Assembly (NCBI GenBank): GCA_018060545.1
Contig: JAGOVW010000001.1
Span: forward strand, 125,203 to 186,398
Length of the DNA stretch: 61,196 bases
Source: Minisyncoccota bacterium
Lineage (GTDB): Bacteria > Patescibacteriota > Minisyncoccia > Phycocordibacterales > UBA2100
Direction of reading: 5' to 3'
The notes under the pieces are model-generated. The model saw nothing but the letters and a program-made list of their open reading frames with translations, ran no database searches and was not told the DNA's origin. Shown here in pieces: positions 1 through 61,196 of this stretch. The translations under genes were made by a program, and so were the position numbers. Position 1 is the first letter of the stretch. Each line of letters opens with the position of its first letter.

Positions 1-286
1 CGCCCACACAACACAGCAGGTGAGCTTTCACCTATACCCAAGTAAAAAGATTTTTACCATCACCGCAAGTCACCAAGACACAGGGGAGGTGGCCGACACA
101 GTAGATGCGACTATCAAAGGGGATGATTTAGACATTAACTTCAACATTGGGTACGTTGCAGACGGGCTCGGTTCTATCCCTGATGATAGTGTGAGTTTGT
201 TCTTTGCTGGCCCAGGGAAGCCGCTCGTTGTACGTGGGGTAACTGACAGTACATTCACGTACCTAGTTATGCCTCTCAATCGCTAA
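1..286 (+). CDS. dnaN: DNA polymerase III beta subunit (sliding clamp), C-terminal part
   Basis: This is the last ~94 codons of a gene that starts left of the window; the open frame runs from base 2 without a start. The clamp encircles DNA and tethers the replicative polymerase. The visible part has the third clamp domain pattern: a strand pair ending in a GEV turn, then an F-N-x-x-Y-x-x-D-G segment, then K-P-L-V-V-R-G and the terminal Y-L-V-M-P motif, which is the classic end of DnaN and part of the client-peptide pocket. The next gene begins 3 nt after the stop, so the two are probably co-transcribed. The identification rests on the C-terminal motifs and is firm, although the N-terminal two thirds are not visible. 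Confidence 0.9.
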   Translation, partial: AHTTQQVSFHLYPSKKIFTITASHQDTGEVADTVDATIKGDDLDINFNIGYVADGLGSIPDDSVSLFFAGPGKPLVVRGVTDSTFTYLVMPLNR

Positions 287-289
287 GGT

Positions 290-547
290 ATGGATGGGCT
301 GCATGATTTTCTAACCAGGTTTAAACACCTGGAAGCAAAAGAGCCCAAAATTGTTAAGTTGGTATGCGCTTCGCTTAAGGAGATTCTCGGTATAACAGTG
401 GCGGAGTCGTCTGTCGTTATGCAGCGGGGTATTGTATTCCTTCAAGTATCACCCACCATCAAACAAGCTGTTCTTATAAGGAAAGAAGCACTCCTTAAGT
501 CCTTGAAGGAGCATGATCTCGCCAAAGAGATTTCCGATATTAGGTAA
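290..547 (+). CDS. small DciA/DUF721-like protein
   Basis: An 85-residue protein begins 3 nt after the dnaN stop, with AAGGT directly before the ATG. The pattern is an N-terminal helix (residues 1-15), a second helix ending in an I-L-G-I segment, a central strand pair (R-G-I-V-F-L-Q-V-S-P) and a basic helix rich in K and E. This resembles the compact KH-like core of the DUF721/DciA family, whose members help load the replicative helicase. The dnaN neighbourhood agrees, because DciA-type genes often sit near dnaA/dnaN/gyrB. There are no catalytic residues. The assignment is by pattern and context only. Confidence 0.55.
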   Translation: MDGLHDFLTRFKHLEAKEPKIVKLVCASLKEILGITVAESSVVMQRGIVFLQVSPTIKQAVLIRKEALLKSLKEHDLAKEISDIR

Positions 548-2977
548 CTAGTCGACAATGATCGACGTGCTGGTCTGGAGTACTCCTTGAACACTCTCTG
601 CAACCGCTTGGATGCGCAACGGCCCTTTTACAGAAGGCACCACTGATATTGAGAACGGTGTTCGGTCGCTCCCTCCAATGAACACCCCGTTTAAATAGTA
701 CGCAACCTTTTTGAGCGGATTTAGAGGGTTGTTCAGAACTTCAATAGTGAGTAGTGTTCCTCCTGTATGGTGTGTCCCATTTTGTGGAGAGGTTATGACG
801 AAAGGATTTTGTGCGACCGTGGGTACGATTTGTGAGGGAGTGATGATGGTGGGGGTTGAGCTTGGTTGAATGGTTCCTGCCCATACCTGCGCCGAATACT
901 CCCACGCATAGTACTGCGAGTCCTTTTGGGGATTGGTTGGTTTAGGGCCAAGAGGGTTCTCTTTATCGATAAAGTGAAGAATGGAGTGTATACCTTCCCC
1001 TGGTTGTGACCACACTCCATGAAGAATAGGGTTGCCTTGAGTGGTGTCCACCTCCGTTGGGGGTGTAAACGGAGTGTTCTCAAACTTTGGTAGCGCGTAC
1101 TGCATGAATTCATTCCACAGCGGTGCAATAATAAATCCAGCCACTTTCTTTTCCATGGCACGATTATCGTTGTTACCAGCCCAGGCACCCACGGCAATGT
1201 GTGGGGTATATCCCAATATCCACACATCACGGTAATCATTAGTTGTTCCCGTTTTCACTGCCACCGAGTACCCAGGGACTACCAACGCACTTCGTTCGCC
1301 AAATGCAGGGATTCGAGCGTTATTATCAGAAAGAACATCGTTCATGGTTCTTGCCACCTCAGCGTCAATGGCCTGAACTGATTTTTCTTCAAACTTCTCC
1401 ACTTCTTCTCCAGAAGCATCCTTAACGGAAAGGATAGCAGTAGATGGGTTGCGAACTCCATCATTAGCGAATACACCGTAGGCACCTACCATCTCAAGGA
1501 GAGTCACCTCACCGCCACCAAGAACCAATGGAAGACCATAGTACCCCAGTGGGCGAGTGAGTGTGGTGATACCTAAACGCTTTGCTGTGTCGAGAGATTC
1601 TTTTACACCTGCAAGGTAGAGTATTTTTACTGCCGGCACGTTGACTGATTGAGCGAGGGCGTTACGGAGTGTCATTGGTCCTCTAAAAACAGCATCATAG
1701 TTCTGTGGGGCGTAGCATTCATCGTGGGTGGTGAGGTCATCGACGGGGCAGCTTGAGTTGAATTGTGTGGCGACATCAAATACCACTGTTTCCGGGGTGT
1801 ACCCTTTTGCAAATGCAGTTGCATACACAAATGGCTTAAATGATGAACCTGGCTGTCTTTGTGCGAGTGCAATGTTGTACTTACCATCAACACCGTCATC
1901 AAAATATCCTCGAGATCCTACCATTGCCAATATCTGCCCCGTTTTTGGGTCTACTGCCACCAAACTCGCATTCTCTGCATTGAATGTCTTTGCGTTGTCG
2001 AGCGCATGTTTACGTACAATATCTTCAGCTTGCCGCTGTAAATCAAAATCAAGCGTGGTGATAACCTCAAGACCCTCTTCGTTTACAGCGTTTACACCAT
2101 ATTTTTCTTCGAGATATTCACGAACATAGAATACAAAGTGAGGGGCTTTAATTCCTCCATCATCTGAAGCGGTAAATGTCACTTTTTCAACGAGTGCAAC
2201 ACTGTATTCTTCATCAGAAATAAAGCCATGCTCCTTCATTTTTAGGAGGACTAAGTTTTTGCGACTCTCAAGAGCATCGCGGTGGTTTCCAAAAGGGGAG
2301 TAATACGTTGGTGCCTGTGGTAATGCTGCAAGGTACGCAGCTTCAGCGAGTGAAACATCTTTCGATGATTTACCAAAGAAGTAGCGGGCGGCCTCCTCCA
2401 CTCCGTAAATAGTTCCTCCATAAGGGCTTTCGTTAAGGTAGATTTCGAAAATTTCTTCTTTGGTGAGAATCTGTTCAATGCGCAGAGCAAGAATCCACTC
2501 CTTTATTTTTCGAGTGATGGTTTTGTCTGAGGTCAGGAGTGTGTTTTTAACTACCTGTTGAGTGATGGTGGAGCCTCCTTGGCTGAATCTACCTGTTTGT
2601 ATGTTGGCGAGTACTGCACGGAGAATTGATGTTGGTTTTATACCGAGGTGTGTGTAAAACTCTGCATCTTCAATTGCTATGGTTGCGTTTTTGACATAGC
2701 GAGAAATGTCAGCGAAAGGGACTTTGGTTCTGCGCACAGTGCCGTGCACATCGTACAGGAGAATCTCCCCTGTACGGTCGTAGATTTTCGTTGATTCAGC
2801 CACTTTTCGGTCATGGAATCCAGCAATGCTTGGAATGTCTATGGTCATCAGCCAGATCAACACACCACCCACGGCAAAAAAACCAAGGCCAAACAGTGCT
2901 AAAAAGATATTTTTAAAAATAGAATTCTTCCGTAAGGAGAGGTGGCGGCTACTGGGAAAGCGAATGGGGTGTGCCAT
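548..2977 (-). CDS. class A penicillin-binding protein (PBP1a-like glycosyltransferase/transpeptidase)
   Basis: This bifunctional peptidoglycan synthase has about 809 residues. It has a short basic cytoplasmic tail, one membrane segment (about residues 22-44), a GT51 glycosyltransferase domain with the catalytic E in E-D-A-E-F-Y-T-H-L-G (about 103) and the G-G-S-T-I-T-Q-Q motif, and then a transpeptidase with S-S-F-K (378-381), S-V-N (444-446) and K-T-G-T (575-578). The last ~80 residues look like an added Ig-like beta domain. An in-frame TTG at 3058 lies 1 nt after ruvC and would add 27 residues. I prefer the ATG at 2977 because a TTGCGG-17-TACAAT promoter (3041-3013) lies between them and the extra residues do not look like a PBP tail. 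It is last in the ruvB-yebC-ruvC run. Confidence 0.93.
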   Translation of the reverse strand: MAHPIRFPSSRHLSLRKNSIFKNIFLALFGLGFFAVGGVLIWLMTIDIPSIAGFHDRKVAESTKIYDRTGEILLYDVHGTVRRTKVPFADISRYVKNATIAIEDAEFYTHLGIKPTSILRAVLANIQTGRFSQGGSTITQQVVKNTLLTSDKTITRKIKEWILALRIEQILTKEEIFEIYLNESPYGGTIYGVEEAARYFFGKSSKDVSLAEAAYLAALPQAPTYYSPFGNHRDALESRKNLVLLKMKEHGFISDEEYSVALVEKVTFTASDDGGIKAPHFVFYVREYLEEKYGVNAVNEEGLEVITTLDFDLQRQAEDIVRKHALDNAKTFNAENASLVAVDPKTGQILAMVGSRGYFDDGVDGKYNIALAQRQPGSSFKPFVYATAFAKGYTPETVVFDVATQFNSSCPVDDLTTHDECYAPQNYDAVFRGPMTLRNALAQSVNVPAVKILYLAGVKESLDTAKRLGITTLTRPLGYYGLPLVLGGGEVTLLEMVGAYGVFANDGVRNPSTAILSVKDASGEEVEKFEEKSVQAIDAEVARTMNDVLSDNNARIPAFGERSALVVPGYSVAVKTGTTNDYRDVWILGYTPHIAVGAWAGNNDNRAMEKKVAGFIIAPLWNEFMQYALPKFENTPFTPPTEVDTTQGNPILHGVWSQPGEGIHSILHFIDKENPLGPKPTNPQKDSQYYAWEYSAQVWAGTIQPSSTPTIITPSQIVPTVAQNPFVITSPQNGTHHTGGTLLTIEVLNNPLNPLKKVAYYLNGVFIGGSDRTPFSISVVPSVKGPLRIQAVAESVQGVLQTSTSIIVD

Positions 2978-3012
2978 AGAGTGTTGTGGAATACCCTGGG
3001 GATATAGTGTGG

Positions 3013-3041
3013 ATTGTATGCAGGAAGCACCATCTCCGCAA
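3013..3041 (-). promoter_or_regulatory. sigma70-type promoter for the PBP gene
   Basis: On the minus strand, TTGCGG (3041-3036), a 17-nt spacer and TACAAT (3018-3013) lie inside the 3' edge of the upstream gap. The predicted transcript starts near 3006, about 30 nt before the ATG at 2977. Confidence 0.45.
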
Positions 3042-3059
3042 GAAAAAGGTAGAAACAAC

Positions 3060-3530
3060 TTAACGGTGGTGGGCGAGGCAGGTTATCCCTATACCTATGG
3101 CGTCATACTCATCATCATGAGTGATAGGTTTTTCAAGTCTGACAAGACGGCCAATCATGGCGATAACCTGCTTTTTATCTGCGTTCCCTGCACCAGTGAC
3201 GGCCACCTTTACTTCACCCGGTGTAAATTCTCGAATAACCATATGGGCACTCTTTGCAATGTACTGTATGGCGCCGCGCACCTCTGAAACACCCATTGCG
3301 GTCTTTTGGTTGTTTGTAAAATAGAGTTTTTCTATGGCCACGTGAGTAGGGTTGAACTCCTTGATGTAATCACTAACACTATCCGCAACGTGCGTTAGGC
3401 GTGTTGCAAAATCAGTGGACCGGTCAGTCTCGATGCAGGTTGAAAAAAGGAGGGTGTCTTTCCCTGATTGTCGTTCGAGTATGGCAACCCCACAACGATC
3501 ATACCCTGGGTCAATGGCGAGAACGCGCAT
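3060..3530 (-). CDS. ruvC: Holliday junction resolvase RuvC
   Basis: This is the crossover junction endonuclease that cuts Holliday junctions bound by RuvAB. The protein has 156 residues, close to the family norm. It begins with the R-V-L-A-I-D-P-G strand carrying catalytic D7. E67 lies in A-I-E-K-L-Y-F-x-x-N, and the last acidic residues are in H-D-D-E-Y-D-A (about 139-143) before the final helix. A TACACT hexamer ends exactly 6 nt before the ATG, so the gene probably has its own leaderless transcript although it follows ruvB and yebC on the same strand. All RuvABC subunits are present in this window, with ruvA 15 kb away. Confidence 0.96.
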   Translation of the reverse strand: MRVLAIDPGYDRCGVAILERQSGKDTLLFSTCIETDRSTDFATRLTHVADSVSDYIKEFNPTHVAIEKLYFTNNQKTAMGVSEVRGAIQYIAKSAHMVIREFTPGEVKVAVTGAGNADKKQVIAMIGRLVRLEKPITHDDEYDAIGIGITCLAHHR

Positions 3531-3536
3531 ATGGGT

Positions 3537-3542
3537 AGTGTA
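3537..3542 (-). promoter_or_regulatory. -10 box, leaderless start of ruvC
   Basis: TACACT is followed by 6 nt and then the ATG at 3530. Transcription would begin at or next to the start codon. Confidence 0.4.
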
Positions 3543-3565
3543 TCAAAGGAGAGAAACAGGGGGAT

Positions 3566-4111
3566 TTATGCTGCGTCCGTGTCTTCCGCGTTCGTATACA
3601 GTTCTTGGACATCTTCATGTTCGCCAAGTACATCCAATAGTGTCGTTAAAGCAAGTGCTTCTGTTTCGCTAATGGGAACAAACGTGTGCGGCACATACCC
3701 GCTATGAGTGCGGGTAAAGGCCCAAAGGGCAGAGCCGGGAATCGCAATTTCATACCCCAAGGTGGCCAGAAGATGCTTTATTTCAGCAACCGTTCTATTT
3801 CGACTGTCGGTCAGGGTGTCAATCAGTACCGCTACACCTCCAGGGCCGTACGTCTCGTACGTTATCGCCTCGAGTGCCGCACTGTCGGCACTGCTACCCT
3901 TTGCAACTGCACGTTCTATGGCTTCTTTTGGCATGTTTTCAGCCTTTGCACGATCTATGACGGCGCGTAACTGGTGGTCGTTCACGTCTCCCTTCGCACG
4001 CTTTGATTCAACAGTAATGAGGCGAGCATACTTACTAAATACCTTACTGCGTGCTGCGTCAGTAATTGCTTTCTTTCGCTTTATTTGTGCCCATTTCGAA
4101 TGACCTGCCAT
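3566..4111 (-). CDS. yebC: YebC/PmpR-family protein
   Basis: This 181-residue protein opens with the hallmark M-A-G-H-S-K-W-A-x-I-K of the YebC/PmpR family. A helical first domain and an E-A-I-T-Y-E-x-Y-G-P-G-G-V-A segment (about 82-95) mark the second domain. Members have been described as DNA-binding regulators and as ribosome-associated factors that help translate difficult sequences; the sequence does not separate the two roles. It is shorter than the usual ~240 residues, and the final domain looks cut down or divergent. It lies 18 nt after ruvB and 35 nt before ruvC, the common ruv neighbourhood for this family. Confidence 0.93.
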   Translation of the reverse strand: MAGHSKWAQIKRKKAITDAARSKVFSKYARLITVESKRAKGDVNDHQLRAVIDRAKAENMPKEAIERAVAKGSSADSAALEAITYETYGPGGVAVLIDTLTDSRNRTVAEIKHLLATLGYEIAIPGSALWAFTRTHSGYVPHTFVPISETEALALTTLLDVLGEHEDVQELYTNAEDTDAA

Positions 4112-4129
4112 ACGGTGATTTTCTTGGAA

Positions 4130-5128
4130 TTACAAAAGGACGTCTTGTATATTCTTCGGCGCATCAAACCCGAGGTGTGTGTATGCCTTACTGGTGGCAA
4201 CTCGACCACGAGGTGTTCTTTCAAGGAGGCCGAGTTGTAGCAAGTAAGGCTCAAGCACATCTTCAACTGTGGCCTCCTCTTCAGAAAGTGCAGCTCCCAA
4301 CGTTTTCAAACCAATTGGACCGCCATTGAACTTTTCTATGAGTACCTGAAGCACGTCGCGATCGTTTTGTGTAAGCCCTAGCTCATCCACTTCGAGCATA
4401 GCCAATGCCTTCTTTGTGGTTTCGAGGGTAAATGAGGAACCTTCTACTTGTGCAAAATCTCGGCATCGTTTGAGTAGGTAGTTAGCCGTGCGTGGTGTTG
4501 CGCGGCTCCTTTTTGCAATTTCTGTGACCGCGTCAGCGGGTGGTTCGATGTTTAGTATGGTCGCTGATCGGTGCAGGATGGTCGCAATATCTTTTTCCGT
4601 GTAAAAAGCCAAACGAAACGTTCCGCCGGAAAAACGACTGCGTAGTGGGGCGGACAGAAGCGAGATTCGAGTTGTTGCAGCAACGAGGGTAAAGGCAGGT
4701 AGTTCTAATTGAACAGTGCGCGCCGAAGGTCCTTTACCAATAACGATATCAAGTACGCCTGCTTCCATAGCAGGGTAGAGCACTTCCTCAATTGATTTGT
4801 TCAGTCGATGGATTTCATCAATGAATAAAATGTCTCCCGGGGAGAGGTTGGTGAGAATCGATGCGAGATCACCGACACGCTCTATGGCAGGGCCAGACGT
4901 TGAACGCATTTGGGCCCCTATTTCCTTGGTGATGAGGTGCGCCAGTGTTGTTTTACCGAGCCCTGGCGGCCCATATAAAAGAATGTGTTCAGGTTGTTCC
5001 TGTCTTTCCTTTGCTGCGGTAAGGAGTATCCGCAGGTTTTCTTTGATGCTTTCTTGCCCCACGTATTCACTCCATGTGTTTGGTCGCAGTGCTTGATCGA
5101 GAGAGCGTGTGTTTTGTCCGGAACTCAT
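4130..5128 (-). CDS. ruvB: Holliday junction branch-migration helicase RuvB
   Basis: This is the AAA+ motor that drives branch migration with RuvA. The protein has 332 residues, normal for RuvB. It shows the N-terminal R-P-x-x-W-x-E-Y-V-G-Q motif, Walker A G-P-P-G-L-G-K-T (53-60), Walker B with D-E-I-H-R-L (about 104-109), sensor 1 A-T-T-R (about 152) and the L-R-S-R-F region with the arginine finger, then the winged-helix domain with G-G-P-I-G-L-x-T-L. A TATACT hexamer lies 6 nt before the ATG, and the divergent promoter of the folded RNA is 36 nt further on. It is first in the ruvB-yebC-ruvC-PBP run. Confidence 0.97.
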   Translation of the reverse strand: MSSGQNTRSLDQALRPNTWSEYVGQESIKENLRILLTAAKERQEQPEHILLYGPPGLGKTTLAHLITKEIGAQMRSTSGPAIERVGDLASILTNLSPGDILFIDEIHRLNKSIEEVLYPAMEAGVLDIVIGKGPSARTVQLELPAFTLVAATTRISLLSAPLRSRFSGGTFRLAFYTEKDIATILHRSATILNIEPPADAVTEIAKRSRATPRTANYLLKRCRDFAQVEGSSFTLETTKKALAMLEVDELGLTQNDRDVLQVLIEKFNGGPIGLKTLGAALSEEEATVEDVLEPYLLQLGLLERTPRGRVATSKAYTHLGFDAPKNIQDVLL

Positions 5129-5134
5129 AGATAC

Positions 5135-5140
5135 AGTATA
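5135..5140 (-). promoter_or_regulatory. -10 box, leaderless start of ruvB
   Basis: TATACT on the minus strand, 6 nt, then the ATG at 5128. No clear -35 is seen. Confidence 0.45.
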
Positions 5141-5175
5141 CGACTTTCGTGGGAGGAGCGCCTAAGGGGAGGGGG

Positions 5176-5204
5176 TTGACAATATCTATAGTAGATGCTA
5201 CTAT
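5176..5204 (+). promoter_or_regulatory. near-consensus sigma70 promoter of the folded RNA
   Basis: A perfect TTGACA (5176-5181), a 17-nt spacer and TACTAT (5199-5204) predict a start near 5211. This is the closest match to consensus in the window. No open frame with coding character follows, which supports a non-coding transcript. Confidence 0.7.
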
Positions 5205-5210
5205 ACCGAA

Positions 5211-5462
5211 AGGTTGGATTGCCCCCATTCAGACACACAAATCTCTCAGCGATGACCGAGCTTTTCCAAGGACGGCGGCGGTTGCCGCCTTCGGGTTGTT
5301 TGCTGCCCCTATCCTCAGGTCCGGCTCACTTTTGATATCCATCGAAAGCATCACTGAGAGGTTTGTTTGCCTGACACGGCACTTCTACAGGTAAGTATAC
5401 GGCATGCATTGCCTTGTTTCGAGAATCGCCCAACTCAGAAGAGTAGGGCGTTTTTCGTTTTT
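5211..5462 (+). ncRNA. structured non-coding RNA, possibly 6S-like
   Basis: An RNA of about 250 nt is framed by a near-consensus promoter and a rho-independent terminator. Bases 5229-5254 and 5349-5374 pair in a 26-bp stem with only a few mismatches or G-U pairs; its core is an uninterrupted CTCTCAG/CTGAGAG. Inside are GAGC/GCTC and GGAC/GTCC pairs and a GGCGGC-GGTT-GCCGCC hairpin (near 5272-5287). One long bulged rod with a strong promoter recalls 6S RNA, which binds RNA polymerase, but I cannot match specific conserved bases. The GGAAGGAAGCAGC core of SRP RNA, a tmRNA tag frame and the RNase P core motifs are not seen. The RNA gene is well supported; the family is not. Confidence 0.6.
5427..5462 (+). 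terminator. rho-independent terminator of the folded RNA
   Basis: CGCCC-A-ACTC, loop AGAA, GAGT-A-GGGCG, then TTTTTCGTTTTT. Confidence 0.8.
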
Positions 5463-5508
5463 CGATCAGGCTGGGGCGAGCCTAGCATCATCCTTAAGAA
5501 AGTACATT

Positions 5509-5535
5509 AAAAAATGGACCACACCAGAAGGTGTG
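5509..5535 (-). terminator. rho-independent terminator of pilB
   Basis: On the minus strand: CACACC, loop TTCT, GGTGTG, a short gap and a T-run (complement of 5514-5509). It sits 27 nt past the pilB stop. Confidence 0.65.
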
Positions 5536-5561
5536 AGACACGGCAATACTGTGGTCTGCTG

Positions 5562-7454
5562 CTACACAGTAGTAGGGGGTGGATTTTGATTGCCTACAAT
5601 ATCTTGATCCAGTGATGAGAGAGGGTCTGCCGTTGCGGTATCTAGAGGGTTCTCGAGTACTGTCTCTGGCGGTGTTTCACTGGGGCCTTCCGTTGGTGTA
5701 TCCACGGGCGCTGGTTCAATTGGTGTTTCGGTAGAAAATGAAATACTCGAACCTTCTTTTTCCAGTTCCTCATGAACTTCAAGCTCCTCTTCAACGCTCA
5801 CGGTGCGCGAGACTTCGTCGAGTGTTGATATACCGCGAAGAATCTTTACTGCACCATCCTGAGCCATACGGCGAATATTCTGGCGCTTTGCGGCGCGCCA
5901 TATTTCTCTCTCACTTGAAGTAATGCGAACCGTTTGTTCCATCTGCTCATCCATTTTAATTGCTTCCACAATAGAAATACGGCCTTTATATCCAACGCCA
6001 CCACATTTATCACAACCTTTTGGGAGCCACATGACATCTCGATTCTCAGGCATATCCTCTGGATGAGGGATGTTCTTTAGAAGTCGGTCTATCGTAACGC
6101 GCGCTTCGCCCGTAATGGGTACTGATTCTCGACAGTGTGGGCACAGGCGTCGAACAAGACGCTGTGCCATGGCAACGTTTACCGCTGAACCCAATATTTC
6201 AGCTGAAATGCCCATATCAACCAAGCGAGGGAAAGTACCTGCTGCGTTGTTGGTGTGCAGTGTAGAAAATACCAAGTGACCCGTGAGTGCGGCATGCACC
6301 GCAGTGGTTGCCACTTCACCGTCGCGGATCTCACCAACCATGATGATGTCTGGGTCTTGGCGCAGGGTAGAGCGTAGTCCTTGGGCAAAGCTATAGGCTT
6401 TTGATACTTGGGTCTGTACGATGCCCGAGAGGTGATATTCGATCGGGTCTTCGATGGTAACAATTTTACTGTCAGGGCTGTTCACGCTGCGCAAGAAAGC
6501 ATATAGCGTTGTTGTTTTTCCTGATCCTGTTGGTCCTGTGTTCAAAATCATGCCGTTCGGACGGTTGATTTCCTCCATGAGAATTTCCATGAGGTACTTA
6601 TCGAAACCAAGTGCTTCCATAGGAAGAGCAATGGTCGTTGGGTCGAGAACACGCATAACTATGGTTTCTGCATAGTTTCCAGGAAGAATGGATGTACGTA
6701 TTTCGATCTCTTTTTCGTTGGCGACAATTGAAAAGCGCCCGTCTTGAGCCATATTTTTAATGTTCAGCTTGAGCCCTGAGAGCAGCTTTATACGTGAAGA
6801 CACCAGGCCGTACGTGTCGTGTTCGGTGGTGAGTATCTCGGTGAGCACACCATCGAGGCGGTAGCGGACGCGCACAAGCTCCTCTTCTGGCTCTAGGTGA
6901 ATATCTGAAGCGTGAATGGCGAGTGCTCCCGCCATGAGAATTTCCAGTACCCGAGAAATGCGGTGCGTGTCTTTGCTTGCGGCACTTTCCTGAATCCTTT
7001 TGGCGATATCTTGCACTGTTTTCAATTCTGAAATCATTTGCTGAATCGCATCATTGGATACCGTAAGCACACCTGCTTCAGTTTCGGTTGCAAACGATAT
7101 GTCGCCGTAGCGATCCCACGCGTGGTCAAGTGATGCACGGGATACCATAAAGCGGCGGGCTTGGTACCCGAGGCGCTCCAGGCCCGCGATTGCCTTTAAA
7201 GAGTCATCGCGTTCAGGTGCACGCATGGCAACGAAAATACGTTTGCCAATTTTTCTAAAAGCAGCCACCTCTGCCGTACGGGCCTCTTTTTCTGGTATCA
7301 AACGCAGGGCATCTGTGTCGATGGATTTACTCGTGAGGTCAGCATACTCAACTCCATACTTTTGAGACAAGATACGCGCCAGCTCTTCCTCTTCGCGTTT
7401 GTGCAATTTTTCCAGGCGCTCGTCGCTGCGTTCATCTTTAAATTGCGTAGCCAT
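5562..7454 (-). CDS. pilB: PilB/GspE-type assembly ATPase
   Basis: This hexameric ATPase powers type IV pilus or type II-like pseudopilus assembly from the cytoplasm. In about 630 residues it shows an N-terminal MshEN-like region (1-130), then I-H-A-S-D-I-H-L-E-P (about 180-190), Walker A G-P-T-G-S-G-K-T (307-314), the D-P-I-E-Y Asp box, Walker B around D-P-D-I-I-M-V-G-E-I-R-D (366-378), the H-T-N-N-A His box, and zinc cysteines C-P-H-C and C-D-K-C. The last ~80 residues are an unusual acidic Pro/Thr-rich tail. I chose the second ATG (7454) because TAGAAT lies 7 nt upstream; the ATG at 7463 has no such signal. Its substrate here may be the prepilin-like protein at 19963. Confidence 0.95.
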   Translation of the reverse strand: MATQFKDERSDERLEKLHKREEEELARILSQKYGVEYADLTSKSIDTDALRLIPEKEARTAEVAAFRKIGKRIFVAMRAPERDDSLKAIAGLERLGYQARRFMVSRASLDHAWDRYGDISFATETEAGVLTVSNDAIQQMISELKTVQDIAKRIQESAASKDTHRISRVLEILMAGALAIHASDIHLEPEEELVRVRYRLDGVLTEILTTEHDTYGLVSSRIKLLSGLKLNIKNMAQDGRFSIVANEKEIEIRTSILPGNYAETIVMRVLDPTTIALPMEALGFDKYLMEILMEEINRPNGMILNTGPTGSGKTTTLYAFLRSVNSPDSKIVTIEDPIEYHLSGIVQTQVSKAYSFAQGLRSTLRQDPDIIMVGEIRDGEVATTAVHAALTGHLVFSTLHTNNAAGTFPRLVDMGISAEILGSAVNVAMAQRLVRRLCPHCRESVPITGEARVTIDRLLKNIPHPEDMPENRDVMWLPKGCDKCGGVGYKGRISIVEAIKMDEQMEQTVRITSSEREIWRAAKRQNIRRMAQDGAVKILRGISTLDEVSRTVSVEEELEVHEELEKEGSSISFSTETPIEPAPVDTPTEGPSETPPETVLENPLDTATADPLSSLDQDIVGNQNPPPTTV

Positions 7455-7461
7455 GGTAAGC

Positions 7462-7467
7462 ATTCTA
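7462..7467 (-). promoter_or_regulatory. -10 box, leaderless start of pilB
   Basis: TAGAAT on the minus strand, 7 nt, then the ATG at 7454. It supports 7454 over 7463 as the start. Confidence 0.4.
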
Positions 7468-7501
7468 GCAGAAACAACTGGCGTACTTTCCTGTGTGCGG
7501 G

Positions 7502-7507
7502 TAGCAT
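7502..7507 (+). promoter_or_regulatory. -10 box, leaderless start of tsaE
   Basis: TAGCAT, 6 nt, then the ATG at 7514. Confidence 0.35.
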
Positions 7508-7513
7508 GCGGAC

Positions 7514-7945
7514 ATGCAGTCAGCTAGAAACATTTCTGGAAGTGAGCACATGAAGTTGTTTGCACGCGAGTGGGTTTCAGCAGTACGGCCCGACACGAAA
7601 GGAGCCACCATTATTGCGCTGGAAGGGGATTTGGGTGCAGGAAAGACAACCTTTGTGCAAGGGGTCGCGCAGAGTCTTGGTGTGGTGGAAGTGACGAGTC
7701 CGACATTTGTGATACAAAAAAATTACCCTATCACCCACACCGACTTCGAGCAGCTGGTTCACATTGATGCATATCGCCTCGAGAACACTCACGAGCTTCT
7801 CGTGTTGGATTTTGAAGCAATCGCTAATAACCCTAAGAACCTGGTGTTTATTGAGTGGCCCGAGCGCGTCCCCGACATTACCCCTAGTGCAACGCTTAGG
7901 TTCACCTGGGTATCTGAAAACGAACGTCTCGTGGAAGAAGGGTGA
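7514..7945 (+). CDS. tsaE: tRNA threonylcarbamoyladenosine biosynthesis ATPase TsaE
   Basis: TsaE is the P-loop partner of TsaB/TsaD in making t6A at position 37 of ANN-decoding tRNAs. The 143-residue protein has G-D-L-G-A-G-K-T-T (38-46), the S-P-T-F motif (about 62-65), H-I-D-A-Y-R-L (about 84-90) and the F-I-E-W-P-E-R signature (about 113-119), all diagnostic of TsaE. The first ATG is favoured by TAGCAT 6 nt upstream; an ATG at 7550 would remove 12 residues. It diverges from pilB and precedes polA by 18 nt. Confidence 0.95.
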   Translation: MQSARNISGSEHMKLFAREWVSAVRPDTKGATIIALEGDLGAGKTTFVQGVAQSLGVVEVTSPTFVIQKNYPITHTDFEQLVHIDAYRLENTHELLVLDFEAIANNPKNLVFIEWPERVPDITPSATLRFTWVSENERLVEEG

Positions 7946-7951
7946 TGCTGG

Positions 7952-7957
7952 TATGCT
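7952..7957 (+). promoter_or_regulatory. -10 box, leaderless start of polA
   Basis: TATGCT, 6 nt, then the ATG at 7964. It lies just after the tsaE stop. Confidence 0.4.
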
Positions 7958-7963
7958 GTCTCC

Positions 7964-10384
7964 ATGAGCAGTACGACTAAAAAGAAGGAGCAGCGAGCAA
8001 CGAATGAAAAGAAGGGGGCGCGTCCACACGTGGTACTGCTGGATGCTCACGCCATCATTCATCGTGCGTACCACGCACTGCCAGAATTTACATCGAGCAG
8101 TGGTGAGCCGACCGGGGCACTGTATGGGCTCGCTGCGATGCTTATCACCATCATTCAGCGGCTCAAGCCGGATTACATTGTTGCCTGTACCGACTTGCCA
8201 GAGCCGACCCATCGTCACGATGTCTATGAGGCATATAAGGGCACCAGAGCAAAGACTGATGACGCTCTTGTGGCACAGCTCAAGAAGGCTCACGAAGTAT
8301 TTGAGGCTTTCCATATACCAGTGTTCTCTGCGGTTGGGTTCGAGGCGGATGACTGTTTGGGGACCTTGGTGCACCAATTGGAGAAAGAAAAGGTAGATAT
8401 CACCATCGCATCAGGGGATATGGACACATTGCAGCTCGTTTCCGGGACTACGGTCAAAGTGTTTACTCTGAGGAAAGGTATGAATGACACTGTTCTCTAT
8501 GATGAGGAGGCGGTAAAGGCACGGTATGGATTCGGGCCTGAACTCATTCCAGACTACAAAGGTCTCCGTGGCGACCCATCGGACAACATTAAAGGGGTAA
8601 AAGGCATTGGCGAAAAAGCTGCAACCGAGCTGGTAACTAATTTTGGTACGGTGAAAAATATATATGCGACGCTTAAGAAACATAAAGGGCAGTTTGAAGA
8701 AAAGGGTATAAAACCTCGCGTGGTCTCACTTCTTGAGGAAGGGGAGGATGATGCACTGTTTTCAGTAATGCTTGCCACAATACGAACGGATGCGCCGATT
8801 TCCTATGATTTGCCTAAGGAGACATGGCGAGAAACAGTTCGTCTCGAAAGTATCCTCAGTTTGTGTGATCGGTTTGAGTTTCGCACGCTCGGCGCGCGTG
8901 CGAAAACCCTCCTTGAGGGGAAAGAAGCGGTGGCCGCAGAGGCCCGCGCCATCGAGGCAGAACTGACACCGGAAGAGCGAATTATTGAAGAACGGACGGC
9001 TGTCATGGCATGGCTCTTGGCTTCCGACATGACCAATCCAACGCGCGACGATGTGTTGCGTTTTGCAGGGTGTACGTCGGTGCGCGATGCCGAGAAAATA
9101 CTCAGTGAACGTTTACAGAAGGAAGGGCGTCTGTGGGAGGTGTTTACCTCCATTGAAGAACCACTTATCTCGATTGCGCAACGTATGCAGGCAGTGGGAG
9201 TTGCACTCGACGTGTCATATCTCAAAACTCTTTCGAAAGAGTATCACCATGAACTACAAAAAATAGAGAAAAGAATATTTGAACATGCAGGCCACGAGTT
9301 CAACATAAAGTCGCCTGCTCAACTCTCGGTCGTTCTCTTTGAGGAACTGAAACTTTCAGTCACACGTCACAAAAAAACTGAAGGAGGAAAGCTCTCTACG
9401 AAAGAATCAGAGCTTGAGAAATTAAGCGATCAGCACCCCATTATTGCTGATATTCTCGGGTATCGAGAGCTTTCGAAGCTCCTCTCCACCTACGTTGATA
9501 GTCTTCCCACCTTGGTGCATAGCGATGGGCGTCTGCATGCACGATTTCTACAAACAGGAACCACAACAGGGCGCATGGCGAGTATTGACCCCAACCTACA
9601 GAATATTCCAACGAGAAGCGAGTATGGGCGACGCATTCGCCATGCATTTGTGGCGGGGCCAGGAAAAGTGTTGGTTGCCATCGACTACTCGCAGATTGAA
9701 TTACGTATTGCGGCGGGTCTCTCGGGCGACGAAAACTTGGTAAAAATATTTGCCGATGGTGGCGACGTGCACGAAGCGGTAGCTGCACAAGTGTTTGGTG
9801 TCGAGAAAGGTGCGGTAGACAAAGAAATGCGTCGTCGTGCAAAGATAATCAATTTCGGCATCTTGTACGGCATGGGCGTGAATGCGCTCAGGCAGAATCT
9901 GGGAGAATCGGTATCACGCGAGGAGGCGGCACATTTTCTATCCGACTACTTTACCAATTTTTCAGGGCTGCAGAATTATCTGGAACGTACCAAAGAGAGT
10001 GCAGCTCGTCTTGGGTATACCGAAACCTACTTTGGGCGCCGACGAAATTTCAGTGGCTTTACCTCGCACCTGCCCCAGGTACGGGCACAGGCAGAACGCA
10101 TGGCGCTAAACGCACCCATCCAAGGAACCCAAGCTGATATTATAAAAAAGGCTATGGCCACTGCAGATACGTGGATTCAGTCGCATGCAGCCTCCGATGC
10201 GCAGTTACTCCTCCAGGTACACGACGAACTCATCTATGAAGTAACCGAAGGGAAAGAGCAAGATATTGCACGGCACATCAGGGAAATTATGGAGCACGTA
10301 TTGCCTGGTGGGCTTTTGAATGGAGTACCTATCAAGGCTGAAGTTTCGATAGGGAAAAATTGGGGTTCATTAGCGCGTGTATAA
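7964..10384 (+). CDS. polA: DNA polymerase I lacking the proofreading domain
   Basis: This family A polymerase of 806 residues works in repair and Okazaki-fragment processing. Residues ~20-300 are the 5'-3' exonuclease (flap nuclease), with L-L-D-A-H-A-I-I-H-R-A-Y, E-A-D-D-C and G-D-P-S-D-N-I-x-G-V-x-G-I-G. A short linker of ~100 residues replaces the 3'-5' exonuclease; none of its three Exo motifs is visible. The polymerase domain has the T-T-T-G-R-M-x-S motif, motif A D-Y-S-Q-I-E-L-R (about 572), motif B R-R-R-A-K-I-I-N-F-G-I-L-Y-G (about 622) and motif C Q-V-H-D-E-L (about 750). The domain plan resembles Taq polymerase. A HolA-like gene begins 3 nt after the stop. Confidence 0.97.
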   Translation: MSSTTKKKEQRATNEKKGARPHVVLLDAHAIIHRAYHALPEFTSSSGEPTGALYGLAAMLITIIQRLKPDYIVACTDLPEPTHRHDVYEAYKGTRAKTDDALVAQLKKAHEVFEAFHIPVFSAVGFEADDCLGTLVHQLEKEKVDITIASGDMDTLQLVSGTTVKVFTLRKGMNDTVLYDEEAVKARYGFGPELIPDYKGLRGDPSDNIKGVKGIGEKAATELVTNFGTVKNIYATLKKHKGQFEEKGIKPRVVSLLEEGEDDALFSVMLATIRTDAPISYDLPKETWRETVRLESILSLCDRFEFRTLGARAKTLLEGKEAVAAEARAIEAELTPEERIIEERTAVMAWLLASDMTNPTRDDVLRFAGCTSVRDAEKILSERLQKEGRLWEVFTSIEEPLISIAQRMQAVGVALDVSYLKTLSKEYHHELQKIEKRIFEHAGHEFNIKSPAQLSVVLFEELKLSVTRHKKTEGGKLSTKESELEKLSDQHPIIADILGYRELSKLLSTYVDSLPTLVHSDGRLHARFLQTGTTTGRMASIDPNLQNIPTRSEYGRRIRHAFVAGPGKVLVAIDYSQIELRIAAGLSGDENLVKIFADGGDVHEAVAAQVFGVEKGAVDKEMRRRAKIINFGILYGMGVNALRQNLGESVSREEAAHFLSDYFTNFSGLQNYLERTKESAARLGYTETYFGRRRNFSGFTSHLPQVRAQAERMALNAPIQGTQADIIKKAMATADTWIQSHAASDAQLLLQVHDELIYEVTEGKEQDIARHIREIMEHVLPGGLLNGVPIKAEVSIGKNWGSLARV

Positions 10385-10387
10385 CCT

Positions 10388-11011
10388 ATGTTGTACCTAT
10401 TTCTAGGTAGCGATGCGCACCAGCGAGCCACGGCATTCTTTAAACAGAAGGCCCCACAGGCGCGCGTTGAGCGCTTACTTGCGGATACGGTGGGGCCAGA
10501 GCACCTCACCGATTATTTTGGGGCATCTCTTTTTGGGGAGGTGCGCGTTGTGTTGCTGGAGGGATTTTTTGGCACGGCGGCTCTTAGGGACGTTGTAGAA
10601 GGATCGCTAGAAACTCTCGCCTCATCGGAAGAGCACTTTGCCATCATTGAAGAGAGCCTACTTGCTCCACAGAAAAAGAAGATCGCTGCACACACTAAGC
10701 ATCTCGACGAGAAACAGAAAGCAAAAGTGGACCGCCCGATGGGGAGTTTTACGGTGGCTGAGCATTTTGCACGACATGAGCGTTCTCTGGCGTGGGTTGC
10801 GTATAGAAAATCGCTGGCCGAAGGGGAATCGGCAGAAGCACTGCACGGTATTTTATTTTGGAAGGTTAAAGACACTCTCCTTAAAGGAGTGAAGGACAGC
10901 AAGAGGGATTTACGAAAAACACTCCAAGATCTTGCAGAGCTGCCACTACGGGCGCGCGAGAAAGGAGGGGACGTTGAACATGCGCTTGAGCGGTTTATTT
11001 TGGAGCGGTAA
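10388..11011 (+). CDS. HolA-like protein (DNA polymerase III delta subunit family)
   Basis: This 207-residue protein opens with M-L-Y-L-F-L-G-S-D-A, the usual start of clamp-loader delta subunits, which open the sliding clamp. A hydrophobic V-V-L-L-E-G segment (about 53-60) and a helical C-terminal half with an H-G-I-L-F-W-K-V-K motif (about 152-160) fit the delta collar region. It is much shorter than the ~330 residues of standard HolA, so it is either a reduced form or a relative without full function. It starts 3 nt after polA and is probably co-transcribed. The call rests on pattern and context. Confidence 0.5.
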   Translation: MLYLFLGSDAHQRATAFFKQKAPQARVERLLADTVGPEHLTDYFGASLFGEVRVVLLEGFFGTAALRDVVEGSLETLASSEEHFAIIEESLLAPQKKKIAAHTKHLDEKQKAKVDRPMGSFTVAEHFARHERSLAWVAYRKSLAEGESAEALHGILFWKVKDTLLKGVKDSKRDLRKTLQDLAELPLRAREKGGDVEHALERFILER

Positions 11012-11051
11012 GTTGATGTGTATAAGGTCTGAGGCTCTCGCATTTCCAACG

Positions 11052-11057
11052 TACTAT
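11052..11057 (+). promoter_or_regulatory. -10 box, leaderless start of the secreted-protein operon
   Basis: TACTAT, 6 nt, then the ATG at 11064. It would drive the three overlapping or adjacent secreted-protein genes to 14772. Confidence 0.4.
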
Positions 11058-11063
11058 GTGCGT

Positions 11064-12440
11064 ATGCGTACGCAATGGTTTGTATTGACCCTGCTATTAT
11101 TTGCCGTGGTAATTCTCCCACACGTATCATATGGAGCCGTTTTTTGTCCGTGCTGTATGGATAAAAATTGCCCGAACACACCGTGTCCAGTGTTACCAGA
11201 TCAGCAATGCACGTGTACATGCACCCCAAATCCTGGAGGTATGCCTTGCCCCGCGACTCAATGTACCCAGGGTGACGGAAAATCTGACCCAGCCAGCAAA
11301 GGTGGTGCGGAAAAAATGGCTGAAATGGCTCAAAAGCTGATGGAAATGTTGCAAAAGAAAGGTGGTGGCGGAGGAGGAGCGCCTCCTCCTCCTGGTGAAG
11401 AAAAAGAAAAGGAGGATCCTAATGCATTCGACAATGTATTAGGCAGTATTTTTGGGGCAACCTCAACTGCTACCTCAACAGAAGATCGCACCCAACAAAT
11501 CCTCGATTCTATTGGAGAAAACTTTGGTGATAGTGCCATCACGACTGAAGTGCGCGCTATCGCAGAAGAAATTGCGGGCACTGCGGTGTCGGTGACAGCC
11601 ATTAACGATATTGCGACTAGTGGTTCAACGAGCACAGCTACTACGGGAAGTGGCAAAAACAACATTGTTGGAAGCACGGCCCCATTTACGCCACCGCAAT
11701 CGCAAAGCTCGGCGAGTAAGAACAATAATGGCATCACAGGAAGTAGCGTGTTTGGCAATAGTGGGGTAGGGGCCTTTTTTGGAGTTATATCAAATGCAGT
11801 AGAGAGTGCAGCGCAGGCATCTGCGCGCTTTGTTACACAAGTGTGTACCAATCGCCCTTGGGACAACACCATCGTGTCTACAGTATTTACCACAGGCTTC
11901 TTCGATAACCTCTGTGTTAGCCGCGGGTATGCTCCGCCACCACCCCGCGCAACAAAAAACACGACCGATACCGCGGGAGGTGTGGGGCGCGCATCCATCT
12001 CGTGCCCTAGGTCTGGATCTCGTGGTGCACCGTTTACGATTACGTGGGCTTGCCCTACAGGGCGCCAGAGTGGGGGTATCGGATTTACCACCAACGGGCT
12101 CAATAGTGGGGCTGCAGTGGTGAGTGCCACATCCACACGCGAATACGTACTCGAATGTTCAGATGGTACTAAAGACCGCTGTACTGTAGAAGTAGGCGTT
12201 CCCAAAACTGATCTCACTGCCTCACCTGCGTTCGTGCAGTTGGGTGGCAGATCCCGTCTCTACTGGACATCTGAAGGTGTGCAGTCTTGCGAGTTGACGG
12301 GGGTTGGTATGCGACAGGAGGGGCTCACCGGCGCAGCCATGTCGCCGTCTATCTATGACCGCAGCACATTCACCGTAACCTGCCGCACGGCTGATGGTGA
12401 GACCGTGAAAGACACCACGATCGTTGATATTGGCCTATGA
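11064..12440 (+). CDS. secreted Cys-rich protein with tandem Ig-like C-terminus (paralog 1)
   Basis: A 458-residue protein of unknown function. It has a Sec signal peptide (hydrophobic W-F-V-L-T-L-L-L-F-A-V-V, cleavage after S-Y-G-A), a Cys-dense segment (about 25-65) with a C-P-C-C cluster, a Met-rich amphipathic helix followed by poly-Gly/Pro, a Ser/Thr-rich middle, a C-T-N-R-P-W ... F-F-D-N-L-C motif (about 265-295), and two C-terminal beta domains that each look Ig-like (Y-W-T-S, C-R-T-A-D-G). The reading frame is open further upstream, but ATG 11064 directly precedes the signal peptide and has TACTAT 6 nt upstream. It overlaps the next gene by 4 nt (ATGA). It shares its architecture with the next two genes, the 19963 gene and the giant gene's end. 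Confidence 0.8.
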   Translation: MRTQWFVLTLLLFAVVILPHVSYGAVFCPCCMDKNCPNTPCPVLPDQQCTCTCTPNPGGMPCPATQCTQGDGKSDPASKGGAEKMAEMAQKLMEMLQKKGGGGGGAPPPPGEEKEKEDPNAFDNVLGSIFGATSTATSTEDRTQQILDSIGENFGDSAITTEVRAIAEEIAGTAVSVTAINDIATSGSTSTATTGSGKNNIVGSTAPFTPPQSQSSASKNNNGITGSSVFGNSGVGAFFGVISNAVESAAQASARFVTQVCTNRPWDNTIVSTVFTTGFFDNLCVSRGYAPPPPRATKNTTDTAGGVGRASISCPRSGSRGAPFTITWACPTGRQSGGIGFTTNGLNSGAAVVSATSTREYVLECSDGTKDRCTVEVGVPKTDLTASPAFVQLGGRSRLYWTSEGVQSCELTGVGMRQEGLTGAAMSPSIYDRSTFTVTCRTADGETVKDTTIVDIGL

Positions 12441-13927
12441 TGCGCACCGCTGCTGCACTGGTGGCTGTATCTCTCACACTCTCAATTGGTCTTATTTCAG
12501 TCGCGCCGATTCCGGCCATTGCAGCTGAGGAAGATGCGAATGCTAAATGTAAAGGAAAAAAAGACGGTACCCCTGTCGAGGCACAAGGTGGACGCGTGAA
12601 AGGGACGTGCCAAAAAGAACAGTTCAAAGCTGAATCATCTGATGGGAAAGCTATTGATGCGGGATTGCAGGCATTAATGCAAGCGCTGCAGGGAATGCTC
12701 GGTAAATTGGGAGGTGGCGGTGGAGGAGGTGGTTCTGGTAGTGGTGCGGGTGCAGGTGGCACGCCAGGAGGTGCTACGGCGAACCCTTTGGGCGACACGA
12801 CGAACAGTATTCTGAATAGCTTGCTGGGCAGAAACAGCACGACGACGCCCGATGCTCCAAAAACAACAGCAAAAGATATTCTTGATAGCGCGTTTGATAC
12901 AACGGATGACACACGCACGACGACGATTTTGAATCCGGATGGAACGACACAAAGTACTTCCTCAGTTGATACTGAAATTAGGACGGTACTCGAAGGCGAT
13001 GATGCTGCAAAAAATACTCCCGGCACCACGGTGGTAGAGCGACCAACAGGGAACAACGACATTCCACTGCCATCGGGAGAGACTGCTTCTGGTGATGATG
13101 GGGCGATAAGCACCGGTAGGGTGCAGCCAGCAGGGGTTACTCAAAATGGTAAAGGCATCGAAGTGCGTGTACGTGAAAATGGCGGCAGCACTGAGGTTGC
13201 GGGTTTTTATGGAGGCAGCGGCACAGTCGGCGGGAGTGTGCAGGGTGCAGTGAGTCGTGTGTGTACTTCTCGACCATGGGCAACAAACTTCCTTGCACGA
13301 CTCATTAGGCCCAGCTTTTTTGATAACCTGTGTGTGCGTCTTGGGTTTAGCGTGACGCCGCCCGAGGCTGTTCGCCCTGCGGCGCCACTGGATACCACAA
13401 AAGCGCAGCGAGCTGTTAAGGAGAGAGTGCAACAAGGCACCGCTACGACTACAGGCACATTGCGAGGTCCAGGGATTGTATGTAATCCAGAAATTGTACG
13501 TGCGGGTAAACAAGCAGTACTCGATTTCTCGTGCGGATCTGCAAAACTCACCGCAGTGGCTGGTTTTACTGCGCAAAACACAAATATTTCGTCGGCCACA
13601 GTAAAACCTTCTGTAGATACGAAGTACGGTATCCAATGTTCAGACAACACCGTGTACACCTGTACGGTACAGGTGGTGAATCCTCGCCTGACAATTTGGG
13701 CAGAACCAAAGGAGGTGACGCTCGGTGCTCGTTCGACGGTGTATTGGACAGCAGCTGATGTGTTTGCAGACACCTGCTTCGTTAAGGGCCCTAGTTTTCT
13801 GGAGCGCGGCGCGCGCGGAGGTGCGGCAACTGTTCCAATCAATGACCCGAGTACGTTCACCTTGGCTTGTCTTGCAGAGGATGGTGCCACAACAACTGCT
13901 TCGGTGACTATCGAGCTCGATTTGTAA
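12437..13927 (+). CDS. secreted protein with tandem Ig-like C-terminus (paralog 2)
   Basis: A 496-residue protein translationally coupled to the gene before it (ATGA overlap). It has a signal peptide (about 1-30, ending A-I-A-A), a Leu/Met helix (L-Q-A-L-M-Q-A-L-Q-G-M-L) running into a poly-Gly/Ser linker (about 75-105), a Thr-rich disordered middle, the C-T-S-R-P-W ... F-F-D-N-L-C motif (about 277-300), then two Ig-like beta domains with C-S-D-N-T-V-Y-T-C and V-Y-W-T patterns. It lacks the N-terminal Cys cluster of paralog 1. There is no catalytic motif; a surface or adhesin-like role is inferred from architecture only. Confidence 0.8.
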   Translation: MMRTAAALVAVSLTLSIGLISVAPIPAIAAEEDANAKCKGKKDGTPVEAQGGRVKGTCQKEQFKAESSDGKAIDAGLQALMQALQGMLGKLGGGGGGGGSGSGAGAGGTPGGATANPLGDTTNSILNSLLGRNSTTTPDAPKTTAKDILDSAFDTTDDTRTTTILNPDGTTQSTSSVDTEIRTVLEGDDAAKNTPGTTVVERPTGNNDIPLPSGETASGDDGAISTGRVQPAGVTQNGKGIEVRVRENGGSTEVAGFYGGSGTVGGSVQGAVSRVCTSRPWATNFLARLIRPSFFDNLCVRLGFSVTPPEAVRPAAPLDTTKAQRAVKERVQQGTATTTGTLRGPGIVCNPEIVRAGKQAVLDFSCGSAKLTAVAGFTAQNTNISSATVKPSVDTKYGIQCSDNTVYTCTVQVVNPRLTIWAEPKEVTLGARSTVYWTAADVFADTCFVKGPSFLERGARGGAATVPINDPSTFTLACLAEDGATTTASVTIELDL

Positions 13928-13929
13928 CC

Positions 13930-14772
13930 ATGCGGTTACTTCTTGCCAGCCTAATACTCTGCGCACTTCCTGGTGCTGTGCATGCAGCTACGCCCTGGCT
14001 CGTGGGAGAGGCAACATGCGCGGATGTGTCGGTGCGCGAATTGGTTGCTGGCGGCCAGATGGTTGAGTGTCAGATTTCTGCTTCAGGAAAAGTGGGCGCA
14101 TGCACCATTTCTGGAAAATGCCGAGAGAAGGTACATGAAACCTATGTGGCAGGGCCAACTCAACTGGGGCAGTTTGCCGTACTCGTGACTCAAACAACCA
14201 ACAATGTACTTAATCGTGTGGGCGACAGAGTCACCTCTTTTATACCCGCTGCTAGTTCCTCGGACACGTCATCTCCGCGCCCATTTGGTTCAAGTAGAGA
14301 CTCTGATACAGAGGAGGAGGTAGCACCGAGTGGGGGAGGTATTTCAATGCGTGCGCTTTTGTGCACGCCGCAGGCGTACATGCCATCATTTATGGCACGT
14401 CTCATACCTAGCTACTCTCTGGGGTCGCTCTGTGGCAAGGTGGATCCTAAGTTGAAGGAGCTCACATTCGATGAATCGGTTGAAAAGAGGCAGGTGGGAA
14501 AAGGGGTAGAACTTGAAGTGAAGGATTCGGGTCTATTTATTCTCGCTGATCCTGCGGTCGTGAGTTTGGGTGGTCGCTCAGAAATCCGCTGGGGCGCAGC
14601 CAGTGTGCAGCCTGGCTCGTGTGTTGTGGTGGGGCCTGGCATGAAAGAGCGTGGTAACTGGGGAAGTGCCTCAAGTCCTGCTATTTTTGAAACCGTGCGA
14701 TTCACACTTACCTGTACCAACTTTGACGGCAGTACGAGCCAAAAGAGTGTGGAGGTGGATTTGGGTGCGTAG
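13930..14772 (+). CDS. short secreted protein with Ig-like C-terminus (paralog 3)
   Basis: A 280-residue protein starting 2 nt after the previous stop. It has a clear signal peptide (M-R-L-L-L-A-S-L-I-L-C-A-L, cleavage after V-H-A), a Cys-containing N-terminal domain (about 20-70), a Ser-rich linker, a degenerate helical motif C-T-P-Q-A-Y-M-P-S-F-M-A-R-L (about 155-170) matching the R-P-W motif of its paralogs, and one Ig-like domain (about 205-280) ending in V-D-L-G-A. It lacks the poly-Gly linker and one of the two Ig-like domains. An upstream in-frame ATG at 13867 lies inside the previous gene and is rejected. It probably ends the three-gene operon. Confidence 0.78.
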   Translation: MRLLLASLILCALPGAVHAATPWLVGEATCADVSVRELVAGGQMVECQISASGKVGACTISGKCREKVHETYVAGPTQLGQFAVLVTQTTNNVLNRVGDRVTSFIPAASSSDTSSPRPFGSSRDSDTEEEVAPSGGGISMRALLCTPQAYMPSFMARLIPSYSLGSLCGKVDPKLKELTFDESVEKRQVGKGVELEVKDSGLFILADPAVVSLGGRSEIRWGAASVQPGSCVVVGPGMKERGNWGSASSPAIFETVRFTLTCTNFDGSTSQKSVEVDLGA

Positions 14773-14817
14773 GGGTGCATCCTTGTGCAAAGGGTGGACG
14801 GACACCACAAAAACGAC

Positions 14818-14823
14818 TAGAAT
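14818..14823 (+). promoter_or_regulatory. possible -10 box of tRNA-Lys
   Basis: TAGAAT with TGGACG 17 nt upstream (14795-14800) lies about 80 nt before the tRNA. Between them, 14832-14843 repeats the 5' end of the tRNA (CCGCCCATAAGC against CCGCCCATAGC). Confidence 0.3.
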
Positions 14824-14903
14824 CCAACACATCCGCCCATAAGCAAGCTTTTGGTCGGGTCATTCGGACGACATGAAATCAAGTTTCGCGTCGGTCCTCA
14901 TTT

Positions 14904-14976
14904 CCGCCCATAGCTCAGTTGGTAGAGCAGCTCCCTTTTAAGGAGTGGGTCGTAGGTTCGAGTCCTACTGGGCGGA
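14904..14976 (+). tRNA. tRNA-Lys (anticodon TTT)
   Basis: A complete 73-nt cloverleaf: acceptor CCGCCCA/TGGGCGG, D-arm GCTC...GAGC, anticodon stem GCTCC/GGAGT with loop CTTTTAA, and T-arm GTAGG-TTCGAGT-CCTAC. CCA is not encoded. A 470-nt hairpin-rich spacer follows, including an exact inverted copy of TTCGAGTCCTAC. Confidence 0.97.
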
Positions 14977-15446
14977 CACGAGCATCGCGAGTGCCTCCAA
15001 GCAATATGCTGGGGGCATGTTGCGTGTAGGACTCGAAAGCGAGTGCTGGGCACCCGTTTAGCAAAACGGGTAGCACGAGGCGGCGCGCGCATGTACTAAG
15101 CGACGGCGCAGAACATGTGTGCGAGAGACTCCTACTGGTCCGAGACGGAGTGTTGTGAGGCGAGTACGCCGAACCACGAGTCGGGGTCGCAAAATTTCTT
15201 GTGCGGCGGCGCAAGAAATATTTGTGACGACACGATAGCTGTCCGAATATAAAGCACCTGCGGTGGCAGGTACTTCTCCAGCAAGGTATGCCTGGTTTGC
15301 GCAGCAACATGCTTATCGGGCAACCAGTGTACTGGTTGAGAATAACGAGTGTGCGGCGGCACACACTTCTCCGAAAAGAATTGCCTGGTTCGCCACGCGA
15401 CAATTCTTACTGGGCAGACATCATCTCCCCATGCTACCTTTGCTCT
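14977..15446. other. hairpin-rich non-coding spacer downstream of tRNA-Lys
   Basis: No credible gene lies in these 470 bases. At least seven good hairpins lie in a row: 15031-15044 (ACTCG/CGAGT), 15052-15071 (ACCCGTTT/AAACGGGT), 15194-15219 (stem of 11, loop GGCG), 15252-15275 (10-bp arms), 15321-15338 (CAACCAGT/ACTGGTTG), 15349-15364 (GTGTGC/GCACAC, loop GGCG) and 15377-15407 (AGAATTG/CAATTCT). Two hairpins share the loop GGCG. A second, direct partial copy of the tRNA 3' end (TCCTACTGG) is at 15130-15138. The stretch may be a long structured transcript or a pile of decayed small mobile repeats. Confidence 0.7.
15000..15037 (-). repeat. inverted T-arm copy plus ACGCAA/TTGCT hairpin, tRNA-Lys version
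   Basis: Read on the minus strand, 15037-15026 is TTCGAGTCCTAC, a 12-nt exact copy of the T-loop and 3' T-stem of the adjacent tRNA-Lys (14957-14968), in inverted orientation. It is followed by ACGCAACATG, a short loop and GCATATTGCT, a hairpin with GCAA/TTGC ends, and then TGG, which again agrees with the tRNA acceptor strand. The same unit appears by tRNA-Arg and near tRNA-Ser. Confidence 0.7.
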
Positions 15447-15920
15447 GTGCCTGAAATCATCCTCATCATCCATAACGTACGCAGTGCCCACAACGTGGGT
15501 TCTATGTTCCGCACCGCAGACGCCGCAGGAGTGTCCAAGGTATACCTCACTGGCTACACTCCGTCCCCGATCGACCGGTTTAAGCGGCCACAAAAAGAGA
15601 TAGCGAAAACAGCACTGGGCGCCGAACTGACGATGCCATGGGAAGTACATGCGTCCATTGACGAGGTCATACATGCATTACAAGAAAGTGGCGTATGTGT
15701 TGTGGCACTTGAGCAGAATCCCGCTGCGATAGACTTCCGCACGCTACAGGTCACGCAAAAAATGGCGCTCGTGGTGGGCAATGAAGTTGATGGTGTAGAT
15801 GCGGACACGCTCGCGCTTTGTGATCACATTGTTCACATTCCTATGTACGGTACTAAGGAATCGCTCAATGTGTCTGTCGCTGCCGGCATCGCACTGTTTC
15901 AATTGCGCTCAGCCGCTTAG
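15447..15920 (+). CDS. SpoU/TrmH-family RNA 2'-O-methyltransferase
   Basis: A 157-residue SPOUT-fold enzyme that would transfer a methyl group from S-adenosylmethionine to a ribose 2'-OH of tRNA or rRNA. It shows motif 1 H-N-V-R-S-A-H-N-V-G-S-M-F-R-T-A-D-A (about 9-26), motif 2 A-L-V-V-G-N-E-V-D-G-V (about 108-118) and motif 3 I-P-M-Y-G-T-K-E-S-L-N-V-S-V-A (about 133-147), which form the SAM-binding knot. The frame is open from 15288, but the upstream part reads through the hairpin spacer. The GTG at 15447 begins the conserved fold exactly. The RNA target cannot be told from sequence. It converges with the next gene, 10 nt away. Confidence 0.92.
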   Translation: MPEIILIIHNVRSAHNVGSMFRTADAAGVSKVYLTGYTPSPIDRFKRPQKEIAKTALGAELTMPWEVHASIDEVIHALQESGVCVVALEQNPAAIDFRTLQVTQKMALVVGNEVDGVDADTLALCDHIVHIPMYGTKESLNVSVAAGIALFQLRSAA

Positions 15921-15930
15921 TTCCTTTGGG

Positions 15931-16977
15931 TCAGTAGCTCCACACGTCAACCGTTCGTCCTTGGTTATCCAAGAGTCGAACAACATCGTGCATATGAGCC
16001 CATACCTCTGAAGGCTGTCCCAAAAATAGGCGCCAATCCTTAGTCACGAAAGAAGGTCGCCATCGGTTTCTTTCGACGCAGCCATTATAGGTAAGGGCTT
16101 GCTGCACAAACGCTTTGCACTGATATGAAATATCTGCAGCGAATGTTCCTGTATAGAAATGACATGTAGGCAACCCTGACACAAACGCTATACACGCGTC
16201 ACCGTAGGCGTTGTAATTTTCAAGTGTTGGTGGGAGCTCGTCGGCAGGTTGGGGGCACGCATAGGTATCGAGAGAGGGAACAAACGATTGGAACTGGTCT
16301 AAATAGCCACTACAGCTGTTTATGCGAAACGATGTGCCTACAGGTGATACTCCTGTGGTGATGGTGGCTTGTGCTCCAGCTTCAAGTTGAACTGGTGCAA
16401 AGACGGGGACCTGGCCCATGACAAAAGTGCGCGTTGCCTGCGGGAGAGGGAATCGTGCGCCGGAGCGAGCGCTCTGAAGAGACCAGCCGGTGAGCGTAAT
16501 GGGTGCGCTCAGGTCCCGCGAGGCCTCGATAACAACATACTCGACGCTCGGCGTTTTATTCCCGAGGCCGGTAGACACATTCGTGAAATACACGTCGTTA
16601 CGATACGGTGATGGTTCGCCAAAGGTGCGAACATCATCAAGTTCTGCGCGTAGTTCATCATACGTTTCCTCATGGTCTATCAATGTTCGCTCTAGGCTTG
16701 CGACAAAATCGGGATCCTCGAACAAGCGACTGTCTGCAGACAGGATTTCACCATTTTCTTCACTAAATAGAGGAAGCTCGAGCGGAACATATTCGGGAAT
16801 GGGGTATACAGGAAGGCGCAAGCCTCCTTGCGTTGTTGTTGCTGCAAAACTGGCAAATGGATTCGATATCAGATTGGTGCGGCGAGCAATTTCTTGGGGT
16901 GCTCCGCTTGCTACCCATGTAACTGCAGAGGCAACGATGATAAGCACAATGAGAAGCAATAATATGTTTTTCAACAT
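15931..16977 (-). CDS. membrane-anchored protein with lamin-tail-like domain
   Basis: A 348-residue protein of unknown function. One N-terminal hydrophobic segment (about 3-22) works as a signal or anchor. Residues ~145-215 (V-Y-F-T-N-V ... E-Y-V-V-I-E-A ... I-T-L-T-G-W-S-L-Q-S ... F-P-L-P) match the Ig-like lamin-tail domain often found in secreted bacterial proteins. A Cys-containing C-terminal part (about 230-348) has six or so Cys and many Trp, which suggests disulfides outside the membrane. TATACT lies 7 nt before the ATG. Confidence 0.75.
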   Translation of the reverse strand: MLKNILLLLIVLIIVASAVTWVASGAPQEIARRTNLISNPFASFAATTTQGGLRLPVYPIPEYVPLELPLFSEENGEILSADSRLFEDPDFVASLERTLIDHEETYDELRAELDDVRTFGEPSPYRNDVYFTNVSTGLGNKTPSVEYVVIEASRDLSAPITLTGWSLQSARSGARFPLPQATRTFVMGQVPVFAPVQLEAGAQATITTGVSPVGTSFRINSCSGYLDQFQSFVPSLDTYACPQPADELPPTLENYNAYGDACIAFVSGLPTCHFYTGTFAADISYQCKAFVQQALTYNGCVERNRWRPSFVTKDWRLFLGQPSEVWAHMHDVVRLLDNQGRTVDVWSY

Positions 16978-16984
16978 TGGATAC

Positions 16985-16990
16985 AGTATA
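16985..16990 (-). promoter_or_regulatory. -10 box, leaderless start of the lamin-tail gene
   Basis: TATACT on the minus strand, 7 nt, then the ATG at 16977. Confidence 0.4.
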
Positions 16991-17034
16991 CCCGCACACC
17001 TTGGGCCGCACAGTAGCTATAGTGTGCGTGCGTG

Positions 17035-17068
17035 CCCACCACCCTGAGGTTTTGTGCAGGGTGGTGGG
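17035..17068. terminator. 12-bp perfect hairpin without a U-run
   Basis: CCCACCACCCTG (17035-17046), a 10-nt loop, then CAGGGTGGTGGG (17057-17068). It lies between the MurE-like gene and the lamin-tail gene, both on the minus strand. No T-run follows on either strand, so termination is possible but unproven. Confidence 0.4.
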
Positions 17069-17112
17069 GTGCGCACAGAACAACCTACGAGGTTGTGTAT
17101 AGGGCGGCGATA

Positions 17113-18369
17113 TTACTGAGTAGCGCGTAGCTTTACCAGCTCTTCCTTGGCCACTTCGAAATCACTCCATGGGATGCTCTTTCCGTTCTGAATGCGTATG
17201 TTTGGGTCGGTCCCTTTTCCCGTTATCAGCACCACATCACCGGGCTGTGCCATTCTGCATGCCTTCGCAATGGCTTCTCGGCGGTCGAGGCAAATGGTCG
17301 GCTTCCTATCTTTCACACCCGATGCGATGGCGTTGATGATAGCTTCAGGATCTTCGTCATACGGATCTTCGTTGGTCACGATTACCTCATCACAGAGCTG
17401 TCCTGCGATGCGCCCCATCTCTGGTCGCTTCCATATGTCGCGGCCACCACCCGTTGATCCAACGATACATATTTTTTTCTGTGCAGGAAATGAGGAGAAA
17501 AGTGCCTCGAGTGAGGAAGGGTTGTGAGCGTAATCTACATAGACATCAAATGACTGGCCTGCGTCCACTTTTTCAGCACGGCCAGGAATGCGTGTCAGAT
17601 TGCCAATGCCGTGAGCCACTGCATCGGGCGTGATACCCAGAGCACCGCACACTTCGGCCGCAGCAAGTGCGTTTTCCAGCGAGAATTGGCCAGGGAAGTG
17701 GACGGATACAGGGGTGCCTTTATAGGTAAATGTGCCGCCAGACCCGTTAGTCGTCCAGGGTGTTGCGTGCTCTAAGGCAAATCGAATAGGAAGTTCTGTG
17801 CTGAGTGCAAGAAACTTTTCGCTGATGGCGTCGTGGTCGTTTACCACCATGATGCGTGGCCGCTTGGGAGAACGTGCGAGTTCTTTTCCAATAGAAAGTT
17901 TTGCGTCGATGTACTTCTCAAGAGATCCATGCGATTCAATGTGTTCGGGCGCAAGATTCGTAAACACAAGAGCGTCGAGGGCTATGAAACGGTGGCGCGA
18001 CTGTGCCGCTCCTTCTGAGGTCATCTCTAGGATAGCAATGTCGCATTGTGCATCCGCTGCCTCTCGCAAAAAAGCTTGCATACCAAACCTGCCAGGCATG
18101 GACATGCGGGTGGTGTTGCGTCGCTCGGTCGCCCCTACTTTGAAACGAATACTGTTTGAAACGGCGGTCTTTTTTCCAGCAGCTTCGCAAATGGCATTAA
18201 TGTATTCCGTGGTACTCGACTTTCCTTTAGTGCCCGTAACACCGATCACTACGATCTTTTTAGCGGGAAAACCGTACCGTACGGCACCTAACAGTGCGAG
18301 AGCAAAGTGATACCACGCAAAAACGGCAGGTGGTGTCACTCGGTGCAGCAGATGTTTTAGTTGGTACAT
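17113..18369 (-). CDS. Mur ligase family protein, MurE-like
   Basis: An ATP-dependent ligase of 418 residues that probably joins an amino acid to a UDP-MurNAc-type nucleotide in the cytoplasm. It has an N-terminal hydrophobic stretch, the ATP loop G-V-T-G-T-K-G-K-S-S (43-52), a central E-M-T-S-E-G-A metal site, N-x-x-P-E-H-I-E-S-H-G-S, and the C-terminal domain with V-D-Y-A-H-N-P-S-S-L-E and G-K-G-T-D-P. The usual MurE specificity motif D-N-P-R is replaced by E-D-P-Y-D-E-D-P, and the first MurE domain (about 90 residues) is mostly missing, so the added amino acid and even the substrate are uncertain. It starts 2 nt after ruvA and is co-transcribed with it. Confidence 0.85.
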   Translation of the reverse strand: MYQLKHLLHRVTPPAVFAWYHFALALLGAVRYGFPAKKIVVIGVTGTKGKSSTTEYINAICEAAGKKTAVSNSIRFKVGATERRNTTRMSMPGRFGMQAFLREAADAQCDIAILEMTSEGAAQSRHRFIALDALVFTNLAPEHIESHGSLEKYIDAKLSIGKELARSPKRPRIMVVNDHDAISEKFLALSTELPIRFALEHATPWTTNGSGGTFTYKGTPVSVHFPGQFSLENALAAAEVCGALGITPDAVAHGIGNLTRIPGRAEKVDAGQSFDVYVDYAHNPSSLEALFSSFPAQKKICIVGSTGGGRDIWKRPEMGRIAGQLCDEVIVTNEDPYDEDPEAIINAIASGVKDRKPTICLDRREAIAKACRMAQPGDVVLITGKGTDPNIRIQNGKSIPWSDFEVAKEELVKLRATQ

Positions 18370-18371
18370 GG

Positions 18372-18941
18372 TTACTTCTTTCCCAATAAGCGGAGAGCCT
18401 CCCTAATACGTGCACTGCCTCCTTCCACGGTGCGAGGAACTTCTTTCAGTGCGTCACGTGCCTCAGCGAGTGAGTAGCCCATGGCACGAAGACCTTCAAT
18501 AGCATCATCTTCACCTGAAACGATAGTGGTTGCACCCGGTATGAGCGCCATTTTCTCTTTCAACTCGAGTACTATTTTTTCAGCGGTTTTCTTTCCAATA
18601 CCAGAGACTTTGCTGAGGTGGCTCGCGTTTCCTTCGCGCACCGCTGAAATGAGAAGCTCGTCTGTTGAAAGGGAAAGCACGTTGAGTGCCGATTTTGGGC
18701 CGATACCTGAAACAGTGAGGAGTAGTTCGAAGAGTGAGAGGGATCGGGTGGAAGGGAAGCCATACAAATCGAGTGCTGTCTCGCGTACGGCGAGGTGGGT
18801 GTGCAGGGTCACCTGATCCCCAATAGAATAGCGGTTCAGAATGTCTGGGGTAGTTGCCACTTTGTATCCCACCCCTTGAATCAGGAGCACCAAGTGGTCT
18901 GCGTGCACATCAGCAACCTCTCCCATGAGCATACGAATCAT
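18372..18941 (-). CDS. ruvA: Holliday junction DNA helicase subunit RuvA
   Basis: RuvA binds the four-way junction and recruits RuvB. The 189-residue protein has the N-terminal OB fold (M-I-R-M-L-M-G-E-V ... G-V-G-Y-K-V, 1-35), the helix-hairpin-helix pair with V-S-G-I-G-P-K-S-A-L and V-S-G-I-G-K-K-T-A-E-K-I (about 73-120), an acidic flexible linker, and domain III with A-M-G-Y-S-L-A-E-A (about 153-161), which contacts RuvB. The frame is open for 46 more codons, but ATG 18941 matches the family start and has TATGAT 6 nt upstream. It is separated from ruvB/ruvC by 13 kb, unlike the ruvABC operon of many bacteria. Confidence 0.96.
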   Translation of the reverse strand: MIRMLMGEVADVHADHLVLLIQGVGYKVATTPDILNRYSIGDQVTLHTHLAVRETALDLYGFPSTRSLSLFELLLTVSGIGPKSALNVLSLSTDELLISAVREGNASHLSKVSGIGKKTAEKIVLELKEKMALIPGATTIVSGEDDAIEGLRAMGYSLAEARDALKEVPRTVEGGSARIREALRLLGKK

Positions 18942-18947
18942 GCGTAT

Positions 18948-18953
18948 ATCATA
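18948..18953 (-). promoter_or_regulatory. -10 box, leaderless start of ruvA
   Basis: TATGAT on the minus strand, 6 nt, then the ATG at 18941. It decides the start among several in-frame ATGs. Confidence 0.45.
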
Positions 18954-19073
18954 GCAACTGCACGCATTTTGCCTATAAATGCATCGCGGACGGCTCATTT
19001 CCTCCGGCTCCTGATTAAAAAGGGATATAAACCCACGCTCATGATGCTCGCGGGCGGCTACCGCGTGTGGGAC

Positions 19074-19102
19074 TTGCACACCTCACTATTTCACTGTAGT
19101 AT
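19074..19102 (+). promoter_or_regulatory. sigma70-type promoter of rpsT
   Basis: TTGCAC (19074-19079), a 17-nt spacer and TAGTAT (19097-19102), giving a leader of only about 7-8 nt before the ATG at 19117. Confidence 0.6.
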
Positions 19103-19116
19103 GCGCGGCGTTACCT

Positions 19117-19380
19117 ATGGCAATCATCAAATCAGCCAAGAAAGCTCACCGACAGTCGCTCCGACGTCGTGTTTACAATGTACGTCGCACTCGCGCCGTA
19201 AAGGAGACATTCAAAGACCTCGAAAAGGCAGTTACTGCAGGTTCAAAGGCTGAGGCAGCAAAGCTCCTCCCTCTTGCGTACCAGGCAATCGACAAAGCAG
19301 CAAAGCGTGGCGTTTTGAAGAAAAACACCGCTTCTCGCAACAAGGCAAAGGTTGCTCGCATGGTTGCTGGGATGAAATAA
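19117..19380 (+). CDS. rpsT: 30S ribosomal protein S20
   Basis: A basic 87-residue helical protein that binds 16S rRNA in early 30S assembly. It opens with the typical M-A-I-I-K-S-A-K-K-A-H-R-Q-S-L-R-R-R, has a K-A-V-T-A-G-S-K-A-E-A turn in the middle, and a K-R-G-V-L-K-K-N-T-A-S-R-N-K-A-K motif near the end, all diagnostic of S20. The gene is a single unit with its own promoter and a strong terminator. Confidence 0.97.
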   Translation: MAIIKSAKKAHRQSLRRRVYNVRRTRAVKETFKDLEKAVTAGSKAEAAKLLPLAYQAIDKAAKRGVLKKNTASRNKAKVARMVAGMK

Positions 19381-19395
19381 ATAGATTTGTGAAAC

Positions 19396-19426
19396 AAAAA
19401 GCCCCACGATGTGGGGCTTTTTGTTT
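19396..19426 (+). terminator. rho-independent terminator of rpsT
   Basis: AAAAAGCCCCAC, loop GAT, GTGGGGCTTTTT, then GTTT. The A-run upstream makes it potentially bidirectional. Confidence 0.85.
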
Positions 19427-19708
19427 GAGAGGTAGGGCGGCTGGCAGGGTACCCACATTTCCGCAGACCGCCATTTTCACCCCATTCTTCTGAATGGGGT
19501 CCCGAAAATGCCTTCGATTCCTGAACCCGCGAGAATGCTACGGCAGGAGTATCTCCCACAAAGTTTTCATGCCGTCGCATGGAAAACTTCGCGGGCCGCT
19601 CCTCGCGCCCCGTCGTGCTCGACGGGGCCCAGCTCGGACCTTCGATTCCTGACGCAAGGTGCACGGCACCTTGCTCCGAGAGCAAAAAATTTGCTCCGCT
19701 AAATTTTG
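19427..19708. other. hairpin-rich non-coding flank 3' of tRNA-Arg
   Basis: No gene is seen. Hairpins lie at 19479-19500 (ACCCCATTC/GAATGGGGT, within an outer CATTTTC/GAAAATG pair), 19561-19589 (AAGTTTTC/GAAAACTT), 19608-19627 (CCCCGTCG/CGACGGGG) and 19654-19674 (GCAAGGTGC/GCACCTTGC). TTCGATTCCTG, part of the tRNA-Arg T-arm, occurs inverted at 19513-19523 and 19641-19651. Confidence 0.7.
19641..19684 (+). repeat. inverted 3'-end copy of tRNA-Arg split by an ACGCAA/TTGCT hairpin
   Basis: TTCGATTCCTG (19641-19651) and CCGAGAGCA (19676-19684) together equal the last 20 nt of the tRNA-Arg gene on the opposite strand. They are separated by a 24-nt hairpin, ACGCAAGGTGC / GCACCTTGCT (19652-19675). 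CCGAGAGCA can pair with the tRNA acceptor strand at 19709-19717 across a 24-nt loop. Confidence 0.8.
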
Positions 19709-19780
19709 TGCTCTCGGCAGGAATCGAACCTACATTACAAGCTCCGCAAGCTTGCGTCCTATCCATTGAACGACGAGAGC
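19709..19780 (-). tRNA. tRNA-Arg (anticodon GCG)
   Basis: A 72-nt cloverleaf on the minus strand: acceptor GCTCTCG/CGAGAGC, D-stem GTTC/GGAC, anticodon stem CAAGC/GCTTG with loop TTGCGGA, T-arm GTAGG-TTCGATT-CCTGC, discriminator A. CCA is not encoded. GCG reads CGC and CGU directly. Many bacteria use ACG changed to ICG for these codons instead. Confidence 0.95.
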
Positions 19781-19789
19781 AATGCGGGG

Positions 19790-19818
19790 ACTGTAACACG
19801 AGTGTGCGCTCCATTCAA
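19790..19818 (-). promoter_or_regulatory. sigma70-type promoter of tRNA-Arg
   Basis: On the minus strand: TTGAAT (19818-19813), a 17-nt spacer and TACAGT (19795-19790). The tRNA begins 9 nt later. Confidence 0.6.
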
Positions 19819-19962
19819 ATACGCCCTTGCCTCATCTGTACAGGCCCAGCTCTTCACTATCTTTGCGAATATCACAGCGCTGAGCACTTTCCGCTACTTG
19901 ATATGGCACCTTTGTGCACAGTCTTTTCTCTCCATCGGTCGCTTGTGCTGCATACTGTGTGC

Positions 19963-22455
19963 ATGAACTGGCGACAAAGTACGCGAGGCGCGGTTATGTT
20001 TGAAGCGGCGCTCCTCATTGCATTGGTGGGTACTATCGCAACACTATCTCAAATGCACAGCACGGTGGCTCAACAACGAGCACTTGAAAGTGTGCAACTG
20101 GCTGCAGCGGCAGTGCCCGATGATAATGCGGAACCACCACGAGAAGGCTACGACAACCGTGTTTCCGTCAGTTGTCCCACAGGCTCCCCTGGGGGAAGTG
20201 TAGCTATCACCGGAAGCGGCAACGTGGACGTATTGAATCCAAACTGTACTGGGATTGTTGAGTTTACGGATCCTGAAACGGGAAAGACGATAAAAATGGA
20301 CACAAAGGCGTTTCAAAGTATTACGAGTGCCTGTAACCAAGGAACTAAAGAGTGTGACCAGGCCTTTGGAGATGCGGGTATGGGAGGACTTAAACCAGAA
20401 GATGCTAGTGGGTTTAAAAACATCTTTGAAACACAGGCAAATCGTGCGCAAGCACAGCGCGAAGTTTCAGACATTGTAGGCGGTGCTTTTCAAGAAGCGT
20501 CACCTGCTCTGCAGAGTGCCTACCAGCAGCTCGCTAAACCCGATTTAAACTCTATCCAAATTGAATCTATCCGAGACACGCTCGACAAGGAGGGAGTTCT
20601 CACGGGACCCCTGAAGGATTCTATGGACAATCTGGCTATTAAGAATGCGCAATTGGAGCAAATGAAAGATATGGTTGCCGACGGTGGGGTGGTTAGATTG
20701 GACCCATCTGACCCTTACGCTGGGGGCGTGCCAAGAACAGAGTCCGCAGTTTTAGGACGAACAACACGCATAGAAGATACGGTAACGCGCGAGCCTATCA
20801 GAGATACAGGTACAGTATTGGCTGAGGTGCCAGATGAGAACGCGTGGGACACTGCAGCATTGAAAGGCAAGCCTATTGTCATGGGTGGGGTTCCCGTGGT
20901 GGTGCCAGGAGATAGTGGAACTGTGCCAGGCACGATTGTCGATAGAGGCAGCGCTCTTTTGGGCGAAGTCAAAGAAAAAGTGACCGACTGGTGGAAATGG
21001 GCAACGGGGGCCACTGATGGAGTGGTTAGAGACGGTATGTACAACACTGGAGTGGTTCCCTCAGACGCTAAAATTGGAGTAGAAACGAGCCTCTTCACTG
21101 CGGACGATGTGGCGGGGACCGATAGTGCCAGGCGCGCAGCGACATCACTTACTCCAGCGGCAACTGATTATGTCGATGGAATTCGGATGCGTGATCAACG
21201 TCCCACGGGAGCAGTGGATCTTACGGGAGAAGACGGTGTAATTTACACCATGCGGACGCCTCCAGGAACAGAGACGGAGAGTGAGGCTGCTCTTAGAATA
21301 GCGCGCGAAAGAGCTGCGGCGGTTGAGGCAGAGAGGTTAGCCAAAGAAAGAGCTGCAGCAGCTGGTCCTGGTCGTACAGAAACAGACGCAGATAGATTGG
21401 CTCGCGAACGCGCTGCTGAGGCGGCGCGACAGCGTGCTGCTCAGCAAACGCCGCCACAAACACCACCAGCACGTGGGGGCATTATGGACATGTTGGGTGG
21501 TCTGCTTGGCGGTGGTATGTCACCAGAGCAAAAGGCGCAACTTGAAGCTGCATGTCGCGGCGGCAACACTAATGCGTGTATGCAGCTCGCAAGTGGGAGT
21601 CAGCAGCAAAATCCTCTGCAGTCACTCTTGGGGCAGCTTGGGAAAATGTTGGGCGGTGGAAGTAAGGGTAGTGGATCAGGTACGGGTAGTAGCGGAAGTG
21701 GCCAGCAGCAGGCACAAAACACTAATGGTTGCTCGCAGTATCCAGGTACCACGCTCCAGAATGGGACCTGTACGTGCCCAAGTGGTCAGTCGTGGAGCGG
21801 GTCGTCTTGTGCAGTGCAAAACCCGTGCGCAACCTACGCAGGCACTGTATACAATCAACAAGAAAACCGATGTGACTGTCCTTCGGGGCAGAACTACGAC
21901 GGGTCTCGCTGTGTAGCAACACCAACAGCAGACTCACTAAAGGCGGAACTTTCTTGCGCGCCAAAGCCGCCAAGCACACAAGATGTAGGTGGCCCCATCG
22001 CACTTTCCTGGACCTGTACCGGTGCGGCAGCAAGCAGGGGCGACAAATTTGATACTGGAAACCAAATGTCTGGCTCTACCGAGCTGCAGGCAACCCTTCC
22101 ATCTGAAGGAGGAACATCTGCAAATGTTACGTACGCACTAACGTGCAGCAAAGACGGTGTGCAGAAAGTTGCCACCTGTGTAGTGGGTGTGTCCAAGCCA
22201 TTTGTGGCACTTGCAGCAACGCCATCTGAAACGGCAACTGGTAAAACGGTAAAATTGGCGTGGGTAAGTGGCGGCATGCGAGAAGGAGACGATGCCTGCA
22301 TCATTACGAGCGCTGGATTCCCAGGCTTTAGAAAAACGGGAAGAAGCGGCCTTACCGATACACCAAATATCACTGAAGAGACTACCTTTGATTTAACATG
22401 CACCACCAAAGGAGGGCTCACCAAAGAGGTTTCTGCGACGGTTAAGATTAAGTAA
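19963..22455 (+). CDS. prepilin-like secreted protein with EGF-like and tandem Ig-like domains (paralog 4)
   Basis: An 830-residue surface protein of unknown function. The start M-N-W-R-Q-S-T-R-G/A-V-M-F-E-A-A-L-L-I-A-L-V-G resembles a type IV prepilin or TadE leader: short basic leader, Gly before the cut, Glu at +5, hydrophobic helix. Residues ~100-400 are low-complexity and Asp/Thr-rich. An Arg/Ala/Glu coiled coil (about 440-490) follows, then Leu/Met helices with poly-Gly linkers (about 505-590), two Cys-rich units of the form C-x-C-P-S-G-Q-x-x-x-G-S-x-C (about 590-650), and two Ig-like domains (about 665-830). The frame is open back to 19579, but that part crosses tRNA-Arg. ATG 19963 has CATACT 6 nt upstream. 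It may be exported by a PilB-driven machine. Confidence 0.78.
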   Translation: MNWRQSTRGAVMFEAALLIALVGTIATLSQMHSTVAQQRALESVQLAAAAVPDDNAEPPREGYDNRVSVSCPTGSPGGSVAITGSGNVDVLNPNCTGIVEFTDPETGKTIKMDTKAFQSITSACNQGTKECDQAFGDAGMGGLKPEDASGFKNIFETQANRAQAQREVSDIVGGAFQEASPALQSAYQQLAKPDLNSIQIESIRDTLDKEGVLTGPLKDSMDNLAIKNAQLEQMKDMVADGGVVRLDPSDPYAGGVPRTESAVLGRTTRIEDTVTREPIRDTGTVLAEVPDENAWDTAALKGKPIVMGGVPVVVPGDSGTVPGTIVDRGSALLGEVKEKVTDWWKWATGATDGVVRDGMYNTGVVPSDAKIGVETSLFTADDVAGTDSARRAATSLTPAATDYVDGIRMRDQRPTGAVDLTGEDGVIYTMRTPPGTETESEAALRIARERAAAVEAERLAKERAAAAGPGRTETDADRLARERAAEAARQRAAQQTPPQTPPARGGIMDMLGGLLGGGMSPEQKAQLEAACRGGNTNACMQLASGSQQQNPLQSLLGQLGKMLGGGSKGSGSGTGSSGSGQQQAQNTNGCSQYPGTTLQNGTCTCPSGQSWSGSSCAVQNPCATYAGTVYNQQENRCDCPSGQNYDGSRCVATPTADSLKAELSCAPKPPSTQDVGGPIALSWTCTGAAASRGDKFDTGNQMSGSTELQATLPSEGGTSANVTYALTCSKDGVQKVATCVVGVSKPFVALAATPSETATGKTVKLAWVSGGMREGDDACIITSAGFPGFRKTGRSGLTDTPNITEETTFDLTCTTKGGLTKEVSATVKIK

Positions 22456-22486
22456 AAGCCGTCCACTACCTGTCCACAGGTGGCAC

Positions 22487-22515
22487 TTGCCAAATGTACA
22501 AATCTGTACTATAGT
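22487..22515 (+). promoter_or_regulatory. sigma70-type promoter of the small secreted-protein gene
   Basis: TTGCCA (22487-22492), a 17-nt spacer and TATAGT (22510-22515), followed by a ~35-nt leader carrying AAGGAG about 8 nt before the ATG. Confidence 0.65.
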
Positions 22516-22557
22516 CGCCTTAGTACAGGTACAGTCCTGAACCAAGGAGTACACACG

Positions 22558-23019
22558 ATGAAACTTAAGATGTTGATAGTAGCTCTGCTGCTGTCGGCTT
22601 TCTTGCCCAACGAAAGTCGTGCGGCAAGCAAGGCTGACATGGAACGTGTCGCCAAGCTCATCGAGCGCGAGAAGGGGAAAGACATCCCGCTCATGCTCGA
22701 TGCGCCGCGCGAAATCGGCGCCGTGGACAAGATGTTCATCTCTGTTTCGGACGGTCCTAACGGGCTGTTCGTGATGGTCGCTCTGTCGGCTCCCATAACA
22801 GTGGGGAAGACAGAGCGGGCAAGCCTGACCAAATACCTGTGCGAACAGGTGGTCCTGCATGCGGATGTCGTCGACGGCCTAGCGTCTGGTGAGTTCCACG
22901 GGTGTGGTTCGACAAGTATCGACCACATGCGCGAGCTTACCCAAGCAGCCTTCATGTCTCGGCAGCATATCTACGACGCCGCGATACGCGCAGCACTCAA
23001 CCAACTGGAGAGCCACTAA
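22558..23019 (+). CDS. small secreted protein, unknown function
   Basis: A 153-residue protein not matched to a family. It has a signal peptide (M-K-L-K-M-L-I-V-A-L-L-L-S-A, cleavage near S-R-A-A), then a mixed alpha/beta domain with two Cys (about 97 and 115) that could form a disulfide, a central V-S-D-G-P-N-G-L-F-V-M-V-A strand, and a long C-terminal helix. It is the one gene here with promoter, ~35-nt leader, perfect AAGGAG ribosome site and terminator all in textbook form. Its codons are strongly G/C-ended, unlike its neighbours, which suggests strong expression or recent transfer. The upstream in-frame ATG (22480) lies within the promoter and is rejected. Confidence 0.8.
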   Translation: MKLKMLIVALLLSAFLPNESRAASKADMERVAKLIEREKGKDIPLMLDAPREIGAVDKMFISVSDGPNGLFVMVALSAPITVGKTERASLTKYLCEQVVLHADVVDGLASGEFHGCGSTSIDHMRELTQAAFMSRQHIYDAAIRAALNQLESH

Positions 23020-23041
23020 CAATGCGATGGTGGCCTCCAGA

Positions 23042-23074
23042 GAAAAGCCCGGACTTTTGAGCCGGGCTTTTCCA
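23042..23074 (+). terminator. rho-independent terminator of the small secreted-protein gene
   Basis: GAAAAGCCCGG, a 9-nt loop, CCGGGCTTTTC. The arms are perfect and the T-run is short. Confidence 0.7.
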
Positions 23075-23164
23075 CGTTTGATATATGTGTTCCATTCCTC
23101 AAAAGTGTTGATAAAACTGTGCATATCGTGAGGGTAACCTGTTCACTATTGATACGATGCATAC

Positions 23165-26100
23165 ATGCCACGCGGTCTCCTTAAACCGTCGAGCTTTTTC
23201 GTACGTGCATTGACGCTCGTACTGGTACTTTCCCTTGTCTTACCACCTACGGCTGTCTTTGCGCAGGCACAAGAGCTTATCGACGTGGAAAAAGAGTCCA
23301 CAGCGAATTCCAATGATACTGCTGCTACTGGGAAAGGTGGTACTGCTACTACCGACGCTAAAGGTGTCACTACATCAAAACTCGACGAACTCAAGAAGAA
23401 AGTTGCTGATGCAAAAACCCCTGCCGAAAGAGCAGCCGCCGAGGCGGAATTGAAGCAGGCAGAAGAAACGGTTGGAACAGTGACCTACACAACGCCGGAA
23501 GGCGAAACGGTTACCTGTACAAAAGATTCGGGCGGCAATTCGTCGTGCAGTACCGATGTGGCAACAGATGCGATGAACAGTTCTGGTCCGAGTGTGGGCA
23601 CAGGGCCATACACGCCATCAACCGATCTTTTCAAACCAACACCACTTGGAGAGGATGCGTGGGATCGTCTGAGTCCAGACGCACTCAAAGCATTTGATGC
23701 AAAACCAGGAGAGGGTTCGCTCCCGGGCACTGCGGTTACCGGTGCAGGAGAAGCAACACCATCTTTCATCGAACAGGTCTATGGGAAAGTCACCGACGGT
23801 CTGGGGACAGGGGATGCATTCACGCCATCCAATTTTGAAATATTCTCTCCTGGATTGAATGCAGATATTAGTGCAGAAAATGGGGCACGCATTTTTGATC
23901 AGAGTATTCCGGCAGGTAACTATCAGTTTTTCTCGGGTGGTAGTGTGTCGCCATTTGCAAATAGTGTTGGCTTTGCTCCCACGTTTGGTGATACGGTAAC
24001 CCCCTTCACCTCGTTTACTGGCGACCCCTCGTTCGTACCTCGTTCGTTTAGTGGCGCTGAAACATACAGCCCTACATTTACGTACGGGAGCAACGCGCTT
24101 TCTTTTAGTCCCACCAATGGTCAATTTGAATCACTCAGTAATCCAAGCTCACCCCTATACCGTTCACTTGGTGAGGTGGGCAGCGTACCAAACACCTTCG
24201 GGTTTCCTGGCACCACGCTTACCGGCCCCGGCCCATTTCTCTACGGTGCAACGGGCGACCTCACGTTTCCAGCAAATCCAAATAGCAGTAATCCAACCGG
24301 TCCTTCAATCCTCCCAACCGGATTTGAAGTACCGCCTGCACTTACCGACAATGCTGCGGCACTCGACGCGGTTGCGAAAGGGTTTGATCCTGCAGTAACA
24401 CCTGTCGCATTTACGCCATCAGATGCGATACAAGGTATTGCTGGTACTGCAATTGGAGACGGGAATCCTGCGGCGGTCCCCACGCTGAACGATGTTGTGC
24501 GCAACTTACAAGAAGGAAACTTCTCCGACGCGGCTCGTGCCTTTGGTCGCATAGCGGATGCAGCCATTCCTGAATGGGCAAACCTACCAACACTTTTTGA
24601 CGGCTCTCGCCCTGTGCTGGTGGATGCTGTTGTAAACGGGCCATTCGGCATATTACGAGACGGAAACGGGGTGTTTGCCGACTCTGTCGCGAGTTTCTTT
24701 GGGCGACCAGACCTATCGTCGCCAGAACAGCGAAGATTGGATGCAGCATATGCAGCCTGGGAGAGCATTCCCGTTGAAGCAACTTCTAACGAGGCAATTG
24801 CTGCTGCACGTGCCGAGCTCGGTGCTGCATTAGTAGAAGCAAACAATGTGGGCATTCCAGTAAGTGGAGAAGATTTGGCACAGTACGGAGTTGCTACGCG
24901 CAGCGCATTTGATGCGGATGGGGTAGATAACTACTCTGCGCTCAACCGTGCTCTCGACGAGCAAATCTTTGGCAAAGAAGCCTTGCTCAGTAGGGAACAA
25001 GGTGCTGCATTTAGTGACGCGCAGCGCGAATTGCAAGAGCTCGATCCGGCTATAGCGCGCAGCACTTTCGAGACGCCTGATAAAGCCTCATACGATGCAC
25101 TCAATGCGGCACTCGATAACCAGCTGCTTACCGGCACTCCAGTTACCAAGGAAGATGCGTGGAATATAAAAGAAGCAGCACGCGAACTTAATGGGGGACC
25201 AGTTCGTGACCGCGCAACTCAAGAGGCATTGGAAAATGTTGCACGAGCGCAAGAAGGTATCGATAAAGTAAAAGAGCAGTATCCTGATGCGTTCAAGACG
25301 ACCCCAGACGGGAGCCTTACCTGCGTAAATGCTAAAAGTGCTGCATGTGCTGCATTAGGCGCTGCTTACAAATCGCAAGATGATGCTCTAAAGAAGTACG
25401 GGGCATCTCTTGCTGGGTCTGACTATCGGGATTATGTGCCTGGAACAAAAGATCGTGAGGCGGTGCTACGTGCTCTAACAACTTCATACAGTGAAGTTGC
25501 TGCAACTCCAGGTGGTCCATCCGATTCCACGGTGCGCGACACTGTTGCAAAAGCACTCGGACTTGAGGGGGTGACGCCTGCTCCTGGGTCAAACCCAGAA
25601 TTTGATGCGATTGTGCGCAATGTGCAAAGTATTGAAGCGACGCGGGAAGCATCTCTTACAGGGACCGTTGATAGTTTTGCTGAAAAGCACGGCATCCGAA
25701 TCTATGAGCCGACAGGGGATGCGTATGCACCACCCACTACGGACAAAACTTTTGGTAGCGAATATGCTCGTCTACAAGAGACCGATCGCCAGTTAGCCGC
25801 TGCCACTCAGCGCAACCTCGCAGAAGCCCCCGCTGCGGCAGATAGGCTGACGCAGCGAGAGTTCACCTTGCGAGACGTAGACGCTGCGGTTGGTGTGCCG
25901 GAGGCTTCGATGCCCGAAGCTATCAAGGCGGTACAAGATTCTTCACGCGCAATTTCCGCGTTGCCCCGTGATGCTGACGGCCGACTTTCAACGACTGACT
26001 ATTTGACTGCAGTGAAGGAACAGTCGCGCCTGCAGGCGTACCAGGACGTGGTTCTCACGAAGGCACAAGAAAACTTTGATGGCCTGACGCGTTTTGGAAG

Positions 26101-29100
26101 TGGTGATCGAGGATTCGTTGCTGCATACGATGCTGCAGAGAGGATTTTGGGGCAGGGAGGGACTGTTGAGTCTGCAAAAGGTGACGGGGTGCCCAATGCA
26201 CTTGATGGTAAAACTCCTGCCGAGGTTGCAATGTATCGAGAATCACTCAGAGGGCAAACACCTGAAGATATTAGTGGTCTTATTCCGAACGGCGATAATC
26301 CTGCAGATTTACAGAGAAACCTCCGCAACCTAACCGTAGCTCGACTCAACGAAACAATTACTCTGGCGCAAGCACTCCAAACTGCGGATGCGCGCTTCGA
26401 GGCTGCCACAGGAAGGTTGTTTGTCTCGCCGACCGCGCCAGAAGAGGTGCGAGCTTTTGTCGACTCAAGTGTGCGCTCTGCGCAAGAGCGCATGGGCGCT
26501 ATCCAGGCAATAACGCAAGAGAATGCACGCTCATTAATTGCATATCAACGCACTCAGGATAATTTCCTAAACAATCCTGCATACACCATGTTTGGGGATA
26601 CGGCTCCAACAGGGCGTGCAGCAGTGCGTGCAGATTTGGAACTATCCGCTGCCGCTGATGCTGGAGGGCAGGTCGTTTCATTACGAAACCAGCTTTCTGC
26701 TCAAACCGACACAGTACAGGCTCTGAAGCAAGAGTACGCTTATAGAACTGGGAGTGCTGCGGCGGGTCTTGAACGCCTGGAAAATGTTCCCGCGTATAGC
26801 AATCTTTCAAACAGCGATTTGCTTAGTGAAATAGGAAAAGCACAAACGGCAGCGTTCAAGACCGAGGATGAGATTGCGCGACTCAACTCACTAGCACAGC
26901 GTGGTGCAGATAAAGCGCTCGCCTACCAAAATCCTTTGAAAGGCGACGCGTTTGCTCGTGGTCTCGAAGGTCCTCGGGCAACATTGCTAACGCACACACG
27001 AGAAGAAGTTATTCGCGACCAGAACGCAGCTCGCTATTTTGACGATAAGGTTGCACTTTTTGGTGCTAAGCAGCGTGATCTGCAATTGTTGGATATGAAA
27101 ATAGCGGAAGTAAACGCCAAAGCCGCGTCCCCATCTCTTGATGGACTCTCGGTTGATAAGCGCATTCAACAAGCGTATGCAACCGCTGACAATCAGGGGT
27201 GGGCACTTGAGCGTGCGCAGGTTCAGGCTGATGTTGATCGAATTAGCCAAGATTTGGGACGCATGCAGCAAGGTATATATTCTCCTGAACTTCTGGCCAA
27301 AATCGACAAGGATATTCGGCTTGACCCTGTTCTTAATACACAGAGACAGATCGCCGAAATTGATGCAGGCATCGCGCGGTTGGAAAATAGTGCACTTCCA
27401 AGGACGCTCACAGAGCCTGGTATTGCAGCCGCGCAAGAGCGACGCGCCGAACTGATGCAGCAGCTTAATGGCTATGTAGTGGCGCAGCCGAAACTCGGGA
27501 CTCCTAGCCAGATTGAGTTGTTTGGATATGGGACGACCTTTGGAGATAACCTTGAAGCGGTTGCACAACGCTTTAGCCACAACACACAAGAATTGCGTAC
27601 AGAGCTGGGGTATGCAGCGCGCGCCATGTGGAATAACCCCGATTCCCCATGGTACGTGAATGCTATTCCTGCGGGTCTTGCAAAAGCGGGGGAAATCGCC
27701 CTGGGCATGCCAGCCGACATTACCACGTCGGCTGCTGCGCTCAGTGGCCATCTCACGGACGAGCGCTACGATGCATTTGTAAAAACCAGTGATCGGGATC
27801 GCATGGGTACGGGTTTGATGGACACGCTAAATGTGGCACCGCTGGCAGTTAGTCGCCCCGTGCTTGGGGTTGCCTCACGCGTCGGAAGAATTGGTGGAGA
27901 CTTTATAGCTGACGTGCGGCTTGCCACTGGCTATGTTGATGAAAGTTTCATGGCACGCCGTTTCGGTGGGCAACTTGCCGATGAGGTGGTGTCTTCAGGA
28001 ACTCTCGCGCGAGAGGGTTTAGCACTTGATGCAGGAAGAAGTCCTTATTTGATTGACAGTGCCGCAGCACCACGCGTCGTTGAAGGAATTACGCCGGTCG
28101 CTGCACGCGCTATTGATGATGCACAGCGAGCCCGTCAAACACTCTCAGAGGCAGGTTTCCGCGTCGAAAGTAGAGGTGCTGGAGAGGTGGTAACACACCC
28201 TGCAACGCCAGGTGTTGCATACCTCGAACGCTCCACTCCATCTGAAGCTTTTCGTCCGGCGGTTGTGGCAGACCGTCTTTCAGCCACACCGTCTCTGGGA
28301 ATCGCGGATGATGTGTTGCGCACCGGAGACACGAGCCCTGTTCCCATAAGTCCAGTTGCTGCACGGGCCCTGGATGACATTCCTGGTCCCGCTTCTGCTC
28401 TTGATGGTCCAGGGGCTACTCCTGTTGCTGGTCGTCCTACGACAGGTACTCCAGGAGGACTTGCGCCTGCAGCTCGGGCAGAAGTTCCTGGAACTGGTGT
28501 ACCACGAGCAGTCGAGCCGGCAGCAAATCCATTTGCCCAGGCGGCAAAAACAAACGTGGACACTGCACAGGCTGCAAACCTAGCAGCAAAGGAAAGTGTG
28601 AAAGCAATCGAAGACATTCGAAATGCAGCCATCACCATTTCGGATACCGCTCCAGGAAAAGCAGCGCTACGCGAGATTGATGCACTGCGTACCAAAGCAG
28701 GTGCTGCAAATGAAGCGGCCCTTGCGCGAACAAGCTCATTTAATCGAGCCATTGATGATGCTACAAGCGCGTGGACAAATCGCGGTGCTGCAAATGCATT
28801 CGATAGGGCATCGCGCGAACTTGATGAACTATCAGGTGCCGCGAGCAATCTTCGAAAAGCTGCCGACGATGCACGCGAGCAACTAAATGCACTCGACCGT
28901 GTTGGTCCTGCAGACGATGCGGTGCGTGCCGCACGAGAGAGAGCGCTTATCATGGAGCGACAGGCTGATGAAGCAGAACGACTTGCCACTGATGCACGGC
29001 AGCGCTTTACCAATCTGCAACCACAACGAAGCGGTGCACAGATTGCACGCAGTGAAAGCGACGTTCGTACGTTTGAGACAAGAGGGCTGCGCGGTGCACA

Positions 29101-32100
29101 AGACGCAGAGCGAGTTGCTCGAGATGTTTCTGCTGCCCGAACGCCTGTAGAAGCTGAACAGCTCGTGGCACGTGCGCGTGCTGCAAACCAAGTGGCTCAA
29201 GATGCGGCGGTAAATGCAGCTGCGCGTCTAGACGCTGCACGTGCAGCCGTAAATGGCGCGGAAAGAAGTGCGCTGCCTCAGGCGACGCAACGGGCACTGA
29301 AGCGTCTGGAAGAGGTTGCAGACAACACTGCTACTTTTGCACAACGAAGTGCAGAGGCACAACGAATTGCAGAGGTGGGGGCCGTTCGTGCAAAGACAGC
29401 CGCGGAAATACGAGAGGGTGCACGCTTGACGCGAGCAGCGCCCACGGAGGTGCAGGCCGCGCGCACATTAGCCGACTCAGTACCTGCTCGTGCACAGCAG
29501 TACGCAACCGACGCTTCGAGCGCAACATCGCGCGCGCAGGGCGCTCGCACGATACGAGGCGCTGAAACCGCAGCAGCGGATGCACGTAATGCGGCTCGAG
29601 CAGCTCGACGGGAGGCAGATGCACTTTCAGATGCGCGCCTTGCTGCGGAAAATGCGCAGAGGCGACTCCCAAATTCTGAGGCTGCAACCGAGCGGTTGAA
29701 GGCAATTCGCGACGCAGAAGGGCAGGCAATGACACACGCTAAAACTGCGCATGAAGCGGCACTGCGCGCTGAGGAGGTTGCACTCACTCGTACAGCTGTT
29801 CGAGATACGGGGAGAGCCAAAGTTGGTACAGAGAACGCAGCCACGGCCGCTCGCCAAGGTGCTGAAGTTGCCAAACGCGAGATGCGAGCATTGGCTCGAG
29901 CACGTACAGCTGAACAGCAGGAGCGGAGGTTGTTGCGTGTAGAGGGTGCGCAAGGTCGCGCACAAGAAGCGCTGGCTCGAGCGAAAGAGCAGCATGCGAC
30001 TGCTCAGGCACGCGCCGCTGCTGCACAGGGCTCTGATGTGGCACCTGCCAGAGCGCATCTTGCAAAAGCAGACGAAGCACTTGCGCGGGCAGAGGGTGCC
30101 GCTCGCGAGGCTACTGATGTGCTCGCTCAGGCGCGTAGTCAAGTAAATGCACCACTTGCGGAGGCAGCGGCACGACGCGCAAAAGACCTCGGTGAGCAAG
30201 CGGGGCGCTTGCAGAAAATTATCGACGAAGCAGCACCAGGTAGTGCACGCGACGCTGCGATGGTGAATCTTGAGAAGGTGCTCGACCAAGCTCGCTACGA
30301 GGCAGGGCAAGCGGAAATGTTTGCACGTCGTGCCGAAGGGGTGGCTGATGATGTGGCACAGGCTCGTGCACTGAGTAACAAATCAGATGCGCTCGCAGGA
30401 ATAACGGCACAAACGGACGAGATCTTGAAAAAGATCGATGCTTCGGGAGAATTTCCTGGATTGGCAGAGCGAATGAAAAAAGAAGGGTTTGCCTTTGAGA
30501 GCAAAGGTGAAAGCGCACGCCTGGAGCGTTTCCTGGATCGAGGTAACACACGATATACCGCTCAGCAGTTTGCAGACGAAGTACAGAATGTTCGAACTGC
30601 ACATGGTCGCGAAGGGCGCAGTTTTAACGAGGGTGTTGCTGAGGCTCAGCAAAGAATTGCTCGAGCTGAGTCACGAGCGGAAGAGTACTACCGTGGTATT
30701 GATAACACCGAGGATGCTTGGGCCACTGCTAACAAAAATTTCGAAACTGCGGTTGCTGCCGGGCAGGTCCAGGATCCACTGCTTACCGGTGTTTCGCTCT
30801 TGCGCCAAGAGTTGCGCGCGATGCACAGTGGCGCATTCGACTTTGATTTGTTTACGGGCCAGGTTCATGGTGTATATGCACTTGCCCGTGGAAACAATCT
30901 TGTCGCAACAACTGGTGCGGGGAAGACGTTGATGGAAGTTGCGGAAATGCGTTTGCAACGTATGCTCCTTGGCGACAATTTCTTTGGTGAACTAGGCATT
31001 CCGCGCGAGCTTTCAACAGGATTTCTCTCGGAACGGTTGGGGAGTGCGACCGTCGAAGGGATGCTCCGCCGTGGAGGACTTGAGCCACGTAACATTGCGC
31101 GCTTGTGGAATACGAATCAAGCAGAAGCTATCTCAATCATTAAGGGGCGCACAGCAAACGACATCCTAGTGCTTGATCCTGCTACTCGCGGGCAAATACT
31201 GACCTACGCAAAGAATGCGCAGGATACCGATTTGATTGCGTCACTCAATAAAACAAACCGAGTGACTGTTGATGAATACCACAAATGGCTCGGGGATTCG
31301 ACGGCAAGCATTATCGGTACGGCAGGCGATGCAACAGCAGCGCGTGCATCGGTACTGGCAAAGGAAGAGGTGGTAGGCCGTGTCTTGCAAAGTCTTGATA
31401 TTAAGCCAGGTGCGTCGCTTCTTGATGATGCACCACTGGCGAGTCGCAAGTATACGATAGAGCGCGTCGAAGGTAAGCAGTGGTCTTCGCTAAAACCAGA
31501 TGCTGCGAGTGATGCACGTATTTTCATAAACGAAGCGACTGGTGAGACACGGTTGAGTTCCCAAGCACAGGCACAATTCGCCCGTGACGGTCTTCCTGAT
31601 GTAGCGCGAGTGGGCAGTGTCGACAACATCGCCGTTGGGCAGACACTTGATCGATTGGCGCAACGCACAGGGCAACAAGGAGGTTTGAGACTTGAAAATG
31701 GGCGACTGGATGTCATCGGGCCGAACAACCAGGCACAAGTTGGCCTGGTTCCACACGATACGTATGGGCTTATCGCCTATACAAAAAATCAGCTGGCACG
31801 TGAAGCAGTGGGGAATGTGCCACTCGGCAGCTCGCTTTCTGGAGGGCGATCGGTGTCTGAGATAGTTTCCGAACTGCGATCAACGGCCAAGGTTGCACAG
31901 CGCGATGTATACGCTGATGTACTAAAGCAGGGCGGGCAAGTGCGTGGTATTACGGCAACCTACGATGGGGTTCGAGCGCTCAATGACGCTCGCATTGGTG
32001 GTGAGGTGACGGTGTTGAGCGCGAAACGATTCGACCCGTCAGATGTGCAGATGGTACGCAGCGAGGCAGCCGCCGATGACATTATTCGACAAAGGGCGGG

Positions 32101-35100
32101 TATGGACAGTGGCGTTCCTGAGCGAAATGTAATCGTAGGAGTATTTGATCAGCCTCAAACATATGAGCGACTGGTTGGTGATGCAGCAAGGCGCGACGGT
32201 GTCTTTAAAGGAATGAAAGGGGACGTGTATGTCGAAGATGCGTATGGTGCAATTTACAAAGTCGGACCAGAAGGTAGACAGTTGGTAGACAAGCCACTTT
32301 CAGATCTTCTCAAAACAGGAGAAAAGAAGGGTGATGTGTTTATCGTCCAGCGCGGGGAAGGGTACGACCCACAAGGTCTCTACACTATGGTTTCGTATGG
32401 AGCCGACCGCTTCGAGCTCTTGGGGCAGGCAACTGGGCGTCCTGGTCGCTTTGGTATGCCCGCTGAACTCGGTGAACCCATAATTGGAGGTAACGGCACG
32501 ATTGTCACTGGCTTTAAGGATGGGCGCGGTAACATCCTTGCTTCCGGCGAACGCGGATACTGGATTGGAGACAACGTTGTTGTAGTTGATGCCGCCAAGG
32601 TCAACGACACCATTGGCATCGCGCAGAGAAATGCCGACAGTGTGCGCACAGCACTCGCACAGGCGGACAATGCTGCTCGCGACATAACGACGGGCGCACG
32701 CAGTGTCAATGACGGCACAGGTGCATACGAATTGTTTGAGCGCAGCCTGGGTCGTGGAAAGGCACTTGCCCCAGATGAAGAATTTTTGCTCTACTCGCAC
32801 CTCAAGCAAGCAGAGTTGGTTGATAAGGTGGCAAAGACAGAGACATTTGAAGCGGTGCGTGCAAACCGTTCGACCGAACATTTTGAAGCTATCGCGCGCG
32901 ACCTTGCTGTTGCACCAGAGCATCGCGCACTTGCCCAAAAAGCGATAGACGATTTAAACAACACGCCTGCAACAGGACGCGATCTCACTGCGGCACCATC
33001 AGGCACTGTGGGGAGACCTGGTGAGTCGTATTTGAGTAATTTGAACCAAGCCGAGAATGTAGTGGCGCGTGATGCTCTGAGGAAGTTTGATGATGCGGTT
33101 CGCGAATCCGGAATTGCACCGAGCGACGCTCTCACTGCGCGCATGAATACCATGCGTGGCAACATTGATGCGTGGGAGCGTGTTAATTTTGCCCAAGTGC
33201 AGCCGGCCGCAAGCTCTGTTGTGTTTAAAGAGGGGCAAAGCGTCGCAGAGCACGCAGCTGTGCAACAACGTATTGGCCAGTCTATCGTCAGTACGGAAGC
33301 TCGCCAAACACCTGTTGTTTTGGCGCGCACTGATGCCGAGCTTTCTGCAGTGAATCCTGTAGTGCGAGCTGCCCAAGACGTTCAGGCGTCGATTGGGCAA
33401 GTGGTGCAAGATATTCGCGGGCAGTTTGTTCGCGCCGGTGAAGAGGTTAGAGGACTGGTAAGGAGTGAAACCACTCAGTCTGCTGCCCAGATTGAGGCGC
33501 GTGCACTGCGCAGTGCGGAAGCGCAATATCGTCGTGCGGCAGCGGAAGAGGCACAGCGAATGGGTCTGGCAATCGATGGTGCACAGGTCGTTACTGCTTC
33601 GCCAAGCTTTGTTCCGCAAGGCACCGTTTCTGCAGCGACAGCTGATGTGCAAGGCTGGCTTGCGCAAGCCGATGTGCTCGGCGCACGTGCAGCACAATTG
33701 GAAAGCGGTGCTGTGCCAGCGACAGGATACAGCCCCGAGGGGAATCGAATCGTGCGGAGTGTGCAGGTTCCTGGTAGTGAGCGCATCGCGATAGGGGATG
33801 CGGTGGTGCGCACAGGCGATGTGCCTGGCGCCGCTGCGCCTGCGGTTGTAGTTGGCTTTACCGAAGTTGAAGGACAACCGATTGTGATTGCACAGATCCC
33901 TGGCACGGGAGAGCAGAGGATTTTCCCGGTGTCTCGCGCACAGCGTGTTGCTGCTGCACGAATAGGTGAAACCCGCCCTGGGATTTCTGGAACACCTACG
34001 CAATACACAAATGTTGACGAAGCGATCACCGCACTGCAGCGTACGCGCAATGTCCTTGATGCCACACCAGTTGCCTCGCCGCAGTGGCTCGAAGCTGACT
34101 CCGATGCGTACGTTGCAGCTCTCTATATTGCAGACAGGGCGCGGCAAGGTCTAGTAAGCCCTGATCAGAAGAATCAACTCTCGGCTCTGTCAAAGTATGA
34201 AATCAGTCCAGCTGGCGACCTGCGCTCGAAAGCCGGAGTATACACATCAACTGATGAAGCAATTGCAGCTCTTGCCGAGGCAGAGCGCGTACTTAGTGAA
34301 AATGGAAACATCATGGCAGCTGATGAGCCACGCACGATCGCAGTCTTTGATTCACTCAGCCAGTCGCGCCGGTACCTGGAAGATCGATATGAGGCAGGTG
34401 AACTGAGTGCGGAGCAGAAAGCTCGCGTAGATGCTATTGGTTGGTGGAAGTATGCAAACACTGAGGGTTCTGTTGTGCTGACGGCAGACAATGGCGAGAT
34501 TGATTTAGAGCTACTTGATGGGGAAGCGGTGGATCAACCAAACATCTTCGCTCGATTCTTGGGACGAAGGTCTTCACCTGTGGCGACCCCAGCTGCACCA
34601 GTATCTGAAGGTGGTATTACCTCAGCTCCAACAGGAGAAGTTGTGGCGCCGACTACGGCTTCACCTGCTCGAGCACTCTCACTTTCACAGCGAGCAGCGC
34701 TGTACTTGCCTCGCACGAGCGCACTCATTGATAGCTCGCCTATTGGCAATACGATTGGCCTATTCGGGCGCGGGCTTGCAGTGGGCGCCGCTATTGCTGT
34801 TGCTCCACTGAGCTCGGTAGTGCCTGCCACTTTCTACGCCGTCGTTGCCATAGATGCGTTGCTCTTTGTTCCGTCTACGATGCCAATTGCACGATGGTTT
34901 GTTCCAGGAGTTCGCTTCCTTGGTGTGCGCTTTGCCACAAACGTAGTGCGCGACCTCGCCTCACTAGCATTTGATGCAGCTCGTGGACGATCACGAATCC
35001 CAACCATCGCCACACCAAGCGCGACTATTGAAACGCAAGCTGCTGCACGAGTTGCCCCAGGTGCAGTTGCTGCTGATGGATGGAAGTACGAGGAAATAGT

Positions 35101-38100
35101 TTCATCAGGTGATGGTGAATGGAAAGTGAGTGACAGTCGTGGTACTGCGGCCTACTTCCCAAATCGCGCAGCGGCCGAGGCGGCATTCAATTCACGAAAC
35201 CTAACGACCATTACTCCTGCCACATCGAGAGATAGGTTGCGAGAAATTATGGCCCGAGTGGATGCTACTGCGGTGGCAGATGAAGTACCTGGGCTTAGTG
35301 ATGCTGAGCAAGCGGTTGCTGATGCATACCGTGGCGAAGCAAACAGTATTCGACGCGAAATGGCAGATCTCGCTGAAAGAGAAGGGCTTTCGGTGGATTT
35401 CATGGACGACATGGCGGTAAAAAATCCAGAACTGCATGTGTATGTTCGTGGCCAATTTGCCATCAGTGACGGATTTATGGCGCGCGCTGATGATATAGAG
35501 AGCGGGCTTGTTCAGGTACGCGCTTCCACGGTGGGCGGCGAAACTCCAGTTCTTACACAATTCGAATTGGATGCAATCGCAAAGACGGAAAGTTTGCGAA
35601 CGACACCTGGAAATCAGGAAGCGTATCAGGCTGCTCGCCGCACATCTGATTTCGCACTAGCACGTGCCGGCATGTCTTGGCTCGGCACAGGCTACCTTTT
35701 GGAATCAAGAACCCATGTAGTTACAGCGAACGAAGATGGTTCTGTGGCTTCTATCGAACCATATAGACAAACAGCCGTTGCAGATGCACCAGTTGAGTCT
35801 GACTTTGCCACCCGAATACCTCAACCAATTCCGTCTGATGGTGGTGTTGCGTGGGCGAGCTACTCAGCAGAAAACGGAACGATGGAGGAATCAGTGCCGC
35901 AGCGCTTGGCACCAATAATTTTGGCAAATACACCAGAATTGCAAGCCATTGCCACCGCGCGCGCAAATGCGAACACTGAAGGCGCAGTTGATATCAGTGC
36001 ATTTATTGATGAGCTTGGTGCCGTGCTCATTGCAAACTACGGAGTGCAGTTGAGCGTGGTGAATCACAATGATCCCGTGCCTGGCGTACCAGCGGGGAGT
36101 CTCACTGCGGTTCCAGAAGGATATGCAGCAATTCCTGAATCCATTGGGCGCACGGCTGGAGTGCAGCCAAAGCTTGCTACATGGCAGCCTGGAATCAGGT
36201 CTGATACTGCGCCAAACGGCACGCTCTTTGTTCGTGGTGGAGCTCTCGCCAACCCTGCGCTTGCACTAGAACTAGTGGGGCATGAAGTTGGCGTCATTCG
36301 TGCAGCAGAAGTGATGGGCAGCAAATTAGCAATTAATGAAACATTAGTACCAGCTTCTACGTTGCCACGTGTTGTCGGAAGAAACGCGTACCTCACAGAC
36401 TATGTAGATGATGCTGTCGAGCAGCAGACAATCGCAGTACGCAACAGTTCCGCACAACCGCTCGCCCTTGCTGACGTAGTCACACTGGCTCAACCAATAC
36501 TTGCAGAAGCAATAACTAACGATGCTGTGGCAGCTGTGCCAGTGCAAGAGAGTGTAATTGAGATTGAGCCCGTGGCCGGTTCGAACATTAAGGCGAACTT
36601 GGTTATAAGAGAAAATGATTCGGTAGTGGCTCGTGCCCAATTGAGCTTACGTGATTTGTCTATACGGGGTGAAAACGTCCCATTCATTGCCTTGGGGCGG
36701 CTAGATGTGGTTCCCTCTGCACGCGGCCGAGGGTATGGCGCAGCGCTTCTGTCTGCAATCAATAACTTGTCACGAAACACAGGAATTCCTGGAGTCTTAG
36801 ACAATGGAATTCAAGAAAATATTTTCGTGAAGGGTGCTGGTGAATCTGCTGTAGCAAATCCCGCCTTTGGAATGTATCAACGCAATGGGTGGAAGGAGAC
36901 TGGTTACAAGACAATTCTTGTACTTGATCCAAATGGCACTGTAGATTTGCCAGCTGCAGGGTTCGCGACTCACTACGGGATACGCCGAGCACAGGGCATA
37001 TCTTTCGGACAGGGTCCTGACGGCAGTCTTACTGTAGTCAGCACACCAGCTATAGCTGCTACGCCATCCGCCGCAAAGATACTCCGCTCAGGTGCAGTAT
37101 TGGCAGTTGGCTCGCTTCTCTTGGCACTCGACCCAACCGGTGCATTTGCGCAGACAGTATCAGATGTGGGCGCAGCGGTGGTGAATGGTGAGGTGGCACC
37201 GGCCGCTTGGCTCACATCGGCAATGGCAGGCTTGGGTATCGGTGCGCCTCGATCAAATGCTGAAGAGCGAGCTCTTGAGGAAGCAGCAGTAGCATTACGC
37301 AGTGCTATACGAGCAGCAGAAGGTTTGACCGATGAGCAGAAAACTCAACTCGTAGAGGCGGTAGATGCAGAACTCACATCACAAGAGTTGCCTACCCATG
37401 TGCAAACACTCAGCGCACCATCGTCGAACCCACGCTTCAATGCGCTTGGTACGCGCGAGCGCGCAATGCAGCAACTTTTCCCGTTTGTCATGCATCGAGC
37501 TATGCAGATTTCAGGAGAAGCCGCTGATGTGGGGCAAGACGGGAGCGCATTTCTTGCCGCATTCGAGAGTGGTATTGGTGCGCCCGTGAACGCATACGTA
37601 GGGCTCTCGGCGCCACAAAAAGATACATTAGCTGGAGGCCGCAGCGAAATCCCGCTTGAAGCGACCTCGCTCACTCCAGAAACGGTGGCCTTTTTAGCGA
37701 ATGAAAATTACTCAGCGAAGCGCGTGGCACCAAATGTAGTAGAACTGAGTAGACCAACGATAGTGGGGCAAGATATTGTTCTTGCTGGTGTTGCGCGCGA
37801 TCTTGGTATTGAAATAGATATTCAAGTGCCAACACCTATTCGCATCCCCGAGAATCTTGATTTGAGTAGTTTGAATGATTACCCGAGGTTACAAGAGGCA
37901 ATACGTGCTGCTCTCAGTAATGCCATCGAAGTCAGACTGAAGCCACTTATAACCGACAACATAACTGCAAACTCAGTTCTTAATACTGAAGTCAAGGGAA
38001 CATTTGACGATGGCAATCCAGAGCAAACTAACAGGAATACATTTAGAAAGGTTGTACAGCTCCAGTCGGATAATGCGTTCAGATACCTGGAAAATAATGG

Positions 38101-41100
38101 AATGCGTCTCAGTAACGCTGCAACTGGATTTACAGCCCGGTTGGACTCTGTTATCGACGAGGCTCGGCGTTCGGGCATTACGACTAATTTCACCAGTGCA
38201 GTGGCCACTCTCTATGAGATGCGCAGTCGCCTCGCCGGATCAACGGCGCTAACCGCACTCACACCCGATGAGCGAATGGCACTTGCGTATGACTACAAAG
38301 CGTTTGCGGAACTCTTCATCGAGTTGGTGAGTGGTACTGCGTCATTTGCAGATGGTTTGGCCGCCGCGGAGCGGGTGCAACGAAGGTCGCGAGTCGCCGA
38401 GGCTCCCCGATTCCGCATAGAGACTCCGGACGATATTGACTCACTAAATGGTTTCAGAACCTTGGTTGACGTGGCCAATAGGGTAGTGGGTGGTGACCCG
38501 TTGCTTGAGAGTGCTATGCGAGAAGTGGGGCAGGCGCGCCTTGATTTACGCGCACGAAATACTCGTGTAGCAGAAGCAGGTATCGCACGCGCGGTGGTGG
38601 CCGTAGAGGTGTTTAACGCTAAGCAGCCTGGTCTTTTGGAAGTAGTTGCATTAGGGCAAGTGCAAGCACCAGCACAGAGCCGCACGGCAGTATCTCGTTT
38701 GATGCCGATACTGTTCGCGCCACTGGTTGCACTTGGTTTCATTGATCCCGCTTCTGCTGCCGACGTAGCCACTGGTGCAGCAACCACCCTGCCGTCGGTC
38801 ACAGGACTGGTGCAGCAAGGAATCGCCACGATATTGAGCATCGGCACGCAGACTATCGGCCCAGTTCTGACACGTATTAGCGTGGCCAGTGGCTTCCGCA
38901 CTGCGACTCCAACAAATCTTCCTTCAGTTCCACAAGATGTGGCTGACGCTCTCTCGACACTCACATCTGATGGATCGGTAGGAGATACCTACCGCACGAC
39001 GGTCGTTGCGTTGGCACAGGCGCTCGGGCGCGAGGATATCGCGCAAGTTCAGCGGCACATAGATGCTCTTGCGACACTTGCGCCACGGTATGAGGAAGCA
39101 GCAGATGCGGTGTTTGCGTGGACATTAGAGACAACAGGTGATGTACGCAATATCGCACTTCTCGACGCGATACAGCGTGCGGGTGCATCAGCGAGTGCTG
39201 CGCGAGATGCAGCGTTGGCAGCGAAGGGGACATCGGGTGAGCAGGAAGCTCTTGAGGGGTATGCTCTTGCTGAAGTGAACGCACTGCGTGCAGATGACGC
39301 ACTTCTGCAAACGGCCACTGCCATCGCGGCAACGCCTGAGCGCCAGCCAGGTATCTTGGGACGGGGAATTACGTACATACTGAACAACATTGTGGCCACA
39401 CCGCAAGCCGCTCCTGCTACGCCTTCTGTCACACGTGTGCCTACGCCAGAGCAACAATCAGCAATCGATGCGTTGAATGCGGCGAAGGCAGCGCTCGACG
39501 GTTCATATGCCGACGCTGTGTCAGAAACGTCGGTACGTCCATTCGAAGAGGCAGTGGCACGTGCCCGTGCAGCGCTCGGTGCGCAAGGTCTCTCTGATAC
39601 TCCTGAAGGATCCATTGTAGACGCAGAGACAAGAGAAGTTGTTATAGCGGTTCCCGTGCCTGTTGCAGTGGCAGAAGAGCCAGTACTCATCCGTGCACGA
39701 CAGGCAGTAGCGGCATCTGTAGGGCCAAAGACTGGCGCAACATTGCCGCGCGAAGTGCGCAGTGTGCAAACACCAATTCGCCAAGTTGATACGCTCGCGC
39801 TTCCTGCAAACCAAGAGCAGCGTGATGCATTTACATTAGCGACACCAGCACGCAAAGGAGATACGTTCCTCTATCGCGCTGTCGCCGGTAACTTTGCGCA
39901 GCCAACAGACGTTGTGGCACCGGGTACAACTGATCAGGAATTCGAAGCGTTGCGCGCTCAAATCGATGAGGTGCAAAATCGCCTTGATGTGCTGCGTGTT
40001 GTAGGCCTCTTGGGCAACGACGCAGATGCGCTCACGCAATTCACTGATGCACTTACGAATCGGGCAGAAACTTTGAGTAGTTCAGACCCAGCACTCGTTG
40101 ATGCGATTGTGCGCATGCAAGCAAACATTTCTACCCTCACGCGTGGCACGCCAAACATACAAGCAGCGGCGATTGCGGATATGCAGGCACAGCTGCTGGC
40201 CAACCAAGCCGCTCTATTTACTGAATTGGGAACACTTTCCCCAGAAGATCGCACTGCCGCCGCGGTGGCACTTTTGAGAACACGCCGTGCATTGGAAGCG
40301 CAGGTGGCGGGGTTGGGCGAGGCAGTCTACTTTAGAAGCGCCGACGAAGCATTGCGCACGGTACCGATAGCAGGTGGCGCATACACATTAGTGCGCATTG
40401 CGGTTTCTTCAGAATACACAAACGACCTTGGTGACAGGATTGCTGTACCACAAGGATTGACGGGAGAGGCAGTTGCCCAAGCAGACGCTGCTATGAAGGG
40501 AGCTCTGGTGGTTCCTGATCAATGGTTTGTCATGAAAGAAAAATCACTGGCGGGTAATCGAGCACCCAAATCGCGCATCGGTAAGACGGTGTTTATTGCA
40601 GGCGAGCTTGCATACCTGCTGGCTGGCCCAGCATTTGGCGAAGCGGGAAGAGGTGGCACTGGGCAGGAGCAAACATTTGTGAGCGTATCGTTCGATGGGC
40701 AAGGACGCATGAGCTTTGGCGAGCCGGTGCTTACACCGCGACAGCAAGTAAAGGCATTTGTGGAAGGAAAGCTTGCGCAAGCCTGGAGTGGGGCGCGCAC
40801 CACCGTTGCTGATGCAGCTTCACGTGATGTTGCGGCGCCAGTACGCCAAGGACTTCTCTCACTCCTCACATTTGGCCTCAGTGATCAGGCTGTTGCCCAG
40901 CCGGTGCCAAGTGCGGTCGCACAAGATCCACTTTCACCTGCGCGAGCGCTCACCCAGGCGGAGCGACAAGTGGTGCCAAAAGCCCCAGCTGATGTTGCAA
41001 AAGTTGAGGCACGCGCAGCACAAGTTGCAGCGCTGTCACCTCATTTTGCTACGTTAATAAACACAGCGCGCACAAGTGGGTTACCTACTCCTGAGTTTTG

Positions 41101-44100
41101 GCCAGCGATGAGTGCAGACGCGCCTCGCACCTATCGGTTTGGGGTCATGCATGACACTGCGGCAAATGTAGGAGGAAGGAACAGTGCAATATTCCCACGC
41201 CTCCAGACCTCAAATGGGCCAGTGACCGCACATATGTACGTATTGCGTGACGGAACGATTATTTTCTCTCAACCAGAAGGAGCGCCTGTGGCACACGTCA
41301 CCAGTCAGCCGAGAGGAATACTCGCATTTGGAAAGGCGCTAGACCTCAATAATTCAAATGCGATTGGTGTGGAGTTCGAGAATGAGTCAGGCAAGCCTTT
41401 GAGCCCTGAGCAGGTGAAAGCTATAGATTCGCTCGTGCCGTTCATGATTGCACGTTATGGAATTGACGGCGGTTTCTTTGGGCACCAAGAAACACATGCA
41501 AAGTGGCCTGGGGAAGGGGTCATGGCTGCAAACGCAGCTCGCTTGAATCGCACGATTTATCTTCGCAGCCAAGGGGTGCCAGTAGGCGAACGCGCTGTGT
41601 TTGATGAGTATGGACCAATTGCTGACGAACGAAGCAAGCCTGCGGCAGCGCCTACCCAAAATAGTCGCGGTCCACTTATGTTGAACCCGATTGCGTTGCG
41701 CGATGCAGCTGTGCAATTCTTTAATCGCGTGACTAGCGACGAAGCGAAGGTTGCAGGCCCAACAGGCGAAGAAATTGCGGCTGCGCTCTTTGTTCCTGTG
41801 GATGCGGAAGGGTTAAACAATTTTGATTTACGTCCAGTGCCTGCAGTTGCTGCCGGTGGCCCAGGAGCTGGTGAGCCACCAGTAGTGCCGGCGCGACAGT
41901 TTACGGTCGGTTCAGTAATTCATTTCCTCCTCGGTATATCGCCTGCATATGGTGAAGCAGGGCCAGGGCGTTCGTACACAGTTGGCGAATCACGCTACAG
42001 TGTGCTCACCATCGAAGAGACTCAAAAGCTTGTGGGGCAGCAAATAGAGCCGCGTACGGCATCGATCTACAAAACAGGCGACAAGACCTCGACGGGCGCA
42101 CCATTTCAACCACAGAATCAGTTCATATTTGCACACAAGACCTGGCCAATAGGTACAGTCGTTGAGTTCACGGGCCCCACAGGATTGAAAGCTGTGGCGC
42201 GTGTGGCTGATCGCGGGCCATTCATTTCTGGACGCGACTACGACCTCACTGCTCCTTTGGCAGCGGCGGTGGGTATTCGCGAAGGGCAAGGGTTGGGCCA
42301 AGTTGGTGCACGTGTCTTGCGTGTCCCATCTCCTGAAGAACTTGCCACCTATAGTGGGCCAGTTGCATTCCCAAAGAGCGCTCCTGATGTTGGTCCAGTG
42401 ATTGCCACAGCACCGAGCCAAGTGCCGCGCATCGCGCAACAAATGATTCAAAAGACACAGCAGGTCGTGAGCGGCATCGCTCCAGCCGTTACTCAGCGTG
42501 TAGAGCAAGTGACACGCACTGTGACCACTACCGTACGCGGGGACATCCAAAAGATTGACGCAACTCTTTCCACGTACATGAATGGTCTTGCGAAGATTGA
42601 TGCGATGGAAAAGAAGGGTGTGTTCTGGGCACTAGGCAACATGGATACTATCCGCAAAGGTATCGAATCGTCAGCAGCAGATGCAGAAAATTTTGTAAAG
42701 ACCACCCGCGGCGAGATAGCGGCAGCCGGGCTGTCACCACAAGTGCAGGCACAGCTTGAAACTCGTCTCAAGGTGATCGAGAAAAGTATTGGTGAAGTTC
42801 GTACCTTGGTACCGCAAGACTTGGGGTCGGTGAAAGATCAGATTCGTGCGGCGGGGGACAGAGGATTGCGCGAGGCACAGGTGGTGCGCGCACAGCTTGA
42901 TAAGGCACTTGCAGATGCCCGCAGTGCGGCAGAGCTTGCAGTTAAAACTGACCCTGCACGCGACCCACTATCGCAGCCTCAGCCAGTTACCGAAACGATC
43001 ACACGAACACAGGCAGTAACGCCAGCACCCGTGGTGGCACCAGATACACGTACCTCCGTGGTTACAGCCCCAGATAATCTTAAGGGTTACAAGATTGGTG
43101 CGCTTTGCGATTCAAACTGTGAAATTGCTCAAGCTCCTCTTGAGCGTGCATTGGGCACGGTCAGTCGCTCAAATCCAAATGCCGCTGGTGCAACCGTGAA
43201 TACAGTTGCTGCCAACCGAGGTTTCGGGTTGGTGAATGGCCCTCGAAACGGGGAGGATCAGTTTGCGAAATTTAAGGCCGATGCGGTCCGCATTGCTGAT
43301 ACAAGGCCGGATGCGGTGTTCTTGAGTGTGGGTGCAAATGATGCGCCGCATCTTCCAGCAAAGACAGCTCTTTTTGAGCAGCGACTCACTGAATTGGTAA
43401 AAATATTCACCGACCGAGGCATAAAGGTTCATCTCATTGAGCAGGCAACGTATAAGCCATCTCTCACGCAGGGTATCAATGCAGCAAACCAAACTATTGC
43501 AAAAGTTGCTCGTGGCAATAATCAGGCACGTATCATCAGTTCAGGCAGTTTCGCTCAAGGAAAAGGTTTAGCGTCCGATGCGGAGGCTGTGCACTTTAGT
43601 GCGGCAGGGTGGGACACAATCGCGCTACTAGCTCGAGAACAAATGGTGAAAGATCGCGCGCTTCCAGGAAGGGCAGATGCGCCAGTCGTCGCTCCCACAC
43701 CGGCGGTGCGAGTACAGCCAGCGGTACCCGTAGCGGTAACCGAAGAATGTACGGGGACGTGCCAGACGCGATTTGGTATCAAGGCCCAACTCGCGTCGCC
43801 TGCAAACTGGGTCTCTAGAAATCTGCAAGACATTCTCTCAAGCGCTGGTTGTACCGGTGCGATGCACTCCTGCTACAAGACAAGCACGGGCGATGCTGAA
43901 GCCTACTTCAGTAAGCTATTGATGCAGCCGGAATACAAAGATGGTTGTAAACCACTCACGGTGCAGTGCATCATTGTAGGCAAGTGGGTAGCTGATGATA
44001 CGGCATGGCGTGCATCTGTCGGTTCGCGCGCTATCGTTGCCGACCCGCAAGGTCATGCATCACGAGTGGTGCGCTTTATGGCTGAATTAGGAGTGAACAT

Positions 44101-47100
44101 TACCCTCACGACACCACTCGATCTTTCAGACCGCGCAACGAGGCTCGCTTTGGCCAAAGCCATGTCGCGTGCAGAACTAGCGGCAGGCAAGCAACCATAC
44201 AGCGATGCAGTTCTTGAGGAAGGTTACCGCCGCGCAGTGGTGCGTTCTGGTCAACCGGCTCCTACAGTAGGCGACCGCATTACCCAAGTGGGAGAGGAGG
44301 TGCGAGAGGTCATCACGCGCGTTACTCCGACTCCGATGGCTGGCACGACCGCAGACCCACGCAATACGCGAAACGTAGACAACCAGTTTGAACGAGAATT
44401 TGCGGAATTGGCGCAATTGCCAGCAGAGGTACAAGAAATGCTGCGTTTGGCACAAGCGGGGAAGTTGTTCACTGTTGATCCGGTCACCAAGCGGATTATC
44501 GACTCAGCCTCGCCCGGGGTAGTTTTCGTGGGGTCGGTACTTTCAGGGAATAATTCCAGAAATCTCAATGATCTGAAAAAAAGAATAACTATAAATCGGC
44601 TGGTGACCCATGATGTTTCAAATGGTCCAGGCAATTTCAATGGTAGTGGCGCATTTGCAGTGGAAGGTGCTGGTATTGAATGGGTGGGGAGTAACAGAGG
44701 TGCACCGGTACATTTCTTAGTCACGCATCCATTCGATCAAGATCGCCGTATTAGTGTGGGCAGTTCTTTTTACAATGTGAAGAAAGGGCAAGTCCTGGTG
44801 GTCCAGTTTGCACCCTTTGATGCAGAGTTAAACCACGCGACTGGCATGTCCTTCGATAGCTTTGGAATCGAGAATATGGGTCGCTCTGGGCAGCGCCTGC
44901 CTGCCGCTATGCTTGCTGCTAACTTCGGAATTCTCAAGGCTGCGGAACAAGCATTGGGTAAAGAGATTGCGGTTGCGCCGCATGGCATCGGACCATCGCG
45001 CCGCAACCAAGAGGGGGTTGATTTGGCAAACTTCCTTGCCCGTGGACGCACTAACGCACAAGAGTTCTTTGGCCGCATTAGCGCGCGTGTTCGCGATGCA
45101 TCGGGCAACTTCTTTGCGGTAGGGCCCGGCAACACACAAATTGCGTGGGGTGGCGACACTGGCTTGCAGTCGCAACCCGGCCGTATCACTTCTACTATGG
45201 CGCAGCGCACTACCGTCGCACCTCAATCACGCCCTGTGCAGTACCGCACGGAAATTCAGTACACGCCGATCCCTGATTCAGGGCAGGGTGTAGTAAGTGG
45301 GCTGCCAACAGGCGCGCAGTATCGCTTGGTAGGGGCTGCTGCACAGCCAGCACGCACGGAGACAGCCGCACCAACCCCAACTCTGACACCTGCGCCAAGT
45401 AGTGAAGTAGTGCCACTATCTTCCGAGCTTCTGGCTCACATTACAGCAGCTACGGGTATCAACGGCCGAGCAAGAGTCGCTTCTGCTGCACGTCTGCCTG
45501 ATGGTTCTATCCAACTCTTTGCCAGCGACGGAACACGCATCGGGACGCTCAGCGTGGCACCCGCAAACTCAATTAATACGGAAGCGGCTGTCCGCGAAGC
45601 GGCAACTGCAATCAAGGGTATTGCCAAAGAAGGTGTCATCATGCCGATGACGGTGATAGACCCTCGCAACCCTCTTGATCCAAAGCAAATGGTTCGCGTG
45701 TTTATGCCGGAAGCGCTAGCGCTTGATACTGCGCTGCGCGCTGCAAACCTGCCGCGCCTTTCGACGGTAGACTCTCGCCACGTGGGGCCAGGGCGCACGT
45801 CCGATCAGGCAGAGCTCAAGTACGACTCACCTGAATCTCAGAGACGGGCGATTGCCGCAGCAGAGAAAATTCGCGCGGTCACTGTTCCTGTTGATCTGGC
45901 AATTCCAGATGGCGATCGTCGCTTCCGCGACGGATTCACCTTGGCCGATTACACAGCACTCATGCGCTCGATTGATGGGGCAGAGGCGACCGACATTGCC
46001 AATAACTTGAAGTTGCACGACCGTCAAAACTACATCAGTCGTGACGCACTGCAGCGCCACCTGCTCGCCTCTGCAATTCTTGGTCTCCCAGACATGGGCA
46101 AGATATTCGCCACAACAGAAAACGGACATGGCGGCCTGCACTTGGGAGGGGACGACATTGATTTTGCAACAGGGCCAGCGGGTCTTGCTACTGACTATGC
46201 GTGGCGCACGGGTAACTATACGAATGCGATCGGGAGCCATACACTTGCCGCACAATTCATGGCCTTCGGCTACGCGCATCACGCTCTAGCGCTCGCTGGT
46301 TCGCCAAAGGGTGGTGTGTATCCAACGCCAAGTGGCCACATTGGAACGGATACACGACCGCGCGGTGCATGGAATGGAGAGACTCCTGCTGATGGCGGCA
46401 ACCCGCTCATAAAAAATATGATGCGTAACACGCTGCGCGTTGCCTACGACCACTTTGCAAATGGCACAACAGCGCAAATACCGTTTGCCGATGTAGCAAA
46501 GCTTCGCGACAATAGCGCATTCAAAGGTGTCGGGGAGAGAAGAGCAATCTTCACCGGTAACAACGGCTCTGTGGCTGTGGACCTGCATCCAGCGGTTGCA
46601 GCAGGGCCACGAGCATCAACTGTAGCGACAGCTCCAACACCTGCACGCGCCACAACTGCAGAGCCTGCAGCAGCACGCCCAGTTGGCGTTGCATGGGAAG
46701 GGCGTCAGACGCTCCCATCTATTGGATTGAGTGTACGCTTGTACTATCCAAAAACCACCGACATAACGAAACCGTTGACTCTCGTCCACTATTTCCATGG
46801 AAATGATGGCATAACGGCCACGTGGAGCCAGATGAAAGAGCAGGCAGACAAGGCTGGGCTGCGAGGTTCAAATATTGTGGTTGTAGCGCCAGAGTTTGTA
46901 GGCGAAATTGGAAACACCGCAAGCCCATTCAATGCGCCTGATTCGTTCGCGCGGTACCGTGTGGAAGCTCAGAACGCAGTGCGTGTTGGCTCTGCTCAGC
47001 AAGGTACCGTGCCTACATTCACCGCGGGGGATGCAGTAGTTGCATACAGTGGTGGATTTAATGCCGCACGAAGTGTGATTATTCTGAATCCAGAGTTAGT

Positions 47101-50100
47101 GAAGGCAGTAACGCTTGTGGACGCGAATTACGGAAGCCAATCACCATTTGCTACGTGGGCAAAATCGCGCCAGGCACTGGGTCAGAATCCTGCGCTCATG
47201 AGTATTGGACTCACGACCAATGCTCTTAATAACAAACTGCGTGAGCTGCTCATTGGAAATCCAGCGGCGCAAACGGTATTTGATGAAGTGGGGTACCAAC
47301 ACCAGCAATCGGTATCACGAGCGCGCGGCGGCAACATGCTGGTGGAAACACTTGAACGCGCAGGGATCATTGCGGCCACCGTTGCGGAACCGGCAACTCG
47401 CCCTGCGGTGGTGACGCAGCCGGCAGTTGTGCCAAAAGTCGTACGAGAGCGCACGTGGATTAACCTCTCACGCGGCCCTTCCTCAGTAGAGATTGCACGT
47501 CTTATGGGAGAAGGTGTGCGTATATTTGACTTTGATTTGTCTTCCACAAACGGTGTGAATGCTGCTCGAGAAGTGCTGCAAAAAGGGGGAGAAGTCTCTG
47601 TGTACCACGTGGGTGCAGGAGGAGGGGCAACCTGGGGTGAAGCGAGCTACACATTGCCGCAACTACTTGCAAATCTAAAGAGAGACATACCTGGCCTTAT
47701 TACGAAAGTAGGGACACCAAAGAAACTTATTATCCACGTCGATAACGTGCACGATCTTGTGTATTTTGCGGCAAATGACACACAGAGAGGCACTCGTACA
47801 GACATCAAAGCAGGGGAGTTTGATGGACTCAAGCAGGTCATTGATATGGTGCGCGCCACCTGTGCTGCGCAAAGTGTTGAGTGTACGCTGGCCATGAAAA
47901 ACAACGTACACAATGTGCTCCGCCTTTTGAACGACAAGCCCGAATATAAGCAGTACATGCGATATTTGTGGATAGAAAATATGACCGGTGATCAAAATCA
48001 GGTGGTTGTAGCAAGGGAAATAGCTGAGAGAGGTATTCCAGTGAATATCATCGGCTTTGGAGCACTAAAGCCAGGCGCTGCGGTAGTGAATCCTCCTGGC
48101 TTGCCTGCAAAAGAAAAAATTGTAGAAAACGAAGTCTCTGAGGTGGGGATGCAAGCTTTCTTGCGAGACAATACTTGGATTTCTGGGGGTGTCTGGTCCC
48201 CACGTGAAGACGAATTGAGTCCAACTAGAATCTTCGCAGGTGTTGTACCTAATCTCGAGGTTGCCACTGCCGCCACCCCCTCGGCACCCGCAACAGTAGT
48301 GAACTTTGACACGACGCGCACGCTTGTATCTGCAGACATTGATTCGTTGCTCAAAGACAACCCAGGACAGACGATTATTGTGGGTGGCGAGGCATGGGGC
48401 GACAAGCCAGGGTGGGAGCGGTTGGTTGCAGAGGTGCGCGCACGCCAAGCTAAAGGCGAGCCGTTGTTGTTGCACCTATACAGCCCAGGACCGGGAATAG
48501 TGCGATTCTCTGATGGAGAAGCAAAGGAGCTTAATGAGTATGCTGCAGAGGAGGGAATGAGTCTTGATGCATGGCGAGCGGGTCGCTTTGTGAACGGGGA
48601 ACCTACTGGCTGGGTCAAGTCTATGTTGAAGCGAGTTGAGTCATACAAACCAAATACATTTGAAGCTGATAACGTTGATGGTTCTTATGTGGGCAAGGAC
48701 CCAGCAGCACTGGTGGCGTTCTTGCAAAATGTGCAAACCTGGCTCGACGCAAAAGGTATCAACTCAAAGATTGTGTTGAAGAATCTCTCCGATGCGCAAT
48801 GGAGGGCGGTCATAGCTGCAGTAACAAAAGACAAGACGATCCGACTTTCACTACTTGCCAACATTGCAATACACGAGACTTCCGCGGGAACGCTGAGCGA
48901 GGAAATTGGTATTACAGAAGTGCGCACGACCAATACGAATAGCTATCCAACACCACGAGTATTGCAAGCAAAGGCAGCGGTAAACGCTACGTATAGTCGT
49001 TTGGGTGGAGGAGCTGCACCAGCACCTGTAGTGGCGGCACCAGCTACTCCAACTAAGGCTGATTCTCTTGAAAAGCCCGACTTCGATACGGCAAATGTGC
49101 GCGTAACCTATGGGGGAATTGGTGAAGTACGTATCGAATATGTGGGAGAAGGAAATTCGTTCAACGTAACACCGCAGGCTCTTGGTCTTCTCACTGATGC
49201 AGGCCGTGCAAAAGTGTCCTTCTATGTGGATGGCAGCAAGCTCACTCTTGCTGAATTCAATCAACTCCTGGATCAGGCTCATACTGCACGCGCTATCGGA
49301 GCGAGGGTTGCTGCACAACTAAAAGATAATCCTAAACTTGCCGAGCAAATCAAAAACGAAAGTGGGACCGATGTAGCAGGGCAGACACCAGATTTAGTAA
49401 AGGTGGCGCTCGGCACTGATAAAGATGGGTACACGGTGTTCTATGATTTCCGATTCCCGGGCACAAATGTTGGGTTCACAATTCACAAGCCACTAAATCC
49501 TGAAGCCGCTGATGTGCTGCGTCAGGCGGTGGCCGCGGGAGTGTTGCCGGTGCAATCACGATTGGCACCTGGCCCAGAAGGTCTGGCAATAGTGGCTCCA
49601 GGGCGTGGGGCAATCAGTATTGAGTTTGGCCAGGCTTCCGTACCAGAGGCGATGGCGCGACTCGGTGGATTGAAGGTAAAGACAGCAACTGCAGATACGG
49701 TAACGTTAGAGGACGGAACGGTGCTCACTGTTAAAGAAATTGAAACGACGCCGGCAAGTGCACCAGTTGCTGCCGCACCAGCACCAAGCACAGTGACTCC
49801 AACCCCAACAACGGCAACCACCATTACCGAAGCCGAGTCTTCACTACTGAAGCGCTTCGCCGCTGCACAAAAGGCGGTGAGTACTCCAGCAGGTGGGCAG
49901 CAGGCGCTTGCTGAAGTAACTGCAGTACAGGCGGAAATGGAACGGGCAGGTCTAAAAATAGTAGCGTCAGCACCAAAGCCGGAAGCAGGTGGTCCTGATT
50001 TCAAATTTACGAAGGGAGGTGTAGAAGTTGCCGCTCTTGCACCTGATGGAACATTTACACCGGCGACAGGAGTGGCTATTGCACCTGCACGACCAGAAAC

Positions 50101-53100
50101 AGCAGTTGCTACGCCTGCACCAGTGGTACGCCAGCCGGGGCAGATTGCAAGCGAGGCGGAGTTTACCGAGATCGCAAAAGCAGTTATAGCTGAGATGGGT
50201 GGTCTTCCAGCGCTTGATACGGTGTGGCGCTACGACGCGCGAGGGAACGTGTATAACGGAAATGGCATTCTGGTGCCTGGTTTTAAAATGAATCCTGTAG
50301 GCTCCGCTGCTTCTCGAGCGGGGACGTATGACAAAGTTGCGGCAACGACTGTTGCGCTGAATGAGGTGATGCGGCGCGTCCTTGGGGAACCTCTTGCCTT
50401 TAGTTCCGGGCATCGCCCTGGCAACATTGGGTCAACGCGACACCACGCAGCTGTCGGCAGTCGAGTCGGAAGTGGTTTGCCTGGGTATCAGGGTACCGAC
50501 TTCACGTATGCACTCGATTATGTTTCTCCATCTGGCTCGCCACTCGTGAAGAACGCCATTGTTACTCTCGCAAATCGGGCCCGGTTTGCACTTAATGAAT
50601 CTGTGGTGGCCTTGGGTGGTACGCGTGACTACATTCAGATGAGTGTGGGTGCATCGTATGGTGGTACTCCGACTATGGTGCACATCGACACCGACCGGCG
50701 CTCTGTGATGCGCGCATACCACATTGGGTCTGATCAAGGTACAAGCTTGGGGAGAACGTATCGCGCAATTTTGACAGGGGGGTATGTGCCGCATGCAGAA
50801 TTTGAACAGGCACTTCGTGCTTCTGGTATTCCAGTGCGTGGTGGTGTGGTGGTAGCCGCTCCAGCAAGTCCAGCTGCCCAACCTGCAGCCCCTACACCAG
50901 TCAGACAGTACGTACTCGTAGACAGCAAGGGCGCACAGGTAGGCAATCCGGTCGCTGCAGCAGACGTTAAACCGGCAAAACAAGTGATGCTCGTTGAAAC
51001 AGCTGCACCTACACGACTCATTAGCCTTATTGATGCTGCACGCGGTCCGAAGCGAACAACTATCGGCACATACAACGTTGCGGGGGCCGCAGATTACGAA
51101 GCGCGCTGGTACGCGAAAAAATCCGGAGGCACCATTGAGCCAGGAGATTTTGTGGCATCACGCGGCGGCACTGTGCAGGCACCAGCAGTAGCTGCAGCAG
51201 CTCGCATTCCATCCATTACCGCCGCAACTCCTCGAGGTGTCGTGCAGACAACGCTTCTACTCAACGGCAGACAACTTTCAAGCGCAGAGTATCGAGCACT
51301 CACGCCTGCGGATAAAAAGTTGGTCCGATTCGCATGGACTGGGCCAGCCGGTACGGGCGTCGGAGATGGGGAAGGATACCGTGCCTATATGAAGAATGTT
51401 CGCGACGGTGTAGTTGCTCCTGCGTCCGCAACGGCACAGCTCGGGGAAGGTGGAGCTCGGCGCGTGGCAACATACACAGTGGCACCAGACGGCACCATGA
51501 AGGACACGGTTCCGCGCGGAATAGTTGGAAATGTTACTGCACCAGAGAGGGCGGCGATTATCGGATACTTCAATGCGCTTACTCGCGGGGCTGAGTTGGT
51601 TATGCTTGAAAACGATAGAGCTACTATCGGTGTGAACAGATTCACCGACCCAGCTTTGCGCGCAAGCGTGGAAAAAGAGTTGAAGGCTCAGGGTGAGCGC
51701 ATGGTGAAACTAGGGCTAGCGGTTGTACCACGAAATGATGTAGCGAATCCTGCGGAGATAATTGCGTACTCGATTGAGCGCAGATCAGCGCCAGAGCAGT
51801 ATCTGGCGACACTATGGATCGATGAATTGCCGACACGTGAGGTTGTTGCGGCGCGTTCAAGTGGTGAGTTGGTAGTGGGGAGTGATGGTCGCTTGCGCAC
51901 TGGTGTTTTGAAATCTCCACTGCGTTCAGCGTTAGAGCAGACGACCATTGGAGGTTACAAGACATGGGCTGTTATTGCGGCCGCGGTCCCTGTCCTCGTT
52001 GCATTGAGAAAAGCTATCGGTGGCATCGCATCATTCTTCGGATTTGCTCTGCGACCTGTTGCACCTACAGTACTCGGTGGTGCAAATGGAAGTATGTTGA
52101 TTGCACCGGGTCCACATGTGGGTACGCCGACATACATAGCGAGGAATGTTGAGGTGCGTCCGGTTTACACAGTTGCGACTGCATCGCTAGGTGGCATGCG
52201 TGCTGTGGTGCCTGTACCTCCTGCTGGCGGCGCCCCTACGGCGCGCGGCGTCTATGGCCTCTGGCTCGCTGCCTTCCTTGCTTCAGGTGGTACGGATAAT
52301 GGCGAAGTGCGAACGTTGGACGAAGTGCGCTCGTTAGACAGCGCTCAGCCGGTGACGGTGCGCACTGTACGAGCACCTCGTGGCATAAGCGCACCTGCGC
52401 AGCCGACGTGGCGCACGGTACAAGATATTCAAAATGCACCGTTTGTTGCGGAAGAGTGTGATGTAAATCTTGAAACACTCGAAATGGTAAATGCTGCAGG
52501 AGAGCCATGTTCTGATTCCTCAACCACAGCAACGGACCCTGCAAAGATCAAGCAGCCTGCTCCGGGTACTGCAACAACAGGTGAGCCGCTTACTGAAATT
52601 GCTGTTACCCCTGTGGAGTTCACTCCCGCAGACAAGAAAGCAATCGGTACGGCCGAGATTGGACCAGATGGAAACGTGGTAGTGAAGAAAGAAACGCAGG
52701 TACCAGTGACTGACCCTGCTGCACCTGCTCCGGGCAATGTGCCAACTCCAGGCAATGGACGACCTGGTGATGGTAGCCGTTTCCCAAGCGCAGGTCCGCT
52801 CGATAAGTTGCGCGACATGATGAAGGGTCTTCCAAAGGGAGCAGGAGGTGGGTCTCCACAGGGTGGCGCGCCGGGTGGTGCACCTGGTGGAACTCCGCGA
52901 CCACCTGTAGGTGCAACAACCACGCCAGCAACATCAACCAAGCCAACCGTTTCTCGATTCTCATGTCGCCCAACTACGCTGTTGGGTAGCGGCACAACAA
53001 CAGTCGCGTGGGGTTGTTCTGTAGACACAGAGCTATCGGTAGGTATCGGGTTTTCAACGGGCGGCAGTACTTCAGGAACAACAACGGTACCTATAACAGC

Positions 53101-53677
53101 GCCGGGTGCAACGGTGGGCGTGCAGTGTGTAAACCGCGACGGGGTGCGCAGCGAGCCAAAGCAGTGTGCTGTGTACACGGTACAAGTAAAGACAGCGCTC
53201 GTTGCGACTCCATCCGAAGTGGAGCGAGGTGCGACGACGACCATTGGGTGGATTACCACAGGAACGACGAACTGTACGTTGTATGGTCCTGGTGCTAGTT
53301 TGCGCGGCGGTGGCAGCAACAACACCATCAGAATTCAAAACATGCAGCAGAGCACTCGCTTCCGACTCGCGTGCGGAACTCCTGCAGGTGTGCCAATCGT
53401 GCGAGAAATACTGGTACAAGTGAAAGGGTACACGGGGCCTATCCGTGAAGCTAACGTACCAGAACAGCCGCAAGTGATTCCATCGGTGAGCTACAACGAT
53501 GTGGACACAAATGGAAATGTGAATCCGTATGTGAGCGGTGATGGCAATACCAACAGTGGGCAAGTAGGGAACTCAAACTCGGGGCCAGCTGCAGTTGATC
53601 AGGACGGTAATCCAGTGAAGCTCTGCGATCCAGCGCTCGGTATACAGCGATTTACTGCATGTTTGCTGGGGCGATAG
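23165..53677 (+). CDS. giant secreted multi-enzyme protein (10,170 residues)
   Basis: One unbroken frame of 30.5 kb encodes an apparently secreted protein. A Sec signal peptide (residues 1-36, ending V-F-A-Q-A) is followed by a Phe/Gly/Ser-rich region (about 120-400), helical repeats, an Ala/Arg/Glu coiled coil (about 1790-2410), a SecA-like motor domain (about 2550-3200), a hydrophobic hairpin (3860-3930) and a GNAT-like domain (about 4475-4590). Then come wall- and polymer-active folds: amidase_2 (about 5990-6130), RlpA-like barrel (6275-6390), SGNH hydrolase (6640-6830), a second amidase-like domain (7115-7305), alpha/beta hydrolase (7845-8070), two GH114-like barrels (8090-8305, 8380-8605) and an M15-like peptidase (8995-9190). 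Near the end are a membrane segment (about 9595-9630), a Gly/Pro linker and two Ig-like domains (9930-10090). A role in attacking a host or prey envelope is inference. ATG 23165 has TACGAT 6 nt upstream. Confidence 0.85.
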   Translation: MPRGLLKPSSFFVRALTLVLVLSLVLPPTAVFAQAQELIDVEKESTANSNDTAATGKGGTATTDAKGVTTSKLDELKKKVADAKTPAERAAAEAELKQAEETVGTVTYTTPEGETVTCTKDSGGNSSCSTDVATDAMNSSGPSVGTGPYTPSTDLFKPTPLGEDAWDRLSPDALKAFDAKPGEGSLPGTAVTGAGEATPSFIEQVYGKVTDGLGTGDAFTPSNFEIFSPGLNADISAENGARIFDQSIPAGNYQFFSGGSVSPFANSVGFAPTFGDTVTPFTSFTGDPSFVPRSFSGAETYSPTFTYGSNALSFSPTNGQFESLSNPSSPLYRSLGEVGSVPNTFGFPGTTLTGPGPFLYGATGDLTFPANPNSSNPTGPSILPTGFEVPPALTDNAAALDAVAKGFDPAVTPVAFTPSDAIQGIAGTAIGDGNPAAVPTLNDVVRNLQEGNFSDAARAFGRIADAAIPEWANLPTLFDGSRPVLVDAVVNGPFGILRDGNGVFADSVASFFGRPDLSSPEQRRLDAAYAAWESIPVEATSNEAIAAARAELGAALVEANNVGIPVSGEDLAQYGVATRSAFDADGVDNYSALNRALDEQIFGKEALLSREQGAAFSDAQRELQELDPAIARSTFETPDKASYDALNAALDNQLLTGTPVTKEDAWNIKEAARELNGGPVRDRATQEALENVARAQEGIDKVKEQYPDAFKTTPDGSLTCVNAKSAACAALGAAYKSQDDALKKYGASLAGSDYRDYVPGTKDREAVLRALTTSYSEVAATPGGPSDSTVRDTVAKALGLEGVTPAPGSNPEFDAIVRNVQSIEATREASLTGTVDSFAEKHGIRIYEPTGDAYAPPTTDKTFGSEYARLQETDRQLAAATQRNLAEAPAAADRLTQREFTLRDVDAAVGVPEASMPEAIKAVQDSSRAISALPRDADGRLSTTDYLTAVKEQSRLQAYQDVVLTKAQENFDGLTRFGSGDRGFVAAYDAAERILGQGGTVESAKGDGVPNALDGKTPAEVAMYRESLRGQTPEDISGLIPNGDNPADLQRNLRNLTVARLNETITLAQALQTADARFEAATGRLFVSPTAPEEVRAFVDSSVRSAQERMGAIQAITQENARSLIAYQRTQDNFLNNPAYTMFGDTAPTGRAAVRADLELSAAADAGGQVVSLRNQLSAQTDTVQALKQEYAYRTGSAAAGLERLENVPAYSNLSNSDLLSEIGKAQTAAFKTEDEIARLNSLAQRGADKALAYQNPLKGDAFARGLEGPRATLLTHTREEVIRDQNAARYFDDKVALFGAKQRDLQLLDMKIAEVNAKAASPSLDGLSVDKRIQQAYATADNQGWALERAQVQADVDRISQDLGRMQQGIYSPELLAKIDKDIRLDPVLNTQRQIAEIDAGIARLENSALPRTLTEPGIAAAQERRAELMQQLNGYVVAQPKLGTPSQIELFGYGTTFGDNLEAVAQRFSHNTQELRTELGYAARAMWNNPDSPWYVNAIPAGLAKAGEIALGMPADITTSAAALSGHLTDERYDAFVKTSDRDRMGTGLMDTLNVAPLAVSRPVLGVASRVGRIGGDFIADVRLATGYVDESFMARRFGGQLADEVVSSGTLAREGLALDAGRSPYLIDSAAAPRVVEGITPVAARAIDDAQRARQTLSEAGFRVESRGAGEVVTHPATPGVAYLERSTPSEAFRPAVVADRLSATPSLGIADDVLRTGDTSPVPISPVAARALDDIPGPASALDGPGATPVAGRPTTGTPGGLAPAARAEVPGTGVPRAVEPAANPFAQAAKTNVDTAQAANLAAKESVKAIEDIRNAAITISDTAPGKAALREIDALRTKAGAANEAALARTSSFNRAIDDATSAWTNRGAANAFDRASRELDELSGAASNLRKAADDAREQLNALDRVGPADDAVRAARERALIMERQADEAERLATDARQRFTNLQPQRSGAQIARSESDVRTFETRGLRGAQDAERVARDVSAARTPVEAEQLVARARAANQVAQDAAVNAAARLDAARAAVNGAERSALPQATQRALKRLEEVADNTATFAQRSAEAQRIAEVGAVRAKTAAEIREGARLTRAAPTEVQAARTLADSVPARAQQYATDASSATSRAQGARTIRGAETAAADARNAARAARREADALSDARLAAENAQRRLPNSEAATERLKAIRDAEGQAMTHAKTAHEAALRAEEVALTRTAVRDTGRAKVGTENAATAARQGAEVAKREMRALARARTAEQQERRLLRVEGAQGRAQEALARAKEQHATAQARAAAAQGSDVAPARAHLAKADEALARAEGAAREATDVLAQARSQVNAPLAEAAARRAKDLGEQAGRLQKIIDEAAPGSARDAAMVNLEKVLDQARYEAGQAEMFARRAEGVADDVAQARALSNKSDALAGITAQTDEILKKIDASGEFPGLAERMKKEGFAFESKGESARLERFLDRGNTRYTAQQFADEVQNVRTAHGREGRSFNEGVAEAQQRIARAESRAEEYYRGIDNTEDAWATANKNFETAVAAGQVQDPLLTGVSLLRQELRAMHSGAFDFDLFTGQVHGVYALARGNNLVATTGAGKTLMEVAEMRLQRMLLGDNFFGELGIPRELSTGFLSERLGSATVEGMLRRGGLEPRNIARLWNTNQAEAISIIKGRTANDILVLDPATRGQILTYAKNAQDTDLIASLNKTNRVTVDEYHKWLGDSTASIIGTAGDATAARASVLAKEEVVGRVLQSLDIKPGASLLDDAPLASRKYTIERVEGKQWSSLKPDAASDARIFINEATGETRLSSQAQAQFARDGLPDVARVGSVDNIAVGQTLDRLAQRTGQQGGLRLENGRLDVIGPNNQAQVGLVPHDTYGLIAYTKNQLAREAVGNVPLGSSLSGGRSVSEIVSELRSTAKVAQRDVYADVLKQGGQVRGITATYDGVRALNDARIGGEVTVLSAKRFDPSDVQMVRSEAAADDIIRQRAGMDSGVPERNVIVGVFDQPQTYERLVGDAARRDGVFKGMKGDVYVEDAYGAIYKVGPEGRQLVDKPLSDLLKTGEKKGDVFIVQRGEGYDPQGLYTMVSYGADRFELLGQATGRPGRFGMPAELGEPIIGGNGTIVTGFKDGRGNILASGERGYWIGDNVVVVDAAKVNDTIGIAQRNADSVRTALAQADNAARDITTGARSVNDGTGAYELFERSLGRGKALAPDEEFLLYSHLKQAELVDKVAKTETFEAVRANRSTEHFEAIARDLAVAPEHRALAQKAIDDLNNTPATGRDLTAAPSGTVGRPGESYLSNLNQAENVVARDALRKFDDAVRESGIAPSDALTARMNTMRGNIDAWERVNFAQVQPAASSVVFKEGQSVAEHAAVQQRIGQSIVSTEARQTPVVLARTDAELSAVNPVVRAAQDVQASIGQVVQDIRGQFVRAGEEVRGLVRSETTQSAAQIEARALRSAEAQYRRAAAEEAQRMGLAIDGAQVVTASPSFVPQGTVSAATADVQGWLAQADVLGARAAQLESGAVPATGYSPEGNRIVRSVQVPGSERIAIGDAVVRTGDVPGAAAPAVVVGFTEVEGQPIVIAQIPGTGEQRIFPVSRAQRVAAARIGETRPGISGTPTQYTNVDEAITALQRTRNVLDATPVASPQWLEADSDAYVAALYIADRARQGLVSPDQKNQLSALSKYEISPAGDLRSKAGVYTSTDEAIAALAEAERVLSENGNIMAADEPRTIAVFDSLSQSRRYLEDRYEAGELSAEQKARVDAIGWWKYANTEGSVVLTADNGEIDLELLDGEAVDQPNIFARFLGRRSSPVATPAAPVSEGGITSAPTGEVVAPTTASPARALSLSQRAALYLPRTSALIDSSPIGNTIGLFGRGLAVGAAIAVAPLSSVVPATFYAVVAIDALLFVPSTMPIARWFVPGVRFLGVRFATNVVRDLASLAFDAARGRSRIPTIATPSATIETQAAARVAPGAVAADGWKYEEIVSSGDGEWKVSDSRGTAAYFPNRAAAEAAFNSRNLTTITPATSRDRLREIMARVDATAVADEVPGLSDAEQAVADAYRGEANSIRREMADLAEREGLSVDFMDDMAVKNPELHVYVRGQFAISDGFMARADDIESGLVQVRASTVGGETPVLTQFELDAIAKTESLRTTPGNQEAYQAARRTSDFALARAGMSWLGTGYLLESRTHVVTANEDGSVASIEPYRQTAVADAPVESDFATRIPQPIPSDGGVAWASYSAENGTMEESVPQRLAPIILANTPELQAIATARANANTEGAVDISAFIDELGAVLIANYGVQLSVVNHNDPVPGVPAGSLTAVPEGYAAIPESIGRTAGVQPKLATWQPGIRSDTAPNGTLFVRGGALANPALALELVGHEVGVIRAAEVMGSKLAINETLVPASTLPRVVGRNAYLTDYVDDAVEQQTIAVRNSSAQPLALADVVTLAQPILAEAITNDAVAAVPVQESVIEIEPVAGSNIKANLVIRENDSVVARAQLSLRDLSIRGENVPFIALGRLDVVPSARGRGYGAALLSAINNLSRNTGIPGVLDNGIQENIFVKGAGESAVANPAFGMYQRNGWKETGYKTILVLDPNGTVDLPAAGFATHYGIRRAQGISFGQGPDGSLTVVSTPAIAATPSAAKILRSGAVLAVGSLLLALDPTGAFAQTVSDVGAAVVNGEVAPAAWLTSAMAGLGIGAPRSNAEERALEEAAVALRSAIRAAEGLTDEQKTQLVEAVDAELTSQELPTHVQTLSAPSSNPRFNALGTRERAMQQLFPFVMHRAMQISGEAADVGQDGSAFLAAFESGIGAPVNAYVGLSAPQKDTLAGGRSEIPLEATSLTPETVAFLANENYSAKRVAPNVVELSRPTIVGQDIVLAGVARDLGIEIDIQVPTPIRIPENLDLSSLNDYPRLQEAIRAALSNAIEVRLKPLITDNITANSVLNTEVKGTFDDGNPEQTNRNTFRKVVQLQSDNAFRYLENNGMRLSNAATGFTARLDSVIDEARRSGITTNFTSAVATLYEMRSRLAGSTALTALTPDERMALAYDYKAFAELFIELVSGTASFADGLAAAERVQRRSRVAEAPRFRIETPDDIDSLNGFRTLVDVANRVVGGDPLLESAMREVGQARLDLRARNTRVAEAGIARAVVAVEVFNAKQPGLLEVVALGQVQAPAQSRTAVSRLMPILFAPLVALGFIDPASAADVATGAATTLPSVTGLVQQGIATILSIGTQTIGPVLTRISVASGFRTATPTNLPSVPQDVADALSTLTSDGSVGDTYRTTVVALAQALGREDIAQVQRHIDALATLAPRYEEAADAVFAWTLETTGDVRNIALLDAIQRAGASASAARDAALAAKGTSGEQEALEGYALAEVNALRADDALLQTATAIAATPERQPGILGRGITYILNNIVATPQAAPATPSVTRVPTPEQQSAIDALNAAKAALDGSYADAVSETSVRPFEEAVARARAALGAQGLSDTPEGSIVDAETREVVIAVPVPVAVAEEPVLIRARQAVAASVGPKTGATLPREVRSVQTPIRQVDTLALPANQEQRDAFTLATPARKGDTFLYRAVAGNFAQPTDVVAPGTTDQEFEALRAQIDEVQNRLDVLRVVGLLGNDADALTQFTDALTNRAETLSSSDPALVDAIVRMQANISTLTRGTPNIQAAAIADMQAQLLANQAALFTELGTLSPEDRTAAAVALLRTRRALEAQVAGLGEAVYFRSADEALRTVPIAGGAYTLVRIAVSSEYTNDLGDRIAVPQGLTGEAVAQADAAMKGALVVPDQWFVMKEKSLAGNRAPKSRIGKTVFIAGELAYLLAGPAFGEAGRGGTGQEQTFVSVSFDGQGRMSFGEPVLTPRQQVKAFVEGKLAQAWSGARTTVADAASRDVAAPVRQGLLSLLTFGLSDQAVAQPVPSAVAQDPLSPARALTQAERQVVPKAPADVAKVEARAAQVAALSPHFATLINTARTSGLPTPEFWPAMSADAPRTYRFGVMHDTAANVGGRNSAIFPRLQTSNGPVTAHMYVLRDGTIIFSQPEGAPVAHVTSQPRGILAFGKALDLNNSNAIGVEFENESGKPLSPEQVKAIDSLVPFMIARYGIDGGFFGHQETHAKWPGEGVMAANAARLNRTIYLRSQGVPVGERAVFDEYGPIADERSKPAAAPTQNSRGPLMLNPIALRDAAVQFFNRVTSDEAKVAGPTGEEIAAALFVPVDAEGLNNFDLRPVPAVAAGGPGAGEPPVVPARQFTVGSVIHFLLGISPAYGEAGPGRSYTVGESRYSVLTIEETQKLVGQQIEPRTASIYKTGDKTSTGAPFQPQNQFIFAHKTWPIGTVVEFTGPTGLKAVARVADRGPFISGRDYDLTAPLAAAVGIREGQGLGQVGARVLRVPSPEELATYSGPVAFPKSAPDVGPVIATAPSQVPRIAQQMIQKTQQVVSGIAPAVTQRVEQVTRTVTTTVRGDIQKIDATLSTYMNGLAKIDAMEKKGVFWALGNMDTIRKGIESSAADAENFVKTTRGEIAAAGLSPQVQAQLETRLKVIEKSIGEVRTLVPQDLGSVKDQIRAAGDRGLREAQVVRAQLDKALADARSAAELAVKTDPARDPLSQPQPVTETITRTQAVTPAPVVAPDTRTSVVTAPDNLKGYKIGALCDSNCEIAQAPLERALGTVSRSNPNAAGATVNTVAANRGFGLVNGPRNGEDQFAKFKADAVRIADTRPDAVFLSVGANDAPHLPAKTALFEQRLTELVKIFTDRGIKVHLIEQATYKPSLTQGINAANQTIAKVARGNNQARIISSGSFAQGKGLASDAEAVHFSAAGWDTIALLAREQMVKDRALPGRADAPVVAPTPAVRVQPAVPVAVTEECTGTCQTRFGIKAQLASPANWVSRNLQDILSSAGCTGAMHSCYKTSTGDAEAYFSKLLMQPEYKDGCKPLTVQCIIVGKWVADDTAWRASVGSRAIVADPQGHASRVVRFMAELGVNITLTTPLDLSDRATRLALAKAMSRAELAAGKQPYSDAVLEEGYRRAVVRSGQPAPTVGDRITQVGEEVREVITRVTPTPMAGTTADPRNTRNVDNQFEREFAELAQLPAEVQEMLRLAQAGKLFTVDPVTKRIIDSASPGVVFVGSVLSGNNSRNLNDLKKRITINRLVTHDVSNGPGNFNGSGAFAVEGAGIEWVGSNRGAPVHFLVTHPFDQDRRISVGSSFYNVKKGQVLVVQFAPFDAELNHATGMSFDSFGIENMGRSGQRLPAAMLAANFGILKAAEQALGKEIAVAPHGIGPSRRNQEGVDLANFLARGRTNAQEFFGRISARVRDASGNFFAVGPGNTQIAWGGDTGLQSQPGRITSTMAQRTTVAPQSRPVQYRTEIQYTPIPDSGQGVVSGLPTGAQYRLVGAAAQPARTETAAPTPTLTPAPSSEVVPLSSELLAHITAATGINGRARVASAARLPDGSIQLFASDGTRIGTLSVAPANSINTEAAVREAATAIKGIAKEGVIMPMTVIDPRNPLDPKQMVRVFMPEALALDTALRAANLPRLSTVDSRHVGPGRTSDQAELKYDSPESQRRAIAAAEKIRAVTVPVDLAIPDGDRRFRDGFTLADYTALMRSIDGAEATDIANNLKLHDRQNYISRDALQRHLLASAILGLPDMGKIFATTENGHGGLHLGGDDIDFATGPAGLATDYAWRTGNYTNAIGSHTLAAQFMAFGYAHHALALAGSPKGGVYPTPSGHIGTDTRPRGAWNGETPADGGNPLIKNMMRNTLRVAYDHFANGTTAQIPFADVAKLRDNSAFKGVGERRAIFTGNNGSVAVDLHPAVAAGPRASTVATAPTPARATTAEPAAARPVGVAWEGRQTLPSIGLSVRLYYPKTTDITKPLTLVHYFHGNDGITATWSQMKEQADKAGLRGSNIVVVAPEFVGEIGNTASPFNAPDSFARYRVEAQNAVRVGSAQQGTVPTFTAGDAVVAYSGGFNAARSVIILNPELVKAVTLVDANYGSQSPFATWAKSRQALGQNPALMSIGLTTNALNNKLRELLIGNPAAQTVFDEVGYQHQQSVSRARGGNMLVETLERAGIIAATVAEPATRPAVVTQPAVVPKVVRERTWINLSRGPSSVEIARLMGEGVRIFDFDLSSTNGVNAAREVLQKGGEVSVYHVGAGGGATWGEASYTLPQLLANLKRDIPGLITKVGTPKKLIIHVDNVHDLVYFAANDTQRGTRTDIKAGEFDGLKQVIDMVRATCAAQSVECTLAMKNNVHNVLRLLNDKPEYKQYMRYLWIENMTGDQNQVVVAREIAERGIPVNIIGFGALKPGAAVVNPPGLPAKEKIVENEVSEVGMQAFLRDNTWISGGVWSPREDELSPTRIFAGVVPNLEVATAATPSAPATVVNFDTTRTLVSADIDSLLKDNPGQTIIVGGEAWGDKPGWERLVAEVRARQAKGEPLLLHLYSPGPGIVRFSDGEAKELNEYAAEEGMSLDAWRAGRFVNGEPTGWVKSMLKRVESYKPNTFEADNVDGSYVGKDPAALVAFLQNVQTWLDAKGINSKIVLKNLSDAQWRAVIAAVTKDKTIRLSLLANIAIHETSAGTLSEEIGITEVRTTNTNSYPTPRVLQAKAAVNATYSRLGGGAAPAPVVAAPATPTKADSLEKPDFDTANVRVTYGGIGEVRIEYVGEGNSFNVTPQALGLLTDAGRAKVSFYVDGSKLTLAEFNQLLDQAHTARAIGARVAAQLKDNPKLAEQIKNESGTDVAGQTPDLVKVALGTDKDGYTVFYDFRFPGTNVGFTIHKPLNPEAADVLRQAVAAGVLPVQSRLAPGPEGLAIVAPGRGAISIEFGQASVPEAMARLGGLKVKTATADTVTLEDGTVLTVKEIETTPASAPVAAAPAPSTVTPTPTTATTITEAESSLLKRFAAAQKAVSTPAGGQQALAEVTAVQAEMERAGLKIVASAPKPEAGGPDFKFTKGGVEVAALAPDGTFTPATGVAIAPARPETAVATPAPVVRQPGQIASEAEFTEIAKAVIAEMGGLPALDTVWRYDARGNVYNGNGILVPGFKMNPVGSAASRAGTYDKVAATTVALNEVMRRVLGEPLAFSSGHRPGNIGSTRHHAAVGSRVGSGLPGYQGTDFTYALDYVSPSGSPLVKNAIVTLANRARFALNESVVALGGTRDYIQMSVGASYGGTPTMVHIDTDRRSVMRAYHIGSDQGTSLGRTYRAILTGGYVPHAEFEQALRASGIPVRGGVVVAAPASPAAQPAAPTPVRQYVLVDSKGAQVGNPVAAADVKPAKQVMLVETAAPTRLISLIDAARGPKRTTIGTYNVAGAADYEARWYAKKSGGTIEPGDFVASRGGTVQAPAVAAAARIPSITAATPRGVVQTTLLLNGRQLSSAEYRALTPADKKLVRFAWTGPAGTGVGDGEGYRAYMKNVRDGVVAPASATAQLGEGGARRVATYTVAPDGTMKDTVPRGIVGNVTAPERAAIIGYFNALTRGAELVMLENDRATIGVNRFTDPALRASVEKELKAQGERMVKLGLAVVPRNDVANPAEIIAYSIERRSAPEQYLATLWIDELPTREVVAARSSGELVVGSDGRLRTGVLKSPLRSALEQTTIGGYKTWAVIAAAVPVLVALRKAIGGIASFFGFALRPVAPTVLGGANGSMLIAPGPHVGTPTYIARNVEVRPVYTVATASLGGMRAVVPVPPAGGAPTARGVYGLWLAAFLASGGTDNGEVRTLDEVRSLDSAQPVTVRTVRAPRGISAPAQPTWRTVQDIQNAPFVAEECDVNLETLEMVNAAGEPCSDSSTTATDPAKIKQPAPGTATTGEPLTEIAVTPVEFTPADKKAIGTAEIGPDGNVVVKKETQVPVTDPAAPAPGNVPTPGNGRPGDGSRFPSAGPLDKLRDMMKGLPKGAGGGSPQGGAPGGAPGGTPRPPVGATTTPATSTKPTVSRFSCRPTTLLGSGTTTVAWGCSVDTELSVGIGFSTGGSTSGTTTVPITAPGATVGVQCVNRDGVRSEPKQCAVYTVQVKTALVATPSEVERGATTTIGWITTGTTNCTLYGPGASLRGGGSNNTIRIQNMQQSTRFRLACGTPAGVPIVREILVQVKGYTGPIREANVPEQPQVIPSVSYNDVDTNGNVNPYVSGDGNTNSGQVGNSNSGPAAVDQDGNPVKLCDPALGIQRFTACLLGR
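30820..31345 (+). other. SecA-like DEAD motor core within the giant protein
   Basis: H-G-V-Y-A-L-A-R-G-N-N-L-V-A-T-T-G-A-G-K-T-L parallels the SecA segment with its T-G-E-G-K-T-L P-loop. About 110 residues later V-D-E-Y-H-K-W is a Walker B-like box followed by S-I-I-G-T-A-G-D, similar to the I-I-S-G that follows the DEAD box in SecA. A later R-G-I-T-A-T-Y-D-G-V (near 31945) may correspond to the second motor half. An ATPase core inside a signal-peptide-bearing protein is unexpected. Confidence 0.5.
36590..36945 (+). other. GNAT acetyltransferase-like domain within the giant protein
   Basis: A beta strand L-G-R-L-D-V-V-P-S-A is followed by the acetyl-CoA loop R-G-R-G-Y-G-A-A-L-L and, later, G-M-Y-Q-R-N-G-W-K-E-T-G-Y. 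This is the GNAT order (motif A, then the Y/F-x-x-x-G-W end). Confidence 0.6.
41130..41560 (+). other. N-acetylmuramoyl-L-alanine amidase (amidase_2/PGRP) domain within the giant protein
   Basis: M-H-D-T-A (zinc His), A-H-M-Y-V-L-R-D-G-T-I, V-A-H-V-T, A-I-G-V-E-F-E-N and G-H-Q-E-T follow in the amidase_2 order. The usual D-P-G near the end is changed to W-P-G-E-G. It would cut the sugar-peptide bond of peptidoglycan. Confidence 0.7.
41990..42335 (+). other. RlpA-like double-psi beta-barrel within the giant protein
   Basis: T-A-S-I-Y, T-S-T-G-A-P-F, A-H-K-T-W-P-I-G-T-V-V and V-A-D-R-G-P-F-I-S-G-R-D-Y-D-L-T match the RlpA family, several members of which are lytic transglycosylases. The acidic D in the D-R-G-P-F motif and the D-Y-D-L motif are kept. 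Confidence 0.75.
43080..43665 (+). other. SGNH/GDSL hydrolase domain within the giant protein
   Basis: Block I is I-G-A-L-C-D-S (C for the usual G of GDS), block III is S-V-G-A-N-D-A and block V is D-A-E-A-V-H-F-S. These give the Ser, Asn and Asp/His of an esterase or O-deacetylase. Confidence 0.65.
46700..47370 (+). other. alpha/beta-hydrolase-like domain within the giant protein
   Basis: Y-F-H-G-N-D (oxyanion HG), V-V-A-Y-S-G-G (nucleophile elbow), T-L-V-D-A-N-Y-G (acid) and Y-Q-H-Q-Q (His) come in the right order for an esterase. Confidence 0.55.
47440..48980 (+). other. two GH114-like TIM-barrel domains in tandem within the giant protein
   Basis: The second copy (about 48300-48980) has F-E-A-D-N-V-D-G-S-Y-V-G followed by K-I-V-L-K-N, close to the D-N-V-D-x-Y ... 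L-K-N-D pattern of GH114 endo-alpha-1,4-polygalactosaminidases. The first (47440-48085) has I-I-H-V-D-N-V-H-D-L and A-M-K-N-N. They would cut an alpha-linked galactosamine polymer. Confidence 0.55.
50150..50745 (+). other. M15-like zinc peptidase domain within the giant protein
   Basis: S-S-G-H-R-P, G-S-T-R-H-H-A-A-V ... Y-A-L-D-Y-V and M-V-H-I-D resemble the H-x(n)-D ... H-x-D zinc site of D-Ala-D-Ala carboxypeptidase-like M15 enzymes. Spacing is longer than usual, so this is tentative. Confidence 0.5.
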
Positions 53678-53744
53678 ATGCAGAGACGACCACTGTGCCA
53701 CAGATGTTGGGAAGATGGCGCGCTGTAGCTCTGAAGCACCTGCA

Positions 53745-54206
53745 CTAAAAACCAAGGGATTCCATAATCTTGTACGGAAGAGGTTCTTCGAGTTCTCGTT
53801 CTTCCACATGCTCTCGCAATACATTGCGCACATCGTCTGCCGCATCATCAGGAAGGGGAATGACGACGTCTGGGGTGAGAAAGCGCGGGGTATCAATGAG
53901 GAGAGTTGGATGCTCGTCCTCCGTAACCCAGAAGGCTTTCATGTCGGCAAATGGGTACAACTCATTTTCGATCATGAGTCCTTTTTCAACAAAACTAAAC
54001 GTAACCGTTCTCGGTGGGTGATGGGCCATGAGGCCTAGAGTGATACCTGCCACAATTATCAAAACGCCAAACATAACATTGCCAAACAAAAAAGAGGTGA
54101 GCGCGCTTGATACGGCAATGATGCCAAGCGCCCAGTACCAGTCACGCGTGCGCTCGATATGTACGTGTTCGTGTCCTTCCCAGGATAGCGTGTTGGTGGA
54201 GTCCAT
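53745..54206 (-). CDS. small conserved membrane protein (DUF5673-like)
   Basis: A 153-residue protein with a short soluble start, two adjacent membrane segments (about 25-42 and 46-66) and a C-terminal cytoplasmic domain with T-F-S-F-V-E-K-G-L-M-I-E and Y-P-F-A-D-M-K-A-F-W-V. That pattern recalls the DUF5673 domain of small Patescibacteria and Firmicutes membrane proteins. The function is unknown. The frame is open to 54335, but the upstream part runs into yvcK on the other strand; ATG 54206 is favoured. It is divergent from yvcK and convergent with the giant gene. Confidence 0.7.
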   Translation of the reverse strand: MDSTNTLSWEGHEHVHIERTRDWYWALGIIAVSSALTSFLFGNVMFGVLIIVAGITLGLMAHHPPRTVTFSFVEKGLMIENELYPFADMKAFWVTEDEHPTLLIDTPRFLTPDVVIPLPDDAADDVRNVLREHVEERELEEPLPYKIMESLGF

Positions 54207-54251
54207 ACAGTTATAAGCAATTGTAGTATGGCGCGGGCGTCGTCTCAATAC

Positions 54252-54257
54252 TATGAT
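54252..54257 (+). promoter_or_regulatory. -10 box, leaderless start of yvcK
   Basis: TATGAT, 6 nt, then the ATG at 54264. It supports this ATG over the earlier one at 54228. Confidence 0.4.
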
Positions 54258-54263
54258 GGGTAC

Positions 54264-55304
54264 ATGCAGTACGTACGCGAGGCAGGACGAAGCAGAAAGG
54301 TGCGCGTCGTAACGATTGGTGGTGGAACAGGTCACTTTGTTTTGCTCTCGGGGTTAAAGAAGCATCCACTCGATTTGGCGGCAATTGTTTCGATGGCAGA
54401 TGATGGTGGCTCTACGGGAATCCTGCGCGACGAGATGGGTGTGCTTCCGCCGGGTGATGTGCGCCAGTGTCTCGCAGCACTCTCACAAGAAACGAAAGTG
54501 CTCCGTGAATTGTTCTCGTATCGATTTGCAGTGGGTGGTATGCGAGGACACTCGTTCGGAAATATTTTTCTAGCCGCATTGGAAAAAGTATCCGGTTCCT
54601 TTTCAGCCGCTGTAAAAGAAGCTGGTCGGGTGCTGGCAATCGCTGGCGAGGTGATTCCCGTGACGGAAGGGGATATGCGCCTGGTAATTCATTTGAATGA
54701 TGGCACAAAGCTTTCTGGTGAAAAATTTCTCGATGCTGACGAAAGGCTGCGCCAAGTGGGCGTTGCCAACATATCCCTCCTGAACCCCGTTATGGCTACA
54801 CCGCTTGCAGTAGAGAAAATTCATGCAGCTGATGTGATTTGCCTTGGTCCGGGCGATTTGTACGGTAGCGTGCTCCCGCCACTTCTGGTGCCGCAAATAG
54901 CTACGGCGATTCGCGAAAGCCGTGCACTCGTGATTTACACCGCAAATCTCACCAACAAGCATGGACAGACAGACGAATTCACCGCCGACGACTACGTGCG
55001 TGCAATTCACCGATACCTTGGTGGGCATCGTATTGGAGTAGTGTTGTGCAACAGCGAACCCCCTGCACCGCATTTGCTGGCGCGCTATGAAGCTCAAGAG
55101 GGGAAAAATATGATGGTTGCCTGCAAGCCTGTAGAGGGGAGCGGGTACGAACTGTTGAGTGCACCGATCCTCTCGCAAGAGACCATCATTTCAAAGCCAC
55201 AAGACGCGCTTGATACGCGGCGCTCGTTTATTCGTCATGATAGCAACCGACTCGCGGCTGCACTCATGCATATTATTGACGAGAAGTTTTCTGCTGCGCA
55301 CTAA
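54264..55304 (+). CDS. yvcK: YvcK/CofD-like gluconeogenesis factor
   Basis: A 346-residue protein of the YvcK/2-phospho-L-lactate transferase-like family. These proteins bind UDP-sugars and help balance carbon flow into cell-wall precursors. It shows I-G-G-G-T-G (18-23), V-S-M-A-D-D-G-G-S-T-G (about 45-55), P-P-G-D-x-R-x-C-L (about 66-74), G-H-S-F-G-N-I-F-L-A-A-L (about 98-109), L-G-P-G-D-L-Y-G-S-V-L-P (about 196-207) and T-K/N-x-G-Q-T-D-x-F-T (about 235-245). An in-frame ATG 12 codons upstream is possible, but TATGAT 6 nt before 54264 favours the later start. It overlaps the end of the convergent DoxX gene by 32 nt. Confidence 0.93.
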   Translation: MQYVREAGRSRKVRVVTIGGGTGHFVLLSGLKKHPLDLAAIVSMADDGGSTGILRDEMGVLPPGDVRQCLAALSQETKVLRELFSYRFAVGGMRGHSFGNIFLAALEKVSGSFSAAVKEAGRVLAIAGEVIPVTEGDMRLVIHLNDGTKLSGEKFLDADERLRQVGVANISLLNPVMATPLAVEKIHAADVICLGPGDLYGSVLPPLLVPQIATAIRESRALVIYTANLTNKHGQTDEFTADDYVRAIHRYLGGHRIGVVLCNSEPPAPHLLARYEAQEGKNMMVACKPVEGSGYELLSAPILSQETIISKPQDALDTRRSFIRHDSNRLAAALMHIIDEKFSAAH

Positions 55305-55683
55305 GCATGCCGCCGCCGGTGAGTGCGAGCCCCAAGAGTGCAAAGGCAAGGCCCCAGTCGCGCACACCGACTGCCGTGTATCCAAGTGAATACGCAATCA
55401 GTGCAAGGTGGAGCCCCATAACCAAAGCGGCAAAATGCACAAAAACGCCAAGGAAAATCAGTGTGCCGAGTGCTATTTCAGCACTACCGTTCAGAAGAAC
55501 CCACGTCTGCGCCCCGACGGGGGTAAGTGTCAAAACTTCGCTTGGTATGTAGCCAACCCAATCTTGCGGCGAGAGCAGCTGCTGTGAACCAAACCAGAGG
55601 AGGACACCGCTCAATCCGACGCGAATGATGAGGAGCCCCAGGCCAACGGCGTCAATTTTTGTAGCGAAAAACTTATTGAGCAT
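55273..55683 (-). CDS. DoxX-family membrane protein (resident copy)
   Basis: A 136-residue protein with four membrane helices (about 15-33, 60-80, 82-102, 108-128) in DoxX order. DoxX-type proteins serve in quinone or redox chemistry, but many are uncharacterised. The D-W-V-G-Y-I-P segment (about 41-47) and the N-G-S-A-E-I helix are close to S-W-V-G-F-L-P and F-G-I-S-E-I in the island copy at 56959. It overlaps the upstream cytochrome b5 gene by 11 nt and is surely co-expressed with it. Confidence 0.85.
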   Translation of the reverse strand: MLNKFFATKIDAVGLGLLIIRVGLSGVLLWFGSQQLLSPQDWVGYIPSEVLTLTPVGAQTWVLLNGSAEIALGTLIFLGVFVHFAALVMGLHLALIAYSLGYTAVGVRDWGLAFALLGLALTGGGMLSAQQKTSRQ

Positions 55684-56128
55684 AGGTACCTTTGTTCACG
55701 CCTTCTCGCTCGAGGCGCTTATCTTTGCTTTTTCCATGCTGACCGTTAAATGACGCAGTGAATTCTTCTTCGGTGCCACAGTATGGCGCAATCGCTGCTG
55801 CGGATCCTGGGTGGCGGGGGAGCCATGCGGTGATGTCGTACACGATGCCGTTGTACGCAACCCAGCAGTCTGCTTGGGTGTTGTGCGCGCTCAATACCTC
55901 TTTCGTGATGCTGCCGGCAGTTCCCGTTGTTCCTACAGTAGGAGCCTCGGTGCCGAAAGGTGCCGTAGATGTGCTTGATTCTGGTGATGCTGGTACTGCT
56001 GCGGTCTCGGTTGGTGCAGGTGATGGGGTAGGTGTGTCGCTTTCAGGTGCATTTGCTGTTTGCGCATAAAAGAATAGCCCACCAGCCAAAAGGATAACAA
56101 TGAGAGCAATGACGTAATGTTGTTTCAT
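55673..56128 (-). CDS. membrane-anchored cytochrome b5-like heme protein
   Basis: A 151-residue protein with an N-terminal hydrophobic anchor (about 5-22), a Pro/Thr/Ser-rich linker (about 26-70), then a cytochrome b5 fold (about 72-145): I-T-K-E-V-L-S-A-H-N, D-C-W-V-A-Y-N-G-I-V-Y-D-I-T-A-W-L, R-H-P-G-S (first heme His) and N-G-Q-H-G-K-S (second heme His). Two Cys (about 87 and 116) may form a disulfide. The domain faces outward. TAGAAT lies 6 nt before the ATG. It overlaps the DoxX gene, which suggests an electron-transfer pair. Confidence 0.9.
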   Translation of the reverse strand: MKQHYVIALIVILLAGGLFFYAQTANAPESDTPTPSPAPTETAAVPASPESSTSTAPFGTEAPTVGTTGTAGSITKEVLSAHNTQADCWVAYNGIVYDITAWLPRHPGSAAAIAPYCGTEEEFTASFNGQHGKSKDKRLEREGVNKGTYAQ

Positions 56129-56134
56129 GCCTCG

Positions 56135-56140
56135 ATTCTA
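56135..56140 (-). promoter_or_regulatory. -10 box, leaderless start of the cytochrome b5 / DoxX pair
   Basis: TAGAAT on the minus strand, 6 nt, then the ATG at 56128. Confidence 0.4.
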
Positions 56141-56219
56141 ACATTAATCAGAAATCCCGAAATAGTGGCAGGGACCTTAAGCAGGTCAAATCTCACCCCT
56201 CATCACGAAAAACACAGTC

Positions 56220-56249
56220 GCCCAGGCAGTGCCTGGGCTTCTTTGTTTT
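56220..56249 (+). terminator. terminator-like hairpin
   Basis: GCCCAGGC, loop AGT, GCCTGGGC, then TTCTTTGTTTT. No plus-strand gene precedes it within 900 nt, so it may belong to an unseen RNA or a lost gene. Confidence 0.55.
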
Positions 56250-56265
56250 GCGGAGGGGGTGAGAT
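56250..56265. repeat. left att-like direct repeat (copy of tRNA-Ser 3' end)
   Basis: GCGGAGGGGGTGAGAT is identical to 60779-60794, which covers the acceptor and T-stem of tRNA-Ser. The two copies frame a 4.5-kb element with a recombinase gene. Confidence 0.6.
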
Positions 56266-56381
56266 CGTCCCAGAATCGCGGCATTTTGCTTCGGCCTGAG
56301 GCCTCGCAAAATGACTCTCGTTCTTGGACGGCCCCTCGGATTTTCTGTTCGTGCGATCTCACAGAAAATATCCTGCGGGGC

Positions 56382-56418
56382 TTCGAATCTCACACGCAAG
56401 ACGCGCAGGCGCCTTGCT
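56382..56418 (+). repeat. inverted T-arm copy plus ACGCAAG/CTTGCT hairpin, tRNA-Ser version
   Basis: TTCGAATCTCAC equals the T-loop and 3' T-stem of tRNA-Ser (opposite strand). It is followed at once by ACGCAAGACGC, a GCAG loop and GCGCCTTGCT, then CCCT. This is the same order as by tRNA-Arg and tRNA-Lys. Confidence 0.7.
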
Positions 56419-56432
56419 CCCTATCGCAACAA

Positions 56433-56459
56433 AATAGCCCTGAAAGGGCTATTTTTTTT
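56433..56459 (+). terminator. terminator at the left edge of the 193-bp repeat
   Basis: AATAGCCCT, loop GAA, AGGGCTATT, then a run of T to 56459. The inverted repeat begins at the next base. Confidence 0.75.
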
Positions 56460-56652
56460 GCGGTGTTTGTTGGACAAAGTTCGAAACTATTTCGAGCAAA
56501 ATCCAAATGATTAAAACGGACTCGGCAGGGCGAAACAATTTGTCTGGGGGAAAGGATTCGCCCTGCCTCGGCTGATTTCCCGCCCGCAGGAGGGGTCTGG
56601 GGAGGAATGCGGGCGGGTTTCGGACTGGGGGTTTTCGGAAATTCGGCGGCTA
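56460..56652 (+). repeat. 193-bp perfect inverted repeat, left arm
   Basis: By base-by-base comparison the reverse complement is identical to 58952-59144. Inside are two strong hairpins: CAGGGCGAA/TTCGCCCTG (about 56526-56565) and CCCGCCCGCA/TGCGGGCGGG (about 56579-56617). No coding frame is credible. Confidence 0.95.
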
Positions 56653-56671
56653 CAAAATCAGAAAATACAGA

Positions 56672-56700
56672 TTGATAAAATCCATAATTTTTGCTATCAT
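56672..56700 (+). promoter_or_regulatory. sigma70-type promoter of the XRE/DoxX/propeller cassette
   Basis: TTGATA (56672-56677), a 17-nt spacer and TATCAT (56695-56700) begin just inside the left repeat arm. A second -10-like TACTAT is at 56739-56744. Confidence 0.55.
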
Positions 56701-56759
56701 TGTTTTGTGAGCAAAGAAAGAATCTTCTCATAAGATAATACTATCAAAGTTTGGATACT

Positions 56760-56957
56760 ATGGCAACTATATCACAAAACATAAAACGAATACGTACAAA
56801 ACAAGGATTAACGCAAGACGACTTGGTAAAAAAGGCGGACATCAAATACTCTACCCTTACAAAAATTGAGGGTGGTGTTGTTACAAAACCAAGCGTTCAA
56901 ACAATCCAAAAAATCGCCAAGTCGTTAGGCGTTCCTATGGAGGATTTATTAAAATAA
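56760..56957 (+). CDS. XRE-family helix-turn-helix regulator
   Basis: A 65-residue single-domain regulator. The helix-turn-helix runs through Q-G-L-T-Q-D-D-L-V-K-K-A and Y-S-T-L-T-K-I-E-G-G, ending I-A-K-S-L-G-V-P-M-E-D-L, the standard HTH_3 pattern. The ATG at 56760 gives a normal start; an in-frame TTG 9 nt earlier is less likely. It is first of three genes whose AT-rich codons contrast with the ~50% GC surroundings. It probably controls the cassette, perhaps by binding dyads in the repeat arm. Confidence 0.9.
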   Translation: MATISQNIKRIRTKQGLTQDDLVKKADIKYSTLTKIEGGVVTKPSVQTIQKIAKSLGVPMEDLLK

Positions 56958-56958
56958 T

Positions 56959-57411
56959 ATGGTAAACAAAATGCTTGGAACCTCTACTAATCGTGATAAG
57001 TTTATTGAATTATTACTCCGTATTGGTGTCGCGGCTGCATTTATTTACCCAGCAGTAGAGGCATTTTTTTATCCAAATTCTTGGGTTGGATTTTTACCGA
57101 TATGGATTCGAGATCTACCAATTAGCGATATTATTCTTTTGCACCTATTCGGAATATCCGAGATTATTATTGCTGTTTGGATTTTAGTAGGTAAAAGAAT
57201 ATTTATCCCTTGTATCCTAGCAACAACATATCTAATACTGATTATTACCATAAATTGGAAGTTTATGGATCTTCTATTTAGAGATTTTGCAATTCTTGTT
57301 ATTCCGATCGTACTTGCGATTAATAGTTATTCTCTAGAAAAAGAACGTATTAAGAGTTTACAAAAAATATGGGTTAATTTCAAAGATACAGTATGGAACA
57401 AAACAATCTAA
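56959..57411 (+). CDS. DoxX-like membrane protein (island copy)
   Basis: A 150-residue protein with four membrane helices (about 16-34, 55-78, 82-102, 108-128) and the N-S-W-V-G-F-L-P and F-G-I-S-E-I motifs shared with the resident DoxX gene at 55273. It begins 1 nt after the XRE stop and overlaps the next gene by 19 nt, so the three form one operon. AT-rich codon use indicates transfer from another lineage. The role is probably membrane redox chemistry linked to the cytochrome b5 domain of its neighbour. Confidence 0.8.
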   Translation: MVNKMLGTSTNRDKFIELLLRIGVAAAFIYPAVEAFFYPNSWVGFLPIWIRDLPISDIILLHLFGISEIIIAVWILVGKRIFIPCILATTYLILIITINWKFMDLLFRDFAILVIPIVLAINSYSLEKERIKSLQKIWVNFKDTVWNKTI

Positions 57412-58943
57412 AAACTAGAGATAAAATTATTGCTCTCATTGCAACAATTACACTTATTGCAATGAGTATTACTATATCTCTTAATCAAAAGGGGTACTTT
57501 AAAGAAAAGCAAACTGGTGCCTATAATCTTAAGGATGTAGCAGTGCATAATAAAGTAGATGACTGCTGGATTATTGTAGATGGAAAAGTTTTTAATATGA
57601 CGGAAGCAAGTAAGGGCCACCCAAGTATGTTTACTTGTGGTGGTGATGGATCTGCGAACTATCACAAAAATCATGGTCCTGTTATTCGTAGTCGCATGGA
57701 TCCATTTTTTATTGGAAAACTTGATGATGAGTCTATAAAAAAACTGACTGAAATAAAAGAAGATAAATCAGTGACAGCTAATTCAAATCAAGGTGCAGAC
57801 ATAAATCCACACCCTGAACTTTTTGCAAAAGAAGGGTCATGGAATCCACTTGATCTAATGATGGTCATGGAACGAGACAATCATGCTCTTCTTGTAGTCG
57901 ATGGTAGTACAAATAAAGCAGTTGGTAGAATTAAAGATATTGGATTTCAACCTCACACTCAAGTGTTTTCTCCTGATGGCAATTACACTTATCACATTTC
58001 CCGTGATGGTTGGTTGACAAAGATTGACCTAAGGACTCTTAAAGAAGTTAGGCATGTAAGCGTTGGCACCGTATCTCGTGGCACAGGACTTACCGATGAT
58101 GGTAAATACATCGTTATCGGAAATTATGAACCACAGAATGTTGTCATCTTAGATTCACAGACTCTGGAGGTTATTAAGACTATTGACCTTTTTGATGTGC
58201 GTGATGGCAAAACTATTCGTTCTCGAGCTGGTGCTGTTGTAGAGCATGGAACCAAAGTATTTATTGCACTTAAAGATCTACAAAGTGTATGGGTTATAGA
58301 TATGGCTAAACACGGGTTCCCTGTGACAAACTATTTCTGGAATATTGGGAAAGAGGGCGATACGCTCCATGATGCATACCTTACTCCTGACGGAAAGTTT
58401 TTTATTGCTGCAGTGCAAGGTTCGGACTTTGCTTGGGTTCTCAACGCAGACACAATGAAAGAAGTTGCTAGAGTAAAAACAGGCAAGACGCCACATACAG
58501 GACCAGGTGCAACATGGAATAATTACACATTCGTACCCGCACTTGGTGAAGGAAATATAACCGCAATAGATATGAGAACTTGGACTGACAAGGCGCATAT
58601 CAAAACTGCTGGTCCAGGATTGTTTGTAAGAAGCTATAATGCTGATCCTTCATATCCTTATATATGGGCAGATGCACCACTTGCAACAAAAGGTGATGAT
58701 GAAATTTATGTGATTGATGGTGCTACACTAACAATTAAAAAGACTCTTGTTCCAATGCCTGGTAAAAAAGCAGTTCATCCAGAATTTACTCGTGATGGTA
58801 AACATGTGTATGTTGGAGTGTGGGGTGGCGATAAAGTCTATGTGTATGACTCAAAAACATTTGAAGTTGTCACAACCATTGACTCCGTAACCCCAACAGG
58901 TATTTCAAGTGTCGGTCTGCGAATTGAAGAACTTGGGTTATAG
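57393..58943 (+). CDS. cytochrome b5 domain fused to a heme d1-type beta-propeller
   Basis: A 516-residue membrane-anchored, outward-facing protein. It has a membrane helix (about 11-30), a cytochrome b5-like domain (about 44-112) with D-D-C-W-I-I-V-D-G-K-V-F-N-M-T, K-G-H-P-S (first heme His, 76) and a second His at 91 or 94, then an eight-bladed-type propeller (about 150-505) like the heme d1 domain of NirS, NirN or NirF. His at P-H-T-Q-V-F-S-P-D-G (188), L-H-D-A-Y (about 316) and P-H-T-G-P-G-A-x-W (about 358) match d1-site regions of that family. NirS normally carries cytochrome c in place of b5. It may be a nitrite or NO-related redox enzyme, or only a d1-fold relative. It shares the AT-rich composition of the cassette. 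Confidence 0.78.
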   Translation: MEQNNLKTRDKIIALIATITLIAMSITISLNQKGYFKEKQTGAYNLKDVAVHNKVDDCWIIVDGKVFNMTEASKGHPSMFTCGGDGSANYHKNHGPVIRSRMDPFFIGKLDDESIKKLTEIKEDKSVTANSNQGADINPHPELFAKEGSWNPLDLMMVMERDNHALLVVDGSTNKAVGRIKDIGFQPHTQVFSPDGNYTYHISRDGWLTKIDLRTLKEVRHVSVGTVSRGTGLTDDGKYIVIGNYEPQNVVILDSQTLEVIKTIDLFDVRDGKTIRSRAGAVVEHGTKVFIALKDLQSVWVIDMAKHGFPVTNYFWNIGKEGDTLHDAYLTPDGKFFIAAVQGSDFAWVLNADTMKEVARVKTGKTPHTGPGATWNNYTFVPALGEGNITAIDMRTWTDKAHIKTAGPGLFVRSYNADPSYPYIWADAPLATKGDDEIYVIDGATLTIKKTLVPMPGKKAVHPEFTRDGKHVYVGVWGGDKVYVYDSKTFEVVTTIDSVTPTGISSVGLRIEELGL

Positions 58944-58951
58944 ATTTTCAT

Positions 58952-59144
58952 TAGCCGCCGAATTTCCGAAAACCCCCAGTCCGAAACCCGCCCGCATTCC
59001 TCCCCAGACCCCTCCTGCGGGCGGGAAATCAGCCGAGGCAGGGCGAATCCTTTCCCCCAGACAAATTGTTTCGCCCTGCCGAGTCCGTTTTAATCATTTG
59101 GATTTTGCTCGAAATAGTTTCGAACTTTGTCCAACAAACACCGC
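58952..59144 (-). repeat. 193-bp perfect inverted repeat, right arm
   Basis: Exact reverse complement of 56460-56652. It starts 8 nt after the propeller gene's stop and ends 4 nt inside the left arm of the 56-bp repeat. Confidence 0.95.
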
Positions 59145-59196
59145 CAAAATTCAGAATTCAAATTCCCGCCAAAAATATGGTCGGCGCGAAGCGCCG
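59141..59196 (+). repeat. 56-bp perfect inverted repeat, left arm (recombinase unit)
   Basis: Exact reverse complement of 60727-60782. A further inverted pair, CACGCTCCGCGTGGCTC (59246-59263 region) and its complement (60661-60678 region), lies inside. Together they bracket the recombinase gene. The rest of 59197-59282 is non-coding. Confidence 0.9.
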
Positions 59197-59282
59197 ACAC
59201 AAACGCATTCCCGCCAAAAATTCCCGAATCCAAAAGGTTTTTCCACGCTCCGCGTGGCTCACTCGTTTGCCAATACAATTTT

Positions 59283-60791
59283 ATGAATAATCACACCAGA
59301 AAGTTTTTCATATACACTCGCAAATCTACCGATACAGAGGATCGGCAAGTGAGAAGCATTTCGGATCAACTGGCCGAGTTAAAATCCCTTGCTCTCAAAG
59401 AGGATATTGATGTCGTGGATATTTTCGTGGAAAAACAAACCGCCAAAGTTCCGGGTCGGCCAGTATTTAATGAAATGCTTCTCCGTATCGAGCAAAACGA
59501 AGCGTCAGGGATTTTAGCGTGGCATCCCGACAGATTGGCGAGAAATAGTGTTGATGGTGGAAAGATAATATATTTGCTCGATACGGGAAAGATTGCCGAA
59601 CTAAAGTTTCCAACTTTCTGGTGTGATACGACACCGCAAGGCAAATTTATGCTTTCAATCGCTTTTTCGCAATCCAAGTATTATGTAGACAACCTTAGTG
59701 AGAATATAAAGCGTGGTAAGCGAAACAAAGTGAAAGACGGCATATGGCCTCAAATGTCTCCGCTGGGATATCTAAACGAGGGTGGAAAAATTGTTGTTGA
59801 TGAAAATATCGCGCCTTTAATCAAGAAAACATTTGAGGCCTATGCAACTGGGTCTTTCACTTTGCGCCAACTCCGCGACAAATTTAACGAACTTGGATTG
59901 AAGCGAAAAAGCGGAAAGGAACTTGCGGTGTCGAATTATCAAAAACTTTTGAAAAATCCGATATACACAGGTCTAATGCTGTATAACGGTGAAATCCACG
60001 AAGGCAAGCACGAACCGATTATCACAAAGAAACTTTTTGATTCAGTTCAGGAAGTGATGATCAGAAAATCCAAACCTCACTCGAAAGGTCTCAAGCCATT
60101 TTTGTATAGAGGATTTTTCCGTTGTGGAGAATGTGGCTGTTTCATTACTACCGAAACCCAAAAAGGTCATAACTATTTACGATGTACCAAACGGAAAAAT
60201 CCTTGCTCACAAAAATATACTCGTGAAGAAATCATCACTTCCGAAATTCAAAAGGAAATCAAAAAAGTTTCTTTGCCAGACGATTGGGCTAAATGGATGT
60301 TAGCGGAAAATGAAAAAGACAAATTGGTGGAAACCCAATCGTCTACGCTTTTTGCAGATTCAACAAAAGCCAATATTTCTCTTTTGGATTCCAAGATTGA
60401 GAAGCTGATGAACGCTTACCTTGAAAACGCACTTTCGCTCGACGAGTATCGAGATATGAAAAATAAACTTGTGAACGAGAAACAGCTTCTCAAAGAGAAA
60501 TTATCGGCTTTTGAGCAAAAAGCGAATAATCGGTTCGAACTTACCGAAAAGTTTTTGAAATACAATATAGAATTGGCAAACGAGGGAATAAATGAAGAGA
60601 AACTTCATTTATTCAAAAAAGTCGGTTCGAACTTTATTATTGAAGCTCGAACCGTACTTTTTGAGCCACGCGGAGCGTGGCGAATCCTTGCAGGATCAGG
60701 ATTTTGTGGGGGGAATGCAGAACAGACGGCGCTTCGCGCCGACCATATTTTTGGCGGGAATTTGAATTCTGAATTTTGGCGGAGGGGGTGA
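59283..60791 (+). CDS. large serine recombinase (site-specific integrase)
   Basis: A 502-residue recombinase that would cut and rejoin DNA through a phosphoserine link. The resolvase domain opens F-F-I-Y-T-R-K-S-T-D with catalytic Ser15, then A-W-H-P-D-R-L-A-R-N (about 80-89), and a recombinase domain with P-L-G-Y and F-x-x-Y-A-T-G-S-F-T-L-R-Q-L (about 155-210). A zinc ribbon C-G-E-C-G ... C-T-K-R-K-N-P-C (about 280-308) and a coiled coil (about 355-430) follow. The frame is open upstream to 59127, but that is repeat DNA; ATG 59283 starts the fold. The last ~43 residues are encoded by the right repeat arm, and the stop lies inside the tRNA-Ser gene, so the natural C-terminus was probably nearer residue 458. 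Confidence 0.92.
   Translation: MNNHTRKFFIYTRKSTDTEDRQVRSISDQLAELKSLALKEDIDVVDIFVEKQTAKVPGRPVFNEMLLRIEQNEASGILAWHPDRLARNSVDGGKIIYLLDTGKIAELKFPTFWCDTTPQGKFMLSIAFSQSKYYVDNLSENIKRGKRNKVKDGIWPQMSPLGYLNEGGKIVVDENIAPLIKKTFEAYATGSFTLRQLRDKFNELGLKRKSGKELAVSNYQKLLKNPIYTGLMLYNGEIHEGKHEPIITKKLFDSVQEVMIRKSKPHSKGLKPFLYRGFFRCGECGCFITTETQKGHNYLRCTKRKNPCSQKYTREEIITSEIQKEIKKVSLPDDWAKWMLAENEKDKLVETQSSTLFADSTKANISLLDSKIEKLMNAYLENALSLDEYRDMKNKLVNEKQLLKEKLSAFEQKANNRFELTEKFLKYNIELANEGINEEKLHLFKKVGSNFIIEARTVLFEPRGAWRILAGSGFCGGNAEQTALRADHIFGGNLNSEFWRRG
60727..60782 (-). repeat. 56-bp perfect inverted repeat, right arm
   Basis: Exact reverse complement of 59141-59196. It runs into the last 3 nt of the tRNA-Ser gene, which places the element boundary at the tRNA 3' end. 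Confidence 0.9.
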
Positions 60792-60794
60792 GAT
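60779..60794. repeat. right att-like direct repeat inside tRNA-Ser
   Basis: GCGGAGGGGGTGAGAT, identical to 56250-56265. It covers the acceptor 3' strand and part of the T-stem. Confidence 0.6.
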
Positions 60795-60864
60795 TCGAAC
60801 TCACGGTGGGTTGCCCCACTCTTGTTTTCAAGACAAGCGCATTAGACCACTCTGCCACCCCTCC
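60780..60864 (-). tRNA. tRNA-Ser (anticodon TGA)
   Basis: An 85-nt class II cloverleaf on the minus strand: acceptor GGAGGGG/CCCCTCC, anticodon stem CTTGT/ACAAG with loop CTTGAAA, long variable arm GTGGGG-CAA-CCCAC, T-arm GTGAG-TTCGAAT-CTCAC. CCA is not encoded. A serine-recombinase element abuts its 3' end. Confidence 0.96.
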
Positions 60865-60878
60865 TTGTCCACGGCAGT

Positions 60879-60907
60879 ATACTACCGTCGAGTTGCGTTT
60901 TTTCCAA
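60879..60907 (-). promoter_or_regulatory. sigma70-type promoter of tRNA-Ser
   Basis: On the minus strand: TTGGAA (60907-60902), a 17-nt spacer and TAGTAT (60884-60879), with the tRNA beginning 14 nt later. Confidence 0.6.
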
Positions 60908-60938
60908 GTCGTTTAGTGGTGTCTCACTATATATAGAG

Positions 60939-60944
60939 TATGCT
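60939..60944 (+). promoter_or_regulatory. -10 box, leaderless start of ruvX
   Basis: TATGCT, 7 nt, then the ATG at 60952. Confidence 0.4.
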
Positions 60945-60951
60945 GGGGGAC

Positions 60952-61196
60952 ATGGTATTTCTCGGAATTGACTACGGCTCTAAAAAAATAGGCATAGCCC
61001 TTTCTGATACGGGGGGTTCTATGGCATTCCCGCATGCGGTAATTCCTCAGGATTCGGGGGCAATCCAGCACATAGCTCGTATTGTTCTAGAGAAAAAAGT
61101 GGGGACTGTGGTGATCGGTGACACTCTGGCAGGAAATGGCACTACAAATACAGTGACGAACGCGGCGCGCGCCTTTGGCGCGCGCCTCGAGAAAGA
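60952..61196 (+). CDS. ruvX: RuvX/YqgF Holliday junction resolvase-like protein, N-terminal part
   Basis: The first 81 codons of a gene that continues past the window. It opens with F-L-G-I-D-Y-G-S-K-K-I-G-I-A-L-S-D, the RNase H-fold start of the YqgF family with its catalytic Asp. V-V-I-G-D in the middle matches the family's V-V-G-x-P position, although the usual Pro is Asp here. These nucleases act in 16S rRNA end processing in several bacteria. TATGCT 7 nt before the ATG supports the start. Confidence 0.9.
   Translation, partial: MVFLGIDYGSKKIGIALSDTGGSMAFPHAVIPQDSGAIQHIARIVLEKKVGTVVIGDTLAGNGTTNTVTNAARAFGARLEK

Follow-up and report, generated by a model that had tools for sequence, protein, structure and literature searches.

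Whether a bacterium of small genome really encodes a single protein of more than ten thousand residues, and what such a protein would do, are the questions raised by a 30.5-kb open reading frame (ORF) in the 61,196-nt stretch of DNA analysed here, hereafter called the window. Giant surface ORFs are already known in host-dependent bacteria (PMC10066038, PMC8080830). What is new here is a Parcubacteria family of giants with a fixed chromosomal slot, shared ends, swapped cargo and a SecA-type module.

The giant ORF is real

The frame starts with ATG and runs over 10,170 codons, the sole stop being the terminal one; the initial annotation had described it as free of internal stops, and the ORF check and codon statistics both confirmed this. 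The stop frequency expected for this frame is 4.3% per codon, which would place about 440 stops in a random stretch of this length and composition (log10 P(no stop) of about -195). In the two other forward frames, 3.9% and 5.3% of codons are stops. GC content by codon position was 0.66/0.51/0.45, an order kept in nearly every 500-codon block, and codon usage correlated with that of the neighbouring genes at 0.82-0.97 in each 1000-codon block (0.79 for a low-GC island downstream). The giant ORF is real, and a chance open frame is excluded.

The gene takes up 2.8% of the 1.083-Mb assembly, close to the several percent estimated before. The genome (1.08 Mb, 93% complete, 71 contigs) places the window at the end of a 186-kb contig that also carries RuvABC, YebC, PolA, PilB, a PBP and a Mur ligase. 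The assignment to Patescibacteria held, the same-family relative G032 being a member of Parcubacteria. The bacterium is tiny and, judging from its lineage, probably host-dependent.

Peptidoglycan-type enzymes in the giant

The features of the giant are listed in Table 1. Behind the signal peptide, which was correctly recognised before (h-region at residues 15-33, AVFA cleavage), a Thr/Ser/Pro-rich stretch is followed by helical regions. The Amidase_2 domain scored 38.9 bits against a Pfam cut-off of 26, as expected from the earlier call; two zinc-ligand histidines are present, while the third ligand is displaced from its usual place. The RlpA-like call (DPBB/RlpA, 3.4e-7; NCBIfam RlpA, 1.3e-11) and the SGNH call (GDSL/SGNH, 6.5e-7) also stood, with DRGPFxxGRxxDL kept in the barrel, and GxND and the C-terminal His kept in the SGNH domain. 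The Amidase_2 family cuts peptidoglycan stems, the RlpA family cuts denuded glycan strands, and the SGNH family cuts ester bonds. With these profile matches, the richness in peptidoglycan-type enzymes that had been claimed for the giant was borne out.

Other domain calls fared differently. The GNAT call is borderline, with a weak match (3.7e-5) that lies below the cut-off, and the alpha/beta hydrolase is supported indirectly, through a free-standing secreted homologue in the syntenic genome G005. No profile match was found in the giant for a second amidase or an M15-like domain, or, even at E=10, for two GH114 domains, and no similarity was found between the two supposed GH114 copies. Structure prediction without an alignment gave two poor models (pLDDT 43.6 and 38.5), from which just the TIM-barrel-like beta-alpha pattern at residues 8099-8296 was taken, and Foldseek with the model of this region retrieved mostly generic TIM barrels. 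Both GH114 assignments and the M15 assignment were dropped for want of a profile match; residues 8099-8296 appear, in a low-confidence model, to be a generic TIM barrel. PDB sequence searches returned nothing useful. A pattern scan for the six-Cys module in genome and viral collections gave one true match, in Parcubacteria group bacterium Gr01-1014_8; two Bradyrhizobium matches were periplasmic-binding-protein-like and were judged to be chance.

Table 1. Features of the giant ORF and of related genes in the window (res, residues of the giant).
Feature	Position	Strand	Evidence
Giant ORF, 10,170 aa	23165..53677	+	ORF check, codon statistics
Sec signal peptide, res 1-35, cleavage near AVFA/QA	23165..23269	+	
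First cysteine pair, C118/C128	23516..23548	+	Similar Cys-bearing segments behind the signal peptide in related giants
Segment res 714-760, Cys pair C720/C728	25304..25444	+	Alignable with G046 giant
Ala/Arg-rich, Pro-poor helical (coiled-coil-like) region, res 1780-2440	28502..30484	+	Composition
SecA-type ATPase module (putative), res ~2516-3110	30710..32494	+	Pfam below cut-off, G046 homology, profile link
Strongest internal transmembrane candidate, res 3884-3902	34814..34870	+	
GNAT acetyltransferase-like, res 4479-4578	36599..36898	+	Pfam, below curated cut-off
Internal signal-peptide-like segment, res 4645-4662 (..GAFA/Q)	37097..37150	+	
Internal signal-peptide-like segment, res 5182-5198 (..PASA/A)	38708..38758	+	
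Internal signal-peptide-like segment, res 5896-5911 (..QAVA/Q), ~80 residues ahead of amidase	40850..40897	+	
Amidase_2, res 5989-6109	41129..41491	+	Pfam 1.3e-9; alignment with G022 giant
RlpA-type double-psi beta barrel, res 6299-6378	42059..42298	+	Pfam, NCBIfam, G022 alignment
GDSL/SGNH esterase-type domain, res 6653-6816	43121..43612	+	Pfam
Six-Cys module, res 6865-7033	43757..44263	+	53% identity to module in G032 giant
Alpha/beta-hydrolase-like, res 7845-7999 (HGN, AYSGG, DAxYGSQ)	46697..47161	+	Secreted free-standing homologue in G005
(Beta-alpha)-repeat region, res 8099-8296	47459..48052	+	TIM-barrel-like in low-confidence model
C-terminal Ig-like pair, res 9914-10087	52904..53425	+	
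C-terminal two-Cys tail (LCDPALGIQRFTACL)	53624..53662	+	Similar in G032, G015, G007 and G022 giants
Secreted protein with same C-terminal Ig-like pair	10932..12440	+	
Secreted protein with same C-terminal Ig-like pair	12437..13927	+	
Ig-pair protein directly upstream of giant	19579..22455	+	

The Ig-like tail and the export of the chain

The Ig-like pair and the two-Cys tail together span residues 9914-10166. The pair had been described as shared with smaller neighbours, and it is indeed common to the giant and the three Ig-pair ORFs of Table 1: a model built from the latter scored the giant's tail at 57 bits, with at most 6.4 bits for 200 shuffles. When genomes were searched with this model, each of the 35 from the same family gave matches, as did 14 of 24 from other families of the order; the carriers are mostly secreted proteins of 250-900 aa, several being far larger.

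All 24 cysteines of the giant have a partner at most 35 residues away (118/128, 720/728, 6648/6652 and so on), with a mean of 3.6 and a maximum of 12 of 24 when cysteines were placed at random (2,000 draws). Close pairing was also seen in G005 and in the giants of the lemA slot described below; in the G046 giant, 18 of 19 cysteines are paired, and the one left over opens an intein-type domain. The pairing points to disulfides and to an extracytoplasmic position for the first ~730 residues and for the bulk of the chain beyond residue 6648, so that much of the giant appears to be exported. No transmembrane segment was predicted between residues 34 and 3884, so the ATPase module would be outside too. 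The giant has about four credible internal hydrophobic segments, and residues 3884-6648 may loop through the membrane, which would leave the GNAT domain inside. GNAT and SecA-type modules normally require cytosolic cofactors, which is difficult to reconcile with export of the whole chain.

A probable SecA-type ATPase module

The putative ATPase module carries Walker A TGAGKT (~2583), Walker B VTVDEYHK (~2701), ITATYDG (~2930) and motif VI QATGRPGRFGMP (~3088), and both the sequence and the alignment with G046 place Walker A, Walker B and motif VI in SecA order. In the 7,694-aa giant of G046, Walker A reads GEGKT and Walker B reads VIDEAH; the alignment covers both of these and a SAT-like motif, and motif VI less exactly; the 21%-identity alignment over 2,098 aa was made with composition correction off and is used in the ATPase region only. 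Pfam SecA_DEAD matched the giant in the right register at Walker A, at E 0.02 and 14.6 bits against a cut-off of 24.6. As this cut-off was missed, we class the module, on sequence grounds, as apparently SecA-derived and not as SecA.

A profile of the region, built from two sequences (window and G046), was searched against 381 genomes of the phylum. Beyond the window itself it matched exactly three proteins (E 0.009-0.017), each of them the canonical SecA of its genome, aligned at the same place. In hhalign the region reached E 0.0025 with a probability of just 12%, and a canonical-SecA model scored the giant at 0.2 bits, whereas a few among 1,000 shuffles scored higher. The corresponding region of G046 had no Pfam SecA match, a PDB search with the region was empty, and pattern scans of genome and viral collections confirmed nothing. 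West-Roberts et al. are said to have found, in 2023, a divergent SecA DEAD domain in most Omnitrophota giants. A divergent domain of this type is what the present tests point to, being weak singly and specific when combined, and we regard SecA ancestry of residues ~2516-3110 as likely. The module resembles the SecA preprotein translocase in its NBD1 start, in the order of Walker A/B and motif VI, and in the profile-level link, but differs in that it is set inside an exported giant and in its very low similarity; the canonical SecA of the window's genome is encoded separately (G000:C61). The initial annotation had overlooked this module in its domain list, as well as the paired cysteines and the internal signal-peptide-like segments.

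A family of giants with a slot at lemA-htpX

Giants were found upstream of lemA in seven genomes, at 7,694 aa (G046), 5,021 aa (G015), 3,287 aa (G007), 2,657 aa (G022), 2,389 aa (G032), 2,241 aa (G018) and 1,997 aa (G034). Some adjoin lemA, others are separated from it by one or two small ORFs, and a gene for an htpX-like M48 peptidase also lies at the locus where checked. On the opposite side, where seen, is groEL, directly in G018 and G034 and beyond two secreted proteins in G046. The identities of groEL, lemA and htpX rest on Pfam in most genomes, those of most other neighbours on sequence only. In the window's own genome, lemA lies 293 bases from a contig end.

The giant of G046, a genome of the same family but a different genus, belongs here by its locus, its SecA-type region and its C720-type segment, without the Ig tail. 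The cargo differs from giant to giant: Amidase_2 (1.8e-10) and DPBB (5.8e-8) in G022, M15 (1.6e-11) in G015, and Zn-peptidase/M48, intein and SecA-like domains in G046. The idea that Amidase_2 occurs in a giant only in the window was dropped, given the domain in G022. A 3,275-aa ORF of G005 carries a Zn-peptidase and is sited away from the lemA-htpX slot. Besides the six-Cys module and the Ig tail, little aligns between the window giant and that of G032, and since the six-Cys modules are 53% identical, modules would move or persist independently of the remainder. We interpret the giants of these relatives as one family of variable length and rotating cargo, often at one fixed chromosomal place, a membership that had escaped the earlier reading.

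The G046 giant contains an intein-type splicing domain (PF14890, 1.9e-17; L005:11480-12520, G046:C39). In the lemA-htpX slot of G007 and G022, a second tail-bearing ORF lies beside the giant (L030:18845-19999 and L032:17302-18999), with an almost identical two-Cys tail, pointing to recent duplication or shuffling.

The window locus is syntenic with G005 in its Ig proteins, LTD, Mur ligase, RuvA and a large Ig protein. In G005 a secreted alpha/beta-hydrolase has a gene of its own (E 4e-17, 30% identity to the window module), slightly upstream of the start of another giant that is cut by the contig end. Because of this free hydrolase and the internal signal-peptide-like segments, we infer that the giant absorbed separate secreted-enzyme genes, which suggests growth via fusion of genes for secreted proteins. 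G005 also has two nearly identical giant N-termini on separate contigs (L019:19084-19447 and L020:344-10168), which may be paralogues in tandem or reflect a repeat at which the assembly broke.

Proposed function and alternative explanations

We consider it probable, with moderate confidence, that the giant is a surface polyprotein, exported through Sec, whose role is to attack or remodel the envelope of a partner cell, within a fast-evolving Parcubacteria family. Of the earlier reading, the secreted nature, the peptidoglycan-type enzymes, the lineage and the ~3% genome share held, half of the hydrolase list (second amidase, two GH114 domains, M15) found no support, and the breaching of a host or prey envelope stays a hypothesis. 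The helical part would project or span, the Ig tail would hold the giant at the cell surface, as for its smaller neighbours, and the string of enzymes would cut peptidoglycan and esterified polymers of the partner cell at the contact site. Least certain is the part of the SecA-type module, which would probably drive or gate passage of the chain across the membrane. The gene would have been enlarged by fusing secreted-protein genes, some retaining signal-peptide-like segments, and quick cargo turnover would be expected in an arms race with hosts.

An artefact of assembly, a chimera joining separate genes, might be suspected in a genome split into 71 contigs. However, codon periodicity spans the whole giant, and chimerism is further disfavoured because independently assembled genomes hold related giants, one likewise with a SecA-type module, and because a syntenic partial copy exists in G005; we consider it extremely improbable. 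The chain might instead be a production format, cut after export at internal signal-peptidase-like sites that would free amidase, RlpA and SGNH units. It has been proposed that very large proteins may undergo processing into smaller ones (cited in PMC13104272), and the giant has four AxA signal-peptide-like segments if the true one is counted, against a block-shuffle mean of 0.84 and none in the reversed chain. These statistics are modest, at least four segments occurring also in 4 of 300 shuffles; in G046 just two internal sites were seen, both weak, the segments may be remnants of past gene fusions, and cleavage would part the enzymes from the Ig tail, so that this mode of production seems unlikely.

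Remodelling of the cell's own envelope (division, wall turnover, pilus passage) is a possible alternative to attack, given that RlpA, amidase and SGNH domains serve wall maintenance too and that the genome builds its own wall (PBP at 548-3058). However, giant size and enzymes vary strongly at one locus, unlike housekeeping, and Amidase_2 is present in just 21 of the 297 genomes of the order. The own wall would thus be a less likely target, and we hold this alternative to be quite improbable; with cargo turning over among relatives, interaction with changing partners would be a better fit than a housekeeping role. A giant adhesin or surface coat, with many enzyme-like modules degenerate and used for binding, would agree with the displaced third zinc ligand of the amidase and with the usual view of large CPR surface proteins (PMC8080830, PMC13059738, PMC11809585), but the RlpA domain retains DRGPF, the SGNH domain GxND and the ATPase module its Walker A/B and motif VI residues, and we judge this rather improbable. 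Going beyond the partner-directed polyprotein that we favour, the SecA-derived ATPase could be active and exported or membrane-placed with the cargo, so that the giant would be a self-contained machine, a single polypeptide bearing a translocation motor plus exchangeable envelope enzymes, which would propel itself or its modules through the membrane of the producer or of the partner; this is speculative, and we think it doubtful.

Comparison with known giant proteins

In CPR epibionts and predators, the Absconditabacteria Vampirococcus lugosii (PMC8080830) and S. methylophilicida (PMC13059738) likewise have very large surface proteins, of at most 4,163 aa; the accessible parts of these reports describe them for recognition and attachment, and in those parts a SecA-type module or an enzyme string is not reported. 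Patescibacterium danicum has FhaB-domain proteins of more than 5000 aa (PMC11809585), similar as very large Patescibacteria exoproteins without full-length homologues and with domain reshuffling proposed; they differ in carrying adhesion domains (FhaB, DUF2341), not envelope hydrolases.

For the giant ORFs of Omnitrophota, a role in predation was proposed, with peptides enriched in attached cells, and the Velamenicoccus giant was detected at the peptide level, with 42 transmembrane helices given (PMC10066038). The likeness to these Velamenicoccia proteins, a descriptive one, lies in very long exported ORFs, ultra-small host-dependent bacteria, hydrolase domains and poor conservation; like them, the window giant is a single ORF of more than 20 kb, host dependence being deduced from lineage. 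Its internal hydrophobic segments (~4 credible ones) are fewer than those 42 helices. The Parcubacteria family differs in its lengths of 2-10 kaa, in a defined Ig/two-Cys tail at the C-terminus and in a conserved locus with rotating cargo, with the SecA-type module detected by profile in 2 of 70 family genomes.

Parcubacteria are a large and mostly uncultured group, and the giants are concrete candidates for the means by which they attack other cells or feed on them. A slot with shared ends and rotating enzymes is a natural experiment in which cargo could be matched to host wall chemistry. If true, a SecA-type motor in exported giants of two phyla, reportedly so on the Omnitrophota side, would hint at a shared, undescribed principle of export or delivery.

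Other observations in the window

Three small secreted proteins with Ig-like tails lie in a row at 10932-14772; two of them carry a second Cys motif (C..RPW..FFDNLC) ahead of the tail, and the remaining one has a similar Cys-bearing segment. The listed start of the ORF directly upstream of the giant overlaps a tRNA-Arg on the opposite strand, and its true start probably lies downstream of the listed one. At the contig end, positions 56500-61000 form a low-GC island (38-43%) with genes for a Cyt-b5/cytochrome D1-type beta-propeller protein, a serine recombinase and tRNA-Ser, probably an integrated element.
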